This document shows, in pieces, positions 1-64,000 of a stretch of 64,000 nucleotides of DNA (positions within the stretch are counted from its first letter, which is position 1; every line of letters begins with the position of its first letter). The translations under genes were made by a program, and so were the position numbers. The notes beneath the pieces are model-generated. The model worked only from the letters and a program-made list of their open reading frames with translations, searched no databases and was not told where the DNA came from. This stretch comes from Auriscalpium vulgare (lineage: Eukaryota; Basidiomycota; Agaricomycetes; Russulales; Auriscalpiaceae), in assembly GCA_019915015.1 (NCBI GenBank), contig JAHBBC010000044.1, positions 1 to 64,000 of the forward strand, read 5' to 3'.

Positions 1-799
1 CAGCCCAAATACCCCATCATTGCCGGCGCAGCAGTCATGGCAATTGGTGTTGGTCTGGTGTCCGCAGGCGTCAAGAACAACGACAAAGGGCTAATTATAG
101 GGTGAGGTTACCCGCCCATACACGATAGACAGCTTGACTGATGTGCTCCTCATCGACCTGCAGGAGCCTGGTAACTGCCGGCGTCGGTGTCGGTCTGTCA
201 CTTGCGCCGACGGCAGTGCATGCACGTTTTTCCCAGCCTGAGGAGCGCGTCGCTGTTGTGACAGCGCTGAACCTGTTCGTGCGTACCAGCCACACTCCAC
301 ATCCTGTGTGCCATGTGGTGCTCATCAAAATTGCCTACAGACCCGAACGCTAGGCGGTACAGTGGGCCTTGCTCAATGCGCTGCCGTCCTCAACGGCAAG
401 GTCTCGTCCAGATTCGCGTCGCTCATTGCGTCGGGCGCCGTCTCCGGCGCCGACGCCGCTGCGCTCGACCTCTCCAGCTCCAGCCTGGGCTCCCTGACGT
501 CCATCAGCTCGCTGTCACCGGAGCTGCAGCAGGTTGTGCGGGGCGCTTTCCAAAACGGAACGCGGTGGGCGTTCATCTCACTCATCCCGTGGGCGGCCGT
601 CACGTTCTTCCTCTCGTTGATGTTGTCCAACATTGCGACGATGGATGAGGGGCGGAAGAGACCTCCCTCCGCGGTCGAGTTGATTGATGCGGGGGAGGAC
701 AAGGACAACATACATCAGGATGGGGTGTTCCCCGTTCAACAACAAATGAGTGGGCCGTACCGTGTGTCCCCGCCGAGTCGCGCGCACTACGCCGCATAA
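1..799 (+). CDS. MFS transporter, C-terminal part (gene starts before the window)
   Basis: Three exon pieces join in frame: 1-101, 164-278 and 341-799, with introns 102-163 and 279-340. The spliced reading holds hydrophobic segments (IIAGAAVMAIGVGLVSAG, VTAGVGVGLSLAPTAV, RWAFISLIPWAAVTFFLSLML) and the stretch FTRTLGGTVGLAQ, which resembles the late-helix R-x-LGG-x-x-G signature of DHA2-type multidrug exporters. The protein ends with a hydrophilic tail of about 60 residues after the last membrane helix, stop at 797-799. Known for the family: proton-driven export of drugs or small metabolites across the plasma membrane. Substrate cannot be told. The N-terminal two thirds lie outside the window, so subfamily placement rests on the C-terminal end only. 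Confidence 0.75.
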
Positions 800-1164
800 G
801 GCGCACGCTGGAAGGAGGCGGACGGAGGCAGAAAAGGATAGGGTCGAATTTAATTTTGAAGGGCGTAGACCTGTCACGAAGTACATATCACGGTACTGTA
901 TTAGTATACATTTGAAACAGTTGGACGTTGGCTTGCACGAACGAAAGTGAGCAAGCAATTGGCGACGAAGGCGCACCTCGATGCACATGGTAACTTGCCA
1001 TCGCCATCCGAACAGTCTTCGCAAGTACAGGGTCTAGCACGTTGCTTACTCAGGCGTTTGCATAGGTTTTGCACTGCAGCGCGTGTAATTACTATCTTAT
1101 CTTATCGCCCGGGCTACCCACTCCTTTCAGAGACAATTTATAGTAGACTCTACAACCCGCTACC
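800..1164. other. Intergenic region with a GATA-type motif
   Basis: No coding exon seen. It holds the 3' flank of the MFS gene and the promoter of the next gene, including a tandem GATA motif at 1094-1119 and an AT-rich TTTATAG at about 1137-1143. Confidence 0.6.
1094..1119 (-). promoter_or_regulatory. Tandem GATA motif shared with a second promoter
   Basis: Read on the minus strand this is GGGTAGCCC followed by GATAAGATAAGAT. Nearly the same 26 bases (23 identical) occur on the plus strand at 12295-12320, upstream of the amidohydrolase gene. GATA is the core site of fungal GATA-type zinc-finger regulators. It lies 46-71 bases before the start codon at 1165. Function is inferred from the repetition and the GATA cores. 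Confidence 0.45.
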
Positions 1165-1890
1165 ATGTCCCATTCACCGTCACCGCATCCCACGTCGACA
1201 GAGGTTCCGACGACCGCTCGCCATGCCATTACCGCCGTCGACCGGCAGCGCATGCAGCTCGAACGTCTCCTCAAAGACCCCGCGAAGCCCGCCTTCGTCC
1301 CAGCACCAGCAAAGGAAAAGACCATTCGCGCAGCCCGCGAGATGATGAAGAACGTGCAGGGCTCCAGTGCGGGTGCCGGCAGTGGCGAGTTTCACGTCTA
1401 CAAGGCTAGCAGACGGAGAGAGTACGAGCGGCTCAAGCTTCTTAGCGACACATCGCAGAAGGTAGTCACTTCCGTGTCTCGTCCGTGCTACTCGAGCTCA
1501 CACAACGAACAGGAGCAAGAAGAGCTCGAGTTTGAAACTCGTAAACGACAGAGAGAGGAGGAGTCAGAGGCAAGGACCGCCAGGAACCGCGCGAAACGGC
1601 AGAAGAAGAAGGGGCGCGCGAAGGCGGGGAACACTTCTGCAGACGCAAATACCTCTGCGCCCGCTGGCGAGGGCTCGTCCGCCAGACCAGAGGCCATTCT
1701 GAAGAAGAAGCGGTTAGTTAGCGGCAAAGAGCTGGTATTCAAACGGCCTGGGGAAGACAGCGACGAGGATGAGGACGAGCAGGACACTGTTGGGCCCCCA
1801 GCCCCCGTAGAGGATCCTCCGACTCAAGACTTGGTGCAAGCACTGCCTGTCGTTGACGGCTCCAAGATTATCATCCACGAGGACGACTGA
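1165..1890 (+). CDS. PRKRIP1-like nuclear protein (DUF1168)
   Basis: Residues 30-85 carry the family core: LLKDPAKPAFVPAP, then SSAGAGSGEFHVYKASRRRE and YERLK, as in PRKRIP1 (PRKR-interacting protein 1), a small basic nuclear protein found in spliceosome preparations. After it comes a charged coiled-coil-like stretch (EQEELEFETRKRQREEESEARTARNRAKR, in pieces) with a lysine-rich likely nuclear localisation signal, then an acidic tail. A 51-nt intron (1462-1512, GTAGTC...AACAG) is likely: it is a multiple of three and open, but the family has no insert there. Unspliced length is 241 residues, spliced 224. The start at 1165 is the first ATG of the frame and fits the family N-terminus. Confidence 0.8.
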   Translation: MSHSPSPHPTSTEVPTTARHAITAVDRQRMQLERLLKDPAKPAFVPAPAKEKTIRAAREMMKNVQGSSAGAGSGEFHVYKASRRREYERLKLLSDTSQKVVTSVSRPCYSSSHNEQEQEELEFETRKRQREEESEARTARNRAKRQKKKGRAKAGNTSADANTSAPAGEGSSARPEAILKKKRLVSGKELVFKRPGEDSDEDEDEQDTVGPPAPVEDPPTQDLVQALPVVDGSKIIIHEDD

Positions 1891-2724
1891 CCACCCACCG
1901 GACCGTAACAGTCCAGGTACCTTGGTGTGCCCACCACCGCCGCTGCCACTCATGTCCCCCAGCTTCTTAGTTTTTCCCCGCCGCTGCCGTGTAATTTTTC
2001 CGCCACGACTCCGCAGGTGCTTGCGCGTTTTTTGCATCGACACCCGTCTTCACATCGCCATCTGACTACATTTGTAACCGTATTGTCGATACCTGCAATC
2101 AACTCTGACTGGTTCTCCCGCAATTGTCTTGGCTTCGCCCCATGGCACGGCACTCTCGCCTGGCTTCCCAGATATGCACCCGACATGTGAGCTGCCTGTG
2201 TTCTTATTACCCCGACTCCACTCTCGCTCTGTGTTCTGATTGCTCGCCGCAAAACAGATCGAGGCGGGCCTCCGACGCGTGCAAAATCGTTCGGGTTCGT
2301 CTCCGCGCTCAGAGTTTTTGGGCTCTCTCATTGCATTTGTTTTGACTTGCCGCACAGCATCCTGTGCTGTGTCTTTTGCACAGGTTGCACATTCCGACGC
2401 GTCTTGCGCGCGTGCTCTGCTTGCTTTCCGCTCGTCGAAGTATCTCCCTGCATTGTCTGCTTTCCAATCGCATACTGGCCTTATTGGCTGCTACAGTCCC
2501 CGTATCGCACGCACATGCCACAAATTCTTCCGGGCGTCGGGACGGAAGTCGTTTCTTGGCTGGTAGCGAGGCCGAGGTTTATCCCAGCCGTTTGTACCGG
2601 ATAATCATCGCAAAGCTTTCTCTATTGCGTACGCAAGTTCTCTCGCTTCGTGCGTCCCATTTTTGCGAGTACAAAAGGCATGTTTCTTTACTTAGCTTGA
2701 CAGCGTTGCAATCCCTCTTTCAAC
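1891..2724. other. Intergenic region
   Basis: No coding exon recognised. The region is pyrimidine-rich toward its right end. A TATA-like TACAAAAGG at about 2671 lies roughly 55 bases before the AA9 start codon and may be its core promoter. Confidence 0.5.
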
Positions 2725-3780
2725 ATGCTCGTCTCAGCTGCACTTACCGCTCTTGCAATGGCCGTTCCGCAGGTTGCTGCACACGGAGGTGTCCTCGCGT
2801 ACAGCATCGCCGGCACATACTATGGCGGGTGGGTATCTCAATGGTGATGTGCCGCATCGTGCCTAATATCGTGGCGTCAGCTTCAAGGCGTACAACACGG
2901 CGACCGGCCAGGTCTCTATCCAGCGCGAGGTTAGTCATGCAGGACCTTGACTGTCACACAGCTGACCTGTTGACCAGTGGGACACATACAACCCTATCAC
3001 GGACCCGACATCGTCGGTCCTCTCTTGCAACACTAATGGCGCCTCGCTTGGCTCCGGACAGCAGTCTGCCACCGTCGCTGGTAAGCTTCCGTCGGGATCT
3101 GTACGCAATCAACTCTGAACACCAACAAACAGCCGGATCCTCCGTGACGGCATACTGGAAGTAAGTCTTACCTTGCCTGCTCACGCATGCAAGGAAGCTC
3201 ACAATGCGGCCAGCACATGGCCGCACACCATCGGGCCCGTCCTGGTCTACATGGCCAACTGCGGTGGCAGCTGCAGCTCTGCCTCCACGTCGTCTCTGAA
3301 CTGGGTACGTGCTTTTTCTATTATCTTTCGTTTCCCACTGTTTTAAGCTCACGCCGCTCCGATAAACAGTTTAAGATCGATCAGGCCGGACTCATCTCCG
3401 GCAACCTTGTGAACGGGACATGGGGCATGGGCGAGCTCGTGGCGAACAACAACTCGTGGACGTCGACGATCCCGTCGTCGCTCGCTGCGGGCAACTACAT
3501 CATCCGCCATGAGCTCCTAGCAATCCACACGTCGAATCAGCCGCAGTTCTACCCCGAGTGTGCACAGCTCGTCCTCACTGGTGGCGGTAGCGGTTCGCCC
3601 TCGGGAAGCTACCTCGTGAAATTTCCTGGCGCGTACAAGATGTGCGCGTACTCACTAACTCTCTGAGTGCGCTGAACTGACAGGTGTTTTAGGTCTGACC
3701 CTGGTGTCGGAATCGACATCTACTCGCAGGAGAGCACGACGAACTACACCATCCCGGGACCTGCAAAGTGGTCTGGGTGA
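2725..3780 (+). CDS. AA9 lytic polysaccharide monooxygenase (no CBM)
   Basis: Secreted copper enzyme that oxidatively cleaves cellulose or related glucans. Seven exons fit: 2725-2828, 2881-2929, 2978-3080, 3133-3160 (28 nt), 3214-3304, 3370-3641 and 3693-3780. The signal peptide (MLVSAALTALAMAVPQVAA) ends exactly before a histidine, so the mature protein starts HGGVLAY; this His would be the N-terminal copper ligand. The second brace His is in WPHTIGPVLVYMANC. NQPQFYPECAQL and the C-terminal DPGVGIDIY (axial Tyr region) are family hallmarks. It ends shortly after the catalytic domain with no linker or CBM1. About 244 residues including the signal, normal for a single-domain AA9. Substrate (cellulose or hemicellulose) and C1/C4 regioselectivity cannot be read from the sequence. 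Confidence 0.93.
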
Positions 3781-3877
3781 AGGAGCAGTACCTAGTCAGG
3801 AAAGATGTAGTGATGTGAATACGAGGAGAATGAGATACATCATACAATTCGCGTATCCATTGGCAGCAAAAGCCATA

Positions 3878-4030
3878 TCTACGAACCTTGAGAAGCTCCT
3901 GGGCGGCACGTCGGAGGTCGCGCTGGGCATGCCGGACCTGGTTGCGACGGCTGGCGGCGACCTGCCGTCGTTCGAGAGCAAACTGGTTGGCGTGATCTCA
4001 GCCAGAAGGCGGCTGTGGATCAGTTCTGAT
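3878..4030 (+). pseudogene. Duplicated 3' tail of the amidohydrolase gene
   Basis: The sequence STNLEKLLGGTSEVALGMPDLVATAGGD (in pieces) matches the C-terminus of the amidohydrolase encoded at about 15990-16141, with a few substitutions. There is no upstream part of the gene here: the segment starts about 100 bases after the AA9 stop codon. At its end the frame differs from copy B (RRRLWISSDYR instead of RRQAVDLF), owing to small indels. It is a non-functional fragment left by the segmental duplication. Confidence 0.85.
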
Positions 4031-4361
4031 TACAGGCTACGTCAGTATATAGTCTGCATCAGTCGCGCCGGGTTATTGTCTTGAAGCGTGAATGAAATTT
4101 CGCTTTCACGCCAGCGGATCCCACTGGTGCTCAAAGTGCAATAGATGAATAAGTGAATAAGAGTATCGTGAGTGTAAATGAACGAAACAAGGTATAAAGG
4201 TCGACTGGGTATTCAATGTACAAGATTTTCCTACAGTAGCTTCTCTGGCCCGTCTCAGAACTGCTGTTGCCCGTATTGATTGTTTTCTTTTTCTCTAATG
4301 ACTGTGATTTTCTGGATTTTCTATGGCACCACCCCGCTCGTCGTACTCGCTCGTTCAATGG

Positions 4362-5858
4362 TCACTGCCGCACCCCTGCAGCCACCCGATTCCACCACCG
4401 TGCCAGGCTGGCTACGGTAGGACTCGCCTTGCCGACGCGGGCGACGGACGCCGGGATTGGCGTCTTCGCCAGGACCTCCGCGGCCTTGGCTCGACACTGG
4501 GGAGCGGCGACGGATGAGATCGAGGATGGGGAGGGAGAGCTGGACCGCGAGCTGGCAGCGTCGGACCACCCGGCGGGAAGGTCGAATACAGGTGCCTCGG
4601 CGGTGTTGTCGAGGCATACGATCGCATTCAACGCCTCCTTCTCGGACACTGAAGGCAGCAGAACAGAGACAACGGTGGAGTTGCCGGTCGACACGGAGTC
4701 CAAGGACCCTGAGGAGGACGATATCCGTGAGCCGCGGAACGAAGAACGAAGACGAGCAGGCTCACCGGCGCTTCCCTTCCAAACGCTCTGAGATGGCAGG
4801 CTCGCGCTCGACGATTCGGAGATGGTCCGAGGGCCCACATCCCCCTGCCCCCGTGCTTGAACATAGATGTTGTAGTCATCTGCAGGGTTGACAGGGTCAC
4901 CGGCGCCGGCGACCATGTCGAGAATCGCTTGGAGGCGTGCGGCGGTCTCGTCCACAAAGTTCTCCCGTTGAGCTTCAGGACGGTATTCCGGCGTTGCCGG
5001 TGGTTGGTCCGGCTCAGACAGCGCATTGCATGGGATGTCCACGAAGGATGTATGCGAGTAGCCTTCGGTGTACTCGACAATCGCCGAGAATGACTGATGA
5101 AATTCAGCGTGCTGGACCTCGACGGGAATGGAGTTGACGTATTGAACGACCGGTTCTTGCTCAGGAGTGCTCTCTGTCTCCACCGGAGGGGCTGGGAGGG
5201 GACGAGTGGGCGCGGGGGGCCGAGTGGTCGCGGGGGGCCGAGTGGTCGCGGGAGGAAGAGTGGGTGCGGGGGGGCGAATGTGTTCGGTGGGACGAGCGGG
5301 AAGGGCTGGGAGGGGACGAGTGGGCGCGGCGAGAGCAACTGGAACGGAGGCTGGCCGGACAGGTTTCACCTGGGGACGAGCAGACGCGTTCGAGATATAG
5401 GAGAACGCGCCAGGGACAGAGAGCGGACGGGGAACGGGGGCGCGGGTCGGCGCAGACTTGGACGACTGGGGCTTTGCGTTACGGGCGCCAGACGCTCGAG
5501 GGCTGGGATCGCTGACCCTCTGCGCCGTCTTGGTAAGATGGTTCTCGGTGGCGCGCGATGGGCTGACACGGCGAGAGCCAACCTTGCTGGCCGGCGCCCG
5601 GGTGGTCTTGGGCGGCGGCGCCGAGCGCGCGTTCTCCTTGCCATTGGCGGCGGCCTTGCTACTGACGGCGGCCTTGGGAAGGGCCGTGGCGGCCTTAGGA
5701 ATGGCCGTGGCGGCCTTGTGGGCGGCCATCTTGAGGCGCACGGCCTCGATGGCGCGAGTGCGGGAGGCCAAGGGGGTGCGCACGCTCGGGGCAGTGGGAA
5801 CGCCGGAGACGGGAGACTTGGGGACGGGAGACTTGAGGGAGGTTTGCTTGGTCGGCAT
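4362..5858 (-). CDS. Ala/Pro/Ser-rich protein of unknown function, copy A
   Basis: One intronless 498-residue frame. Composition is dominated by Ala, Pro, Ser and Arg. The N-terminus (MPTKQTSLKSPVPKSPVSG) is basic, with several S/T-P sites, followed by KAATA-type repeats. A Pro-rich segment with PTRP/PATTRP repeats lies near residue 200. A less biased part (about 230-320, with HQSFSAIVEYTEGYSHTSF and ETAARLQAILDMVAGAG) and the C-terminus SLARWWNRVAAGVRQ look more ordered. I recognise no known domain. A TATA box (TTATAA, 5961-5966) lies about 105 bases upstream. The only relative in the window is the frameshifted copy at 17155-18670. Cellular role unknown; a disordered, possibly phosphorylated protein is the most that can be inferred. 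Confidence 0.6.
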   Translation of the reverse strand: MPTKQTSLKSPVPKSPVSGVPTAPSVRTPLASRTRAIEAVRLKMAAHKAATAIPKAATALPKAAVSSKAAANGKENARSAPPPKTTRAPASKVGSRRVSPSRATENHLTKTAQRVSDPSPRASGARNAKPQSSKSAPTRAPVPRPLSVPGAFSYISNASARPQVKPVRPASVPVALAAPTRPLPALPARPTEHIRPPAPTLPPATTRPPATTRPPAPTRPLPAPPVETESTPEQEPVVQYVNSIPVEVQHAEFHQSFSAIVEYTEGYSHTSFVDIPCNALSEPDQPPATPEYRPEAQRENFVDETAARLQAILDMVAGAGDPVNPADDYNIYVQARGQGDVGPRTISESSSASLPSQSVWKGSAGEPARLRSSFRGSRISSSSGSLDSVSTGNSTVVSVLLPSVSEKEALNAIVCLDNTAEAPVFDLPAGWSDAASSRSSSPSPSSISSVAAPQCRAKAAEVLAKTPIPASVARVGKASPTVASLARWWNRVAAGVRQ

Positions 5859-6401
5859 TGCAAAAACGAAAGCGAGTTGAAAGCAGCTGCGATAGCAAGG
5901 GGTGTTCTTGGTTGTCTTGAGTGAAGAGTAGACGGGGGCTGGCGAGCCTGGGGCGAAGGATTATAAGGTCAGCCTCGCGATTCAGACCGGTCAGCCTCAG
6001 GTGCGGCTGACCATGTCTCGAGAGATCTAATGCGGAAGGCAGGGAAAGCATCCATTAGGCGGCAGTCATGCAGTAGTGTCCAGAGAAACCGGGAGACATG
6101 TTTGCGGCAGATGAAGCAACGTTCAATGCGGAGCCTTGAGGATCGGATGGCGGAGACGAGACAAGACACCTGAGTGATGAGACCAGCGTGACAAGGGCAT
6201 AGATTGCGAGAAAGGGTCTGCAAGTTCGTCTTGTGCAGAGTGGTATATGGATGAGCGGAGTGATGGGTAGTGGTCACTGTTGCGGTCAGTGTGACTACTG
6301 TTGCATTGAACGGTGCGCGACTTTGCGCTAAATGGGGTCAGGTGACCGTACTTTGAGCAAAACTTGCTGTTGCGCACCTGAAATTTACTCCTCCCAGTAC
6401 A
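5859..6401. promoter_or_regulatory. Promoter of copy A gene and left flank of Rmt2
   Basis: Contains TTATAA at 5961-5966, placed about 105 bases before the minus-strand start codon at 5858; the same box is kept in copy B at 18773-18778. The rest (to 6325) is duplicated non-coding sequence. The last 75 bases precede the Rmt2 start codon. No other gene is seen. Confidence 0.5.
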
Positions 6402-7862
6402 ATGAGCGGAACACCAGAACTCCTTTCCGACGACGACGAAGATGTCGAACAGATTATTCAGCTCGGTTACGCCCTCATCCACGCCATTCTCGAGGGCCAA
6501 TCCACCTCCGCAATCCAGGTAATCATCAACGCCGGCGCGCCTCTGTGGTTCCAAGACGACGATGGCTGGTCTCCTCTGCATGCCGCGGCGAGCGTGCAGA
6601 ATGACGCCTTGATGCGACTGCTGCTCGAGGAGGGCGCAGTGTGGAATCAAAGTGTGTCTAACGCCGATCGTATCGTGCTTATTGTCGCTCACCAACTGTG
6701 CAGTCGATAATCTGGGGAACACTGCAGGCGACATCGCGCTCTCTCTGGACAATGAACCATGTTATCATCGCATCCGTGATGCAGGCATCCGCTCAGGTGT
6801 GTTCATCGCGCATTGATCAAGTGTAGTCTCATTGACGCTATACTTGCAGAACTTTTACTTCAACTCCTCTCGTCGAGAGGAGGATTTGAAGGGGATTCTC
6901 TGGTGCTGAAGTCCACCGACACCTCAGCCTTCGCCTCCACAGATGCGTTTCTGTCCTCGAAACTGCGCTACACGAAAGACAAGAACGGACAGGCAATCTG
7001 CCTCCTAGAGTCCGAAGGCAATGAGGTGGGGGTCATGATGGGCTGGGAGCGCGAAATTAGTGTGTACCTCTTCTTTTCGCTATAAATATGTATTGAAATG
7101 CGGCAGCGTGAAGTGCAGGAAACTGTTCGGAGGCTATGTGCGGACCGGGAGGACTCTGCAGGTGGTCCGAAGGTTCTCAACGTCGGCTTTGGCCTGGGGA
7201 TAGTGCGTCTCACATCGACCGGCGAGGAGGCGTTCACACTAACGAGGCTAACGAACAGATCGATACCTTCTTTCAAGGCCTCCCTACACCTCCCTCACTG
7301 CATGTCATCATCGAACCACATCCAGATGTGCTGCAGTACATGCGCTCGGAGGGCTGGTACGAGAAGCCCGGCGTTAAGATTCTAGAAGGAAAATGGCAGG
7401 ATTTCATCGAGAGTGATGCCTTGATGGGACTCGGCGGCTTTGATGCCGTCTATACCGACACATTCTCTGAAGATTACGAGGGTGCGTCTATGCTCCCACC
7501 CATATGTGCGAGAGCGAGCCCTGACCATCCTGATAAGCTTTGAATCGATTTTTTGCCCACGTCCCGAAACTTCTCGCTGGCCCGAGCTCCCGGTTCAGCT
7601 TCTTCAACGGGTTGGGCGCTACGAGTAAGTGACTGCGTCATAGAGGACAGAACGGATAGATGACCATATTGCAGATGCCGTATTCTACGACGTGTACACC
7701 CGTCTGTCTGAGCTGCACCTATCTGATCTAGGCATCGACGTGGAATGGGAGGACGTGGACGTCGCCGAGGCACAGGGTGTGGATCGCTGGGGCAAAACGC
7801 GGGAGTACTTTGCAATGCGGTTGTACCGTCTTCCGATAGGAAAAACGAATGTTTCTACGTGA
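6402..7862 (+). CDS. RMT2: Protein arginine N5(delta)-methyltransferase Rmt2
   Basis: Ankyrin-repeat methyltransferase that in yeast modifies ribosomal protein L12 on arginine. Spliced exons give an N-terminal ankyrin part (AIQVIINAGAPLW, DDDGWSPLHAAASVQNDALMRLLLEEGAVWN, NLGNTAGDIALSL). The conserved linker follows (DAFLSSKLRYTKDKNGQAICLLES...VMMGWEREI). The Rossmann methyltransferase domain has AdoMet motif VLNVGFGLGIIDTFFQ, then HVIIEPHPDVLQYM, FDAVYTDTFSEDYEALNRFF, and the C-terminus YDVYTRLSELHLSDLGIDVEWE. Seven exons are needed; introns include about 6651-6701, 6796-6850, 7200-7258, 7481-7539 and 7623-7674. The donor near 7060 is less certain. Stop TGA at 7860-7862. Length and domain order are as usual for fungal Rmt2. 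Confidence 0.9.
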
Positions 7863-8128
7863 AATGAAGTGCTGCCATGACCGCGAATCCCGAGCGCCTT
7901 TGTCAGGGGAGATGAGCACCGCCACTTGTTTCCCGCGATCGTTGCCAGCCGCGTCTTTCTCTTTAGCACACCCACCGCAGCGCTCTCTTTTCCTCCACAG
8001 ACTGGTCTCTGTTCCACCCTCGACTGCGTCGAGTTCTTTCATTAATTTCCCGGCAACCTGGTCGTTGTTCTCTTCTCCTCTGTACATCGTTCAAACCCCC
8101 GTCGTCATCCGCCTTCTCGTAGTTCGAC

Positions 8129-9212
8129 ATGTCTAGCCCACCAGTGATGGTTTCTGTCGTGTCCCAGAGGAACTCGGACGGTGTCGTCCTGGTAGGCACC
8201 TTCCCAACTGTACAAATGCCACTCGTTGACGGCGCGGCAGTATCTGAGTCCGAAGCAAGCACCCCCCGTGCTGCCTTACGAGCTACACGGACATGTGCGT
8301 ATCGTCAATTCATCCCGCATCCGCGCAACTTATGGTATCCTGCAGGTTTCTCCGGATTCTTGGGCCAGCCGTATCCCAGTCATCAATCGTTTGACGGCTC
8401 GGTACAACAAGCCACTCTTCGAGGGGATCTACTTCCTCGTGTACTTCATGTCAGTCCACCTGTTCCCTCTAGCAGCTCAACACTAACAACAGACCATACA
8501 CAGTGCCTCAATTGCACTCCCCGCGGTCTTCTATCCTATGATCTTCCGCGCCTTGGATAAGAACCACAACGACAACGACGACTTCAGTGTTTTCCACGAC
8601 GACCGCTTCTTCGACCAGGACCGTCCTTTCTTCCAGGCTCGCGCGGCGTCGCTCGGTATTTGGTTGGCTGTGACACTGCTGTTCTGGACACCCTACCTCC
8701 TTTGGAAGCGCGTCGGTCAGAAGCATGCCACCATGCTTGGCAGGCGCTGGGAGGGTGAGGACACTAGGACCCGCGGTGCGGGTGCCTTTGTCCCTTCGTG
8801 GAAGATTCAGTTGCCTGGTTTCTATTCCAACTCGACTGTCAGTTTCGCGCGTCTGCTCCGTTCTTTTTTGCTTTGCTGACTGTCGGTGCAGAAGCTGACC
8901 ATGTCGCTTCCTCCCAACCAAATGCCCACGTCTTTCCACCCGGCGGTCTATCAGCAATCTGTACGCACTCGGTGTACTTATGCCTGCTCACGCTAATCTG
9001 TTTTGTTCCGCCATTCTTAGTGGATCAATGGCCCAGTCGATCCTGGCAACCCTTACCCTGGTGGACCTGGCTTCCAAGCTCCCGGGTACCAGAACCCAGG
9101 CAATTACGGCAACATCCCTCTGTACCAGGATGAGAAAGCTCCCGCGTACACCAACCAGGGTGGTGCTACGTATCCGGATGAGAAGCAACACTTCGACGAT
9201 GTTAGAGTCTAG
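8129..9212 (+). CDS. Two-TM membrane protein with Pro/Gly/Tyr-rich tail, unknown function
   Basis: Exon 1 is 8129-8191, intron 8192-8240, then about five more exons. Before the membrane part comes VSPDSWASRIPVINRLTARYNKPLFEG. Two hydrophobic segments follow: IYFLVYFMI-ASIALPAVFYPMIF (spliced across about 8448-8503) and SLGIWLAVTLLFWTPYLLW. Between them is an acidic loop rich in Asp and Phe (NHNDNDDFSVFHDDRFFDQD). The C-terminal 70 residues are rich in Pro, Gly, Asn and Tyr (NPYPGGPGFQAPGYQNPGNYGN) and end in DDVRV, stop 9210-9212. A 51-nt GTGCGT...CTGCAG segment (8295-8345) is probably an intron although it is open and in frame. I do not recognise the family; I expect it to be a basidiomycete-conserved membrane protein. 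Confidence 0.65.
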
Positions 9213-9659
9213 TTCCTGACTTACTTGAATGGTGTATGCTTTGTAACATAAATTTCGTTGCACACAGTGCTGCTCAAGGATCCCTTTCTACTCCCTGGCT
9301 TCGTTGCCGCGTGTCACTGAGTAATGTGACCACCGAAGTATAATTTGAATACGTATGTCTTGAGACTCAGAAAAACTCGTCGTGAGACACTGGTGCATTT
9401 TGCGCTAGAGTAACTTGGAGCTTGCCGGGAAGTGTATGAAGCAGCATACTAGGCCACAGTGACGCTGCGCCCATCCATCAATGTCCGCTCTGCCCCGGCA
9501 ACCCACCAGAACAGCCGCGTACAGGGTTGCCCTCTGGCCGAAGGCCACCTGGGCTGTTGTCGATCTCCAGCCGCAGGCGCTTCCGCTGTCCTCTACAACC
9601 CGCCCCTCCCGTCACCCACTGCTGACAGGTCACCCGCGCCAGCGTACGCGCGCATGCAT
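9213..9659. other. Convergent intergenic region
   Basis: Lies between the 3' ends of the plus-strand membrane protein and the minus-strand WD40 gene. No gene, repeat or RNA recognised. Confidence 0.5.
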
Positions 9660-12030
9660 CTACAGCTCGTCGTCGTCGTCCTTCTCCTCCTCGGCCTCTG
9701 CGAACACAGGCTTCGGTTGGTTGACTCGCCACGCTGTGAGAATTCCCAGCGACGCCATCCAAGCGCATCAGCCCACATTCGACACCCCAGCTGCACAAAA
9801 ACGCACCGCCAGTCCACTGTGGGTCGTCTTCGCCGACCTTGGCATACTTGAGCAGCGCCTCGCGGGGCTGGAGGAACACGCAAGGTCAGTCTGAAGCCAA
9901 GAGCGCAAATAAATGACAAGAACACGCACATCTTCGTCTCGGGTCGTATCGCGGACCAGGTTCTGCACGACGTGCTGGGTTGCGCTGGCACCAACCCGCC
10001 CTCCACGACCTGGCCCAGTGACTGGCAGCTCCGGCCTGTGGCTCTTCCGGGGATCCATCCGCTCCTTCTCGTGCTTCCGCTTGCTGCCCCTCGCGATCTC
10101 CCCATCCCGGAACATGGGCAATGCGTGCGGAGTGAGAATCGTCGGCGCGGCCACGGCATCCGACATGTCTTCTACCGTCGGTCGTTTCGCCGGTCCTTTG
10201 TTCAGGAGCAGCTTCGCGCCATTTAAAGAAGTATGCGGCGAGTACAGCACACAGATCTTCCCACTTGTGAGCCCGACCACCAGCTATACCGAAGGATGAT
10301 CAGTCCATCGTAAACGGGAGTGGCTGTGATACATACTTGGTTGATCTTGGGGTGCCATTGAACAACAACTGGCGTACTATCGACTTCCAGCTGCTTCTCT
10401 ACCTCCAAATCGTCCCTGCGAAGGAATAACAAGCTGCCTTTCTCTCCTTTGCCCGACGCGCCCACTCCCGTGACGATGTATTTGTTGTCAGGGCTGAATA
10501 TCGCATTCGTGGTGGGGTAGAGCGTGAGAGCCCCCACCCGCTCAGCGAGTGGCTTCTTGAACGCCCGAAGATCCCATACTATTCACGGATCGTTAGGAGC
10601 AGTTGAGGCGTGGTGTGAGAATGATGCCCACGTTTCACAGTGTTGTCGCCTCCCCGCGTCAGAATGGTATGCCCGTCTACTGAGAACACAAGAGAACCTG
10701 TTTCAGTTCCCTTCGTGTGGGCAGCTTGAACAGTCATATCTGGCCGTACAAAGTTTGAGTTGGTCTTCCATAGGTGCAGCGCACCGTCAAGACATGCTAG
10801 ATGGGTCTTTTCAGCCATTGAGCCCTCGCGAGAGCATAAATAACGGACCTCCTGCGATATACCGACCGTCAGGAGAGTAGGCACACGTCGTAACTTTCGT
10901 ACGGGCGCCTCGCTCCCTGGACTTGACAACTATCACGCCCTTCTGCTTCCGCCTGTTTTCAACATCCCATATCCTAGCAGGCGAAGCGTCAGATTTCGTC
11001 CCGCAGAAACTGCCTAGTCCTCACCTTATCGTAGAATCCGAGGAACTTGTGATGAATATCTCCGAATCCTTCGGATGCCAGGCGCATGCTGACAGCTCGC
11101 CGACGTGTCCCCTACAACATACGAATGAAGCTAACGGTAGTTAAGCAATGTTATAGACTTACGATGTGTTCTTCATATCACGGATGTACATGTCGCCCTT
11201 GACGTAGGCGCCCCTGGCCAGTCAGGTCAGTCTATCCTCGACTCAGCTGAAAAACGCAGTACTCACTTCTCCTCCCCGTCGCGATCATACAACTTCGCTT
11301 GAGACGTACCAGAGATAACGAGAAAGCGCTGGCCGTCATTAGAGTACTTCAAATCGTGAATCTACACGAGCAGCTGAGGTTAGGCTGTGAAACAGGTTCG
11401 AGCCGAATCGCCACGCACATGATAGCTCCCCGCCGGCTCCCAAGTCTTGAACGGCTTTGGCCCCGAGCCCGACATCCCGCCGAAGTCCCACAGCTTGCAG
11501 TCGTAGTCGTGCGAGCCGGACAGAATGCGCGCGCCCGACGGGTCGAGCGCCAAGGCGGAGACGACCTTCGTGTGGTCGCTGAGTATTAGCTCGTGCGTGA
11601 TGGGGAACTGTGGCCCATCCGCCGCGTCGAAACCTTCGTCGTCCGGGTCAAACTCCGGCTCCTCCAGGGCGTCGGGTGCCGACGTGGGAGGGGGCCCGGG
11701 CTCGTCGTCGTCGTCGTCCGAGCCGTCGTCCGAGCCGTCGACGTCGGGAGCGGGTGCGGCGGACGTTGACGGCAGCGCGGGCGGCCCCATGCTGCGCGAC
11801 GGGCCCGATCTGCGCTCCTCATTTGCGGGCTGTATGGGTGGAGGCTGTACCGTTGCACCATCCTGCAGACCGACGGTCGAGCCATGAGTGTTCCACGCGC
11901 AGACACAAGTCGGGCGACGTACCTCCAGCCTCTTGCTTTTGTCGAACCTCCCGGGATCAAGCGTCTTTTTCGAGGTCTTCTTGCCGAATCCTGCAATGCC
12001 CATAGCAGCGAAGACGTCCATGTCGGCCAT
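9660..12030 (-). CDS. WDR70-like WD40 protein
   Basis: Multi-exon minus-strand gene. The N-terminus MADMDVFAAMGIAGFGKK and the lead-in to the first WD repeat (FPITHELILSDHTKVVSALALDPSGARILSGSHDYDCKLWDFGGM) are typical of WDR70 (gastrulation-defective homologue). In between is a low-complexity acidic linker (SDDGSDDDDDEPGPP). Later exons give further repeats: GELSACAWHPKDSEIF, TKVTTCAYSPDGRYIAGG, GSLVFSVDGHTILTRGGDNTVK, TNAIFSPDNKYIVTGVGA and PVVVQWHPKINQ. The family's basic C-terminal tail follows (GSKRKHEKERMDPRKSHRPELPV and PREALLKYAKVGEDDPQW), ending KDDDDEL with the stop at 9660-9662. WDR70 homologues are nuclear and linked to H2B ubiquitination and double-strand break repair (family knowledge). 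Exon borders near the C-terminus are approximate. Confidence 0.85.
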
Positions 12031-12401
12031 GGTGAACTATTGTCGCGTCCAAGTAGCGTTCAGAGCAAGCAGTGAAGGCGGCCGCGCCCGGCCCGGCGGT
12101 TCGTTGCCGCGCGCGCGTTCGGTGCTCCGAGTCCCGGCGGTGGTTGTAAGCGCATCAGTGTGTTTCGACGACGCCGTCGGCGCTGCAACGAAGGGCTCGC
12201 TGTCTAAGAACTTAGTTGTAGGCCATTGTATATATACCGCCTCCAAGTGGGCAAGGGAGCTGCCGCGCGTGCCAGCAGCGGCGCTTTTCGAGTAGGGTAG
12301 CCCGTTAGATAAGATAAGATGGTAGCGATCACATGTACACGCGTGGGACGCGCTCCCCACCGCACACTCAGTGTCACACACCCTTCTCCTCCTCCCACAA
12401 C
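12031..12401. promoter_or_regulatory. Bidirectional promoter with GATA motif
   Basis: Shared by the divergent WDR70-like (start 12030, minus) and amidohydrolase (start 12402, plus) genes. It contains TATATATA at about 12229-12236 and, at 12295-12320, GGGTAGCCC plus TTAGATAAGATAAGAT, nearly identical to the inverted motif at 1094-1119. The GATA tandem lies about 80 bases before the amidohydrolase start. Confidence 0.55.
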
Positions 12402-15400
12402 ATGGGCGCCGACGCAGAGCTGGGCTATCTGCCCACAACGGCGCCTGACGTCGCAGTGAACCCGAATCATGTGTCCAAGCGTCGCAAGCGGACGGCCAAG
12501 TTCCTCGCCCTCTTGGCGATACTCGCTGTTGCGCAGCTCCTGCTGCTGCCCGGCTCTCCCACCGAACAAACCCATCCCGTGCCCCAGAACGCAGCATCTA
12601 CGCTTGCGCGTTGTGCATCTCTCCAGGAGGTCCCCTCCCCACCTCGCGACTTTCTCAAACGTGCCGCATCCGACCGCTTCGTGGAAGGTACCCAGGCCGT
12701 ACTAATCCGCAATGCGAAGGTCTGGACGGGTGGAGAGAATGGCACAGAGGTGTTAAGTGGCGATGTATACCTCGATAAGGGTGTCGTCAAAGGCGTCGGC
12801 CATCTAGGCGGCAATCTCGATATCCAGGCCCTGGTCGCGAAGGGCAAGGTGTCCATCGTCGACGCGAAAGGTGCATGGGTAACGCCTGGGTCAGTCGCAT
12901 GCATGCCTGACTTGTGCCCTTAGTAACTTGCATGTTTCTCCTATAGGATTGTCGATCCACACTCGCATCTCGGGGATGGTTCTTCACCTTACTTGGACGG
13001 CGCATCCCCCGACGACAACTCCCGCAAGGGCCCCATTCTTCCCTGGTTGCGCTCTCTCGATGGCCTCAACACACACGACGACTCATATCCGCTGTCCATT
13101 GCGGGCGGCGTCACGACGGCTCTCGTGCTACCCGGCTCGGCAAACGCGATTGGTGCGCAGCACGCGCGTGTATTGCGTGCTAGCTTGACGGACCGTGTGT
13201 GCAGGTGGTCAGGCTTTCACCATCAAACTTCGGCCCACAAAGGAGCGCTCACCCACGTCGCTTCTCGTGGAACCGCCTTATGATATTTTGAACGCTTCTG
13301 CATCGCAATATGGCGCTCCGCTCAGGTGGAGGCAGATGAAGTGAGTTTACTTTGACCATGCTGCAACATCCTGCTGACCTGATGTATCAGGCATGCTTGC
13401 GGTGAGTCTTATGACGTCTTTTGCGAGAACCTTATCTGAACCATGTCCTACAGGAGAGAACCCAAGTATGTATGTTCAGTTCTCGCACATAACTCATGGC
13501 TGAGAAATACCCTCGTAGGCCGGGTCTATGGGAATTCCCGCATGGACACTTTCTGGGCATTCCGTGAGGCGTAAGCGCGTGTCCTCATTGATGTTAGTAC
13601 CCAGCACACCTCTTCACAGGTACAACAAGGCACGGGAAATCAAGAACGAACAAGACGCATTCTGTGCGAAGGCGGTCAAGGGCCAATGGACTGGCCTCGG
13701 GGACTTCCCCGAGAATTTGCAGTGGGAAGCCCTTGTGGACGTACTGCGTGGACGTGTTCGGGTGTGTAGCCTGCGCCCTCATTTCAAGTGAATTGTTGTC
13801 TCACTTTGATATAGGTGCAAACACACTGCTACGAGGCCGTCGACTTGGATGACTTGATTCGGGTAGCTACCACTCCAATGGCGAGAGTCACCTCGCTCAA
13901 ACTCGCTACGTCTAGCTCTCGAACGAATTCCAGTTCCCGATCGCTGCCGTACATCACGCACACGAAGCGTACCTCGTTCCTGACGTCTTGAAGCGTGCTT
14001 ACGGTGAGTTGTGCTTCCGTCAGATCGGGCCATACAATTTGCCTGACCAGACGATTTAGGCTCGACGCCTGCTGTAGCTATCTTTGCGACGAATGCCAGG
14101 TACAAGCGGGAAGCTTACCGCGGCTCAGAATTTGCTGCTCGTATTTTGGCAGACAACGGGCTAAAGGTTGTTATGAAGGTAAGTACTCATTGTCTCATGG
14201 TTTCGTGCTTGAATTCTGACTGCGTGACTCATCAGAGCGACCACCCGGTGCTGAACTCGAGGTACTTGCTGTATGAGGCCCAGCAGGCCCATTACTACGG
14301 CTTGCCCGAGAACTTAGCATTGGCTGCCGTAACGAGCCATGCCGCTCAAGTTATTGGGTTGGACCACCGTGTAGGATATCTGAAGGAAGGTGAGTGCAGG
14401 AACATCGTTTATTTTAGGGCCTGTTGACGTAGTCCAACATTTCAGGCTATGACGCTGGTAAGACCACCTAAGCGGTGCTCTCAATGTGACACTAATGCTC
14501 TGCAGACTTGGTCGTATGGGATAGCCATCCGCTCGCACTTGGCGCAACACCCGCCCAAGTCTACATCGACGGTATTCCCCAGATCGCTAACCCACAAGTG
14601 GTCCATAAACCATCAGCGTATCAAAAACCACCAAAGGTGCCTAATTTCGACGAAGAGACGGCCGAAACGATCAAATACGAAGGCCTCCCTCCTCTGCTCT
14701 CGAAGAAAGCGTCGACCGACGGCGTGCTATTTGTGAACATCTCGAAAATATTCCTTCCACGGGAGGGCACTCTTCACGAGGCATATGCGACCTCCAGTGT
14801 AGACCCTGATGGCGCTGTCATGCTCGTGATGAATGGCAGCGTACAATGTTACGGGGCTGCCAGTGACTGTCCGCATAAGGGTGCCGTCTCGGAGGTGGTA
14901 GAGGTTGTGGGTTTGGGGGGCGGTACTATCCAGCCGGGCCTGCTTTCATACGGCTCGCCCTTGGGCCTACAGGAGATTGAGGCAGAGTCGACGACAGGCG
15001 ACGGCCGTGTATTCGACCCTCTCGTTGGCCCTGTGCCGAAGGTCTTGGGAGGAGATGATACACTCATTCGTGCCGTGGACGGCCTGCAGTTTGCGGGCAG
15101 AAGTGCATTGTGCGTTGCATTTTCCCGATACCATGCGTGCGCTGACGAAAATGCAGGCTCGCCTACCGCGCCGGCGTCACGAAAGCGATCACTGCGCCTA
15201 GTCACAGAGGTTTCTGGGCCGGGCTTGGCACGTCATTTTCGCTCGGGGCTTTGAATAAACTGGAGGAAGGCGCCGTCATCCAAGAAGTGACTGCGTTGCA
15301 TGTTGCGGTCGGCCACTTTGGCCGGCAGCCGAGTGTTAGCACGCAGATTGCTGCGCTGCGCAAACTCCTGCTCGGACTGCCCGATGACGACGATCTGTCT

Positions 15401-16141
15401 GATTCCGCAAGTCATTTCGCGAAGGTCGCGACGGTCAGTGTGTCTTTGAATCTTTCGACGAGTTGTGTGCTAATGAAGTGGAAAAGGGCAAGATTCCAAT
15501 CGTGGTGGAAGCACACAGCGCGGATATCATCGCGACGCTCATCTTACTGAAGAAAGAAGTCGAGGAGAAGACGGGCGCGAGCATCCAGTTAACGATTGCC
15601 GGCGCGACTGAAGCGCACCTCTTGGCAAAGGAGCTTGCAGAAGCTGAAGTTGGCGTCATATTTGTACCATCGAGGCCGTTCCCTGCCGTCTGGGAGCAAG
15701 TGAGGGTGTACGCCATTTCTTGACCATTTTCGAGCAAATGGACTCATGATTTCGTAGACTTCCCGGCCCGCCCCTCACGGAGGAAAGCCAGATCTCTCTT
15801 TTGCTTGCTCACAACGTGACGGTCGGCGTCGGCGTCGAGGAATCCTGGAGTGCACGCAACACACGGTTTGACGTTGCTTGGGTGAGTTCACAGTTCTTGA
15901 CGTAACCGGCTTTGCAATGCTAATAGTCGATTAGGCTGCGATCGAAGCTGGCGGACGTATCTCCAAGCTAGAGGCACTCGCACTCGCGTCTACGAACCTT
16001 GAGAAACTCCTCGGCGGCACGGCGGAGGTCGCGCTGGGCATGCCGGACCTGGTTGCGACGGCTGGCGGCGACCTGCTGTCGTTCGAGAGCAAAGTGGTTG
16101 GTGTGATCTCGGCCAGAAGGCAGGCTGTGGATCTGTTCTGA
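12402..16141 (+). CDS. Membrane-anchored amidohydrolase (imidazolonepropionase/dihydroorotase-like)
   Basis: Long multi-exon gene (about 14 exons). The protein starts MGADAELGYLP and has one N-terminal hydrophobic helix (FLALLAILAVAQLLLLPGS, about residues 30-48), so it is probably a type II membrane or secreted enzyme. The composite-domain start is TQAVLIRNAKVWTGGENGTEVL. The metal-binding motif IVDPHSHLGDGSSPYLDG is followed by SIAGGVTTALVLPGSANAIGG. Further on are NGLKVVMKSDHPVLNSRYLLYEAQQAHYYGLPENLALAAVTSHAAQVIG, DLVVWDSHPLALGATPAQVYIDG, RAGVTKAITAP-like and AHNVTVGVGVEESW. Two amidohydrolase-like stretches occur, with a closing GGRISKLEALALASTNLEKLLGG. Stop 16139-16141. Substrate unknown. 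An ATG at 12333 is also in frame, but 12402 fits the hydrophobic anchor better. Its last exon is copied at 3878-4030. Confidence 0.75.
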
Positions 16142-16161
16142 TGGCATGCGATGTCAGTATA

Positions 16162-16857
16162 CTATCGTTGCCCCAGAGTTGAACGGGCCCCAGAGATGAA
16201 CATCTTGAATATCACTTGCACCACTTGAGCCACAACTCTCAAAATATTCAAGCACATGTATTTCAATCTACAGAATGACTTTCGGATGTTTTTGCTGCTC
16301 AGGGGGTGTCGACAGTGTGCACAGTTACTGAAAGGGTGAATTTGGGTGTCTGAAGACCTATATCCACAAAAGTGCGAGACAGTGCGTGCACTGCGCCCCG
16401 TAAAAATTAACCCACATGATTTTATATACCTGGTGAAGCGCTGGATAATTTCTCCGGGAGGCAATCGGTAGGATTTCGAGCCACAGACGATAAAATGTAG
16501 GTGGAGGGTCAACCACTACGATGGAGTGACAAATTAAGGCTCCGACACTTCAGCCACCTCCCTTCCTGCACGGGTCCGTGACAACGTGCTTGGCTGTGCC
16601 GTGCCTTGCCGACGGTGACTTTGTGTGACTGATGCTCGGCGAAATAGTTCATCTCTGGGCCTCCCCTTGAATTTCGAGTGTCCTTCCCGGGAGCCCCCCG
16701 AGGACAGAATATGTCTAGCTAAAAATCCGAAAAAACAAGAATGAGGTAGCTGAGATCAATGTGCATACATTTGTGAAATCTTCATGAGAGAAAGAAGCAT
16801 CACGAAACATCTACGGGCGAAACAATGAAAACCCGTTCAACTCTGGGGCAACGATAG
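16162..16857. mobile_element. MITE with perfect 26-bp TIRs and TA target duplication
   Basis: The ends are perfect inverted repeats of 26 bases, starting CTATCGTTGCCCCAGAG on both strands (16162-16187 and 16832-16857). The element is flanked by TA on each side (16160-16161 and 16858-16859). Copy A of the segmental duplication shows the empty site, GTCAGTA-TA-TAGTCTGC, so both borders are exact. A TA duplication is the hallmark of Tc1/mariner/pogo-type transposases. No transposase can be seen in the 696 bases, so the element is non-autonomous. It lies 20 bases beyond the amidohydrolase stop codon, in its 3' UTR region. Confidence 0.93.
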
Positions 16858-17154
16858 TATAGTCTGCATCAGTCGCGCAGGTCTTGTCTTGAAGCGTGAA
16901 TGGAATTTCGCTTTCACGCCAGCGGATCCCATTGGTGCTCAAAGCGCAATAAGAGTATCGTGAGTGTAAATGAACAAAACAAGGTATAAAGGTCGACTGG
17001 GTATTCAATGTACAAGATTTTCCTACAATAGCTTCTCTGGCCCGTCTCAGAACTGCTGTTGCCCGTATTGATTGTTTTCTTTTTCTCTGGTGACTGTGGT
17101 TTTTTGGATTTTCTGTGGCATCACCCCGCTTCGTCGTACGCGCTCGTTCGATGG

Positions 17155-18670
17155 TCACCGCCGCACCCCGGCAGCCACCCGATTCCACCACCGTGCCAGG
17201 CTGGCCACGGCAGGACTCGCCTTGCCGATGCGAGCGACGGACGCCGGGATTGGCGTCTTCGCCAGGACATCGGCGGCCTTGGCTCGACGCTGGGGAGCGG
17301 CGACGGATGAGATCGAGGATGGGGAGGGAGAGCTAGACCGCGAGCTGGACCGCGAGCTGGCAGCGTCGGACCACCCGGCGGGAAGGTCGAATACTGGTGC
17401 CTCGGCGGTGTTGTCGAGGCATACGATCGCATGCAACGCCTCCTTCTCGGACACTGAAGGCAGCAGAACAGAGACAACGGTTGAGTTGCCGGTCGACACG
17501 GAGTCCAAGGACCCTGAGGAGGACGATATCCGTGAGCCGCGGAACGAAGAACGAAGACGAGCAGGCTCACCGGCGCTTCCCTTCCAAACGCTCTGAGATG
17601 GCAGGCTCGCGCTCGACGATTCGGAGATGGTCCGAGGGCCCACATCCCCCTGCCCCCGTGCTTGAACATAGATGTTGTAGTCATCTGCAGGGTCACCGAC
17701 GCCGGCGACCATGTCGAGAATCGCTTGGAGGCGTGCGGCGGTCTCGTCCACAAAGTTCTCCCGTTGAGCTTCAGGACGGTATTCCGGCGTTGCCGGTGGT
17801 TGGTCCGGCTCAGACAGCGCATTGCATGAGATGTCCACGAAGGATGTATGCGAGTATCCTTCGGTGTACTCGACAATCGCCGAGAATGACTGATGAGATT
17901 CAGCGTGCTGGACCTCGACGGGAATGGAGTTGACGTATTGAACGACCGGTTCTTGCTCAGGAGTGCTCTCTGTCTCCACCGGAGGGGCTGGGAGGGGACG
18001 AGTGGGCGCGGGGGGCCGAGTGGGCGCGGAGGGACGAGTGGGCGCGGAGGGACGAGTGGGCGCGGCGGGACGAGTGGGCGCGGAGGGACGAGTGGGCGCG
18101 GAGGGACGAGTGGGAAGGGCTGGGAGGGGACGAGTGGGCGCGGCGAGAGCAACTGGAACGGAGGCTGGCCGGACAGGTTTCACCTGGGGACGAGCAGACG
18201 CGTTCGAGACATAGGAGAACGCGACAGGGACAGAGAGCGGACGGGGAACGGGGGCGCGGGTCGGCGCAGACTTGGGCGACTGGGGCTTTGCGTTACGGGC
18301 GCCAGACGCTCGAGGGCTGGGATCGCTGACCCTCTGCGCAGTCTTGGTAAGATGGTTCTCGGTGGCGCGCGATGGGCTGACACGGCGAGAGCCAACCTTG
18401 CTGGCCGGCGCCCGGGTGGTCTTGGGCGGCGGCGCCGAGCGCGCGTTCTCCTTGCCATTGGCGGCGGCCTTGCTACTGACGGCGGCCTTGGAAGGGCCGT
18501 GGCGGCCTTGGAATGGCCGTGGCGGCCTTGTGGGCGGCCATCTTGAGGCGCACGGCCTCGATGGCGCGAGTGCGGGAGGCCAAGGGGGTGCGCGCGGTCG
18601 GGGCAGTGGGGACGCCGGAGACGGGAGACTTGGGGACGGGAGACTTGAGGGAGGTTTGCTTGGTCGGCAT
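17155..18670 (-). pseudogene. Ala/Pro/Ser-rich protein, copy B (frameshifted)
   Basis: Copy of the gene at 4362-5858. The start codon and N-terminus (MPTKQTSLKSPVPKSPVSG) are kept. Two single-base deletions around 18490-18515 (CCTTGGGAAGG to CCTTGGAAGG, and CCTTAGGAATGG to CCTTGGAATGG on the plus strand) shift the frame, so the normal start reads only about 65 residues. The rest of the frame, over 400 codons, stays open to SLARWWNRVAAGVRR, and no ATG near the 5' end restores it. The Pro-rich part has gained PTRPSA hexapeptide units relative to copy A. Upstream TATA box retained at 18773-18778. The break is recent, since little else has decayed; a sequencing error is possible but would need two independent misses. 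Confidence 0.75.
17996..18114 (-). repeat. 18-bp coding minisatellite (PTRPSA)n
   Basis: About six tandem copies of the unit GGACGAGTGGGCGCGGAG, coding on the minus strand for PTRPSA. The corresponding stretch of copy A (about 5190-5320) has a different mix (PPATTRPPATTRP), so the array changed after the duplication. Confidence 0.8.
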
Positions 18671-19460
18671 TGCAAAAACGAAAGCGAGTTGAAAGCAGCT
18701 GCGATAGCAAGGGGTGTTCTTGGTTGTCTTGAGCGAAGAGTAGACGGGGGCTGGCGAGCCTGGGGCGAAGGATTATAAGGTCAGCCTCGCGATTCAGACC
18801 GGTCAGCCTCGGGTGCGGCTGACCATGTCTCGACAGATCTAACGCGGAAGGCAGGCAAAGCATCCCTCAGGCGGCAGTCCTGCAGTAGTGTCCAGAGAAA
18901 CCGGGAGACATGTTTGCGGCAGATGAAGCAACGTTGTGGTGAGGATCGGATCGCGGAGACGAGACAAGACAACAGTGATCAGACCAGCGTGACAAGGGCA
19001 TAGATTGCGAGGAAGGGTCTGCAAGGTCGTCTTGTGCAGAGAGGATTATGGCTGAGCGGGGCGATGGTAGTGGTCACTGTTGCAGGCGCGCGACTTGGTG
19101 GCAGCCTATAGACGTGAGATCAAGAAGTTCACATTGCGCGCGATTTACATATCCTCATGGAATAAGTGTATTATATGGAGTCGTTAGCAGTAAAAAGTAC
19201 ACAGGGGAATCTATCAGTGCGGTGTATGGCCCTCCCTTGGGCTAATGAATGCAGATATGTGCGATGAAAACTGGGGATGCAAAATGCCAGTGTCTAAGCG
19301 CGTGCGAGTGCAGACGATGCAAGTGTCAGCTCAACCTCTCCTCCAGAGCGTGCGCCGCGCCGCCCCGCCGCCCCGCCGCCCCGTGCGAGGCGGACGCGCC
19401 TTCTGACGCCCATCCATAACTATACAAGAATAAATCTTCCTTCCCAACTTGATTGGCACC
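18671..19460. other. Duplicated upstream region, then intergenic
   Basis: 18671-19096 is the non-coding right part of segmental copy B, with TTATAA at 18773-18778. 19097-19460 holds no recognised gene; a GC-rich patch (about 19355-19395) with repeated CCGCCCCG precedes the 3' end of the minus-strand channel gene. Confidence 0.5.
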
Positions 19461-21901
19461 TCATGGGTGCGACAGACGCTCCTCCTCAATGGTCGGCTGC
19501 CGGCTGTGGCCGAACTGGCTCGGCGACGACGGCCGCGTATCGTCGACAGGCGACGGACCGTAGCTCGTTGAGAGCGGTGTACGCGTTATTGTCGAGTCTG
19601 CAGCCGACGACGAGCGCGTGTGCGTCGCGAGACGCCAGCGCGACTGGATCTGGTGGCCGTACGACGTCGACGTGTCTGTCGAGTGTGCGCTGGACGGCTC
19701 CGCAATGGTGGTCGTCGGCGTGAACGCGGGGTACGTCTGCCGCACGGCGGGGTCGATCTCCTCGTTGTGCGTCGGCGTTGGGTTGCGCGGGCGCTCGTCG
19801 ACGGCCACGGCCGACACGCGCACGTCGCTCTTGCTCTTCTCCGAGTTGGCGCCCTTCTCGAGGGCGGACTGGTCGTCTCCGGACGAAGAGCCGCTGCGCG
19901 AGCGCAGCGCGTTGAACGGCCGCCGCCGCCAGACGTGCTCCAGGCCGAGGTTCCACAGCGCGTTGAGGAACATGACGATGACGGCGATGGAGAATACCAC
20001 GAGGACGACGAAGCCGATGGCGACGCGCGGGATGGGCGCGAGGTTGATGGGCTCGATGTATGCGATGAGCAGCCCCCGCGCACACGACGCGCACGATGCC
20101 GACGAATACACCCAGCACGTCCGCGCGGCGCGTCTGCCCTGGTCGGCACACGATGTATGCGGCGAGCAGGAGCGCCTCGAAGATGACGACGAGGATGATC
20201 TGTGTCGTGCCGGAATTCTTGCCCGCGGCTATGAGGACGGCACGGAGGAACAAGGCGAGGATGGGGAAGGCGAAGTAGAAGTAGCGCGGGGCGCGGTAAT
20301 GAGCGAAAAGGGGAGACATGGCGGGCAGGTCAGTGGGCAGCAGATAGGGTGACGACCGGCGGAGGTGGTGGAGGATGCGGAATGTTGCGTAGCCCACGAT
20401 GCCCGCGATGGTCAAGAAGGTGATCACAGAGATCACAATGACCAGCCACGAATCCTTCAGAGTCCATTCGTACAAAGCGAAGGTTACGAGAGGGAAGTAA
20501 CATATGAGGGCCTAACGACAATCAGTTTTCGTTGCATTGGCAAGGTGAAGAAAACGTACGATGCGGAGGCCCCATTCCCGCGCAATGATAGGGAATCGTG
20601 CTTTGATGTCCATCAGCCAACGGGATTGGCTGCGGCGCGTGGCCAAGATGATGAGGCCGTAGCTGACGGCCAGGACAAACGCGGCGACGGCGAGTAAGAT
20701 CAGAGCGCTGAAAAACGCGGTCATGAACGCGTTGGCGGTGGCGATGCCAACGGTGTTGGCATAGATGGGCACGCCAGCCTCGAGGAGGTTGCTTGACGAG
20801 CCGGTGACCGTCTGCACGTCGCGCACGCTCGGAGCTTCCACCGCAGACGCGGTGCGGGCGGCCAGGGACGCGAGGTTCACCTTGGGCAATGCCTTTGCCG
20901 AGGCGATCAAAGAAGGCGGGATGGCAAATGCGGCAGCGCCGCCGCTGACAGGCTGACTGTACGGTGACAGCTTGCGGTTGACGAGGGCTGTCGTGCCGCC
21001 TTGGGATGCGTCGGCCAGCCTGCCGCCGGTGTGATGACGCAGACTGTTGATGCTGCGCTGCATGGAGGACTGCGCCGACTGTGAGAAGAGGCCCATGGTC
21101 CATGAGAAATTGGACGCGAAGGCGCGATAGACGACCGGGTAGTTAAGATCGAAGAAGCCGACGATGCGATGAGCTGATAGAGCCCGAGGAGGTCGAGCAG
21201 GCGGGCGGGGGCGAGCGAGTCGGGCACGAAGGACTGCCAAATGGCAGAGAAAAGAGTAACCAAGGCGAGCCCGGCGAGTGCCCAAGACACGCCGGGCTGG
21301 TGGGTGGACCAGCCGTTGGAGAGGGTGGACTGCAGGCATGCCTTGAGATCGCCGGTGGATGTCTCCGTGAGGGTGAGCTGGACGAAGGCCTCGAGGTCGG
21401 GGATCTGGAAGGCGATCGCAGGGAGGTGTTTCGTGATGTCTACGGAGGACGGGAGTTGGAGGGCCTCGTGTCCGGAAAAATTGTAGAGAGGGAGTGGACA
21501 GAGGGCGCCGCCGAAGAGGGTGCAGATGTCAATGGTGAGATTGAGGGGGCGGAGGCCGTAAACGTTGAGGAAGAGGTTTGCGGAGACATTGACATTGGCT
21601 TGCTGGTAGGAGGGTGAGTGCATGCTAGAGAATGGGCGAAAAGAGGACGCACGACGGATGCTGCTGTGACGTTGAAAACGATGGAGTTGTTTGCGGGGAA
21701 GTATGCGATGTCAAATTGCTCTACGAGGAGATTCTCTGGGGGTGCGCAATAAGATACGGAGGAGGTAACTGTGGAGGGGTCAGCGGAGAAGAGAGGGATT
21801 GGTGAGAACGACGGACATAAGGTGTTCTGGTGAGCGGTGACGACGGGGAGAAGAGAGAGAGCGGAAAGAAAAAGTCGCAGCCGGGCGACGGAGAAGAGCA
21901 T
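19461..21901 (-). CDS. TRP-like / Flc-family membrane protein (two apparent frameshifts)
   Basis: The signal peptide MLFSVARLRLFLSALSLLPVVTA is followed by the TRP-N (ML-like lipid-binding) domain (NVNVSANLFLNVYGLRPLNLTIDICTLFGG) and then the TRP/Flc membrane region. That region includes WALAGLALVTLFSAIW, AFMTAFFSALILLAVAAFVLAVSYGLIIL, ICYFPLVTFALYEWTLKDSW, FLTIAGIVGYATF, FPILALFLRAVLIAAG, LLIAYIEPINLAPIPRVAIGF and VVLVVFSIAVIVMFLNALWNLG. The C-terminal tail is Ser/Thr-rich and cytosolic. Introns lie at about 21608-21655 and 20514-20568. Two one-base problems interrupt the frame: a missing base near 21165 (between GLYQLIAS and VGFFDLNYPVVYRAF) and an extra base in a run of five C at 20073-20077. 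Relatives act in cell-wall integrity, calcium and FAD transport. The gene is either newly broken or carries sequence errors. Confidence 0.78.
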
Positions 21902-22281
21902 GAAGGGCGAGAGAGGCGACGGCGGGCGCTGTGGGGGAGGCGTTTATGAGGAAGCGGGTGAGTCTTTGTCCTCGAGGCGACTGGAGGCGCATTGTTCTTA
22001 CCGTTGATGTCTATTGTCCTTTGCCGGGCTCTGTCGTTGCGCTGGCGGGCGGCGGCTGTGCTTGTTGTCTATGGGGAGAAACAAGGAGGGTGCGAGGGCG
22101 CGAGGGCTGGCATGTTTCGCGGTGGAGAATATGGAGTTGGCAGGGAGCACTCGGACGCTGCAGAGCCCGCTGACATAAGCAGCCTCCGCCTCCCGCCGCG
22201 CCACCGACGCGTTCCACTCGCCGTTCCACTCGCCCAATGCCCCAAGGTAGCTCCTCTCCGCCCGCTGCCCGCCGCTCTGAC
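21902..22281. promoter_or_regulatory. Divergent promoter region
   Basis: Between the minus-strand TRP-like gene and the plus-strand Mgs1/WRNIP1 gene. GC-rich, no clear TATA box, no coding exon recognised apart from a possible short first exon of the ATPase near its right edge. Confidence 0.45.
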
Positions 22282-24382
22282 ATGTCTTGTCCCAGTCACC
22301 TGGTGAGCCCGTCGCCCGCCGCCGTCTCCGCGCGCCGCTCACCGCCTCTCGGGACGTTTCGGCAGCCCCGTGTGCGACCGCCAGGTCCCCGCGGACGACA
22401 TCAACCGCCATCTCGACAACGCCTGCACCTCCGCGCCGCGTGCTCCCGCCTCCGCGGCGCTGGCACCCATCTTCAGCTCGGCCGCGCGTCGTCCCGCACA
22501 CCCCCCGGCTGCGTCCCCCGCCCTCAAGCGCCGTCACCCGCCGGAGACACCCACCCCTGCACCCGCAAAGCGTCTCAAGGCCCACGAGGGCACCATCAGC
22601 TCACGCCTCGCCGCTGCCGCACCGCTCCCAGAGCGCCTCCGGCCCAGGTCCCTCGACGACTTTGTGGGCCAGAGCCACCTGACAGACACCCTGCTCCAGA
22701 GCGATGCTGCGGCCATTGGAAGCATGATCTTTTGGGGTCCGCCGGGGTGCGTCGATCCGTCGGCCTCGCGCGCGTCTGTCCACTCATACATCGCAGCTGC
22801 GGCAAAACCACCCTCGCCAGACTCCTCGCGAAGCGCACGGATGCCGTTTTCAAGGAACTCAGCGCGACCATTGTGGGCATCAATGATGTCCGCCCGCTGT
22901 TTGAGGAGGCAAAAAAGACGCTCCAGCTCACAGGCAGGCATGTCCGCTGAAGTTTGATCTTGGCGCCGCGCGCTGAACCCACGACAGGCGCACCATCATC
23001 TTCCTGGACGAGGTCCATCGTTTCACAAAGTCGCAGCAGGTAATTAGGCCGACGCGTCATTTGGTCTCGGAGCACGACTCAATACGCATATCAGGACATC
23101 TTCCTTCCGTTCATTGAGCAGGGTCATGTTCAGGTAGGTCGCGGCGAGCTCCATCGTGCCCTTCCCTGACGCAATGTGCGCCGCTAGCTGATAGGCGCGA
23201 CGACGGAGAACCCGTCATTCAAGCTCAATGGCGCGCTCCTCAGTCGCTGTCGGTAGGTGCTTGGCATGGGGTCGTAGACGTGCTGCTCACCGTACGTGCC
23301 AGGGTGTTTGTTTTGGAGAGGCTCTCCGACGAAGACATCATCGATATCGTCAAGCGGGCCATCAGACGCGTCGCGGCAGAGTCGTCGCCCGCCGAGACCA
23401 TAGAGACGGAGCCGCCGAGCTCGCCCACAGCGTCTTCGTCGCAGCTGCCCGCGTCTTCTCAGACGCTGCTCGATTCGTCACAACCCACGACATCGTCTCA
23501 AGATGAACCCAATGCGCCGTCTTCGCATCCGCACATCACCGCCCCCCTCATCGCGTCCCTCGCGTCACTGTCTGCGGGCGACGCGCGTACCGCTCTCTCG
23601 CTGCTCTCGCTTCTCCTCTCCTTCTCACCTAGAACCCCGCCCGAAACGCTCCTCGCCGCGCTGCGCCAGTCCGTCGCGACGTCCTACGACCGCACGGGCG
23701 ACGACCGCTACGACCTCATCTCGGCGCTGCACAAGAGCGTGCGCGGCAGCGACGGCAGCGCGGCGATGTACTGGCTCGCGCGCATGCTCGAGGGCGGCGA
23801 GGACCCGGTCTACGTCGCGCGGCGCATGGCCGTCTGCGCGAGCGAGGACATCGGGCTGGCGGACCGCCACGCGCTGCCCCTCGTACGCCCTCCTTCCCCC
23901 CGCTCTCCCGCCCTCGTGCGCTGACAACGCCGTCCCAGGCCATGGCGACGCTGACCGCGTGCCAGCAGATCGGCATGCCCGAGTGCCGCATCCACCTCGC
24001 GCACTGCGTCGCGTACCTCGCCGAGGCGCCCAAGTCGACGCGCGCGTACGACGCGTACGACCGCGCGGCGGCGGCGGCGAAGCGCGACATGACGCAGCCC
24101 GTGCCCGTGGGCGTCCGCAACGCGCCCACCGCGCTCCTCAAGGCGATGGGCCACGGCATGGGGTACCGCTACAACCCGTCCTACGCGCATCCCGTCACGA
24201 ACACGTACCTCCCGCCCGCGGTGCGCGCGCATGCGGACGGCGCGCGGTTCTTGTTGGAGGAGGGCGATCGGGCGGGGAAGGTGTGGGATGAGGAGGCGCT
24301 GGGCGAGTGGGAGGTGGGGGAGAACGGCGGGCGGGCGTGGGAGGGGCGGTCGGAGCGAGTGGAGGAAGCGGGGAAGGAGTGA
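22282..24382 (+). CDS. MGS1: Mgs1/WRNIP1-type AAA+ ATPase with UBZ finger
   Basis: Replication-fork maintenance ATPase of the RarA/Mgs1/WRNIP1 family. The N-terminus has a UBZ-like finger ([20 protein letters not shown]) that binds ubiquitin in relatives, then a Pro/Ala linker. The clamp-loader-like core includes [19 protein letters not shown], a Walker A reassembled over an intron as [17 protein letters not shown], Walker [11 protein letters not shown], sensor 1 [22 protein letters not shown], and [12 protein letters not shown]. The Mgs1 C-terminal part follows: SGSMYWLAR-like [62 protein letters not shown] and [16 protein letters not shown]. The linker after sensor 1 carries an unusually long Ser/Thr/Pro insert. 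The first exon is unresolved: ATGTCTTGTCCC at 22282 is the best start, but its splice phase into the UBZ exon does not fit without a one-base change. Confidence 0.88.
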
Positions 24383-25101
24383 CGGGGTTTGTACTGAGAA
24401 GTTATCTTACATTGGATTGTTATAATCTTTGCTTGTGTTATTCTCGATGGACGACAGTGTATAGGCTCCCCGAAGCACTTAGAACAGACCGACTACTCAT
24501 CCTGTGCCACGGAAGGCTACCCGAGGCAGAGACTTCGGGCCTTCAAAATTCGCGAGCTCAGTATCAGCGTGTTGTCCTCTCGGGTATCTTCCAAAGAGCA
24601 TGCAAGAGAGGCGGGGGCTCTCCGGAGTATCTCCGATGAAGAAAATTGGCTGTCGCTCTGCGTCGAGGTGGGAAACACATATTATTGCAGGCTGCACGAA
24701 GGCTGGTAAAGTACATTACAGAACATAGCATCCAAAGGTATCCATCAGACAAATGCCCCGCTCGCTGGCAAGTGCAGCGCACACTCCGGAGAGCGCACGT
24801 CGGACGAGCCAAACGTCCTCGAGACCGCGCAGGGCGGCCATGTTCTCTGTCGAACGAGGGGGCATGGAAGTCATCGACTGGATATGAAGGATGTGGCATG
24901 TGTAAACATGCAAGACTCGAGTTAGTTTCTATAGAATAGATCCTAGCTGAGTATGTTCTAAGGAAAAGCGGATGCGGGTGGGAAGGTTTATATACGGCGG
25001 GGTGGTCCGTGCGCAGGCACGTGATGGGGCAGAGGTGCGCGGCGGGTTTGAGCGTCGGGAACGTCGTCGTCGGTCTCGTCTGCGCCTTCCGCGTCGTCCC
25101 G
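24383..25101. other. Intergenic region with TATA box
   Basis: No coding exon recognised. TTTATATACGG at about 24987-24997 is a good TATA box some 105 bases before the start codon of the next gene. Confidence 0.5.
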
Positions 25102-26173
25102 ATGCCTGTCCTCACACCTGTGCTCAACGGGGACGCCGCACTCGACGTCGACGTACCCGACAACGCCCTCCGTGTCCTGGTCACTGGCTATGGCGTACGC
25201 ACCCCTGCGCCCCCGCCTCGTGCCTCCACTAACCGCTCGCAAGCCAGCCGTTCTTCCGCTACCGCATAAACCCCTGCTGGATGGCCGTCGAGCCTCTCAA
25301 CAACGCCCTGCTCTCCCTCGACGACCTGCCCTCCTTCCCCCCCGACGGCATCGACTTTGACCACCCAAACGGCGCCGCGTATGACGACGATCCACAACAC
25401 GTCCATGTCACCGCCCTGCAGCTCCCGCTCACGTTCGACGCCGTAGTCGAGACCGTGCCCGGCTTCCACGCCCGGCCGCCCGTCCTCCCGCCCGCCGTGG
25501 CGCCGCACCTCGCACCGCCGCCCGAGGCAGGGTATGACTTCATCTTTCACATCGGGCTCGCCGGGCGCGGACCCCTGCGTGTCGAGCGCCTCGGGCACAA
25601 GCACGGGTACCGGATAAAGGACACGGTCGGCCAGCACGCGCCGATGGTGGCCCGCCTGCAGGACGCGACCGCGCTCGAGCAGGCGGAGATCTACGAGCAG
25701 CTCGCGGCGTCGAGCGCGATGGCGCGCACGGACGCGCCGGCGCCGGCGCCGGACATCGCGGTCGAGCAGCCGCTGCGCGGGTTCAGCAAGGGCTACGAGA
25801 ACTACCCGGAGGACCTGCACAGCCCGATCGACGTGGAGCGCCTGGTGCACGCGATGAAGAGCTTCGGCGTCGACGTGCGTCGTGTTTCGTCTTTGCGCGC
25901 TCTCCGACGCGGTGTGTGGTGCCGGCGCTGACCGTATGTGGGCGCGCGCAGGGCATCTACTCGTCGATGGACGCCGGGCACTACGTGTGCGACTTCACGT
26001 ACTACTGCTCGCTCGCGGAGGCGCGGCGCATGGCGCAGAAGCACGACAAGGGCAAGCACACGAAGGTGCTGTTCATGCACTGTCCGCCGGTCGACCAGCC
26101 GCTGAGCACGGAGGAGGTCACGGACGCGATCCGGAAGATCATCCTGTGGGTGTGCAAGGGCGAGCCGCGATGA
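25102..26173 (+). CDS. Pyroglutamyl peptidase I-like cysteine peptidase (C15)
   Basis: Removes N-terminal pyroglutamate from peptides (family C15). Three exons: 25102-25195, then from about 25245 to 25873, then 25951-26173. The start MPVLTPVLNGDAA leads into the family opening RVLVTGYGPFFRYRINPCWMAVEPLNN. The Glu region is FIFHIGLAGRGPLRVERLGHKHGY, the catalytic Cys is in YSSMDAGHYVCDFTYYCSLAEA, and the catalytic His is in KVLFMHCPPVDQP. All three residues of the Cys-His-Glu triad appear present. At about 330 residues it is longer than bacterial Pcp (about 215), with inserts after the first strand and around residue 170 (ASSAMARTDAPAPAPD), as in other fungal members. Probably cytosolic: no signal peptide is seen. 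Confidence 0.88.
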
Positions 26174-27224
26174 GCGCGCTCGGTCCGTTCGTTTGTTCCT
26201 GCATTGCTTGCTATTCATCGCTGTGTCTGGGTCTTGGGTCTGCTGTATGTGTATTTACGCATTCATCTGTAGTATAGAGGTACGAGGGTGGCTGTGAGGC
26301 GGGGGCGTGCGGGGTGTAGGCTGTCCGAGGCGGACGGTGTCGGGGTTGGCGGGGGCTTGTCTGCAGGGAGGGAGGGGCCCGCCACTCGTTACTTTACGGT
26401 GTCAGCACCACCTGCAGCTGGCGGTGCCACTTAATGGTGTACGTTTCTTCATTTCTCATGGGTTAATCAAGTCGAACACACGCATGCTTGTCCATGTCAT
26501 TATTGCGGTGCATTATGTGAACGCGGGTCGTCGTCGGCGAGCAGTGGCCGCAGAATGTCAATGGGCGCTTGCGCGGGGGCGCCGGGACGTGTCCACAGGG
26601 CCGGGGACGATCGAGGAGGCCGTGAGGACGTGTCACCGTCGGCTCTGAGCTGTGCCTGCGGTGTGCGTGATCGGATGCAAGGCGCAGGCAAGGCGCAAGC
26701 AAGGCGTGTCAAGCACAGCGGTATGCAAGCACTTCAAGTACAGCAGCGCAGGTTATCGGACGGCGGGCGTGCATAGCAACGTAGGAGTGTCGCCAGGCAA
26801 GTGAGACGACGGAGACCCGAGAGCGCATGAGAAACTGCCGGGGATTGGTCGAACTAGGCCTGTGGAGCGCGTCGGTTCAGTGTTCTCGACTGAGCTCGTG
26901 CAGCGCTTTCGCTGAGCGGTTTGGGAGCCCAGGGTAGCCCGAGGCAAGCTGTCCGGAGGGCGTGGCAGGCTGTCTGAAGGGCGTGGAGAGCGCGCCGTCG
27001 AGACTGCGGCGGGGCTGGCAGTGGCAGCGACCAGAGGCAGCGGACGGCACAGCCTTTCGGGCGGCGGGCGTCCCGCGATCGGCAACACAGCTCTCTACAC
27101 CGTACTTATTCCCCCTCGCTCGCCGGCCGCGTTCAGTTCGCGCCCAAGCCCCCTGCGAGCTCACCGCCACCCGTGGAGCCTGCCGCGCTTCCTTTCTCTC
27201 GCTCACCCTCTCCCCTCGCCCCAG
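26174..27224. other. About 1 kb without a recognised gene
   Basis: No exon with family similarity on either strand. Short direct repeats occur (GGCAGGCTGTC and GAGGCAAGCTGTCCGGAGGGCGTGG around 26935-26985; AAGGCGCAAGC around 26690). The right end is pyrimidine-rich and forms the promoter of the Rho gene. Confidence 0.5.
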
Positions 27225-28226
27225 ATGTCCTCACAAGCCGTGCGTCCCAGCCCCTCACGTCGTCGCACCGCTCACCGTCACCGCAGATTCGACGCAAGCT
27301 CGTCATTGTCGGCGACGGTACGGCCTGCACTGCTCCTTGCACCACGTCGCGTCTCACGTCCACCAGGTGCTTGTGGCAAGACATCCCTCCTCTGTTCGTT
27401 CGCATTGGGAGAGTTCCCAAAGGAATACGTGCGTGATCGCTTCATGTGCCTCTCCATGAGCGTGCTGACACCGTCCCTCTCCAGCAACCAAGTAAGTGCT
27501 GCTCCCAGGTCCGACGGTGCCTGTGATGAACATGGCTGTCCTTGCCAGCGATCTTCGAAAACTATGTCGCAGAAATTAGGCTCGACGGCAAACCTGTGCA
27601 GCTGGCGCTATGGGACACAGCGTGCGTAACCCCCTCTCTGCGCGAATGCTATGCTCAGCGACTGTCGCAGTGGCCAAGAGGAATACGAGGTAACGCGTCC
27701 GCCGCCGCGATGGCCTGCTCTGTGCTGAACCGTGCGCGCCACAGCGGCTGCGGCCCTTGTCCTACTCGAAATCGCACGTCATCCTCATCGCCTTCGCCAT
27801 CGACACGCCCGACTCGCTCGAGAACGTCACCGTCAAGGTGCGCGTCCCCCGCCGCCTGCGCAACCCGCGCGCTGACGTCATTCGCAGTGGATAGAAGAAG
27901 TCCGGTCCATCTGCGGCCCCGTGATCCCCATCATCCTCGTCGGCTGCAAGGCAGACCTCCGCCCCCCGCCCGCCGCACCCAACGCCGCCAACTACGTCTC
28001 CCGCGCACAGGCAGAGCGCGTCGCACAGCAGATCGGCGCACGCGCCTACAAGGAGTGCTCGGCCCTCAAGATCGAGGGCGTCGACGATGTCTTCGAGGCC
28101 GCCACCCGCGCGAGCATGCTCATGCGCGAGGGCGTCTCCGCGAACGGCTCCCACCAGAGGCGGCGGAGCAGCGTCTCGGGCGACAGGGACGAGTCTGGCG
28201 GTGGGAGATGTTGCATCATCAGTTAG
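27225..28226 (+). CDS. Rho-family small GTPase with a 7-nt microexon
   Basis: Membrane-anchored switch for actin and cell-wall signalling. The first coding exon is only 15 nt (27225-27239, MSSQA); intron 27240-27286. Exon 2 gives IRRKLVIVGDG and exon 3 ACGKTSLLCSFALGEFPKEY (P-loop GDGACGKTS). Then a 7-nt microexon, 27485-27491 (CAACCAA), joins to ATCTTCGAAAAC, giving EYQPTIFENYVAEIRLDG, the switch I/effector region. Later exons give [29 protein letters not shown] (switch II), ILVGCKADL (G4) and ECSALKIEGVDDVFEAATRA (G5 and insert region). The C-terminus is serine- and arginine-rich and ends CCIIS, a CAAX prenylation box. The effector sequence resembles Rho1/Rho2/Rho4-type proteins more than Rho3 or Cdc42, but I do not assign a subclass. 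Confidence 0.9.
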
Positions 28227-28489
28227 GTCCGAGGGCGAGCGCGGACGATGGACGATATTTGTTTTCAAGTTGACCTGTCTTATTTTTTCCTACCTTTATG
28301 ATGATGTCTTTGCTTTTTCGTAGTGCGGCGTTGCGTGCATACTGAATTCAAGAGTGCGTTCCCATCCGACCGCCTCTGGAGTTGACAGGTAGTTGGAGGC
28401 GACCGGCCTCATGGCCTTTATGTAAACTCCGGCCCGGTGGCCTTGAGCGGGACTCGACCGCGTAGGGACCAGTACTATCGGTGGGCCAG
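28227..28489. other. Flank between Rho gene and KDZ element 1
   Basis: No gene seen. Ends at the target-site duplication AAGTGAAC (28490-28497). Confidence 0.5.
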
Positions 28490-28497
28490 AAGTGAAC

Positions 28498-29131
28498 CAC
28501 CTGGTAGTACCTATAAGCGGAGCTAGTAAGCTAGTAGAAGGTGGGGGGTGTCTCGAAGCTAAGTAGCCTCACTTAGCTTGTTTTCAGTGCCGCGCCGCGG
28601 TCCCCACTGGGGCGCTCCTAATCGGGAAACGTCGGCTGATGAGATCCACAATCTCCCACCCGCGTTCCCGCCCCGCATCAGCAAAATCAGAGAATTATTA
28701 TGATCATTATAACCGGTTATCACAAAGCTCTCCCAGGCATGATATCCAGCCTGTAGCTGCCTTATTTAGGTTATACGACAGGATATCCTCACTAATCTAC
28801 TAAGCTGGACCTCCCGCATGTTCGTGATAACTTTCAGGACATATCACCTACGTAGATTGCGAAATGCCCCATAATTATGACGGGGAGAGAAGCATCATAA
28901 TCGCTTATAATCGCTATAATTTTTTCTCACTTTTGCCGATGCGCGCGGCATCCCGGCACGGCCCCCATCCCGATCTCCGGACGCCCGCTGCCGCCGGCAA
29001 CGCCCGCTCGTCGTCCCTGACGTCGAGCTCGCTGTCCCCGACGACGACAACGAGTTCTCCCCCTCCCCCGTCCCCTACCATAGACATACGCATACCGTTG
29101 GAATCGTACTGACGGCGCGGACTCATTGGTG
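28498..29131 (+). repeat. Left terminal inverted repeat of element 1 (interrupted)
   Basis: Matches the reverse complement of 40125-40491 with few mismatches, from CACCTGGTAG to GACTCATTGGTG, but is split by the insertion at 28676-28941. Confidence 0.93.
28676..28941. mobile_element. 266-bp AT-rich MITE inside the left TIR
   Basis: Absent from the right TIR, which gives the empty site (GCCCCG-CGCGGCATCC). Its ends are imperfect inverted repeats: CATCAGCAAAATCAGAGAA on the left, and CATCGGCAAAAGTGAGAAA as the reverse complement of the right. Flanked by a 2-bp (CG) or 3-bp (CGC) duplication, which cannot be told apart here. The interior is AT-rich with no coding capacity, unlike the GC-rich TIR around it. 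Confidence 0.82.
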
Positions 29132-29384
29132 CTTACTACAACGTTCCTGGAGGTGCAGAACTAGGTACTCATGTAATTCATTAATTATATATAGACTTTC
29201 TAAAAGCCTCGCACTCTGTGAGGCTTGACTATGTGGCAATGCGTATACAGGTTCAATAAGGAGCTGGAGGTCCATGTAGGACGCTTGGAGCCACCAAGGC
29301 GAGCCTCCCCACGCTGCACGTGCCACGCGATCAACGCGTTTGCCGAGTCGATCGCGTCTAGTACGCGTCTCCTCACATTAGCCC

Positions 29385-32300
29385 ATGGCGTCCTACAAAC
29401 GGTTCAAGTCTACCTCAAATTGTGTCCGAGAGTTCAACCCAGGCCTCCTATCGCAAGGCCAGGTCCCCTCGGTTCTAGGAAAGCGGAGAAATATGTTAGA
29501 ACTCGGACAAGAGAGGGCTGCAGAGCAGGAGGCTAGGCAGAGCCAGGCACCTCGTGTGTACTACCTTTTTACCGCTAAACATGCTATTCACTGCGCTGCT
29601 GTGCAGGTGTTACCGCCTTTCTACGCCAAGTGATTGTAGAAGCAGGGCTTGAGGTTGGGGAGATCCCGCAGGACCTGGATGACTATCTCCAGTCCTTGCC
29701 CAGCGCGCCAGCCGACGAAGATACCTCGGAGCTGTGGGTTGATGAAGTTGATGACGATGCCGCTACGCACGGTCTCAGCAACGCAGAGATCGCCATGAAT
29801 CGTGCTCGATTGCATGCGATCATCGGGTGCGTTCAATGCTCACTGTCCGATACCAACAACTCACTCCATACAGTCTTTACGGGGGCAGGGTTCGCGGACG
29901 CGATCGTCGCACTCGCATGGAGAGACGCAGGGCAGCGGACCACGCCGGAGCTCCTGGATGCATACGTTCACTGGACGTATGCCGGCGCCGATGCACGCAA
30001 CGAGGCTCGCAACGAGTCCAGCTCAAGCTCGTTCACGGTCCAAATGATTGGACTATCAGGTGTGTCTCCTTCTAAGCTTGCAATGTGCGATTCTAACCAT
30101 CCAACAGAGTACTCGGAGGCTATGGTGATTGAGCAAGGCCCCCATGAGCCTAACATCGCTCTCGCACGACACGGCCTTCTCAGGGCTGCACCTTACCTTC
30201 CCTCCCTTGCCTTTTCATTCGACCTGCTCGAGTTCTACCGGCACCTTCGACGCCGGCAGCCTACTTTCGGAATTCAGGCATTTGCCAAAGTTATCTGCGC
30301 TTTTCACAACGTAAGTACCGGCCCATTGTGCGTTGTTCTCTAGCTGATCAAGTATCGCAGCTTCTGTACTACCCGAAGCTCCAAGAAAAGCTATCGCGCG
30401 CCTTTGACGTCTACTTGGACATCCACAGGCGACTCCAGCACGTTACAGATGAAGCCCTTGGTCGAAATGCGCCAAACTGGCGCGCTCTCTTCGGCTGCCC
30501 GTGCTGCGGATTCAAGGTGTGTTACGATGGCTTCTTGAGTCAATTACTGGGATGCTCAGACAGAGCTCTAGCAACCCAACGAGCCGCTTCTTACCCCGGA
30601 CCGCCTACACGTGATGGACGGCAACAGCTCTCAGAAGCGACTTTGCGGGGCAGGTCGCTCTGACATGCGGGAGTTCAACAGCAGCTATTTTTTGTCCCCT
30701 GCGCAGGTGGACCAGTTTGCGAACGAAGTCGCTGGCAAGCGGCGCACGGCTCCGGAACCCGGGCCGCCGGTCCCCAACTCCGATGCCGACTTGGAGTCGG
30801 ACGGCCTGCCGACAAGCAACCTGCCCCAGTCAAAATGCACGGATGGCTGGCAGGCCGCGAATGCGACTTCAATGGGGAAGTCGGTCACGGAAGTATTTGA
30901 CCAGACTGGGGTTTTCCTGACGACGTGCCGGCACGGCATCGTCGAGTTCGTCACAGAGATGCTGCGAAGCGGAGAGCTGTGAGTGCTATCCTTTCCTCCT
31001 CCGTACAACGTTAACACCAGGCCGTGCAGCGCGAAGTATGCGCTCGCATCATTAGATGCAATTATGAAGACCTATGGCAGCGATCAGGCCGTTGGATACG
31101 ATATCGGGTGCTCTATGCACTCGACCGTCCAGTCAACGAGCCTGGCCTCCGAAGCCAACGCACGACGGCTTCATCTCATCGTCAACGCATTCCACGGGTA
31201 CGCGCACAATAGACGATGTCAACTCCTTTTCCACATCCTTTATCAGCTTGGGATGGGGATTGAAGACCTGGAAACTTGCGAACAGATTTTCTCCAGCCTC
31301 AACGGTGTCGCGCGGACTGTTCGCCACGCGTCGTACTTTCACTGGCAGCAATTTCTCGACCTTCATCTCCGTTGGTGGGACGAAGACCGACATGCGGAGC
31401 TAAGTACGTGACCTCCTTTGCATGCGCCGGCATTTTCTCATTTAGCTTCAGGCAGGTTTCTCTACAACAACTACCGACAGGCACTCTCCATGATATCTGA
31501 GTACAAGCGTGAGCTGGCCGTATTCACACAAATCACCGGCTTCAGCGCCCCCGACTTCGAGTGTTGGATCGTAGAGGAGCGGGACTATCTTGAGAAACTC
31601 CGGGAGGAGCCCGAGGAGGATATTCAGAAGATCTCGTACGTGGAGGCCTTGATCAACTTGGAGGCTGCAGAGTCCGTCTTTTTATTTCTTTCTCACTCTA
31701 CCGCTGTGCTGACTCTTGGGCAGGACGTCGTACGGTGGCATCACCACGGTTGACTTTCTCACCTACACGCCTGCGAACTTTGCAGCCGGCTACAATCCGT
31801 CGGTTCTACGGGCCGCGTCAGTGAAGGCGAAGGAACTCGAGCGTCGGAGCGCTCACCGAAAGCTCATTCTCGCCCAGAACGTCGTCGACGACTTGGAACG
31901 CCGCCTGGCCATCGAGGATCGATGGACCCCCGAGTCGCCCGAGTTCAAAACGGTGCGCGACTACATCGACAAACGCAAATTCATTCGAGCAGTTGAGGAG
32001 CTCGAGGGGCTCGTCGTACAGAGGCTTTTTGAGCTGGCAAAGTGGAACATCTCGGGGACTGGTAAGTTTTTCACGTTGGATTTGGCACGAGGCTGAACTT
32101 CACTCCTTCAGGCTATAAACTTTGCAAGCATATTTCACATGCAATAACGCGCCGATCAGGCGCCGTACGATCTGCAGTCGACCGCTACAACGAGCTTGCC
32201 CCGCTCCAGCATCCGCCGCGCCCAACCCTTCTCTACTCTGAAGTTGCTAGCTATAGCTGGCTCGCTGACTTCGATCTCTTGAAGGAATCGCGTGCCGACG

Positions 32301-32731
32301 TCCTGGACAGGCCATGGTCGAAGCCAGCCAACCGAGAGGCGTGCATGAAACACTTCAAGGTCCTGCGAGCGAAAGAGGAGCTCGTTCGGCTCAACGTCGA
32401 GGCCGCTCGACTGCACGCATGGGTAGATTCCGAAGACAAAGATCTCGCGGATCGGGCGCTGAATATCAAAGCTACGCAACCTTTTCTGGCGGCGCATATT
32501 GATCGACTTCGGGCTTTTCGTGCCCAGGTCAACGACTCGCACCGTCGCCTGCTCGGCCGCACGTACGCTCTCCAAGGCTACACCGGCCCGGTGCCTGACA
32601 TCAGCAATGCGGGCCGCGACGACGATGAGCAGGATGAAACCGATGGCGAGGCGGACGTTGAGGAGGACGAGGATATCAATGAGGAGGTCCTGAATCTTGG
32701 AGATGTAGTACATAGACTCTCAATTTTGTAG
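29385..32731 (+). CDS. KDZ transposase 1 (CxC1-like)
   Basis: Multi-exon gene; transposase of the Kyakuja-Dileera-Zisupton class. After MASYKRFKSTSNCVREFNPG comes an acidic N-terminal part. HNLLYYPKLQEKLSRAFDVYLDI and NWRALFGCPCCGFK (a Cys pair) lead to the first catalytic Asp in LHVMDGNSSQKRL. The core continues TGVFLTTCRHGIVEFVTEMLRSGELAKYALA, then VGYDIGCSMHSTV (second Asp), NAFHGYAHNRRCQLLFHILYQLGMGIEDLETCEQIFSSLNGVARTVRH (Glu region). The C-terminal part includes TSYGGITTVDFLTYTPANF, GTGYKLCKHISHAITRRSGAVRSAVDRYNELAP and SYSWLADFDLLKESRADVL, ending in an acidic tail. Introns include about 30060-30107, 30313-30359, 30517-30569, 30979-31028, 31406-31451, 31675-31723 and 32062-32111. All are intact, with no internal stop, so it could be active. 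The GYDIGC and NAFHGYAHN motifs are KDZ signatures. Confidence 0.88.
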
Positions 32732-32868
32732 AGCTAGGTATGAATGTATACTTTGCAAAGTCACGGCATTCTCGTGCCGAGTGATCAACGAACTCTTCGC
32801 TTATCACTGCGACAACCTGCACCCGCGCGACAACCTCCACCCTCCTCCACAACGCCTCCGGCTTCCAG

Positions 32869-34435
32869 ATGCAGCTCGACCATGTCATCGACATCGACCT
32901 CGAGGACGTCTTGATTGAGAAGTCGATTAGCCCGGAGGACGATCTGTTGGAGCTGATCGCCTCCATCGATCTATCTGGTGAGAGCATCAACTGTGTTTGG
33001 GGCCTTTCGTGCTCACCAAAGTAGACTTGGAGCCAGTTCGTGCTGAAGAGCGACCTTCGAGCCATCCGCAGAAGAACGGTCATAACTACCGCGTCCGGGA
33101 GGCAGGGCAGGTGAAAGTCGTCGGCCCATGGTGCGTGGCTGTTGGCTCTCTCAGAGCATCGCAGGCTGACCGAAATCTAACTACAGGTATGATGCAGCCG
33201 CTCTGACGCAGGGTGTCCCCGGCACCGCTGTGAAAGCATTCAAGGCAGCAGCACCGAGCTTGGCCAACTTGCAGCGAAGCACCGCGGGCCGGGCAGCGAG
33301 CGCGACTGAGCGCGCCAAGACAAAGGACGACCGCGACGAGGAGCAGTTGGGCTACATTGTATGCCAGGGCTTTATCCCTGGCATCTACTCCGACCGGTGA
33401 GCAGAGTCGCTTCCTTCCCTTTCTTCGACTCATCATAGCTCTGCACAGGCAGGCAAAGGAGGTGCAAGTCATCGCGCTAGGGGCATCGTCATATCAGAAG
33501 GCACCGCAATGGGCATTAGCGGACAAGATGCGTGAAGCCTATCGCCAACGCCTTGTTGCTGCCCTAGGCTCGAGCAGCGCGGAGGAGGTACGTCGACGAG
33601 CGCTCCCACGAATGCACGAAGACCGCTTAATACCGTCCACAGAGGCACGGTCTACTTGAACGGCTGGACTATGAGCTGGTCCCATCGGAGAAGAAGTGCG
33701 TGGTGTTACGTGGCTTTGTGCCCGGGTTGTATACGCGGTATGGCTTCCCTCTGCGCTGCCCGTACCTTGCTGAAGCCGCCATCTATTGCAGGAAAGAGGC
33801 CCTTGAGCAAACGGCCTCCTTCAAATCCTCTGCATGGACCGAGTACACGACAAGCTTCGAGGCCGCAGATCACTTCCGGAAGGCCTTGAAGGACGGCAAG
33901 GTGGCCCCGCTTGGGGAGGCCTGCGCTGCCGATGTGCGCCCACCCCTCCACCCCCCCCGCGTTACTGACCTGACGCTGTACGCACAGTGCCGGCACCTCT
34001 TCCTTTCGGCCGCAAACATCCCCGGTGGGCCACAAGGGCCTCAAGCCGCCCTACCCCGCACTCAGCCACCCAAGGCCGAGCCCTCCAGCCGCGTCAACGA
34101 CGGACCCAAGCCCGGCCCCTCCAGCTGCACGGAAGGCGGCACAGCTGACTATCCGCTCGGCGATGCAGATCCGCGCCGCATAGGGCCGTGGTACGTCGTC
34201 TTCGTGGGTCGACATCCCGGAATATACGGCAGCTGGTAAGCCCGCCAGGCCCTTGTTTGACTCGGACGAATGCTTAACAGAATTAAGGCCGGAGGCGGAA
34301 GAGCAAGTGATTCGTGTGAGCTGTGCCGTGCACGTCAGCTACGCCAAGTTGTCCACGGCTCGCTCTGCATTCAGAGCCGCGCGAGCAGAAGGGAGGGTCC
34401 GCCGCCACGACCTGCCGTCGCAGCGACGCCGTTAG
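32869..34435 (+). CDS. Protein with four viroplasmin/RNase H1-N-type domains
   Basis: Multi-exon gene. The N-terminus is short and acidic (MQLDHVIDIDLEDVLIEKS). Then four degenerate copies of the RNase H1 N-terminal (viroplasmin) fold can be read. (1) YRVREAGQVKVVGPWYDAAALTQGVPGTAVKAFKA. (2) GYIVCQGFIPGIYSDRQAKEVQVIALGASSYQKAPQWALA. (3) CVVLRGFVPGLYTRYG... with SFKSSAWTEYTTSFEAADHF. (4) WYVVFVGRHPGIYGSWPEAEEQVIRVSCAVHVSYAKLSTARSAF. The pattern (Y/V)-x-V-x-x-G-x-x-PG(I/L)Y followed by an aromatic-x-x-F/Y-x-(S/T) segment is the domain's signature. In RNase H1 this module binds RNA-DNA hybrids and dsRNA. No RNase H catalytic domain is present. Introns include 32978-33012 or nearby, 33123-33186, 33397-33449, 33587-33642. 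It is transcribed in the same direction as all other element 1 genes. Function in transposition is unknown. Confidence 0.72.
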
Positions 34436-34861
34436 ATAGCTCGTTATCTCCTGTACCCTATACTACCATGATGAAATATGACGATGTTGTAATGCTCTTC
34501 ACATGGGAAATCGTCTGAGAGAAGCTGCTTGGTTTTGGTATGGGTCTGAGATTTTACATCGAAGAGGGTTTCTGCGGCCGCGTTGCGGTGAGGCGTGTAC
34601 AGTGCTTTTGTTGCCTCGCGTTCACAATCTCGGACTTGTGTCTTCTGCCCCAAACATGCAAACAATGTGAGTATATTTTCGAGCTCGGGCTATCTCTGGC
34701 CTGCGAATACACTAAGTACTATACTCTTACGCTTCGTTGCCGTCTCAAAATTGGCTGAATGCCATTCTCCAGACTTGAAACACGTGACACATCTCCTTGT
34801 TGCTGCGGAGCAGGAGACGCGGCCTCACTCCTCTCCTCGAGCCTGCACTGTTCCATTTGCC
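34436..34861. other. Spacer inside element 1
   Basis: Between the viroplasmin and HRR genes. No exon recognised; likely 3' flank plus promoter. Confidence 0.45.
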
Positions 34862-35541
34862 ATGAGCGACCGTGCCGAAAACCGAAGGACCACTCAAAAG
34901 GATTTCTACAACAGGTATGTGCTTCATGTTTGCGTCCATCTATCACTGATTTGATATCTACAGGAATAAGGAGAAGCTACTGGAGCAGAAAAGGAAGCGG
35001 TACTTCCTTCGCAAAGGCCGTCAAAAGCTGTCGCAGTGCGACAGGGCGGCGAGGCATGGGGCTCGTTATGCTGTGTTGGCAGGACTACAGAGGTGCGCCG
35101 TTGGCTTCTCCCACTGAGTATCGTACGCTACTCACACGCGCGCCGGCACCGCACAGCTCGTACTCCAGCCCAATCGCATGGGTGCGTCGCTCTTCCCCCA
35201 CTCCTGATCCCAAAGTCAGCCTGGAGACCGCTGGCGAGGAGCGGGAGGCGCTCTATCGGTGTCTGCAACTCATGCAGGCCCTTCGGGAGCAGGGCACCAA
35301 CACCTAGCTCAAGCACCAGGCTGAGGACATGGAGGAGCATCTCGAGACAGCGCTTTGGCATGCAGCTGCCTTCCGTGACGCTGAGGGCCATCGGCGAGAT
35401 GAGGACTTCAAGGAACTCTTGCACATTCATCGCCGCCGGGTCGCGGGCTTCCACCAGCTCGCAGATCTCTTTCGACAAGGAGAAGGCACATTTCTCGCGG
35501 CTCGACAAGACCGCGTTGTCATTTTCGATGGCTTTCGGTGA
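34862..35541 (+). CDS. Small basic HRR-motif protein 1 (KDZ accessory, in-frame stop)
   Basis: Exon 1 (34862 to about 34915) gives MSDRAENRRTTQKDFYNR; exon 2 from about 34964 gives NKEKLLEQKRKRYFLRKGRQKLSQCDRAARHGARYAVLAGLQ, a strongly basic stretch. The C-terminal part reads MEEHLETALWHAAAFRDAEGHRRDEDFKELLHIHRRRVAGFHQLADLFRQGEGTFLAARQDRVVIFDGFR (given in full frame order). The motif H-x-RR-x-(V/I)AG-(F/I/L)HQ is shared with two other genes in this window, at 51112 and 59971. An in-frame TAG at 35305-35307 separates the middle from the HRR part, and no canonical intron that keeps the frame removes it, so this copy may be inactive. Family not recognised. Confidence 0.55.
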
Positions 35542-36186
35542 GTCGCCTCCCATCTCCACCTGTTGTTCGGCTTGAACCTGTTGCTCACCAAAGGCTGCAG
35601 GGTAAATTGCTCGCATTTCCGGCAGATATATGGATGGTAGTCGGTGGTATATATGTGTATAGCTGCTGGATATGCGCCATGGGATATGGATGTACGTAGA
35701 TTATCTGCGTGAGAATGCAAAGCGTCGTGCCCAAGCCCTTTGGTGCATGCCTAAGCCTCCGAGCCAACGCATCGGTTCCCCGGCACGCTGCGGCCACAGC
35801 CACAGACGCGTCTATTGTTGATTACGCGTGACCGCCGCCGGCCACAACTCACGCGCGTTTAAGACAGACACCGCCGCTGGACCTCTACCTCTCCACCTCT
35901 TCCTCTTCCTCTTCCTCTACCAACCTCTGCCCCGCGCGTCACGCGTCAAGGCTAAGCTAGCGAAGCGAGACCTCCTTGCTTTAGGTCAACCTCTGGTCTA
36001 CTAGGTGAGTGTGCGCTCAGCTGCCGTACCTTTTACCGTACCTTCTGCCCCGCCGCCACGGACGTTTCTCGCCCAGGAACTGGCGAGCGGCGGGGGCTTT
36101 TTTTATACGCGTCTTTTCTCTCTTTCTTTATCATCTTCGGTTGCTGTCATGCCCTGCTAACTCCGTTTGCGTGCAAGGCTCTGGTC
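35542..36186. promoter_or_regulatory. Spacer and promoter of the TET/JBP gene
   Basis: No coding exon recognised. Contains a long pyrimidine tract (about 35880-35930, repeated CTTCCTCTTCCTC), typical of strong fungal promoters, and TTTTTATACGCG at about 36098, roughly 90 bases before the start codon. Confidence 0.5.
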
Positions 36187-37964
36187 ATGAAGGTAAGTCT
36201 ACCTAAGCTGGCATGCGTGGCTTTGCGCTGACTTCTAACCGCTCTAGACGCGTTCTGGCATCACCTTTGATGCCTTCGGGGCAGCAACAGCTCTGCGGAC
36301 CGACCTGCTCTACGGCGCGCTGCTGAAGAGGGCCGTCGAAATGGAGGACCAGTTGGCCGCCGCCGCCAACTTTGCAGCCGCGCATCGTGAGGAAGCCGAG
36401 GCGCCCGCCTGGTCTCCTACCTCTCTCGCCTCTCTCGACAGCTCGCCGCTCACCAGCCTAGCCACCACGGCCTCCTCAACCCCGCGTTGCGATTCCAGCC
36501 AACCCCTCGACCTCACCGCCCTAGACGAGAAGCTCATCGCTGCCGCGGCCTCCACCCACGTCCCACCGCCGGCTTCCAAGAAAAAGAGGGCGAGGAAAGC
36601 CAAGACGGAGGAGCAAAAGGCGGCTTGGAAGGTCAAGTCGAAAGCAGCGCGCAAGGCCCGCAGGCAGCGACAGGGCGAGGAGAATTCGCAGTGCAGAGCC
36701 AAGAGCAGGGGCACGGTGCAGGGATCCGTGACGTCTAACGTTGCGTTTCGGCGATTTGTCGAGCCCTCGCGCATCAAGCCCCAGCTCATCTTCGATGCAG
36801 GCGACATCCCCGCCACGAAGCAGGGCGGATGGAGCGTGCGTTCCCTGCACACTTGGGCAAAGGTTGCCTGGGCCTCCGACGAGCTGGATGAGAAAGGCTT
36901 TCAAGCCTTCGAATGGGACGGAAGGTGCGTGGCGGTCCCTCACTGGTGAGCGACGGCTAACAGGCCAACAGGACCCCCTACGTGATCCTGGACCACGAGG
37001 AGAGGATCATCGCGGTTCTGGTGGGTCGACCGGTCGAGTCCGATCAGCGCAAGCAAGAGGATCGCTGGGAGGCCGCCGCGGAGCGCGCTGCCAATTTATT
37101 CGAGGCAGTCCGGGCCTCCGACCCCGAGGTGTTCCCTCCACCGGTCGAGCACCGTCGCGGCGTGTACTCCTGCGTCAACGTGGGGATATCTCACGGCGGC
37201 GGCTCAAAGGTGCGTTCTTCTCACCGTCGTGGCAGCGGCCACTGACTCGATAACCAGGCGCCACACAACGCTAGCCTCGGCAGCCCCAGCAGGGCAGCGC
37301 TGGTGCAGCTTCTGCTTGATGATTTGGACGTCCAGCGGCTGGCCGGCTTCGCTAGCGGTGAGTTTTACTTCATTGTCTTCGTTGCTTAACGCTGATCAGC
37401 CCCTCAGGCGCGCTTGCCGCCTATTACCCCAAGGCCTACCAAGACATGTGCGAGGCTCTCGCCTGCCTCTACGAACGCCAGCCCGAGCTCTCGTCAAACT
37501 TCCGCAACAGCGCGTACCCGATGGCGACGTTCAACCTTGGGCCCGAAACCGTAACGTTCGAACACAACGATTGCAAAAACTATCCTAGCTTGCCCTGCGC
37601 CATCACAGCCCTCGGATGGTTCAACCCAGACAAGGGCGGCCAGCTCTACCTCCGCGACCTTCGCCTCAAAATTCGTTTCCCCTCGGGCTCAACCATCTTG
37701 CTTCCCTCCGCCGGCCTGCGCCACGGCAACTCCGCCATCCAAGATGGCGAGCGGCGGTACTCCATGACGCAGTATTGTCCGGGGGAGCTGATGCGATGGG
37801 TTCGGCACGGGTTCCGGCCTGCGGGCAGCCTTTTGAAAGCCGAGCGGGAACGCGTCGACTCCGGCCGGTGGGCGGCGCAGCTGGGCCGCCTGTCAAAACT
37901 GTCCGAACTTGCAGGCGACCGTCTCAAGCTGAAGGAGTGGGAGATGCGGGCGGCGAAAGCGTAG
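36187..37964 (+). CDS. TET/JBP-family 2-oxoglutarate/Fe(II) dioxygenase
   Basis: Predicted oxidase of 5-methylcytosine or a related DNA/RNA base. The first coding exon is 6 nt (ATGAAG, 36187-36192); exon 2 starts at 36248. The N-terminal half has a disordered, lysine/arginine-rich nuclear-type region (KKKRARKAKTEEQKAAWKVKSK). The core includes SVRSLHTWAKVAWASDELDEKGFQAF, TPYVILDHEERIIAVLVGRP and YSCVNVGISHGGGS. The oxygenase double-stranded beta-helix follows: NSAYPMATFNLGPETVTFEHNDCKN (HxD iron ligands H-N-D), LPCAITALGWFNPDKGGQLYLRDLRLKIRFPSGSTILLPSAGLRHGNSAI (distal His), and GERRYSMTQY (2-oxoglutarate Arg). All key residues are present and the frame is open, so activity is plausible. Association of TET/JBP genes with KDZ transposons is known in basidiomycetes. 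Confidence 0.88.
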
Positions 37965-38248
37965 TGATAGCAGAGACATGTTTAAAGGTTAGACCTGAAT
38001 CATACGATTGTTTTATTCCCCTCGGCGCACTGACCCCGTCCATTGCCCCGGCGCCGGCCCGCCATACTTATTAAGGTGAGCTCGATCGTGTCGGTCACGT
38101 TGCTCGATCGCAACGCGTTGAATCTAGATGATTGTTTGGTTTATTCTGCCAAATAACGGGTAATTTACTGAAGACCCCAGGGCCCTGAGGATGAGAGCTG
38201 CGCCTTCCCCTCCCTTGTACCCGCCTGCACTTACGACCTCCCTTCCCC

Positions 38249-39991
38249 ATGTCGTCGAACCGCAAAAGCAAGAAGCAGAAGAGCGGCAAGAAAAATACTA
38301 GCCAGAGGGCCCCGGTCGCAACCTCGTCCTTGAAGCAACGCCGTCGCGACAAGGCGTTCAAGCTGCAACACGACATCTCAGCGGCCCAGCAGATGATCCT
38401 TGAGCAGGCAAAGAAGATCGCCAAGAACCATGGAAGGTAAGCCCTGGGCCCACAGCTCAGACGTCCTCGCAATGCTGACCGGAGCTTCTGACCCAGGTCC
38501 ATACCTTGGGTTACGAGTCGTCTGCTCCTCGGTGGCAAGCTCCTTCGTAGCAGGCGTTCGGTAAACGCCTGGACCGTTCACCTCACAAAAAGCCTGGCTA
38601 ACATCAACTCAAGTAAGCTTCACCAGCTCTGCAGAAGTGACGACCGTCGCTCACCTAACCTGCCAGAGCGGAAGGCGGGTGACCGCATCAAAATGTCGTC
38701 TATCCCTGCGGATACGATGGAGGAAATCAAAGAAACGTACCACGACCTCGACGAGAAGGAGCTCGAGGCTCTTCGGGAGGAGGGCGCTGCCGCTCGGAAG
38801 GAGAAGGCGACCGCCGGCCGCACCTCAGAGATCGGTCGCCAGAAAGATTTTGACGCGACTTTCAATAATCTCATTCAGGAGGTAAGTGCCCTCCTGTCCG
38901 CTGCCGACAGTGCGCTGATCATCCATCAAATAGGCCGTCGCCGTGCAAGAGCGAACGCGTTGCGAGATCCTGATACTCGCCGTTCGCGGAGACACAATGC
39001 ACACAGCCGAGCCGATGCTGTACGCTAGCCCGAAGGCGAAATCTTGGATCTCGTGGAAGTTCAAACTTTCCTTGTCGGACATGGGGCTTCACCTTGAGGC
39101 GTTCGTCGTGGGCAATCTTGCTGAAGGTGAGAGCATCTCCCTCCTCTAAAGCGTGAACATCTTCTGACCTTGCCAACGTCACCCAGGGGAATTTACCATA
39201 GTTGGGAAGAAGATCAACGATCACGTCGCCTGGGTCCGAGAGAGGCTGGGCTCAAGCCTTCGTACGTCGCCCTTCCGTTCCACAGCTACAACGGCAGGCA
39301 GCTGACACGTCCCGCAGTTTCGTTTCTCCAAGAAGCCCGACTTATCAAGCCGGGGGAGAAGTTGAAGATGGCGTACAAGAACTACAACGACGCAATAGTC
39401 AAGCGCTTCGGTGTCGTCCTTCATGGATGGCCGCTTGAAGGCGAGCTGCAAGATGCGGCCAAGCTCGCCCGCCCCAACCTGAACAAGGTTATTGAAGCCC
39501 TCAAGGACGGAAGCTGCCATTGGAAGCGGCTGACGGCGGAGGAGCTGCGCGTCCGTCGCGCCGCTCTCGTCGTGCCTGCCGCTGTCGCCGCCTCCGACTT
39601 TACAGGGAGCCGCAGCGACGCCAACCTGACCCCAGCCGCCTCGGGCTCTGCTTCTCCTGCAGCCCTCTTCACCGACTACCTCCCTCCGCCCACTCCAGCC
39701 GAGGCCGCCGCGATGGAGGCGCTCGCGAACATGGGCTTCAACATCAACGGCCCGACGTCCCTCAGCCTCGACGGCACGTTCGCAGCCAACGACGCGTCGT
39801 TCACCCCGGGCACGTCGCATGGCCCATCCACTACAGTCACTCCGTACGGGGCGACCCCTTCGCTGCTCGACGACGACGCGACGACGACCAACGCCGGGGG
39901 CATCGCGTGGGCGCCGGCAGCCTCGTTCACCCCGCCCCCCAGCGATCCCTCTTTGTATATCCCCCCTCTGACGTGGACCAACTCTGCGTAG
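38249..39991 (+). CDS. HMG-box-like protein of KDZ element
   Basis: Multi-exon gene. The lysine-rich N-terminus (MSSNRKSKKQKSGKKNTSQR) is followed by LKQRRRDKAFKLQHDISAAQQMILEQAKKIAKNHG. A region shaped like a diverged HMG box comes next: SVNAWTVHLTKSLANINS, KAGDRIKMSSIPADTMEEIKETYHDLDEKELEALREEGAAARKEK. Then FNNLIQEAVAVQERTRCEILILAVRGDT, a globular part with SWISWKFKLSLSDMGLHLEAFVVGNLAE, and a C-terminal motif VVLHGWPLEGELQDAAKLARPNLNKVIEALKDGSCHWKRLTAEEL. The tail is low-complexity (Ala/Thr/Pro). It follows the TET/JBP gene by 284 bases in the same direction. HMG-like proteins are candidates for DNA binding; the match is by pattern only and should be tested by profile search. Exon borders after 39120 are approximate. 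Confidence 0.62.
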
Positions 39992-40124
39992 ATGACATAC
40001 CATGTTTATACGTTTGTCATAGTTAGGGTAGACTCAGTTTCTTTTCAATTAAAGGATCTATATTGCATCTACTAGTAAGGGCTAGATGCTATCTACCATG
40101 TGAGGAATATCAACAGGGGAACAA

Positions 40125-40491
40125 CACCAATGAGTCCGCGTCGTCAGTACGATTCCAACGGTATGCGTATGTCTATGGTAGGGGACGGGGGAGGGGGAGA
40201 ACTCGTCGTCGTCGTCGGGGACAGCGAGCTCGACGTCAGGGACGACGAGCGGGCGTTGCCGGCGGCAGCGGGCGTCCGGAGATCGGGATGGGGGGCCGTG
40301 CCGGGATGCCGCGCGGGGCGGGAACGCGGGTGGGAGATTGTGGATCTCATCAGCCGACGTTTCCCGATTAGGAGCGCCCCAGTGGGGACCGCGGTGCGGC
40401 ACTGAAAACAAGCTAAGTGAGGCTACTTAGCTTCGAGACACCCCCCACCTTCTACTAGCTTACTAGCTCCGCTTATAGGTACTACCAGGTG
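40125..40491 (-). repeat. Right terminal inverted repeat of element 1
   Basis: Uninterrupted 367-bp TIR; reverse complement begins CACCTGGTAG and ends GACTCATTGGTG, matching the left end. Followed by the target duplication AAGTGAAC at 40492-40499. Confidence 0.95.
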
Positions 40492-40499
40492 AAGTGAAC

Positions 40500-40800
40500 G
40501 GGACCCCAGTAGTGAACTTCTCGAATCCTAATCCTGCTACGCTAGGCCTAGCTCTGAAAATATTCATACATGATTTGAGTGCTATATTTTACCCTCTCAA
40601 ATATTCTGAGTGCTGCATGCCACGGAGAAAGGGCTCTGTGGAGGATATCACTGGGACCAGGAGCTGTTTCGGAGCTCGATGGCTGAGTGCCGAATGTTTG
40701 AGGGGTCTATAAATCACGAAACTTTCATAGAAGATGTAATGCAATATAATTGACATATAAACGATTTCTCCGGGAGCGACTGGGGAGGACAACGTAGTGT
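40500..40800. other. Host or older repeat sequence between element 1 and the LTR element
   Basis: AT-richer sequence with no recognised gene. Ends with AGTGT (40796-40800), the 5' target duplication of the LTR element. Confidence 0.45.
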
Positions 40801-43006
40801 TGTAAGCCTACAGCTTACAGCATGGTCGGGAAATGCTACATATAAAGTGCTGGTTGGCAGAGAATATAACTTCTCTGTTAAACTGCCTTTTGGAGTAACA
40901 GTTATGACGCAGCACGTCTTGCCGCATCAGGAAAACGGTCGGCTAACGCCAAGCTCGCGCAAGCTCACAAGCTTCCGCAAGACTTCGTGATAGCTTGAAT
41001 CGTCTATACAGCTTGCTCAAGACCGTCCTCCGAAGCGACACGTTATGCACAGCTAGCACGTCTCTTGTATCGTCTAGACAGCTCTCCACTGCGGCTTGAC
41101 ATAGCTTGCCAGACCAGGGCAGGAACTGCCAGTGTGACCGTGGACGTCACACAGTTGTTTGAAAACTTTCAAGTCGTGTGCAGCGGCGCTCTCTCATACT
41201 TACTCTACCTCCATCCCGTCATTCTTGTACTCACTCTTCACCTTACCCACTTGTTCCTCGACGCTCGTGCTTCATTACACACTAACAGCGATGACTCACA
41301 ATGGACTACATCTGCTCAAATGTCACAGTTGAGTTGCTTGAACTGTCATGCTGGCAACCTCCCGGACGCACCCCACCTGAACGGCCTCGAACACGTCAGT
41401 CCCTGCTTGAACACGCCAGTGCATGCGAGCTATAGACACAAGTGTCTGGGTATAGGTGAGTAAATGCCTCAAGGAAACCGCCTTCACCAGGCATTTCTTA
41501 TTGTGTCTGCCACGTCACTGACTCAGTCCCCCATGCCTTGTACACCCCCGTCTCCAGCATTGCGCACTCCACGCGCTGCACCACCCTCAAATATTGCACC
41601 TACCTTTAGCCCCACACCGCTTATGCGCTGCCGTTCGCATCCTGCGGACAGCCGTCTCATCGTGGGCCAGGTGCGTGTCACGCTCCAATTTGTTCACACA
41701 GGAGAACCCGTCTTTGTGCAGTCAGCCTGCCCGACGCTCACAACAGCAACAAGGACAGCAGCAGCAGGCGGTGGTTGCAGAGTACAGGTCGCGGCCAGGC
41801 ACGGCGCGCTCGTGGGAGCATTCGCTGGCGGGCTCGTTCGAGGACGACAGCGAATTGGACGGCGGGGATGTGTACCTGCTGTTAGTCGCCATTCGGTGGC
41901 AGCAGAAACAGAAACGGCTGCGCGTGCAGGCGCAGGTACATTGGGAGCATGGACGGCGGCGCGTGCAGGCGCAGGTACATCGGGAGCATGGACCGCGGCA
42001 CGGTAACACATTCCTGGAGTAGGTGCGTATGTAATGTGGTAGTGCACGCGCGCGTCTCACCTGCCCCGTCGCTAGCTTGTCGCACGGCCAGTATGTCTGT
42101 CCTGAGGACAAATGAAAAAGGTGCGCACGGATCCTGCTCATGATGCGCCTGCGGCGACTGCCCGTGCATTAATAGGACCGATATTTATTCAGGCCGCCCG
42201 TTCCACCGGCGCCGCACAGGCGTGTTCCCCGGGCTGCGTTGGTCTGAGTTGTGGTCCGTCGACGCCGCGCATTTGAGATCAGGGTCCCCCAGGCCGCACG
42301 CAACAACAGGCTCATGACGTACGCGTCACCTGTGCTCCCCGCGGGGTAGGCTTAGCAGCAGGCTTGGATGTAGTTTACCTGTAGTCAAAGTTTCTATCCG
42401 GCTCTTGTGTCAGTAGTTACATGATTGTAATAAAATTGATTATCTGAATAATATTGCAAGCACGCGAGTGAGCTTTGGCCAGCTATCAAGAGCTCTCAAG
42501 CAGTCACAAGCCACTAGCTACGAGAAAGGCCGTCGGAAGCGACGGGTCTTGTGCAAGCTGTCTAGATGCGTCAAGCTCGCTTACTAGAGCTTGTGGTGTC
42601 TGTATAGAAGGGACCTAGCTTGATGCGTCTTGCGAGCTTGGGGCTCTGTCAAGACGCGCCAAGCTCGCTCCCGTTTTCCTGATGCGCTTACACTAACAGA
42701 GAAGTTACGGCTTGCAGGTCCTGGGTTCAATCCCTGGTCCGGGCAAGTTGCAATGGGTAATACCATTGGGGCGGCATATATGTCTCTTCACATATCAGAA
42801 ATCCCAAGGGAAACCTGTATAGGCCCGGGTCTTGAACCAGCCATATGGGGGGTTCTGTTCTGAAAATGGGGAAGAGTGTAAGCCTACAGCTTACAGCATG
42901 GTCGGGAAATGCTACATATATAGTGCTGGTTGGCAGAGAATATAACTTCTCTGTTAAACTGCCTTTTGGAGTAACGGTTATGACACAGCACGTCTTGCCG
43001 CTTACA
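40801..43006 (+). mobile_element. Short non-autonomous LTR retrotransposon (TRIM-like)
   Basis: Direct repeats of about 130 bp at 40801-40929 and 42877-43006 (TGTAAGCCTACAGC... ending GCTTACA in the right copy) are over 90% identical. They are flanked by the 5-bp duplication AGTGT (40796-40800 and 43007-43011). The right LTR is preceded by a purine tract, GAAAATGGGGAAGAG. Total length 2.2 kb. Internal frames (for example 41464-42022) show no gag, protease, reverse transcriptase or integrase features, and contain a small tandem repeat (about 41925-42000). At 42717-42745 the internal part holds a tRNA T-arm-like stretch with the B-box GGTTCAATCCC, but no matching tRNA 5' half. Direction is set by the purine tract. 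Confidence 0.82.
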
Positions 43007-43173
43007 AGTGTATTGTGATTTGGAGGTGAGGAAGGTGGCAGGGTGTGAGTTTGCGTGACGTGGCGCATTGGCATGTTGGCAGATGGCTGAAATATTGAGA
43101 GTCCGTCGGGATCAGCCGACACACAACATCAAGAGATGATTTTTCGCCTGTGGATGCGCGCCTCCTCGCCTAG

Positions 43174-43880
43174 ATGCCTCCCAGGCGCGCCGCCCAGCCG
43201 TCGACCTCGGAATCCGACCTACTACTCGCTTGCGATGCTATCAAAGCCACAAACATGACTCCCGCTGTGGCTCCACGCGAATTTGGTGTGTCTGTATCCA
43301 CTCTCTGTCGATGTCTGCTCGGCCTTGCGCGCCCTCGCAGTGCTGCCCACGAGTCCCAACAACTTCTTAATAATGCACAGGAGCTTGTGCTTACCAAATG
43401 GCTTGCACATATGGGGCAAACTGGTCATGCAGTGTCGAAGAAGACAGTTATCGAGAAGGTACACTCGCTATGCGGACGTACTCCAAACAAAAAGTGGATC
43501 TCCCGGTTTCTACAGCGTAACCCGAGCCTGACACTGGCGCGGCCAACCGGCATCGATCCCAAACACGCCCAGGCCTTTAACCACACGACAGTCAGTCATC
43601 ACTTCAAGCTCCTCGAAGAGTTCCTTGCTGAGAACGACATTCTGTGAGAGAATGTCTACAACATGGACGAGAAGGGTATCCAGCTGGGTGGCGGGCGCAA
43701 AGGCAATCGAGAGAAGGCGTTCTTTTCCCGTTCACAGCATATTCGGCTGAAGGTGTCGAGCTCAAACCTACAGCTTGTAACAGTGATTGAGTGTGTTTGT
43801 GCGGAGCCAGGGGCAAACTGCGAGCGAAATCCATTGCCGGGATTCGTCTTCCCAGGTGTTGACATGTTCCCGCTGATACG
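43174..43880 (+). pseudogene. Pogo/Tc1-type DDE transposase, broken
   Basis: Reads MPPRRAAQPSTSESDLLLACDAIKATN, then a psq-type helix-turn-helix (PREFGVSVSTLCRCL) and a CENP-B-type second HTH (LVLTKWLAHMGQTGHAVSKKTVIEKVHSLCGRTPNKKWISRFLQRNPSL). After an in-frame TGA at 43645-43647 the same frame continues ENVYNMDEKGIQLGGGRKGN, where YNMDEKG carries the first catalytic Asp. It runs on to GFVFPGVDMF, where similarity stops at about 43880; the second and third catalytic residues are missing. It is a dead, truncated copy. It might belong to the superfamily that moves TA-flanked MITEs such as the one at 16162-16857, but no TIR match was found. Confidence 0.82.
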
Positions 43881-44655
43881 CTATCACCCGGGACGGACCC
43901 TAGCGGGGCGTGCGGCGAGTGCCTCTCAGGACAACAACCACCAACACTGCCTCCTATACGTCGCGATCCAGACCGGGTGACTAGACTCGCAGAGTGGGAA
44001 GGTGTTCGTGTCGCTGTCGCGCTTCGCGCCCTCCCGCGGTCATGCGGGGCCACCTCCTACCGCCTAAACACCAAACTAAACACTCACCTGCCTGGGGATG
44101 CCCTCTACGGGATCCGCCCTCGAGTGCTTCGCACCCGTGTGCGAAGCGTCCGCCTATGGGCCGTGGCGCCCCCTCTTGCCTGTCCGCCTGCCTACCTGTT
44201 CCCACATCGGTGGGGTCCTGCCTTCCTAAGTCTGGTAGCGCCTCAGGCTACAGTTTCTGTGAGGTAAAGGGTGTGGGTGGCTTGCGCCGCCCACAGGTTG
44301 ATTGGGTTGCTACATCTCGCGCAGCTCCCTAAGTAGTGTCTCTACCTACGTCGCTAAGCCATCCCGATCTAGCCCGTTCCGGTGATCTGTTCCGTTGCCA
44401 GTCCCGGTTGCTCCTGGGTCGCCGGACCACGTTCCCATCACCCACGCTCCCGCGACCCTGCGCATTGCATGCTGCTTCCCCGTCTCGCGACGTCTCGCTA
44501 CACGCTTGCCCGCGGCCTGAACCTATCATTTCTCCCCCCAACTGAAACTGCAACTGTCCCCAGTTGCCAGGAACCGCGCGGAAACGGCATATAAGGGCTC
44601 GCGACCTTTCGCGATAACATCGCTGTGGCATCCCTTTGCCGATTTCTGTCCCGCG
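43881..44655. other. Spacer; likely left remnant of KDZ element 3 with promoter
   Basis: No exon recognised. GC-rich and pyrimidine-rich. A TATA box, GCATATAAGGGC at about 44588-44599, lies some 60 bases before the start codon at 44656. Confidence 0.45.
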
Positions 44656-44790
44656 ATGTCGCTCCCCGCCGACAACCTCGACCTCCTCAGCTTGTTGACG
44701 CAGGCCCCCTTCGCTGGTTTTGACCTTGGGGATGCCGACCGGGAGGTTACGCTACGTCTAGAGTGGGCCGACAAGGTCAACCAGCTTGTG
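44656..44790 (+). pseudogene. First exon of viroplasmin gene 3, cut off by element 2
   Basis: Opens MSLPADNLDLLSLLTQAPF and runs to LRLEWADKVNQLV, followed by a donor-like GTGCGT at 44791. The style (short acidic leader) matches the start of the viroplasmin gene of element 1. The remainder of the gene is found 12.3 kb downstream at 57157-59402, on the far side of KDZ element 2, which has inserted in the first intron. The link is inferred from position, strand and the exact element borders. Confidence 0.6.
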
Positions 44791-44879
44791 GTGCGTGCTG
44801 AGCCGTGGGGCATAGTTTATTCACTATCTCACAGCAGCTGTAACAGACCCATGGTGTCAAAGGGAGACCTGATAGTGCG

Positions 44880-45240
44880 AGTTTTTCACTATAGTGCATA
44901 TGTTTCTCACAGGGCAACGCAATTGTACTATAGTGTATATTCATTCAACTGAGCCAATATGTACTGTAGTGTATTTCGTCGTGAATATTTCTCGCAGGGC
45001 AGTGCAATGTACTATAGTGTATATTCATTCAGCTGAGCCAATATGTACTGTAGTGCATTTCATCGTGAATATTTCATTGTCAATGCACTATGGTAGCTAA
45101 AGCACAATAGTACTCTGTGCACATTCACTGTAGTGCACCAGATGCACTACAGTGCACGCGTGTACTACACCGGGTGCACCACAGTTCCCCGGATGCACTA
45201 CAGTGACCCGCATAGATTCACTGTAGTGCTTGTCAGACAA
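44880..45240. repeat. Left subterminal palindrome cluster of element 2
   Basis: About ten copies of a 10-14 bp palindrome (CACTATAGTG, GTACTGTAGTG, GCACTACAGTGC) within 360 bases. Part is an 84-bp tandem duplication (about 44925-45090, containing TATTCATTCAACTGAGCCAA). Such arrays near the ends are typical transposase binding sites. Confidence 0.75.
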
Positions 45241-45433
45241 ATCCTCTTAGATCACACGATAAATATTATTTTCTGTATTGAACCATAATGTAGCAAGATA
45301 TCAACAGCACAATCAATGGGACAGCACGATCAACACGAAAGCATGAACAAAAGGACAGCACAAGCAAGGGACACGGAAACTAGATACAGGGCCATATAGG
45401 AGCCATACCGAGGCCGCCAGTTATTTCCTCGCC

Positions 45434-48210
45434 CTATGAGCATGTTAGTGAGCGCCGACGCGACAGCACCGACACGCACCTCTTCGCAACGGAACCCTCC
45501 CCAGCATCCTCGGCACCTCGCTTTGTGCCGCCAAGCGACCCGTCAATCAACTGGGAGGCCACCCAGTCGACATCCTCGAGCGCGGAAAGAACCTCGCGTA
45601 CTTCGTCCTCGCTCTTAGCAGCGAAGGTCCACCACACAATTGTCATCAGGACGATGACAAAACCTTTCTTTCCACCCTTGCGCAGCTCGGGCCAGGTCTC
45701 CCCGGGGACGATCGCGCGGCTCATGGGCCACGACAGCTCGGCTGTCCGCCACGCGGGCTGCATGGCTGTCCACCACCCACGCCACGTGCGGGCGAATGTC
45801 GCGGCCTTGCCGGTAGGAGGAACTTTGCTGTACTTGCGCCCGCTCTTGAACCACGCGGGAATTGCCTTCGGCCGCACGTCCTTATCGTTGTTCAAGGTGG
45901 GGTCATTTTTCTAATTTACCGCGGCAATTAGTGCGGGCACCACAGCAGCTACAGAATTGGGCTTACCTCGGTGTCTTCTACGAGCAATCGCTCGAGCGTC
46001 AGCCAAGACCGGACCGTGCGCTGCCACTCAGGCTCGTTGATAGCTGACGCAAGGTAAGCAAACGCTTCTCGGACCCACTGTGGATCGCTGTCGTCGGCCA
46101 CGGCAGCACCGGGCTCCAGCTGCACTTGCTTGACGGGAACGGGGGATTCCGTGGTTGGCAGATTGGTGGGTGACGTGTCGGCGTGGGTAGGGGTGTCGGT
46201 AGGCGAGCGAGGGAGGGGTGCGGGGCTTGTAGAGGCAGTGCCAGCCCCGTCGGCCGGCGCTGGCTCACCATTAGCGGTAGGGGTAGGAAGCGTCGTCGTA
46301 GACACGGGAATGGATGTAGGCTTTGTAGCTGTGGCCAACTGAGCAGCATGCTCCGTGACCTGGGTGTCAGCGGGGGGCGTAGCACGCAGAGCGGCGGGTG
46401 ACTGGGCAGCGGCTTCCGTTGTGTTGCCTCCGGGCTCGTCGCGCTCAATATCGCCGCCCTCCGCGTCGTCGCCAGCCTCCGGGTCGTCTTCCATCTCCTG
46501 CCGTGCTTCATCGTCGAGGTCCATAGGGTCGTCAGCCTCTGGGTCGTCCTCCATCTCCCGCAGTGCTTCCTCGTTGAGGTCCGTGGCGTCGTCAACCTGC
46601 GGGTCCGTGATGCCTTCAAGTTCAGCATCCGAGGTAGAGGTCGGGCTATGAGATAACGGTGAGCAACGATACGGCATGGTTCAGATACATATGCTGACCT
46701 CGCACCACTCCTCAGGGAGCGCTGTCGACTTTCCGACGCAGCGTGAACCCGTCGCGCCCGAGGCCGCTTCTCAGCGGGCACCTTCAGCCCAGCTACGAGC
46801 TTGCTGCCAGCGTGGAGGAGGTCCATGCTAGCTAATATCCTCTCATTCTCCGCCATCCTCAAACGTCGGGCCTGCTCAGATGGCGTTCCGAGTGATTTCA
46901 CAGGGGGGTCCTTCTTCGGACGCATGGAAGACTTGTCCTTTTTCTGAGCAGGTGGGCTATCGGTGGATGGAGCAGTGTCGTTGGAAGGGGACGGCGCGGT
47001 GACTACAATGGTGGGGCCAGCGACTTGGGGACTTGAAGTCGACGTGCCAGCAGATAGACGCTCGCCGGCCCGCTCGACGGCATTTTCGGGATCCGCCGGT
47101 ATCGTCGACAAGTGCATCACCGTCGACGCCTCCGTCACTGGCGACGACGACACTGAAGACGGCTGGCCGCTCGCCAGGATCTCCTCGGCTGTGTTGAAGG
47201 TCAGTTAGATCCATTTCATGTTCTTTATTGAACCAACTTACGGTGTAATTTCTGCAGATACGCGATGAAGGGCTTCTCAACCGCCTCCGCAAATTGCGGA
47301 CACGAAGACTTGAAGCTACTGCCATCGTCTCTCGCTGTATGCAGACTACATGGCAAGTTCAGCATCAACTCTCCTCTTCACGACCATGACTCACGAGAAG
47401 GACTGCAGAACTCCGCCTTCGTCGAGGTTCGGCCCGCCCAGCATGATCGTTCCCGAGTACCCAGTCAAGTGATGAACCTCCTTGAGCACGACGGCTATCG
47501 TCCGGGGGAGCATATCAATGGCGCTGCAGTTCTGTGAGTATGATGCTCGCCGCAGATGGACTGGACTATACTAACGCTTTCATCTCGTTCAACCTCGCGT
47601 CGTCGACAGCGACGGGCACGTCCTCGCCAACACCCTTATCGAAGGCTTCGGCGACGGCCTGTTTGACGCTCGCTGTCTCTTCCAGCAACAGCTCACGGCA
47701 ACGCTTGTTTCGAAACGCCAGCGCGTCCTTCTTGGTCACCCCCGGTACAGTCGCAAGACGAACTTGCCATTCGGGCTCGACGATGGCTTGAAGTTTTTCC
47801 GCCCAGTACATACTCGTGTACGTCTGGTATGGTGCCAGACGCCTGGTGGCTTTCCCGGACAAGTCTAGAACTTTGACGGCGCCTGCGACACTGCGCGAGT
47901 TTGCTCCGCGAGTATGATTGTTATACCACTGTTTCAAGCGCTAATATCTTGTTAATTTACAGTCTGAAGACGCAGTCAACGGGCTTACCCGGCGTATAGG
48001 CGGATCCTCGGTTGGTCCATCCGTCTCTGGCCACCGCTCAAGCCAGGCGTCGAAGAGGACAGACCAGAAGTGGATGGTCGTCCGCTCGGCCTGATGCTCC
48101 TGGTACGCCGGGAAACGTTCCCAGAGAAACTCAAGCTGACTCAAGTCCGTCCACATTTTTTGGTTGACCGTCATAACCTTGGGAGCACTGGTTTTCGACT
48201 TGCGAGGCAT
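45434..48210 (-). CDS. Unknown KDZ-associated protein with NNHTR motif
   Basis: The minus-strand exons appear to form one gene, starting MPRKSKTSAPKVM at 48210. Readable parts: WTDLSQLEFLWERFPAYQEHQAERTTIHFWSVLFDAWLERWPETDGP; LKQWYNNHTRGANSRSVAGAVKVLDLSGKATRRLAPYQTYTSMYWAEKLQ; and KDALAFRNKRCRELLLEETASVKQAVAEAFDKGVGEDVP. Further on come LPRTIAVVLKEVHHLTGYSGTIMLGGPNLDEGGVLQSF, then a long low-complexity Ser/Thr/Pro and acidic region (DDPMDLDDEARQEMEDD). The C-terminus is VIVLMTIVWWTFAAKSEDEVREVLSALEDVDWVASQLIDGSLGG. Tryptophan-rich N-terminal helices and the NNHTR motif could be DNA-binding, but I do not recognise a family. It is divergent from the neighbouring viroplasmin gene 2. Exon borders in the low-complexity part are uncertain. 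Confidence 0.55.
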
Positions 48211-48639
48211 GGGTAGGGTTAGGACAACGCGCTGAGGGGAAAGGGGTACAGTTGCAGGGAGATAGTGAGTGCGCAGTGCAAGTTGACGGTTCGCACGTTC
48301 TACGTCAACTATCGGCCCATTTTTTTGATTTATTTCGTGCCTCCAGTGCCCTGATCCTCTGAGGTCGTAACGCACGCCACCGGCCAAGCAGGATTCGCGG
48401 GCAAGTGGCACTGTGCCGCGCGGCCCGCCGGCTTTTTCCATCGGAGATCATCGAAGGTTCAAAAGCGCACGGGTTGCACCTCAAGGTTGCCGTCCCTCTT
48501 TGCCTTTGACCACGACCATCGCCCCCAAAAAGCCTCCCACCGTCAACATCCTCTGCCCGCCGTGTCTCCCTTGATAAAACTCGCCTTTCAGCTCATCTTC
48601 TTGACTCTTTTCTCAAGCCCCCGTCCTCTTTCTGTCGCC
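48211..48639. promoter_or_regulatory. Divergent promoter inside element 2
   Basis: Separates the minus-strand unknown gene (start 48210) from plus-strand viroplasmin gene 2 (start 48640). Pyrimidine-rich near the right end; no clear TATA box or exon. Confidence 0.45.
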
Positions 48640-50333
48640 ATGGCCAACGGTAAGTAGTTATGTGCTAGTCTCGAAGAGAGCGCGCCTCTGATATGCGGTG
48701 CAGTCAACGACATCCCTATCGCCACAAGCGGCTCGCAGTTCCCGCGCATCAGCAGCCGTCGTTGCTTTGCTTTTTACACCGTCGTTGTTGGCCTGCAAGC
48801 CGGCGTATTCCAGGAATGGTAAGCTCATGCCCTGTGTGCGCCAGCTCTTTCTGATGGCCGCTTCGAGGTTGACTGCGTCCGCACTCGTCGTTGGCTGGCC
48901 AGGGGCACAGTTCCGAGGCTATCATACTCTCGAGGAAGCCGCCGCTGCGTACCACAGCGGGATGGCTGCCAACCCCAACCCGCCTGCTGAGCACCCCGCG
49001 AGCTTGGTGTTCCATTACGCGCACCCGGCTGCCGGCGACGCCGAGCCACCTGCAGGTGACGCCGAGCCACCTGCTGGCAACGCCGATCCACCCGCCGGCG
49101 GCGCCGAGCTTCTTGCAGGCAACGCCGAGCCACCTGCTGCTGATGTGCCTGCGACTCCGCCCTCGAACGCGCCTGCTTCCCCTCCCATACCCGTCATCTC
49201 CGTCCCCACGCCTGTCGTCTTGGCACCCACGCCACCTGTCTCCGTTGCCCCTCACGCCTCCTTGGTCCCTTCCCCCGCCTTTGCCAACACGGAGACGGTG
49301 GCCACGTCCACCTCAGAGGGCACCACCGCGGGGGATCTCGAGGAGCTGTCAAGCGTCATGCACAGTCTCAACGTCCAGAATCTCGTGCGCATACTCGAGG
49401 TTGGTGCGGAGGGGCGGCGCCCTGCGATTATGTCTTTGTCGATTGCTGTGCGGCCCAACCGTCGCCACGGCGAAAGCCGGTATACCGCTCTCGTGCGCAC
49501 CAACGACTCGGTAGGCTCACAGTTCTTGTATTTCCACGACGTCTGCTGATTTGTCTTTCTAGGCTGGCCATACGGAGTTAAGACTGCCGGCCTACGAGAG
49601 CGACGGTGAAGACAATGACTCGGAGGCTCCGTCCGCTTCTCAGGACGACTTCATCAACGTCCCCTCGCCCTCGCCTGCCTCCCCTCCGTCGCCGTTGCCG
49701 GCACCGACGCCGCCGTCGCCGTCGCCGTCGTCTGTCTCGGCTGTCCCACCGTCGTCATCCACAGAGCTCGAGTCCCTCAGTGATGTGAGTGATGTGACCG
49801 ACACAGTCTCCGTGCGCGGTTTCCTCGCGGGGCCTTCCAATGCGTTCACCTTCCCGGGCTGCCCTTCCCCAATCGAAGTGGCCGTCACCACGGACACGAC
49901 TGTCGTTGGCGCCCCGGCCCCGGCCCCGACCCCGGCCCGTGCTCCTTCCCCTCCGCCGGTCGCATCTGGATCTCGCACACGCCCGCTTCACTCCGGCCTT
50001 GGCGGGCCCACGTCAAGCACTGGCCGCTTCAACGCCGGTCGTTCGCATCGCCGCGGGTCCTACCTCCAGGCGCACATTGCCCAGGCCCACGTCGAAGCTT
50101 CTCCGGACGGAGAGCAGTGGTACGCGATTGCCGCTGGTTTCGAGATAGGGGTGTTCCGGGGTCCCTTGTAAGTGCTATCATTCTTCGTCCTCGCTGTGCA
50201 TAGTGTACTAATGATGTGCATCAGCTCCGAGATGCGCGACCTCGTCAACGGCTTCCCCGGTGCCCGCTTTCGAGGCTTCTCCACGCGCGCCCCCACTGAG
50301 GCTTGGTTTGCTCACCACGCCATTTGCGCGTAA
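48640..50333 (+). CDS. Two-domain viroplasmin/RNase H1-N-type protein 2
   Basis: The first coding exon is 10 nt (ATGGCCAACG), the second starts at about 48704. The N-terminal domain, read over an intron that ends GCTTCGAG, is CFAFYTVVVGLQAGVFQEWLTASALVVGWPGAQFRGYHTLEEAAAAY. This is a clear match to the RNase H1 N-terminal/viroplasmin pattern (FY-x-V-x-x-G-x-x-x-GVF-x-x-W ... PGAxFRGYxTxEEA). A long disordered middle rich in Ala/Pro/Ser follows, with AEPPAGD repeats and a patch GDLEELSSVMHSLNVQNLVRILEVG. The C-terminal domain is WYAIAAGFEIGVFRGPFSEMRDLVNGFPGARFRGFSTRAPTEAWF, an equally clear second copy, then stop at 50331-50333. No RNase H catalytic domain. Probably binds RNA-DNA hybrid or dsRNA through two ends; inferred from the family. 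Confidence 0.8.
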
Positions 50334-51111
50334 CTGTCCATGTGCGCTCTTTCCCCCTTCCCGGCGCCTCCACGCCATCATCTTGTCTTCTGCCTGTGGC
50401 GGCCTGTGCGCCATTATTTAACTCCCATCCCTCATTCCAACGACGGCCTGCGCGTTACCAAAAACATTGCTTGGTGCTCCAGGACGGCCTGCGCGTCATA
50501 TCTATTGTGGCTTGCCTGCGCGTTGTTTTCTTGTCATGTCTGATGTTCGTGCATGCGCATCTTGTATATACTGTGTATGGCGTCGGGTCGAGGTGTCGGT
50601 TGTCGGGTTGTGGTGCGAGTCGTTGGGTGGTGGTGTGTGTCGACGGGATGTGCGTGTTGTAGAGTTGTCGGTCCGATAGTTGAATGCTGTGCATGTACTG
50701 TTTGTTCCTTGCGTTGACGCAATATAGTTGTTGCTGGCGAGTTGCCATTACTACTGTGTGATCACGACCTGCGAAGACTGTTGGATGACTGCAAGCACTA
50801 CGGTAGTTTACGATAATGCGTTGGAGAACAGATCTCTGTGCTCAGTAGCGCCGTCGGGCCGGGCCAGCCCGCCAGCCCGCTTGCTAAAACCTTTTGGACA
50901 GTGAATACAAAGCTCCGGGCTGCGATTTAAATCACGAGGATATTAAGTCGTGATTTACACACATGCCCCTTTGACATGACAGAGTTTTGTATTTTTACGA
51001 TTAATGCTTGTATTCTTGTGGTACCGCGGCAGTCAAACCGACGCTCGCGTGACTTTCTTCTCTCCCCACTCCCTAGAGCCGAGTACTTTTGCTGGGCCCC
51101 GCTCCTCAGTC
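50334..51111. other. Spacer inside element 2
   Basis: No exon recognised. Contains GT-rich low-complexity sequence (about 50570-50660). Confidence 0.45.
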
Positions 51112-51839
51112 ATGGATTATTTTGACGGATATGACAGGTACTCAAGCTGTAGTCTCGTTACGGCTCTCTCACCATTGACTTACATTGACACACAAGCGTT
51201 CGAGCTGATGAGCGCAAGGATTACCAGCGCGCATATGCGGCCGCGCAAAGGGCTGCGGGACGCCGCAAGGTTGGGAAGGCATCGCACGCGAGTCGGATGA
51301 GAAATGCGTACCAACACGCTGTTGTTCCACGCCTGTAAGTGCCCTGTGCGCGCACGCGTTCTACGCACTGACCCGCTTGCCGACAATCAGGTCGTTGGCC
51401 TTGCGCGGACGTGGTCCGGATCCCGAGCGAACATTCATAATGGCTATGGACGAAAAGGAGGTACTTGACCAGTGCGAGGCTCTCAAGAAGGCTGCGCGTG
51501 AGGATACGGGGGAGGGCTGGGTTGACACGTATACCAAGGCCTTGCAAGGTCTGCTGCAGGAGCGCCTCCTCGATGCACGACGGGCACAGAACACGCCATC
51601 TGATGTCGCTCTCGCGCAGTACCGCGCTATCCATGGGCATCGCCGTATCATTGCTGGGATCCACCAGGAGATCGAGCTCCACTCCAAGGGAATGGAGGTC
51701 GTCGCACGGGCGACGGAAGACTATGATGTGATCCTGAAGGGCTGCAGGTGCATTCATGCTTTCAAGCTGGTCAACAGTTACTCATACCCATCCACGCAGG
51801 GTTAGAGAGACTGCGGTCCGAAAGATCTACGGGCTCTGA
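51112..51839 (+). CDS. Small basic HRR-motif protein 2 (KDZ accessory)
   Basis: Four exons fit without breaks. MDYFDGYD joins SVRADERKDYQRAYAAAQRAAGRRKVGKASHASRMRNAYQHAVVPRL, a basic stretch resembling a bZIP-like or AT-hook-rich leader. Then comes SLALRGRGPDPERTFIMAMDEKEVLDQCEALKKAAREDTGEGWVDTYTKALQGLLQERLLDARR, helical. The conserved core is AQYRAIHGHRRIIAGIHQEIELHSKGMEVVARATEDYDVILKG, ending CRVRETAVRKIYGL, stop 51837-51839. The core motif H-x-RR-x-(I/V)AG-(I/F/L)HQ-(E/L) is shared with the HRR genes of elements 1 and 3. About 200 residues. No known family recognised. It lies between viroplasmin gene 2 and the transposase, all on one strand. Confidence 0.7.
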
Positions 51840-52124
51840 CTCGACGCTGCATGGTATTTGATGGATGCCGCTTGCACCACTTTGCAAATATTGTCTCATA
51901 TCTTTTGTCCGTTGCTGGAGAGTCCATATATGCATGCCACCGTCTTCCAAGTACTGTAGTCTGCTTGTTGCGTGCCGCGAATTTTATTACAGTGTCTGCT
52001 TGTTGCGTGCCGCGAATTTGTTACTGGGTAGGCAACCATCACGTGATGGAATGGTTACTCAGACGCCGAGTGACGAGTCGCTCGGTCTGTCGCAGAAGGG
52101 TCCCCACAGAGACCCTTCAATGGT
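51840..52124. other. Spacer before the transposase gene
   Basis: Short intergenic region; a directly repeated GTCTGCTTGTTGCGTGCCGC occurs at about 51958 and 51993. No exon seen. Confidence 0.45.
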
Positions 52125-55100
52125 ATGTCCAAGTCCTCGAAGCCTACCCGCAAGCGCAAAACCGATGGAGGCGTTCATTTCGCTCCCATGCAGATACCGA
52201 AGGCAACCAAGCGAGCGTCCCAGCAAACAGCTGTCACACGGCATACAGATATCATCCTCAGACCCGACGCATCGTCCAGCCGCACGGTCACCCATCATTC
52301 TCATACCCTCGCACCCTCTGAAGAACCACATGTTGACGCCGCAACAGCTGATAACGGGGCCGACGGCACATCTTCGAACCCAGAAGATGTCGACCTCGAC
52401 GAAATTTTCCACCACGAGGATGTCTATATCGAAGACATGCTGAGGGCGCACGGTCGGAGGAGGAGCGGACGCTGTGGCAGAAGTCGCAAGAAGAAAAGGG
52501 TGTGTGCCAGAGCTAATATGATATACCATTATTTTCTGATCATCGGGCAGATTGAGTTGCTTAACGAGTGGATGCAGAAGCGCGACAGGTTTGCGGATGA
52601 ATCGTTGCGTCACGGCGGAAGAGGTGATTGGCAGCACCAAACCTTCTGCGCGAGCTGCACGGAGTCATCGCAAGGTGCACCTGCCGTCGTCAGGTGCCTC
52701 GATTGCCTCGGCTCGCCGTTGGTATGCGAGTCCTGCATCTGTAGTGCGCACAGGCTCACTCCCTTCCATCGCATCCAGGTAAAGGATGTAGTTCCCCAAT
52801 GTTTGTGCGGTCAACTAATCATTGTTTGTTTCTAGAGGTGGAATGGACAGTACTTCGAGCGCTGTTCGCTCTCCGAGCTCGGGCTTTGCATCCAACTTGG
52901 CCACGACAATCTCTCATGCCCTAACCCACGCCCAACGACTAGTACAATGACAATCATCGACACCAGCGGCGTGCACAGCCTTTGTGTGCGATTCTGCGAC
53001 TGTGGACGGGCTCAAACCGCGCCAACCTATATTCAAGTCCTGCGCGTGCGTTGGTGGCCAGCAACCCTTCAACGTCCGCGTACCGCCGTCACATTCCGAA
53101 CCTGCGAGCTGTTCCACGTGCTCAACGTTCAAGGCAAGGTCAACGCATACGACTTTTGGCATGGACTTGCGAGGGTAACGGACGGAAGCGGGCTTACTCA
53201 CGTAAAGGTGCGCACGTATTTTACAACTGATTATCTGACGCTGACGCAGGACACCCAGGACCATTACAAGGACTTTATCCGAATCATGAGGTGTTTTCGA
53301 AACGTACGAATGGCGAAACGCGGCGGCCGTGGTCACGACCCACAGGGCATAGCAGCAACAGGCATTGGAGAGCTCGTCGTGGAGTGCCCGGCATGTCCGC
53401 ATCCCGGGCGCAACATGCCGAATGACTGGAAAGATGCGCCGGATAGTGAGCAGTACATCCTTCCCCCGATTGAGTGCTTTAATTCTGATTATCCCGCAAA
53501 GGTGGAAGCACGCCACGGTGGTCGCCGTTGACGCAAACTTCAAGCTTAAACTGAAAGACCGGGGCTTTGAAGACGTGGAGTTGGCTCCGGGATGGTCTTA
53601 CTTTGTGGAGAACACCGCGTATGCGGAGCACGTCGCGAAATACATCGACCAAGAGGAGGTACGTCATTCATTCCTTTTGCTATTCAAAATGAAGCTGACC
53701 TTGTTCAGATGAAGCATTGCGGCTCGTCGTTTGCCGCTGTAGACCACGCCAATATGCCATCTCACAAGAGGTTCTGCGTCAACGGTGTTGGTGCCGCCAT
53801 CTGTGCGCGGCACTGCTTCTATCGCAAGAGCGGTGTAGGGGACCTGCAGAAAGGAGAGCGGTAAGTGGTTTTCACTCGCTAGTCTACTCAATCTGACCGT
53901 GCTTGCAGGTATTGTAATATGGACTATGTCTTGCTATCCAGCCTGGCACGCTCAGCGCCCGAGTACAAGCGGATTGTCATATCTTATGACATCGCCTGTC
54001 AGTTCTCGGTAAACTTCGCTCGCCGTATGATGGAGTACCCCGAGGGCATTCGTATCAACCTCAACGGCGTCGTCGTGATCTTCCTCGTCCCCAAGTTCCA
54101 TCTTCTAGCCCACGGACTCAAGTGCCAGTCTGACTTCAACTTCAACTTCACCGAGGGATCCGCGCGAACGTGCGGGGAAGGTATTGAGTCTGGGTGGGCC
54201 GAAACGAACGGAGTTGCCCTTAGCACTCGGGAGATGTCGACAGGCGCGCGGCGTGAGGTGCTCGACGATTTGTTTGGCTCGATCAATTGGCGGAAGACTG
54301 TCTCACTCGGTAAGTAGCACAGTTGTATGCATGGCCCACTCCGGATCTCACCATCATATTAGGGAGACAACTCGCGCGCGCACTCCGCGAGGCTGTCACA
54401 ATGCTCGACAAACAGACGAAGGTTTTCGAGTCCTCAAATCAGAACATACCGGAGCACATACGCCAACAATGGGTCGCAAAGGTGGAGGCGTGGGACGCTG
54501 ACAGCACGAAGCCGAATCCGTACGAAGACAACACCGTAGGCATGTTACACTGTAGTGATGCTTACTGCGCAAGCTCACCTATCTGCACTATAGTGACGTC
54601 GCTCTTCGACATTCGACTAGAGTTGGCGCAACAGGAGGCCGCCGAGGTTGGGCGAGGCAATGTCTCGCTGCACCAAATGTCGGCTAGCGTGTTTCTGAGC
54701 ATCGGGCTTGAGCTGGAGGACGCACAGTACGTGGATACGTACGAGACATATTGCGGGACCGGCGCTGACGCGTTCGATTAGGCGCGCACTCCGTGTAAAG
54801 GCAAAGCACGACGATGGCAAGACCCCAGCCGGAAAAGCTGCGCTGCAGGTCAAACGGAATGCGCTGCAGCATCACATCAAGAGCTGGCGGGCAGTACAGC
54901 AACTGTACATGCCTGCGGTCGCTCCCCTCATGGCGTTGGCAGCATCTTCTGCAGCGACGTCTTCCGCAGCGACAGCGTCTTCCCTGTCGGCAAACGCGGA
55001 GACAGCACTGGCCGCCGACACAGTCACCTCAGAGCCTGCCCCGCCACACGATTCTACCATCTCCGCGCCTACCGCCGCCCCGCAAGACCACTCAATAGCA

Positions 55101-56242
55101 TCTGGGGACACACCACAAGCGTCGCGAGCGGTGCGCACCCGCCGAGGTCAAGCGGCACCGTCAGCATCATCATCCGGCAGCGGAGGCAGGGCGGAAAATG
55201 AGGCGCTCTGGCTACCCTCCTCGGTCCCGCGCAGGCTATGGTCGGAAGGGCTTGCGAACGGCCTCATCCAGAAGAATATTCGACTTCGCATCGCGCAGGC
55301 GGAGGATGCACTGCACAACCTCCGTCGGCAGCTTCGCGTTCGAGCGGGTATGATACACTACAAGAAAGTTTTTGTCGACGGCCCTGGTCAAGTTGCCAAC
55401 ACACGTGCCCGTGAGAGCATCGCCCGCTTCAGAGACAGGATCAACAAGTACGCTGCACAATACCGTTCAGCGTACGCGGCGCTGCTCGCATTGGACCCCG
55501 ATGGCACATGGAGGCATCACCTGCTGGAGCTCAAGGCTGCCGACGTCGTTGGGCCGCGCGATCAGGACGAGGATGCTGACGGGAAGCGACTACCCGGAGA
55601 AGGTCGCCGCGAATTGCCTTGGATCTGGAGGACCATCTCGCACTTGCCTAAGGACATTCCCGGTGCCGCTGCGGATATGTCGGAGGAGGAGGTGTACGAA
55701 AGTGAGTGATGCTAGCAGCTGCTGCGAGTCAACGTTGGCTGACTGAGCGTGCAGGCTTACATTTCGACTGGCTTCGTGCGAGGGCTAGGGTCCGCCGTTG
55801 GGACGAGGAGGTACAACTCCTACTGCTGGAGATGCCTCGCTCTGTCGAATTCCTGCTGTGGAAGGCCGCGTGGTGGGCACTGCGAGCGGACCTCCGGCCC
55901 GATGTTGATGAAGACATCCGCGACGGCCTCCATGCATATGCGGCTCGACAGGTGGCCACGTATCGAGGGCTCGCAGTCTCCTTCCATGCGCCTTGGTCCA
56001 AAGTCCTGTCTATTCACCATCTTTCCACAGTCTGGCCGTTGTCGACCGCGTTGTCGCACTCTGTATCGCCAGACACGGTCCCCAAGCGCGCGGCTGTTTG
56101 GTCTGATCATCCAGCCCCTAGACTTTCCGCCGTTGTCATCCCTGCCAATGTGGACCATTCGGATTCGGAGTCTGAAGCGTCAGAATCGGAGAATGAGGAG
56201 CACGCGCTGTCTGACGGGGACTATGTCGATGTTTTCGGGTAG
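52125..56242 (+). CDS. KDZ transposase 2 with CxC2 cysteine cluster
   Basis: Full-length multi-exon gene starting MSKSSKPTRKRKTDGG. The CxC2 cluster reads FCASCTESSQGAPAVVRCLDCLGSPLVCESCICSAHRLTPFHRIQRWNGQYFERCSLSELGLCIQLGH. Next is LRTCELFHVLNVQGKVNAYDFW-type linker (seen as FRTCELFHVLNVQGKVNAYDFWHGL). The catalytic core has KHATVVAVDANFKLKLKDRG (first Asp), SFAAVDHANMPSHKRFCVNGVGAAICARHCFY, RIVISYDIACQFSVNFARRM (second Asp), VPKFHLLAHGLKCQ and GIESGWAETNGVALSTREM (Glu). The C-terminal helical part includes AGMIHYKKVFVDGPGQVANTRARESIARFRDRI and WDEEVQLLLLEMPRSVEFLLWKAAWW, with an acidic tail ending at 56240-56242. The whole gene can be read without stops, so it may be functional. A segment at about 54533-54597 is an intron in the homologue at 62345-62410 but is open here and carries two subterminal-type palindromes. 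Confidence 0.92.
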
Positions 56243-56564
56243 TATGTGTGATGTAATGACTTTGCGCGTGTTTGAGTGTTGTTATACCATCAATTGTAGC
56301 ATTTGATGTTCGTGAGCTTTTATTGATGACAGAGGTACAAAGTGTAATGGTTGGAACAAATTAATAGAGTCTCGAAGGTGAAGTCCGTTGCTCTGCTACA
56401 AGTCAATGATCACGTGATCCTTGACTTGGTGTCCAACTATTGTGACCTCGAAATGCACTGTAGTAGATATTGCCTTTGCACAATCTCGCTTTCTCCTTCG
56501 TGATTGCACTATAGTGCTACCGTCAGCTTGGGAGCCCCCAAATATATATAATATTGGCTGGTCT
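56243..56564. repeat. Right subterminal region of element 2 (palindromes)
   Basis: 3' flank of the transposase gene, with palindromes GCACTGTAGTAG (about 56456) and GCACTATAGTGC (about 56505) of the same type as the left end. Confidence 0.65.
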
Positions 56565-56978
56565 GAATATATATAATATATTGGCTGGTATATTCAATAT
56601 TCACTATAGTGACCTCAATATGCACTGTAGTCAATGCTGTTCCGGAGCTATTCTGCTAGCTGGGGAACCCGGGAATATATATAATATATTGGCTGGTATA
56701 TTCAATATTCACTATGGTAACCTCAATATGCACTGTAGTCAATGCTGTTCCGGAGCTATTCTGCTAGCTGGGGAACCCGGGAATATATATAATATATTGG
56801 CTGGTATATTCAATATTCACTATGGTAACCTCAATATGCACTGTAGTCAATGCTGTTCCGGAGCTATTCTGCTAGCTGGGGAACCCGGGAATATATATAA
56901 TATATTGGCTGGTATATTCAATATTCACTATGGTGACCTCAATATGCACTGTAGTCAATGCTGTTCCGGGGCTATCTG
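56565..56978. repeat. Four tandem 108-bp repeats
   Basis: Units start at 56565, 56673, 56781 and 56889 (GAATATATATAATATATTGG), nearly identical. Each unit contains a CACTATAGTG-like and a GCACTGTAGTC-like half-palindrome, so eight sites are amplified next to the right end of element 2. Because 108 is a multiple of three, the array reads as an open frame of 36-residue repeats; this is not evidence for a protein. Confidence 0.9.
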
Positions 56979-57156
56979 CTCTCATATCCTCTGGGGCACA
57001 CTATAGTATGATAGAATATACTATAGTACTAGCAAATGTACTGTAGTACCCACATATGCACTATAGTACTGGCAAATACACTGGGAGCCAGTTGCACTAT
57101 CATGTCTCCCTTTAACACCACACTCATGTTACTACTGTAGGCTGTTAGTCCACTAA

Positions 57157-59402
57157 ACTACTCCCCAGTGTTGTACAGGGTTACTATCGGCCCTCTTCTC
57201 CGTACCATCCCCGGCGCAACATGGGGCGGCTACCCAACATACGAGGCTGCCCACTCCTCACTGGTGAATGCCAGCATCGCGCAGCAGCTTGTGGCTGCTG
57301 CGATGATGCAGCCGACAGTTGTTGCTCCTGCGGCGCCGCCGCCGCCGCCGGCCGGCGCCGAGCCGGCTGCCGCTGCTGCGTTCGCGATGCATGCGTTAGT
57401 GGATGCCCTCAAGGAGGCTGCTGCCAGCAACAGTCTTCCGCCGTCTCCGACACTGTCTAGCGTCTCCTCTTCTTCCGGTCCTACTGCTCTGAGTGACCAC
57501 ATCAGCTTCGTTGATGTTGGTACTACTTCAGTTGCGTCCCGGACCGGGCGGGGCTCGTATGTGCAGCCCGCCCGGTCATGGCGCGGATCCCGCCCGTACC
57601 GCGCGGACTCAGCGCGCCCAGCGATGCTGGAGCAGCTGGAGCCCGTGCGCAGCGAGGGAGACCGCCAGGACCGGGCGGATGCCGCCCGGTCTGTGCGCCG
57701 CTCGGGAGCCCCGCAACCATTGCCGCCCGCCACCGTCGGTGCGCCTGGTCTGTGCGGGCCCGCCTCGTCCACGCGCGTGCCCCTTGCCGCCCTCACCGCG
57801 CGCCCCTCGCCGCCTGCACTGAGCGCCCCTTGTCGCCTGCACCGCGCGCCCCTGCTTGTTGCCTTCCCTGCGCGCCTTCGTCGCCTCTGTTCGCTTGTCA
57901 CGGTCCTCGTCGCACGCCCTTCGTTGCCCGCACGCCTATGCGTGGCCCTCGCTGCGCGCAATTGTCGACCTCATGAGTCATTGCGCACATCCCCGCCCTC
58001 GCTGCACGCCGGGGCCGTCGCCTGGACCTCGCAGCGCGCCGCCCCTCGTTGCCGCCTCGTCGTACGCACCTGGCGGTCAGTTTCAAGATGATGGTGAGAG
58101 TGCGGGGGTGTTGGGACGGTGTGGTGGTTGGGGGCAGGTGGTAGTGGGGAGAAAGTGGCCTTGCGCCGCGTTGAACCTGCCACGCGGCCCCCCGGTCACG
58201 TGGTTTTGTTGACAGCACATCGTGGGAATTGGGCTTCACTTGCCAATGCAGGCGCTCCTGCCTTGTTTCCGCGCCCGCACGCCCGCACGCCAGCACGCCC
58301 GGCCACCCAGCCCCCCACTTTCTGTTGAGACGTGCCTGTGCAGCCTTGTATGGCACCACACCAGGTGCCTCCTGGCTGCGCAGGGAGGACAGCGTGCAGG
58401 GGCGCGTGACAAGAACGACGCGCAGCCAGGCCAACACGCAGCAAGGACGACACGCAGCGAGGGCAGCGCACATGGACGTGCAGCCAGGACGCTGCGCATG
58501 CAGCAGGCGACGCGACGCAGGCGAGGAGCAGGGGCGCACGACGACGGCGACGAGGGGCGTGCGGCAAGGGCGACAACATTCGCAGCGCGAGGCGCGCAGC
58601 GAGGGCGACTCGGACGAGCAGGGGCGCGCGGTGCGGGCGACGAGCGGGGGCAGGCGGTGCGGGCGACGAGGGTGCGCGGTGTGGGCGACGAGCAGGGCGC
58701 GCAGTGCAGGCGGCGAGGGGCGCGCGGTGAGGGCGGCAAGGGGCACGCGCGTGGACGAGGCGGGCCCGCACAGACCAGGCGCACCGACGGCGGCGGGCGG
58801 CAATGGTTGCGTGGCTCCCGAGCGGCGCACAGACCGGGCGGCATCCGCCCGGTCCTGGCGGTCTCCCTCGCTGCGCACGGGCTCCAGCTGCTCCAGCATC
58901 GCTGGGCGCGCTGAGTCCGCGCGGTACGGGCGGGATCCCGCCAGGACCGGTCGGGCTGCACATACCAGCCCCGACTGGTCTGGCACGCTACTGAAGTCCC
59001 TCGATGTTGAAGTCGACGGTGTGTGCTCATTTGATAATGTTACGTCATGATACTTATCTATCTTATCTATCTTATCTTCAGACCCAATCACTGCGGCCCG
59101 AGGCTCTCGCCCTCGTGGAGGCTGGCCATACCTCGCTATTGCGCGAGGCACTCGAACGGGAGTGTTCCCGAACTCGTGCGTCATCTTTTCCATGAGCAGT
59201 ACAGCATGTGCTAACGTGTTGTTGATTCAGAGCTCGTGCGCATGACAAGTACGCGTCAGGTGTGACGAGGGCAGCATCTCGTGGGTTCCGCACGGAAGAT
59301 GAATGCCGCGCCTGGCTCGACTGGTACAACGAAAGGTACCCTCTTGTGACTTTCGCCCTCATCGATCCTTTTGAGGAGCAGGAGACTGCTGCAGCGGAGT
59401 GA
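57157..59402 (+). pseudogene. Viroplasmin gene 3, downstream part (KDZ element 3)
   Basis: Continues the exon at 44656-44790 across element 2. The first domain is VLYRVTIGPLLRTIPGATWGGYPTYEAAHSSL, a shortened viroplasmin-like segment. A Pro/Ala/Ser-rich middle follows, interrupted by a 1.47-kb inverted-repeat element (57525-58997). The last exons give WPYLAIARGTRTGVFPNS and, after an intron at about 59166-59230, SGVTRAASRGFRTEDECRAWLDWYNERYP, the second viroplasmin domain, then stop at 59400-59402. Domain layout (N-terminal domain, disordered middle, C-terminal domain) is the same as viroplasmin gene 2. Two large insertions make it unlikely to be expressed as an intact protein. Confidence 0.65.
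57525..58997. mobile_element. Long inverted-repeat (foldback-type) element inside viroplasmin gene 3
   Basis: Outer ends are ACTTCAGTTGCGTCCCGGAC on the left and ACTTCAGTAGCGTGCCAGAC as reverse complement of the right. About 290 bp of each arm pair well (57525-57826 with 58697-58997), for example GTATGTGCAGCCCG and CCAGCGATGCTGGAGCAGCT. Inside, both arms continue as diverged GC-rich repeats built on GCGCGCCCCTCGTCGCC. No transposase is seen and no clear target duplication. Long mirror-image open frames on both strands here are composition artefacts. Confidence 0.78.
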
Positions 59403-59970
59403 ACGTGCGGGTAACGGAGGGGCCATATGTGTAGCACTTGTAGTCGATGCAAAATGCGTAAACTTGATGCTTTCAGTGCCATGGTTATCTCTGTGAGCAT
59501 GAGTGTAGTGTGATGGGAAGACCCAGCAACACACATATCTTCGCCTGCTTTGTGGATACGGTGCATGGCAGACTTGTAAGAAAGTGAAGACGGGCTGTAC
59601 ATACCTTAAACACCTTGTATCCTGTTTCTGTGAGCCATCATTCACGTTTAAACTAAAGGAAAAACACCGCTGTGTATAGCACAAGTGCCCCTCGTATCGT
59701 ATAAATCTTTGGTAGGGAGTAATTGTGAGGATACGGGATAATATAATGTGTCTGGGCAACGAGGCATTTTTGATGGGTTTCTGACACGCCATTCTGGCTC
59801 GCGATCTACGGCTCAAGGCTCACTCACGCACCCTGCTGACGTTCACATTCCTCTCGCCTTCCCTCATATTCTTTGCTTGCCATCATCTTCGTTGCACTTC
59901 ACTGTCCTCATTCCCACTCTGTCTACAGTTCCCGATCTTGACGTCGTCACATTGACGTTTGCAACACGCC
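59403..59970. other. Spacer in element 3
   Basis: Between viroplasmin gene 3 and HRR gene 3. No exon recognised; the right part is pyrimidine-rich, as before other promoters here. Confidence 0.45.
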
Positions 59971-60617
59971 ATGGTCAGGACGACCACCGATTATCTAAGG
60001 TGCGTCAACCCCCGGCACTATTAGGTCTGCAAGGTCTGCATTTAACCGTGATTATAGGCACCGCGACAACCGCCTTCGTTACCAGAAGACTTACAACAGT
60101 GTCAAACGGGTTGGGCGACGTAAAGTGGGCAAGTCGGAACGGGAGCGCGAGGAAGACAAGCGGCGAGCCATAATCAGCGGCTTACAACGGTGTGTCCGTT
60201 GCTCTCTATGTTCAGTACATGGAATGATAATGTTAGTTCTTGCTCAGGCCATATACAAATGATATTGCATGCAAGTCCGCAGGTGTCGACTCGAAGCGAA
60301 CTCCTTTCATGCACGCCCGTGAGCACGAAGTCTTTGAACACTGAAGCCTCCTGCGACATTCCCTCATGGAGCAACACCCCGGCGACTGGGCTTCACGATA
60401 CGTATTTTGAGTGCGCGCTGGCATCAATCGTATCCTTGGCACCGTGGACAACGTGCTGGCTACTTTAGAGTCGTCTCCTCCCGCAAACATCGCCAGCAGG
60501 ATCCATCACTACCGACGTCTTGTAGCTGGCCTGCATCAGGAGGTAGAATTCGCTCTGCAGGGGAAAGAAGTTCGCGACTGGGCGCTGGCGGACCACGCGC
60601 ACATATTCACCGGGTGA
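59971..60617 (+). CDS. Small basic HRR-motif protein 3 (KDZ accessory)
   Basis: Exon 1 (59971-59999) gives MVRTTTDYL; the next exon starts at about 60059 and reads HRDNRLRYQKTYNSVKRVGRRKVGKSEREREEDKRRAIISGLQ, very basic, with the same GRRKVGK found in the HRR protein of element 2. A further exon from about 60411 reads INRILGTVDNVLATLESSPPANIASRIHHYRRLVAGLHQEVEFALQGKEVRDWALADHAHIFTG. The core HxYRRLVAGLHQE aligns with HGHRRIIAGIHQE and HIHRRRVAGFHQL of the other two copies. The linking sequence at 60180-60410 has no clear reading frame, so this copy may be shortened or decayed. Function unknown. Confidence 0.55.
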
Positions 60618-60889
60618 CGGTGAGCCCTCGTTTCATATGCTATCCTGGCAACTCGACTCAATCCAAGCCGTTCGTTCAGAGTGCACAGCATTGCTTTCAA
60701 ACACTTATATGGTTTCTAGGTAGATACAGAGTGCATGTAATTTATCTCGTATTAAATGCCTCAGAGCCCGTTGTTTGCTTTCCCTGGTCGCACCGCCTCG
60801 GCCCTTGCGCTCGCAGGACATACTGCACCCGCGCATTTAATCCAGCAGACACACATTATCATTGCTACTAGTAAACAGAACAAAGGAAA
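60618..60889. other. Convergent spacer in element 3
   Basis: Between the 3' ends of HRR gene 3 (plus) and the transposase remnant (minus). Nothing recognised. Confidence 0.4.
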
Positions 60890-63005
60890 CTACAGATCAT
60901 CACCATCTTCTTCCTCCTCCTCCGACTCCTCCTCCTCCTCCGACGACGACTCCGAGCGGCCATCAGCATCGAGACTGCTGGAGGGAGGGACGATTACCAC
61001 GGAATTGGCCGGCGGCACTGCCAAGTCCGAGGCCGAAACTGGCCATAAGTCAGGGAACCCATGTGACAGCAACGCGGGTCGCCATATGTTGACGTAAGAC
61101 TCTGCCAGCTCATCATGATGGGCTGCCTGCCGAAGCGCGAACGCATTGGGGCCGGACAGGATGTCCGGAGTGACATCTGTCCGAGCAGAAACCCTACGGC
61201 GCCACCATTCCGCGCGACTGCGCATGAAGCGCACAGCACGTGGCATTTCCTCCTTGATGAGCGAGATTTCCTCAACCCAGCGATAGTTCACCCAGTCGAC
61301 GCGGATGCCTGTAAGCTGCCATCAATGTGTGTGGGCACGGATTCTGCATGCACGGCGACTCACACTTGTTTCCCTCGTCTTCTGTTGCCTCCTGACCAGG
61401 AATATCCCACGCATCCGCACGCAGGGTCTGCCAAATCCACGACATTTCGTAGTGACCCTTTCCCAACTCGTTTCGCTCCATTCGCAATGGCCTGATGTGC
61501 TCGTCCTTCAATTGCAGCAGCTGCACCGTCCAGGAACCGCCAGGATCGAGGATCGAGAGTGCGTTGTACGCATTTTGGTAACGGTCGGCGTGCCGCATGG
61601 TCTTGTCTTGAAGGCGCGCCAATTGTGCACGTGCACGTGTGTTGGCGTTCTGGCCTGGGCCATTGACATGTACGCGCTTGTAGTGCACCATGCCGTGCTT
61701 GATACGGATGGCACGGCGTAGCTAGATGCGTTACCAAAGACCGTAAGCTCGTGTCACAAAACCAGCGCAGAGAAGACGCACCTGATGCAGAGAATCCTGC
61801 GCTTGGCCCACACGGAGCCGCCGCTCCTTCTCCACGAGTCCCGGGACACATCCCGACTCTGGGAGCTCGGGCGGCACCTGAGATGGCAGAAACAGAGTCT
61901 CCAACTCTGGTGCACCGACCTTGATGATGGGATCGTCGCCGGACAGATTGGGGGCCGATGACGGGAGAAGCTGCGCGATGCATGGGATGTAGAGGAGCTG
62001 GAATTGGCGCCAGGCAGTAATGCGGCGGCGAAGCGTGTTCTGTTTCTCCCTGAAAGTGATGGCTTCGTTAGTAAGATTTTTCTTACGCTTGCGCCTGCCA
62101 TCAGCGCCCTCATCGTTTTCGTCCGCGGCCGGTTGCAGCAGCTTCTTCTGGAGTGCGCGAAGAACACGTCTACAAACTGATAGTCATCCACAGTGCGACA
62201 CTTGCTAACTCGTCACTTACTGTTGCTCTTCAATGTCGAACCCAATATGAATGAAGACGCTGGCGGTCGTCTCATGTGGGGATAGATGTCCGCGAGAGGC
62301 TTCCAGCGCTTCTTCATTGATCAATTCTAGCCGAACGTCCGCCAGGGTCGTCACTTCGGCGAAACACACGTAATTAGCACTTGATCCGTAGCCTATCACA
62401 ATGACTCACCGGTGTCGGGGTCTTTGTACGGATTCTGCGCGGTCTTGTCCTTGTCGTACACTCGCATCATCTCTGTCCATTCCTCGCGCAAGGCCAAAGA
62501 GATGTTCTGAGACATCTCCTTGAACTTGGGACGGTGCTTGGCAAGTGCATCGACGGCCGTCTTCAGCAACTTCTTCAGTGCGGTACCTTAAACGTCACAA
62601 TAAGCACACTGATCCGTTGATTCCCCGAGATAACGTACCGATCCTGATGGTCTTGCGCCAATTGAAAGCTCCGAGGATGTCGTCGAGCGACTCCTGGCGC
62701 TGCGGACCACCCATTTCCCGTGTACTCAAGGCTACAGGGTTGAGGTCAGCCCAGCCTGCCTCAACGGACTCACCTTGAGTATGCCCAACACCGAACATTT
62801 CGTTGTACGACAACTTTTCTTGGCAGTCTTGACCGTGGGCGATGAGGTGGAATTTCGGCACAGCCCAGTTGATGTCGAGCAAAGCGAGATCCAGGCCGCG
62901 TGCCTCGGAATAGCGGGCCATCCTAGTGTAGAAATTCGTGAGAAGGATTGTTGACACCGGGTAGGCTGAGCTTGAGCGCGCCAAGTAACATATAGTCCAT
63001 GCAGG
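60890..63005 (-). pseudogene. KDZ transposase 3, 5'-truncated remnant (CxC2 type)
   Basis: Homologous to the C-terminal half of KDZ transposase 2. From 63005 leftwards: MDYMLLGALKLSLPG (matching MDYVLLSSLARSAPE), then a frame break. It continues WAVPKFHLIAHGQDCQEKLSYNEMFG, ESVEAGWADLNPVALSTREMGGPQRQESLDDILGAFNWRKTIRIG, LADVRLELINEEALEASRGHLSPHETTASVFIHIGFDIEEQQ, and MVHYKRVHVNGPGQNANTRARAQLARLQDKTM. The end is WVEEISLIKEEMPRAVRFMRSRAEWWRRRV and an acidic Glu/Ser tail, stop at 60890-60892. The whole N-terminus, CxC2 cluster and the first two catalytic Asp are missing; the sequence breaks off into AT-rich repeats near 63005. It runs opposite to the viroplasmin and HRR genes, unlike in elements 1 and 2. 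Confidence 0.85.
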
Positions 63006-64000
63006 AGTATTACGATTACTCTTAATCGTTTCTTTCTTCAACCAAGTCAGGCCAAAACGTGAACACATTATAAGTCGCTTTAGGAAATAGATCCCACGGT
63101 CAAGTCGCGCCGTCCCAACTGCCTTTTTCAGTAATTCTTGTCAAAGCAGGTCCTGCCGCACCTTGCAGGATCCTCACACTTCAACTATAGCACTAGCATG
63201 GTTCTCATTACGAGTACTCTTAATTATGATTCCTCCTAATCATTTATTTCCTCCATCAGTCAGGCGAAATGCATGCATTAGAAAGATTGCTCTAGGAGAT
63301 ATGTCCCAAAGCTTGGACTAAAGTCAAGTCGTGTCATCCCACCTGCCTAATTCTGTAATTCTTAGCTAAGTAGCTCCTGCCCTGTGATTTACACACCTTT
63401 GCATTGCAAAGACACTCGTGTCTGCGAGTATTTTGCATTTTCCAAGCTAATTAGCATTGATATACACATGATACCAATTGTTCTCAAGTCAGAAGAGAAG
63501 GCCTTCTAACTTCCCTTTTTGGTAACATGTTCCCACGGGGTGACAATGGTGAGGTTGGCAATTGGGAGGGCTGTAGTTGCTAACTACCATGCATTATATA
63601 TACCACAAGTGTTGAAAGGATGTTGATCATGTGAATAGCCAATGATATGATTCCTCAACAAGCGTGGGAAAATGACGCAGTTGAATCAGGCAGACTGAGA
63701 TTTTTGCCGGTCAATGAGTCATTGCTTACTAATCCCGGGGATAAAGTACCTGGTTACCCGGCAATTGAGCAATTTTTAGCTATGTAGCTCCTGCCCAATG
63801 ATTTTCAACACCTTCTCACTTCCAAAGACACTCATGTCTGCAAGTATTTTGCGTTTTGCAAGCTAACCAGCAACAATATGAACATATTTTCAATTGTTCT
63901 CAAGTCAGCAAAAAATTCTGCACAGGTTCCATTTTAGGTAAAACTTTCCCACGGGTAGGCCAAACAAGCACCATGACGCATCAACCGGCACTTTCAACTG
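63006..64000. repeat. AT-rich degenerate direct repeats
   Basis: No gene. A segment of roughly 135 bases (TAGCTCCTGCCC ... AAAGACACTC ... GTCTGC ... CAATTGTTCTCAAGTCAG) occurs at about 63358-63490 and again at about 63780-63915, around 80% identical and 423 bases apart. A related stretch (AATCGTTTCTTTCTTC ... CAAGTCGCGCCGTCCCA ... GTAATTCTTG ... TCCTGCC) at about 63025-63150 matches 63240-63385. Composition is clearly AT-richer than the rest of the window, which could reflect decayed repeat or RIP-like mutated DNA. Confidence 0.6.

Follow-up and report, generated by a model that had tools for sequence, protein, structure and literature searches.

A putative two-gene accessory module of KDZ transposons in the genome of Auriscalpium vulgare

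KDZ (Kyakuja-Dileera-Zisupton) elements of fungi encode a transposase and, in some cases, a TET/JBP gene, according to the available parts of two sources (PMC12730594, PMC12810828). The same excerpts describe KDZ1-3 of Cryptococcus as elements of 9-11 kb with terminal inverted repeats (TIRs) and target-site duplications (TSDs) of 4-8 bp (PMC12730594/PMC12810828). They say little about KDZ cargo other than TET/JBP genes, and neither viroplasmin nor ribonuclease is mentioned in the accessible portion of PMC12730594. F-box and Zisupton domains are the topic of PMC12062965, as far as its available part goes. A viroplasmin-domain gene, capE, lies inside a helitron of Pleurotus ostreatus and is reported there, in the text available, to be captured and to have no copies outside helitrons (PMC4289320). 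The open full-text literature searched contains no description of the gene pair reported here, which agrees with an earlier note on this DNA that knew of none; the founding KDZ paper lies outside the scope of these searches and may hold an earlier mention. The abstract of that paper (Iyer 2014, PNAS) reportedly names further proteins, among them one with a divergent HMG domain. TnpA of CACTA elements, the Myb-like protein of Harbinger elements and VANC are accessory proteins that aid transposition or counter silencing.

The window, meaning the whole stretch of 64,000 nucleotides analysed (Auriscalpium vulgare assembly GCA_019915015.1, contig JAHBBC010000044.1, positions 1 to 64,000), contains three KDZ elements, each with a gene carrying RNase H1 N-terminal (RNase H1-N, or viroplasmin) domains, here gene A, followed by a small HRR gene, here gene B. 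Element 1 (28498-40491, forward strand) is a complete KDZ transposon. It is flanked by the 8-bp TSD AAGTGAAC (28490-28497 and 40492-40499), and its inverted repeats agree at 363 of 366 aligned bases, the left one being interrupted by 268 bp (28674-28941). Its transposase core (30599-31381, forward strand) consists of two PF18758 matches (30599-30982 and 31031-31381). These support the KDZ part of its earlier description as CxC1-like; the CxC1 match itself is sub-threshold (E-value: 0.0025; 18.4 vs 26.9 bits). A1 (32869-34435, forward strand) has an open spliced frame of seven exons and three confident RNase H1-N domains (at 33397, 33738 and 34236 in a splice-aware search), and matches PF01693 with an E-value of 3.7e-16 (59.5 bits; cut-off 21). 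B1 (34862-35538, forward strand) is disrupted by an in-frame TAG (35305-35307), and its C-terminal exon scores 78.8 bits with the B profile. Both genes are enclosed by the inverted repeats and TSD. Further downstream is a dioxygenase-like gene (37428-37826) that by itself has a weak 2OG-FeII_Oxy_3 match (E-value: 0.11) and no dioxygenase in its list of PDB matches. This gene has 102 matches in the genome scan, and one relative, at C2:2970183, coincides with a sub-threshold PF12851 match.

Element 2 (about 44806-57167, forward strand) has approximate bounds and imperfect inverted repeats; no TSD was found at these ends. A2 (48640-50333, forward strand) has five exons (48640-48649, 48704-48818, 48868-49510, 49563-50167 and 50225-50333) that form an open spliced frame of 493 aa with two RNase H1-N domains (PF01693 E-value: 1.8e-20, 73.4 bits; cut-off 21). 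It is most similar to protein P0001 of A. vulgare (97% identity). Gene C (47566-48447, reverse strand), the divergent neighbour of A2, has related sequence in 11 fetched loci and no Pfam match. B2 (51112-51839, forward strand) is intact and scores 125.8 bits with the B profile. Its exons are at 51112-51137, 51197-51334 and 51391 to about 51749, and a last one probably at about 51800-51839, as judged from A. vulgare P0005, its top protein match (100% identity over 54% of the query). The transposase parts (52869-54287, forward strand) comprise a CxC2 match (52869-53189) and a KDZ match (PF18758, 53703-54287). The motif ACTRYAGT is concentrated at the ends of the element: 0.6 and 0.84 kb there hold 9 and 11 copies, the 10.9 kb interior 3 and window positions 1-28400 none. 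The idea that A or B binds to this motif was rejected, since it also clusters in L034, a B-less CxC2 locus, and the terminal cluster therefore does not speak for binding by either protein.

For element 3 no bounds were recovered. A3 (57179-59402, forward strand) is a remnant that lacks its 5' part, with a half domain from 57179 and one full, intron-split domain at about 59108-59330. The full domain scores 55 bits in the splice-aware search (at 59176), and the A3 fragment alone remains under the 21-bit cut-off of PF01693 (E-value: 0.0029, 18.3 bits). An exon at 44656 that had been proposed as the start of A3 was discarded: it is part of a dispersed repeat (43871-44800) that has similar sequence in six fetched loci, it has no viroplasmin match, and the 5' end differs in L032, which among the fetched loci is the closest relative of A3-B3. 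B3 (59971-60617, forward strand) contains in-frame stops, and its C-terminal piece scores 61.8 bits with the B profile. A KDZ transposase part (62661-62888; PF18758) lies on the reverse strand, opposite to A3 and B3. Among the fetched loci it is nearest to the transposase of L032 (72.7%), which is on the same strand as the A and B genes of that locus, so element 3 is rearranged or composite. Elements 2 and 3 had both been assigned to the CxC2 type; this holds for element 2 within the window, and the CxC2 match of element 3 lies beyond it (C44:69851-70171). The reported pair is thus present in all three elements, in one order and on one strand, though not as three working copies: B1, B3 and A3 bear damage, and with the TAG in B1 and the stops in B3, no pair in the window other than that of element 2 is fully open. 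Similarly, the two to four viroplasmin domains attributed to each A gene are found in A1 (three) and A2 (two) and not in A3 (a half and one).

Gene A is related to the RNase H1 N-terminal domain, as its matches to PF01693 attest; A. vulgare P0001 and P0003 also exceed the cut-off of this family, and when the PDB was searched with a domain of L001, which is closely related to A2, human and yeast RNase H1 were matched (3bsu, 7e-4; 1qhk, 8e-3). No RNase H catalytic domain was matched by Pfam in A1 or A2. A protein search with A gave four matches among 8000 scored candidates, all from A. vulgare. Whether these domains could bind RNA:DNA hybrids or double-stranded RNA, and so act on R-loops, transcripts or RNA silencing, was assessed on 45 transposon domains, which collapsed to 40 distinct ones. 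In favour of such binding, besides the profile and PDB matches, both fold glycines are invariant (40/40), and the positions of Tyr29 and Trp43 hold Y in 25 and W in 18 of the 40. The basic residues are another matter. Across six positions, presumably the nucleic-acid contacts of the RNase H1 binding face, the transposon domains have a mean of 1.4 basic residues (range 0-3), compared with all six in human RNase H1 and five in each of two host-type copies, and the Lys60 position is K in only 3/40. Because the glycines are invariant yet the basic binding-face residues are mostly gone, the sequences suggest that gene A has been repurposed. The R-loop or dsRNA function envisaged by the earlier note is accordingly weakened: the fold is there, the basic face mostly is not, and hybrid or dsRNA binding is an improbable role for A.

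Gene B appears to be a small helical family without described relatives. The motif H.RR..AG.HQ is present in B1, B2 and B3, which confirms the pattern HxRRx(I/V)AGxHQ noted before. B has no credible Pfam match (likewise P0009), and four B proteins gave no NCBIfam match. Protein searches found only A. vulgare sequences, one for B2 and seven for the B profile (2568 candidates scored). The C-terminal exon, modelled with 22 sequences, is predicted to form a long helical hairpin followed by a short helix (mean pLDDT 88.3, pTM 0.80); the full-length model was not used (mean pLDDT 65). Fold searches gave nothing at an E-value of 0.001 or better, only generic helical bundles (best E-values: 0.40 in the PDB and 0.54 in a viral set). 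Longer B relatives have an extra basic N-terminal stretch, and several share the end RVN...YGW. The family is diverse: 23 B exons (from 20 fetched loci and three in the window, with L008 excluded) fall into 12 divergent clusters at 50% identity.

The distribution of the pair was examined in this single assembly of A. vulgare (51.6 Mb, 96 contigs). Profile scans were six-frame and intron-unaware and limited candidate sets were scored, so that all genome-wide counts are lower bounds. They yielded at least 168 KDZ matches (150 of 204 candidates scored), at least 84 CxC2 matches, at least 12 CxC6 matches and at least 65 B matches, the last merged into 57 loci. The PF20515 profile had no match anywhere, controls included, and is therefore uninformative. 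A whole-domain PF01693 search found eight places in the genome and none in the window, where it misses the A genes because their domain is split by an intron. A splice-aware search, which recognises a domain only where an intron interrupts it at this position, was used instead, and a second splice-aware profile was trained on the matches of the first round, including L002 and L003. A was called at 35 bits or more; one block shuffle of every sequence gave a noise level of at most 12.1 bits.

B loci are strongly concentrated beside KDZ-superfamily transposases. Measured against the listed matches of the superfamily (KDZ and CxC2, plus 7 of 41 CxC1 and 11 of 12 CxC6 matches), at least 40, 48, 52 and 56 of the 57 B loci lie within 2, 5, 10 and 20 kb, zones that around these listed matches cover 1.3, 2.7, 5.2 and 10.2% of the genome. 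The proximity at 5 kb exceeds chance. With listed KDZ and CxC2 matches alone, at least 46 of 57 loci are within 5 kb, a zone of 2.5% (binomial p 3e-63, a value that ignores the kinship of the copies). All B clusters but one (11 of 12; the exception is L020) include a locus no more than 5 kb from a listed KDZ or CxC2 match, and the seemingly orphan B loci on C13, C35 and C8 are 1 to 9 kb from CxC6-type transposases. It is hardly credible, then, that A and B are host genes merely adjoining transposons. Two RNase H1-N loci, L002 and L003, do resemble ordinary host genes and are distant from the KDZ matches listed; against this stand the position of A1-B1 within the inverted repeats and TSD of element 1 and the proximity of at least 56 of 57 B loci to a KDZ-superfamily match within 20 kb.

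Of the 54 B loci outside the window, 22 were read, 20 as B-anchored stretches of 9.9 kb and two in shortened form. In 17 of the 20 stretches, A (35 bits or more) precedes B on the same strand, with the nearest A domain 888-1488 bp from B (2744 bp in L018). The two shortened loci are divided, L038 having A (52.0 bits) and L037 having none at 12 bits, which brings the total to 18 of 22. L008, a partly read copy of element 2 that includes one further B locus in part, has both genes. In two loci without A, L019 and L026, the dispersed repeat seen at 43871-44800 lies upstream of B, and the A-like match of L019 (10.1 bits) is within noise; in L015 a weak A-like match lies downstream (19.1 and 14.2 bits in the two splice-aware searches). 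Four B-less CxC2 families read as controls lack B, and none of them reaches the 35-bit level for A; weak A-like matches occur in L036 (21.0 bits) and in L033 and L034 (16.0 bits). In the scan counts, no B was detected within 8 kb of 39 of the 82 CxC2 loci, nor within 8 kb of A at two places near KDZ, L005 (C1:2150521) and L004 (C18:906485).

Three layouts are seen. In the CxC2 type, A, B and the transposase follow one another on one strand, with gene C divergent before A in many loci; L015 deviates in having the transposase upstream of B on the opposite strand. In the element 1 type, the order is transposase, A, B and then, about 1.9 kb on, the dioxygenase-like gene. In the CxC6 type, found at 3 of 11 CxC6 places checked, B converges on the transposase, and A is present in two of these three B loci (L016 and L038). 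The A-B pair is constant while its position relative to the transposase varies. The pair is also optional for KDZ elements, and the B-less CxC2 loci imply that KDZ mobility does not generally depend on it. The two-gene module seen in three elements therefore extends across transposase subtypes and to 57 B loci, and not to KDZ elements generally. That A and B constitute an accessory gene module of KDZ transposons is almost certain.

A and B both look to be maintained by natural selection, judging from their coding sequences. For B, 14 of 15 pairs give a dN/dS (Nei-Gojobori) of 0.11-0.31 and one has saturated dS; for A it is 0.06-0.30 in pairs of at least 70% identity with finite dS and 0.06-0.65 over all listed pairs, which, like those of B, share sequences and are non-independent. 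These low values among divergent copies, and the fact that diverged families with different transposases have kept the pair, make it very improbable that A and B are captured cargo, functionless for the element and spread by hitchhiking. Such cargo would fit the broken copies in the window (B1, B3 and A3) and the many KDZ elements without the pair. Distances between the genes are correlated (Mantel r 0.60 for CxC2-B, n = 12; 0.69 for CxC2-A, n = 10; 0.55 for A-B, n = 10; permutation p 5e-5, 1.5e-4 and 3e-4, respectively), and correlated divergence would be expected equally of any gene merely carried along. Mean distances are 0.41 for CxC2, 0.60 for A and 0.67 for B; A and B thus diverge faster than the CxC2 sequence.

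The relation of the pair to dioxygenases is uneven. None of the 17 PF12851 matches in the genome is within 10 kb of B, and the six within 10 kb of listed KDZ matches are all at B-less CxC2 loci. At CxC2 loci, a dioxygenase is found within 8 kb in 2 of the 43 loci with B, against 18 of the 39 without (Fisher p 1.5e-5, inflated because the CxC2 copies are related). A general exclusion of the pair and dioxygenases was considered and fails, as eight B loci carry both; in seven of them the dioxygenase gene is about 1.9 kb downstream of B. A sub-threshold Tet_JBP match is likewise about 1.9 kb from B in L037. The scarcity of joint occurrence at CxC2 loci and the rapid divergence of A and B would be in keeping with a counter-silencing function, in which the pair shields the element from methylation, small RNA or heterochromatin in parallel to transposon-borne dioxygenases; the TET/JBP genes of fungal transposons are thought to counter silencing, according to the available part of PMC12730594. 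The eight loci with both genes count against this function, which is rather unlikely, though a good deal less so than hybrid or dsRNA binding.

As a whole, the data are best explained, if tentatively, by a transposon-encoded accessory pair that forms an optional complex helping the transposase. The suggested mode of action is the following. A would serve as a multivalent adaptor with one to three or more RNase H1-N folds, the canonical RNA:DNA-hybrid face of which is mostly lost. B, with its basic N-terminal stretch, would be the helical partner of A. Together they may form a complex that aids the element's own transposase in delivery, end recognition or assembly. Taken by itself, this helper mechanism is plausible without being probable, and it ranks first among the functions weighed, ahead of counter-silencing and, last, hybrid or dsRNA binding. 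A broader proposal, more speculative than the helper mechanism, is that a repurposed RNase H1-N array and a new helical family make up a portable mobility or counter-silencing module of at least three KDZ subtypes (CxC2, CxC6 and the element 1 type), which may replace the dioxygenase in most CxC2 elements that carry A-B.

That the pair keeps its order in elements that have strongly diverged suggests that KDZ transposons have a second accessory strategy. Gene A may also explain some PF01693 proteins that are annotated as host genes. Since KDZ copies with and without the pair coexist in one genome, their mobility, methylation and expression can be compared within one organism.

In general outline, the pair resembles TnpA of CACTA, the Myb-like protein of Harbinger and VANC in that all are encoded by extra genes beside a transposase. 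Like the RNase H1 N-terminal domain and caulimovirus viroplasmin (PF01693), A has the Pfam match, the invariant glycines and matches to solved RNase H1 structures; unlike them, it has repeated domains and a basic face that is mostly lost, and A1 and A2 have no match to the RNase H catalytic domain. The capE helitron is similar in that a PF01693 gene is carried by a fungal DNA transposon, and differs in that KDZ elements are not mentioned in the available part of its description (PMC4289320). The carriers themselves resemble the fungal KDZ transposons, as far as the accessible parts of their descriptions go: they share the KDZ core and cysteine clusters and, in element 1, TIRs and an 8-bp TSD, and the A-B pair is additional to the described transposase with or without a TET/JBP gene.

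Upstream of gene A of element 2 (a CxC2-type KDZ transposon in the window), which encodes repeated RNase H1-N/viroplasmin domains (PF01693), lies a gene on the opposite strand, gene C (window 47566-48447, minus strand). Gene C had no match in Pfam. It occupies the same position relative to A in CxC2-type loci elsewhere in the genome (L001, L013, L014, L017, L022, L023, L025, L027, L028, L030 and L032); in L001 and L014, the transposase is absent from the stretch read. Clusters of the palindromic motif ACTRYAGT are found at the element ends (window 44800-45400 and 56300-57140). Such terminal clusters are also present in L013, L015, L017, L022, L024 and L026, and likewise in L034, a CxC2 locus that lacks the small gene B.

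A second copy of element 2 (L008) is located on contig C47 (about 75980-81538), with a B gene that is 99% identical. P0001, the A. vulgare protein that is the best database match of the element 2 A protein, is closer to this copy than to that of the window. L024 has three copies of the A domain (at 4270, 6142 and 8014) with a spacing of exactly 1872 bp; part of A is triplicated in tandem there.

A dispersed repeat (window 43871-44800) recurs in L004, L010, L018, L019, L026 and L030, with identities of up to 94-98%. Several B loci have this repeat inserted nearby, and A is seemingly disrupted by a repeat of this type in L019 and L026. In element 1, a MITE-like insert of 268 bp (window 28674-28941) with short inverted ends interrupts the inverted repeat on the left.

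Element 1 also carries a dioxygenase-like gene (window 37428-37826, plus strand) that has only sub-threshold matches to Pfam 2OG-Fe(II) models; its family has 102 matches across the genome. A B-less CxC2 family, present at six loci on contigs C8, C9, C13 and C14, has a PF12851 (Tet_JBP) gene approximately 4 kb from the transposase.

Two RNase H1-N domains, L002 (C10:634232) and L003 (C1:1803173), lie away from the listed KDZ matches. Both retain the basic residues of the RNase H1 binding face, and they are taken as host-type copies.
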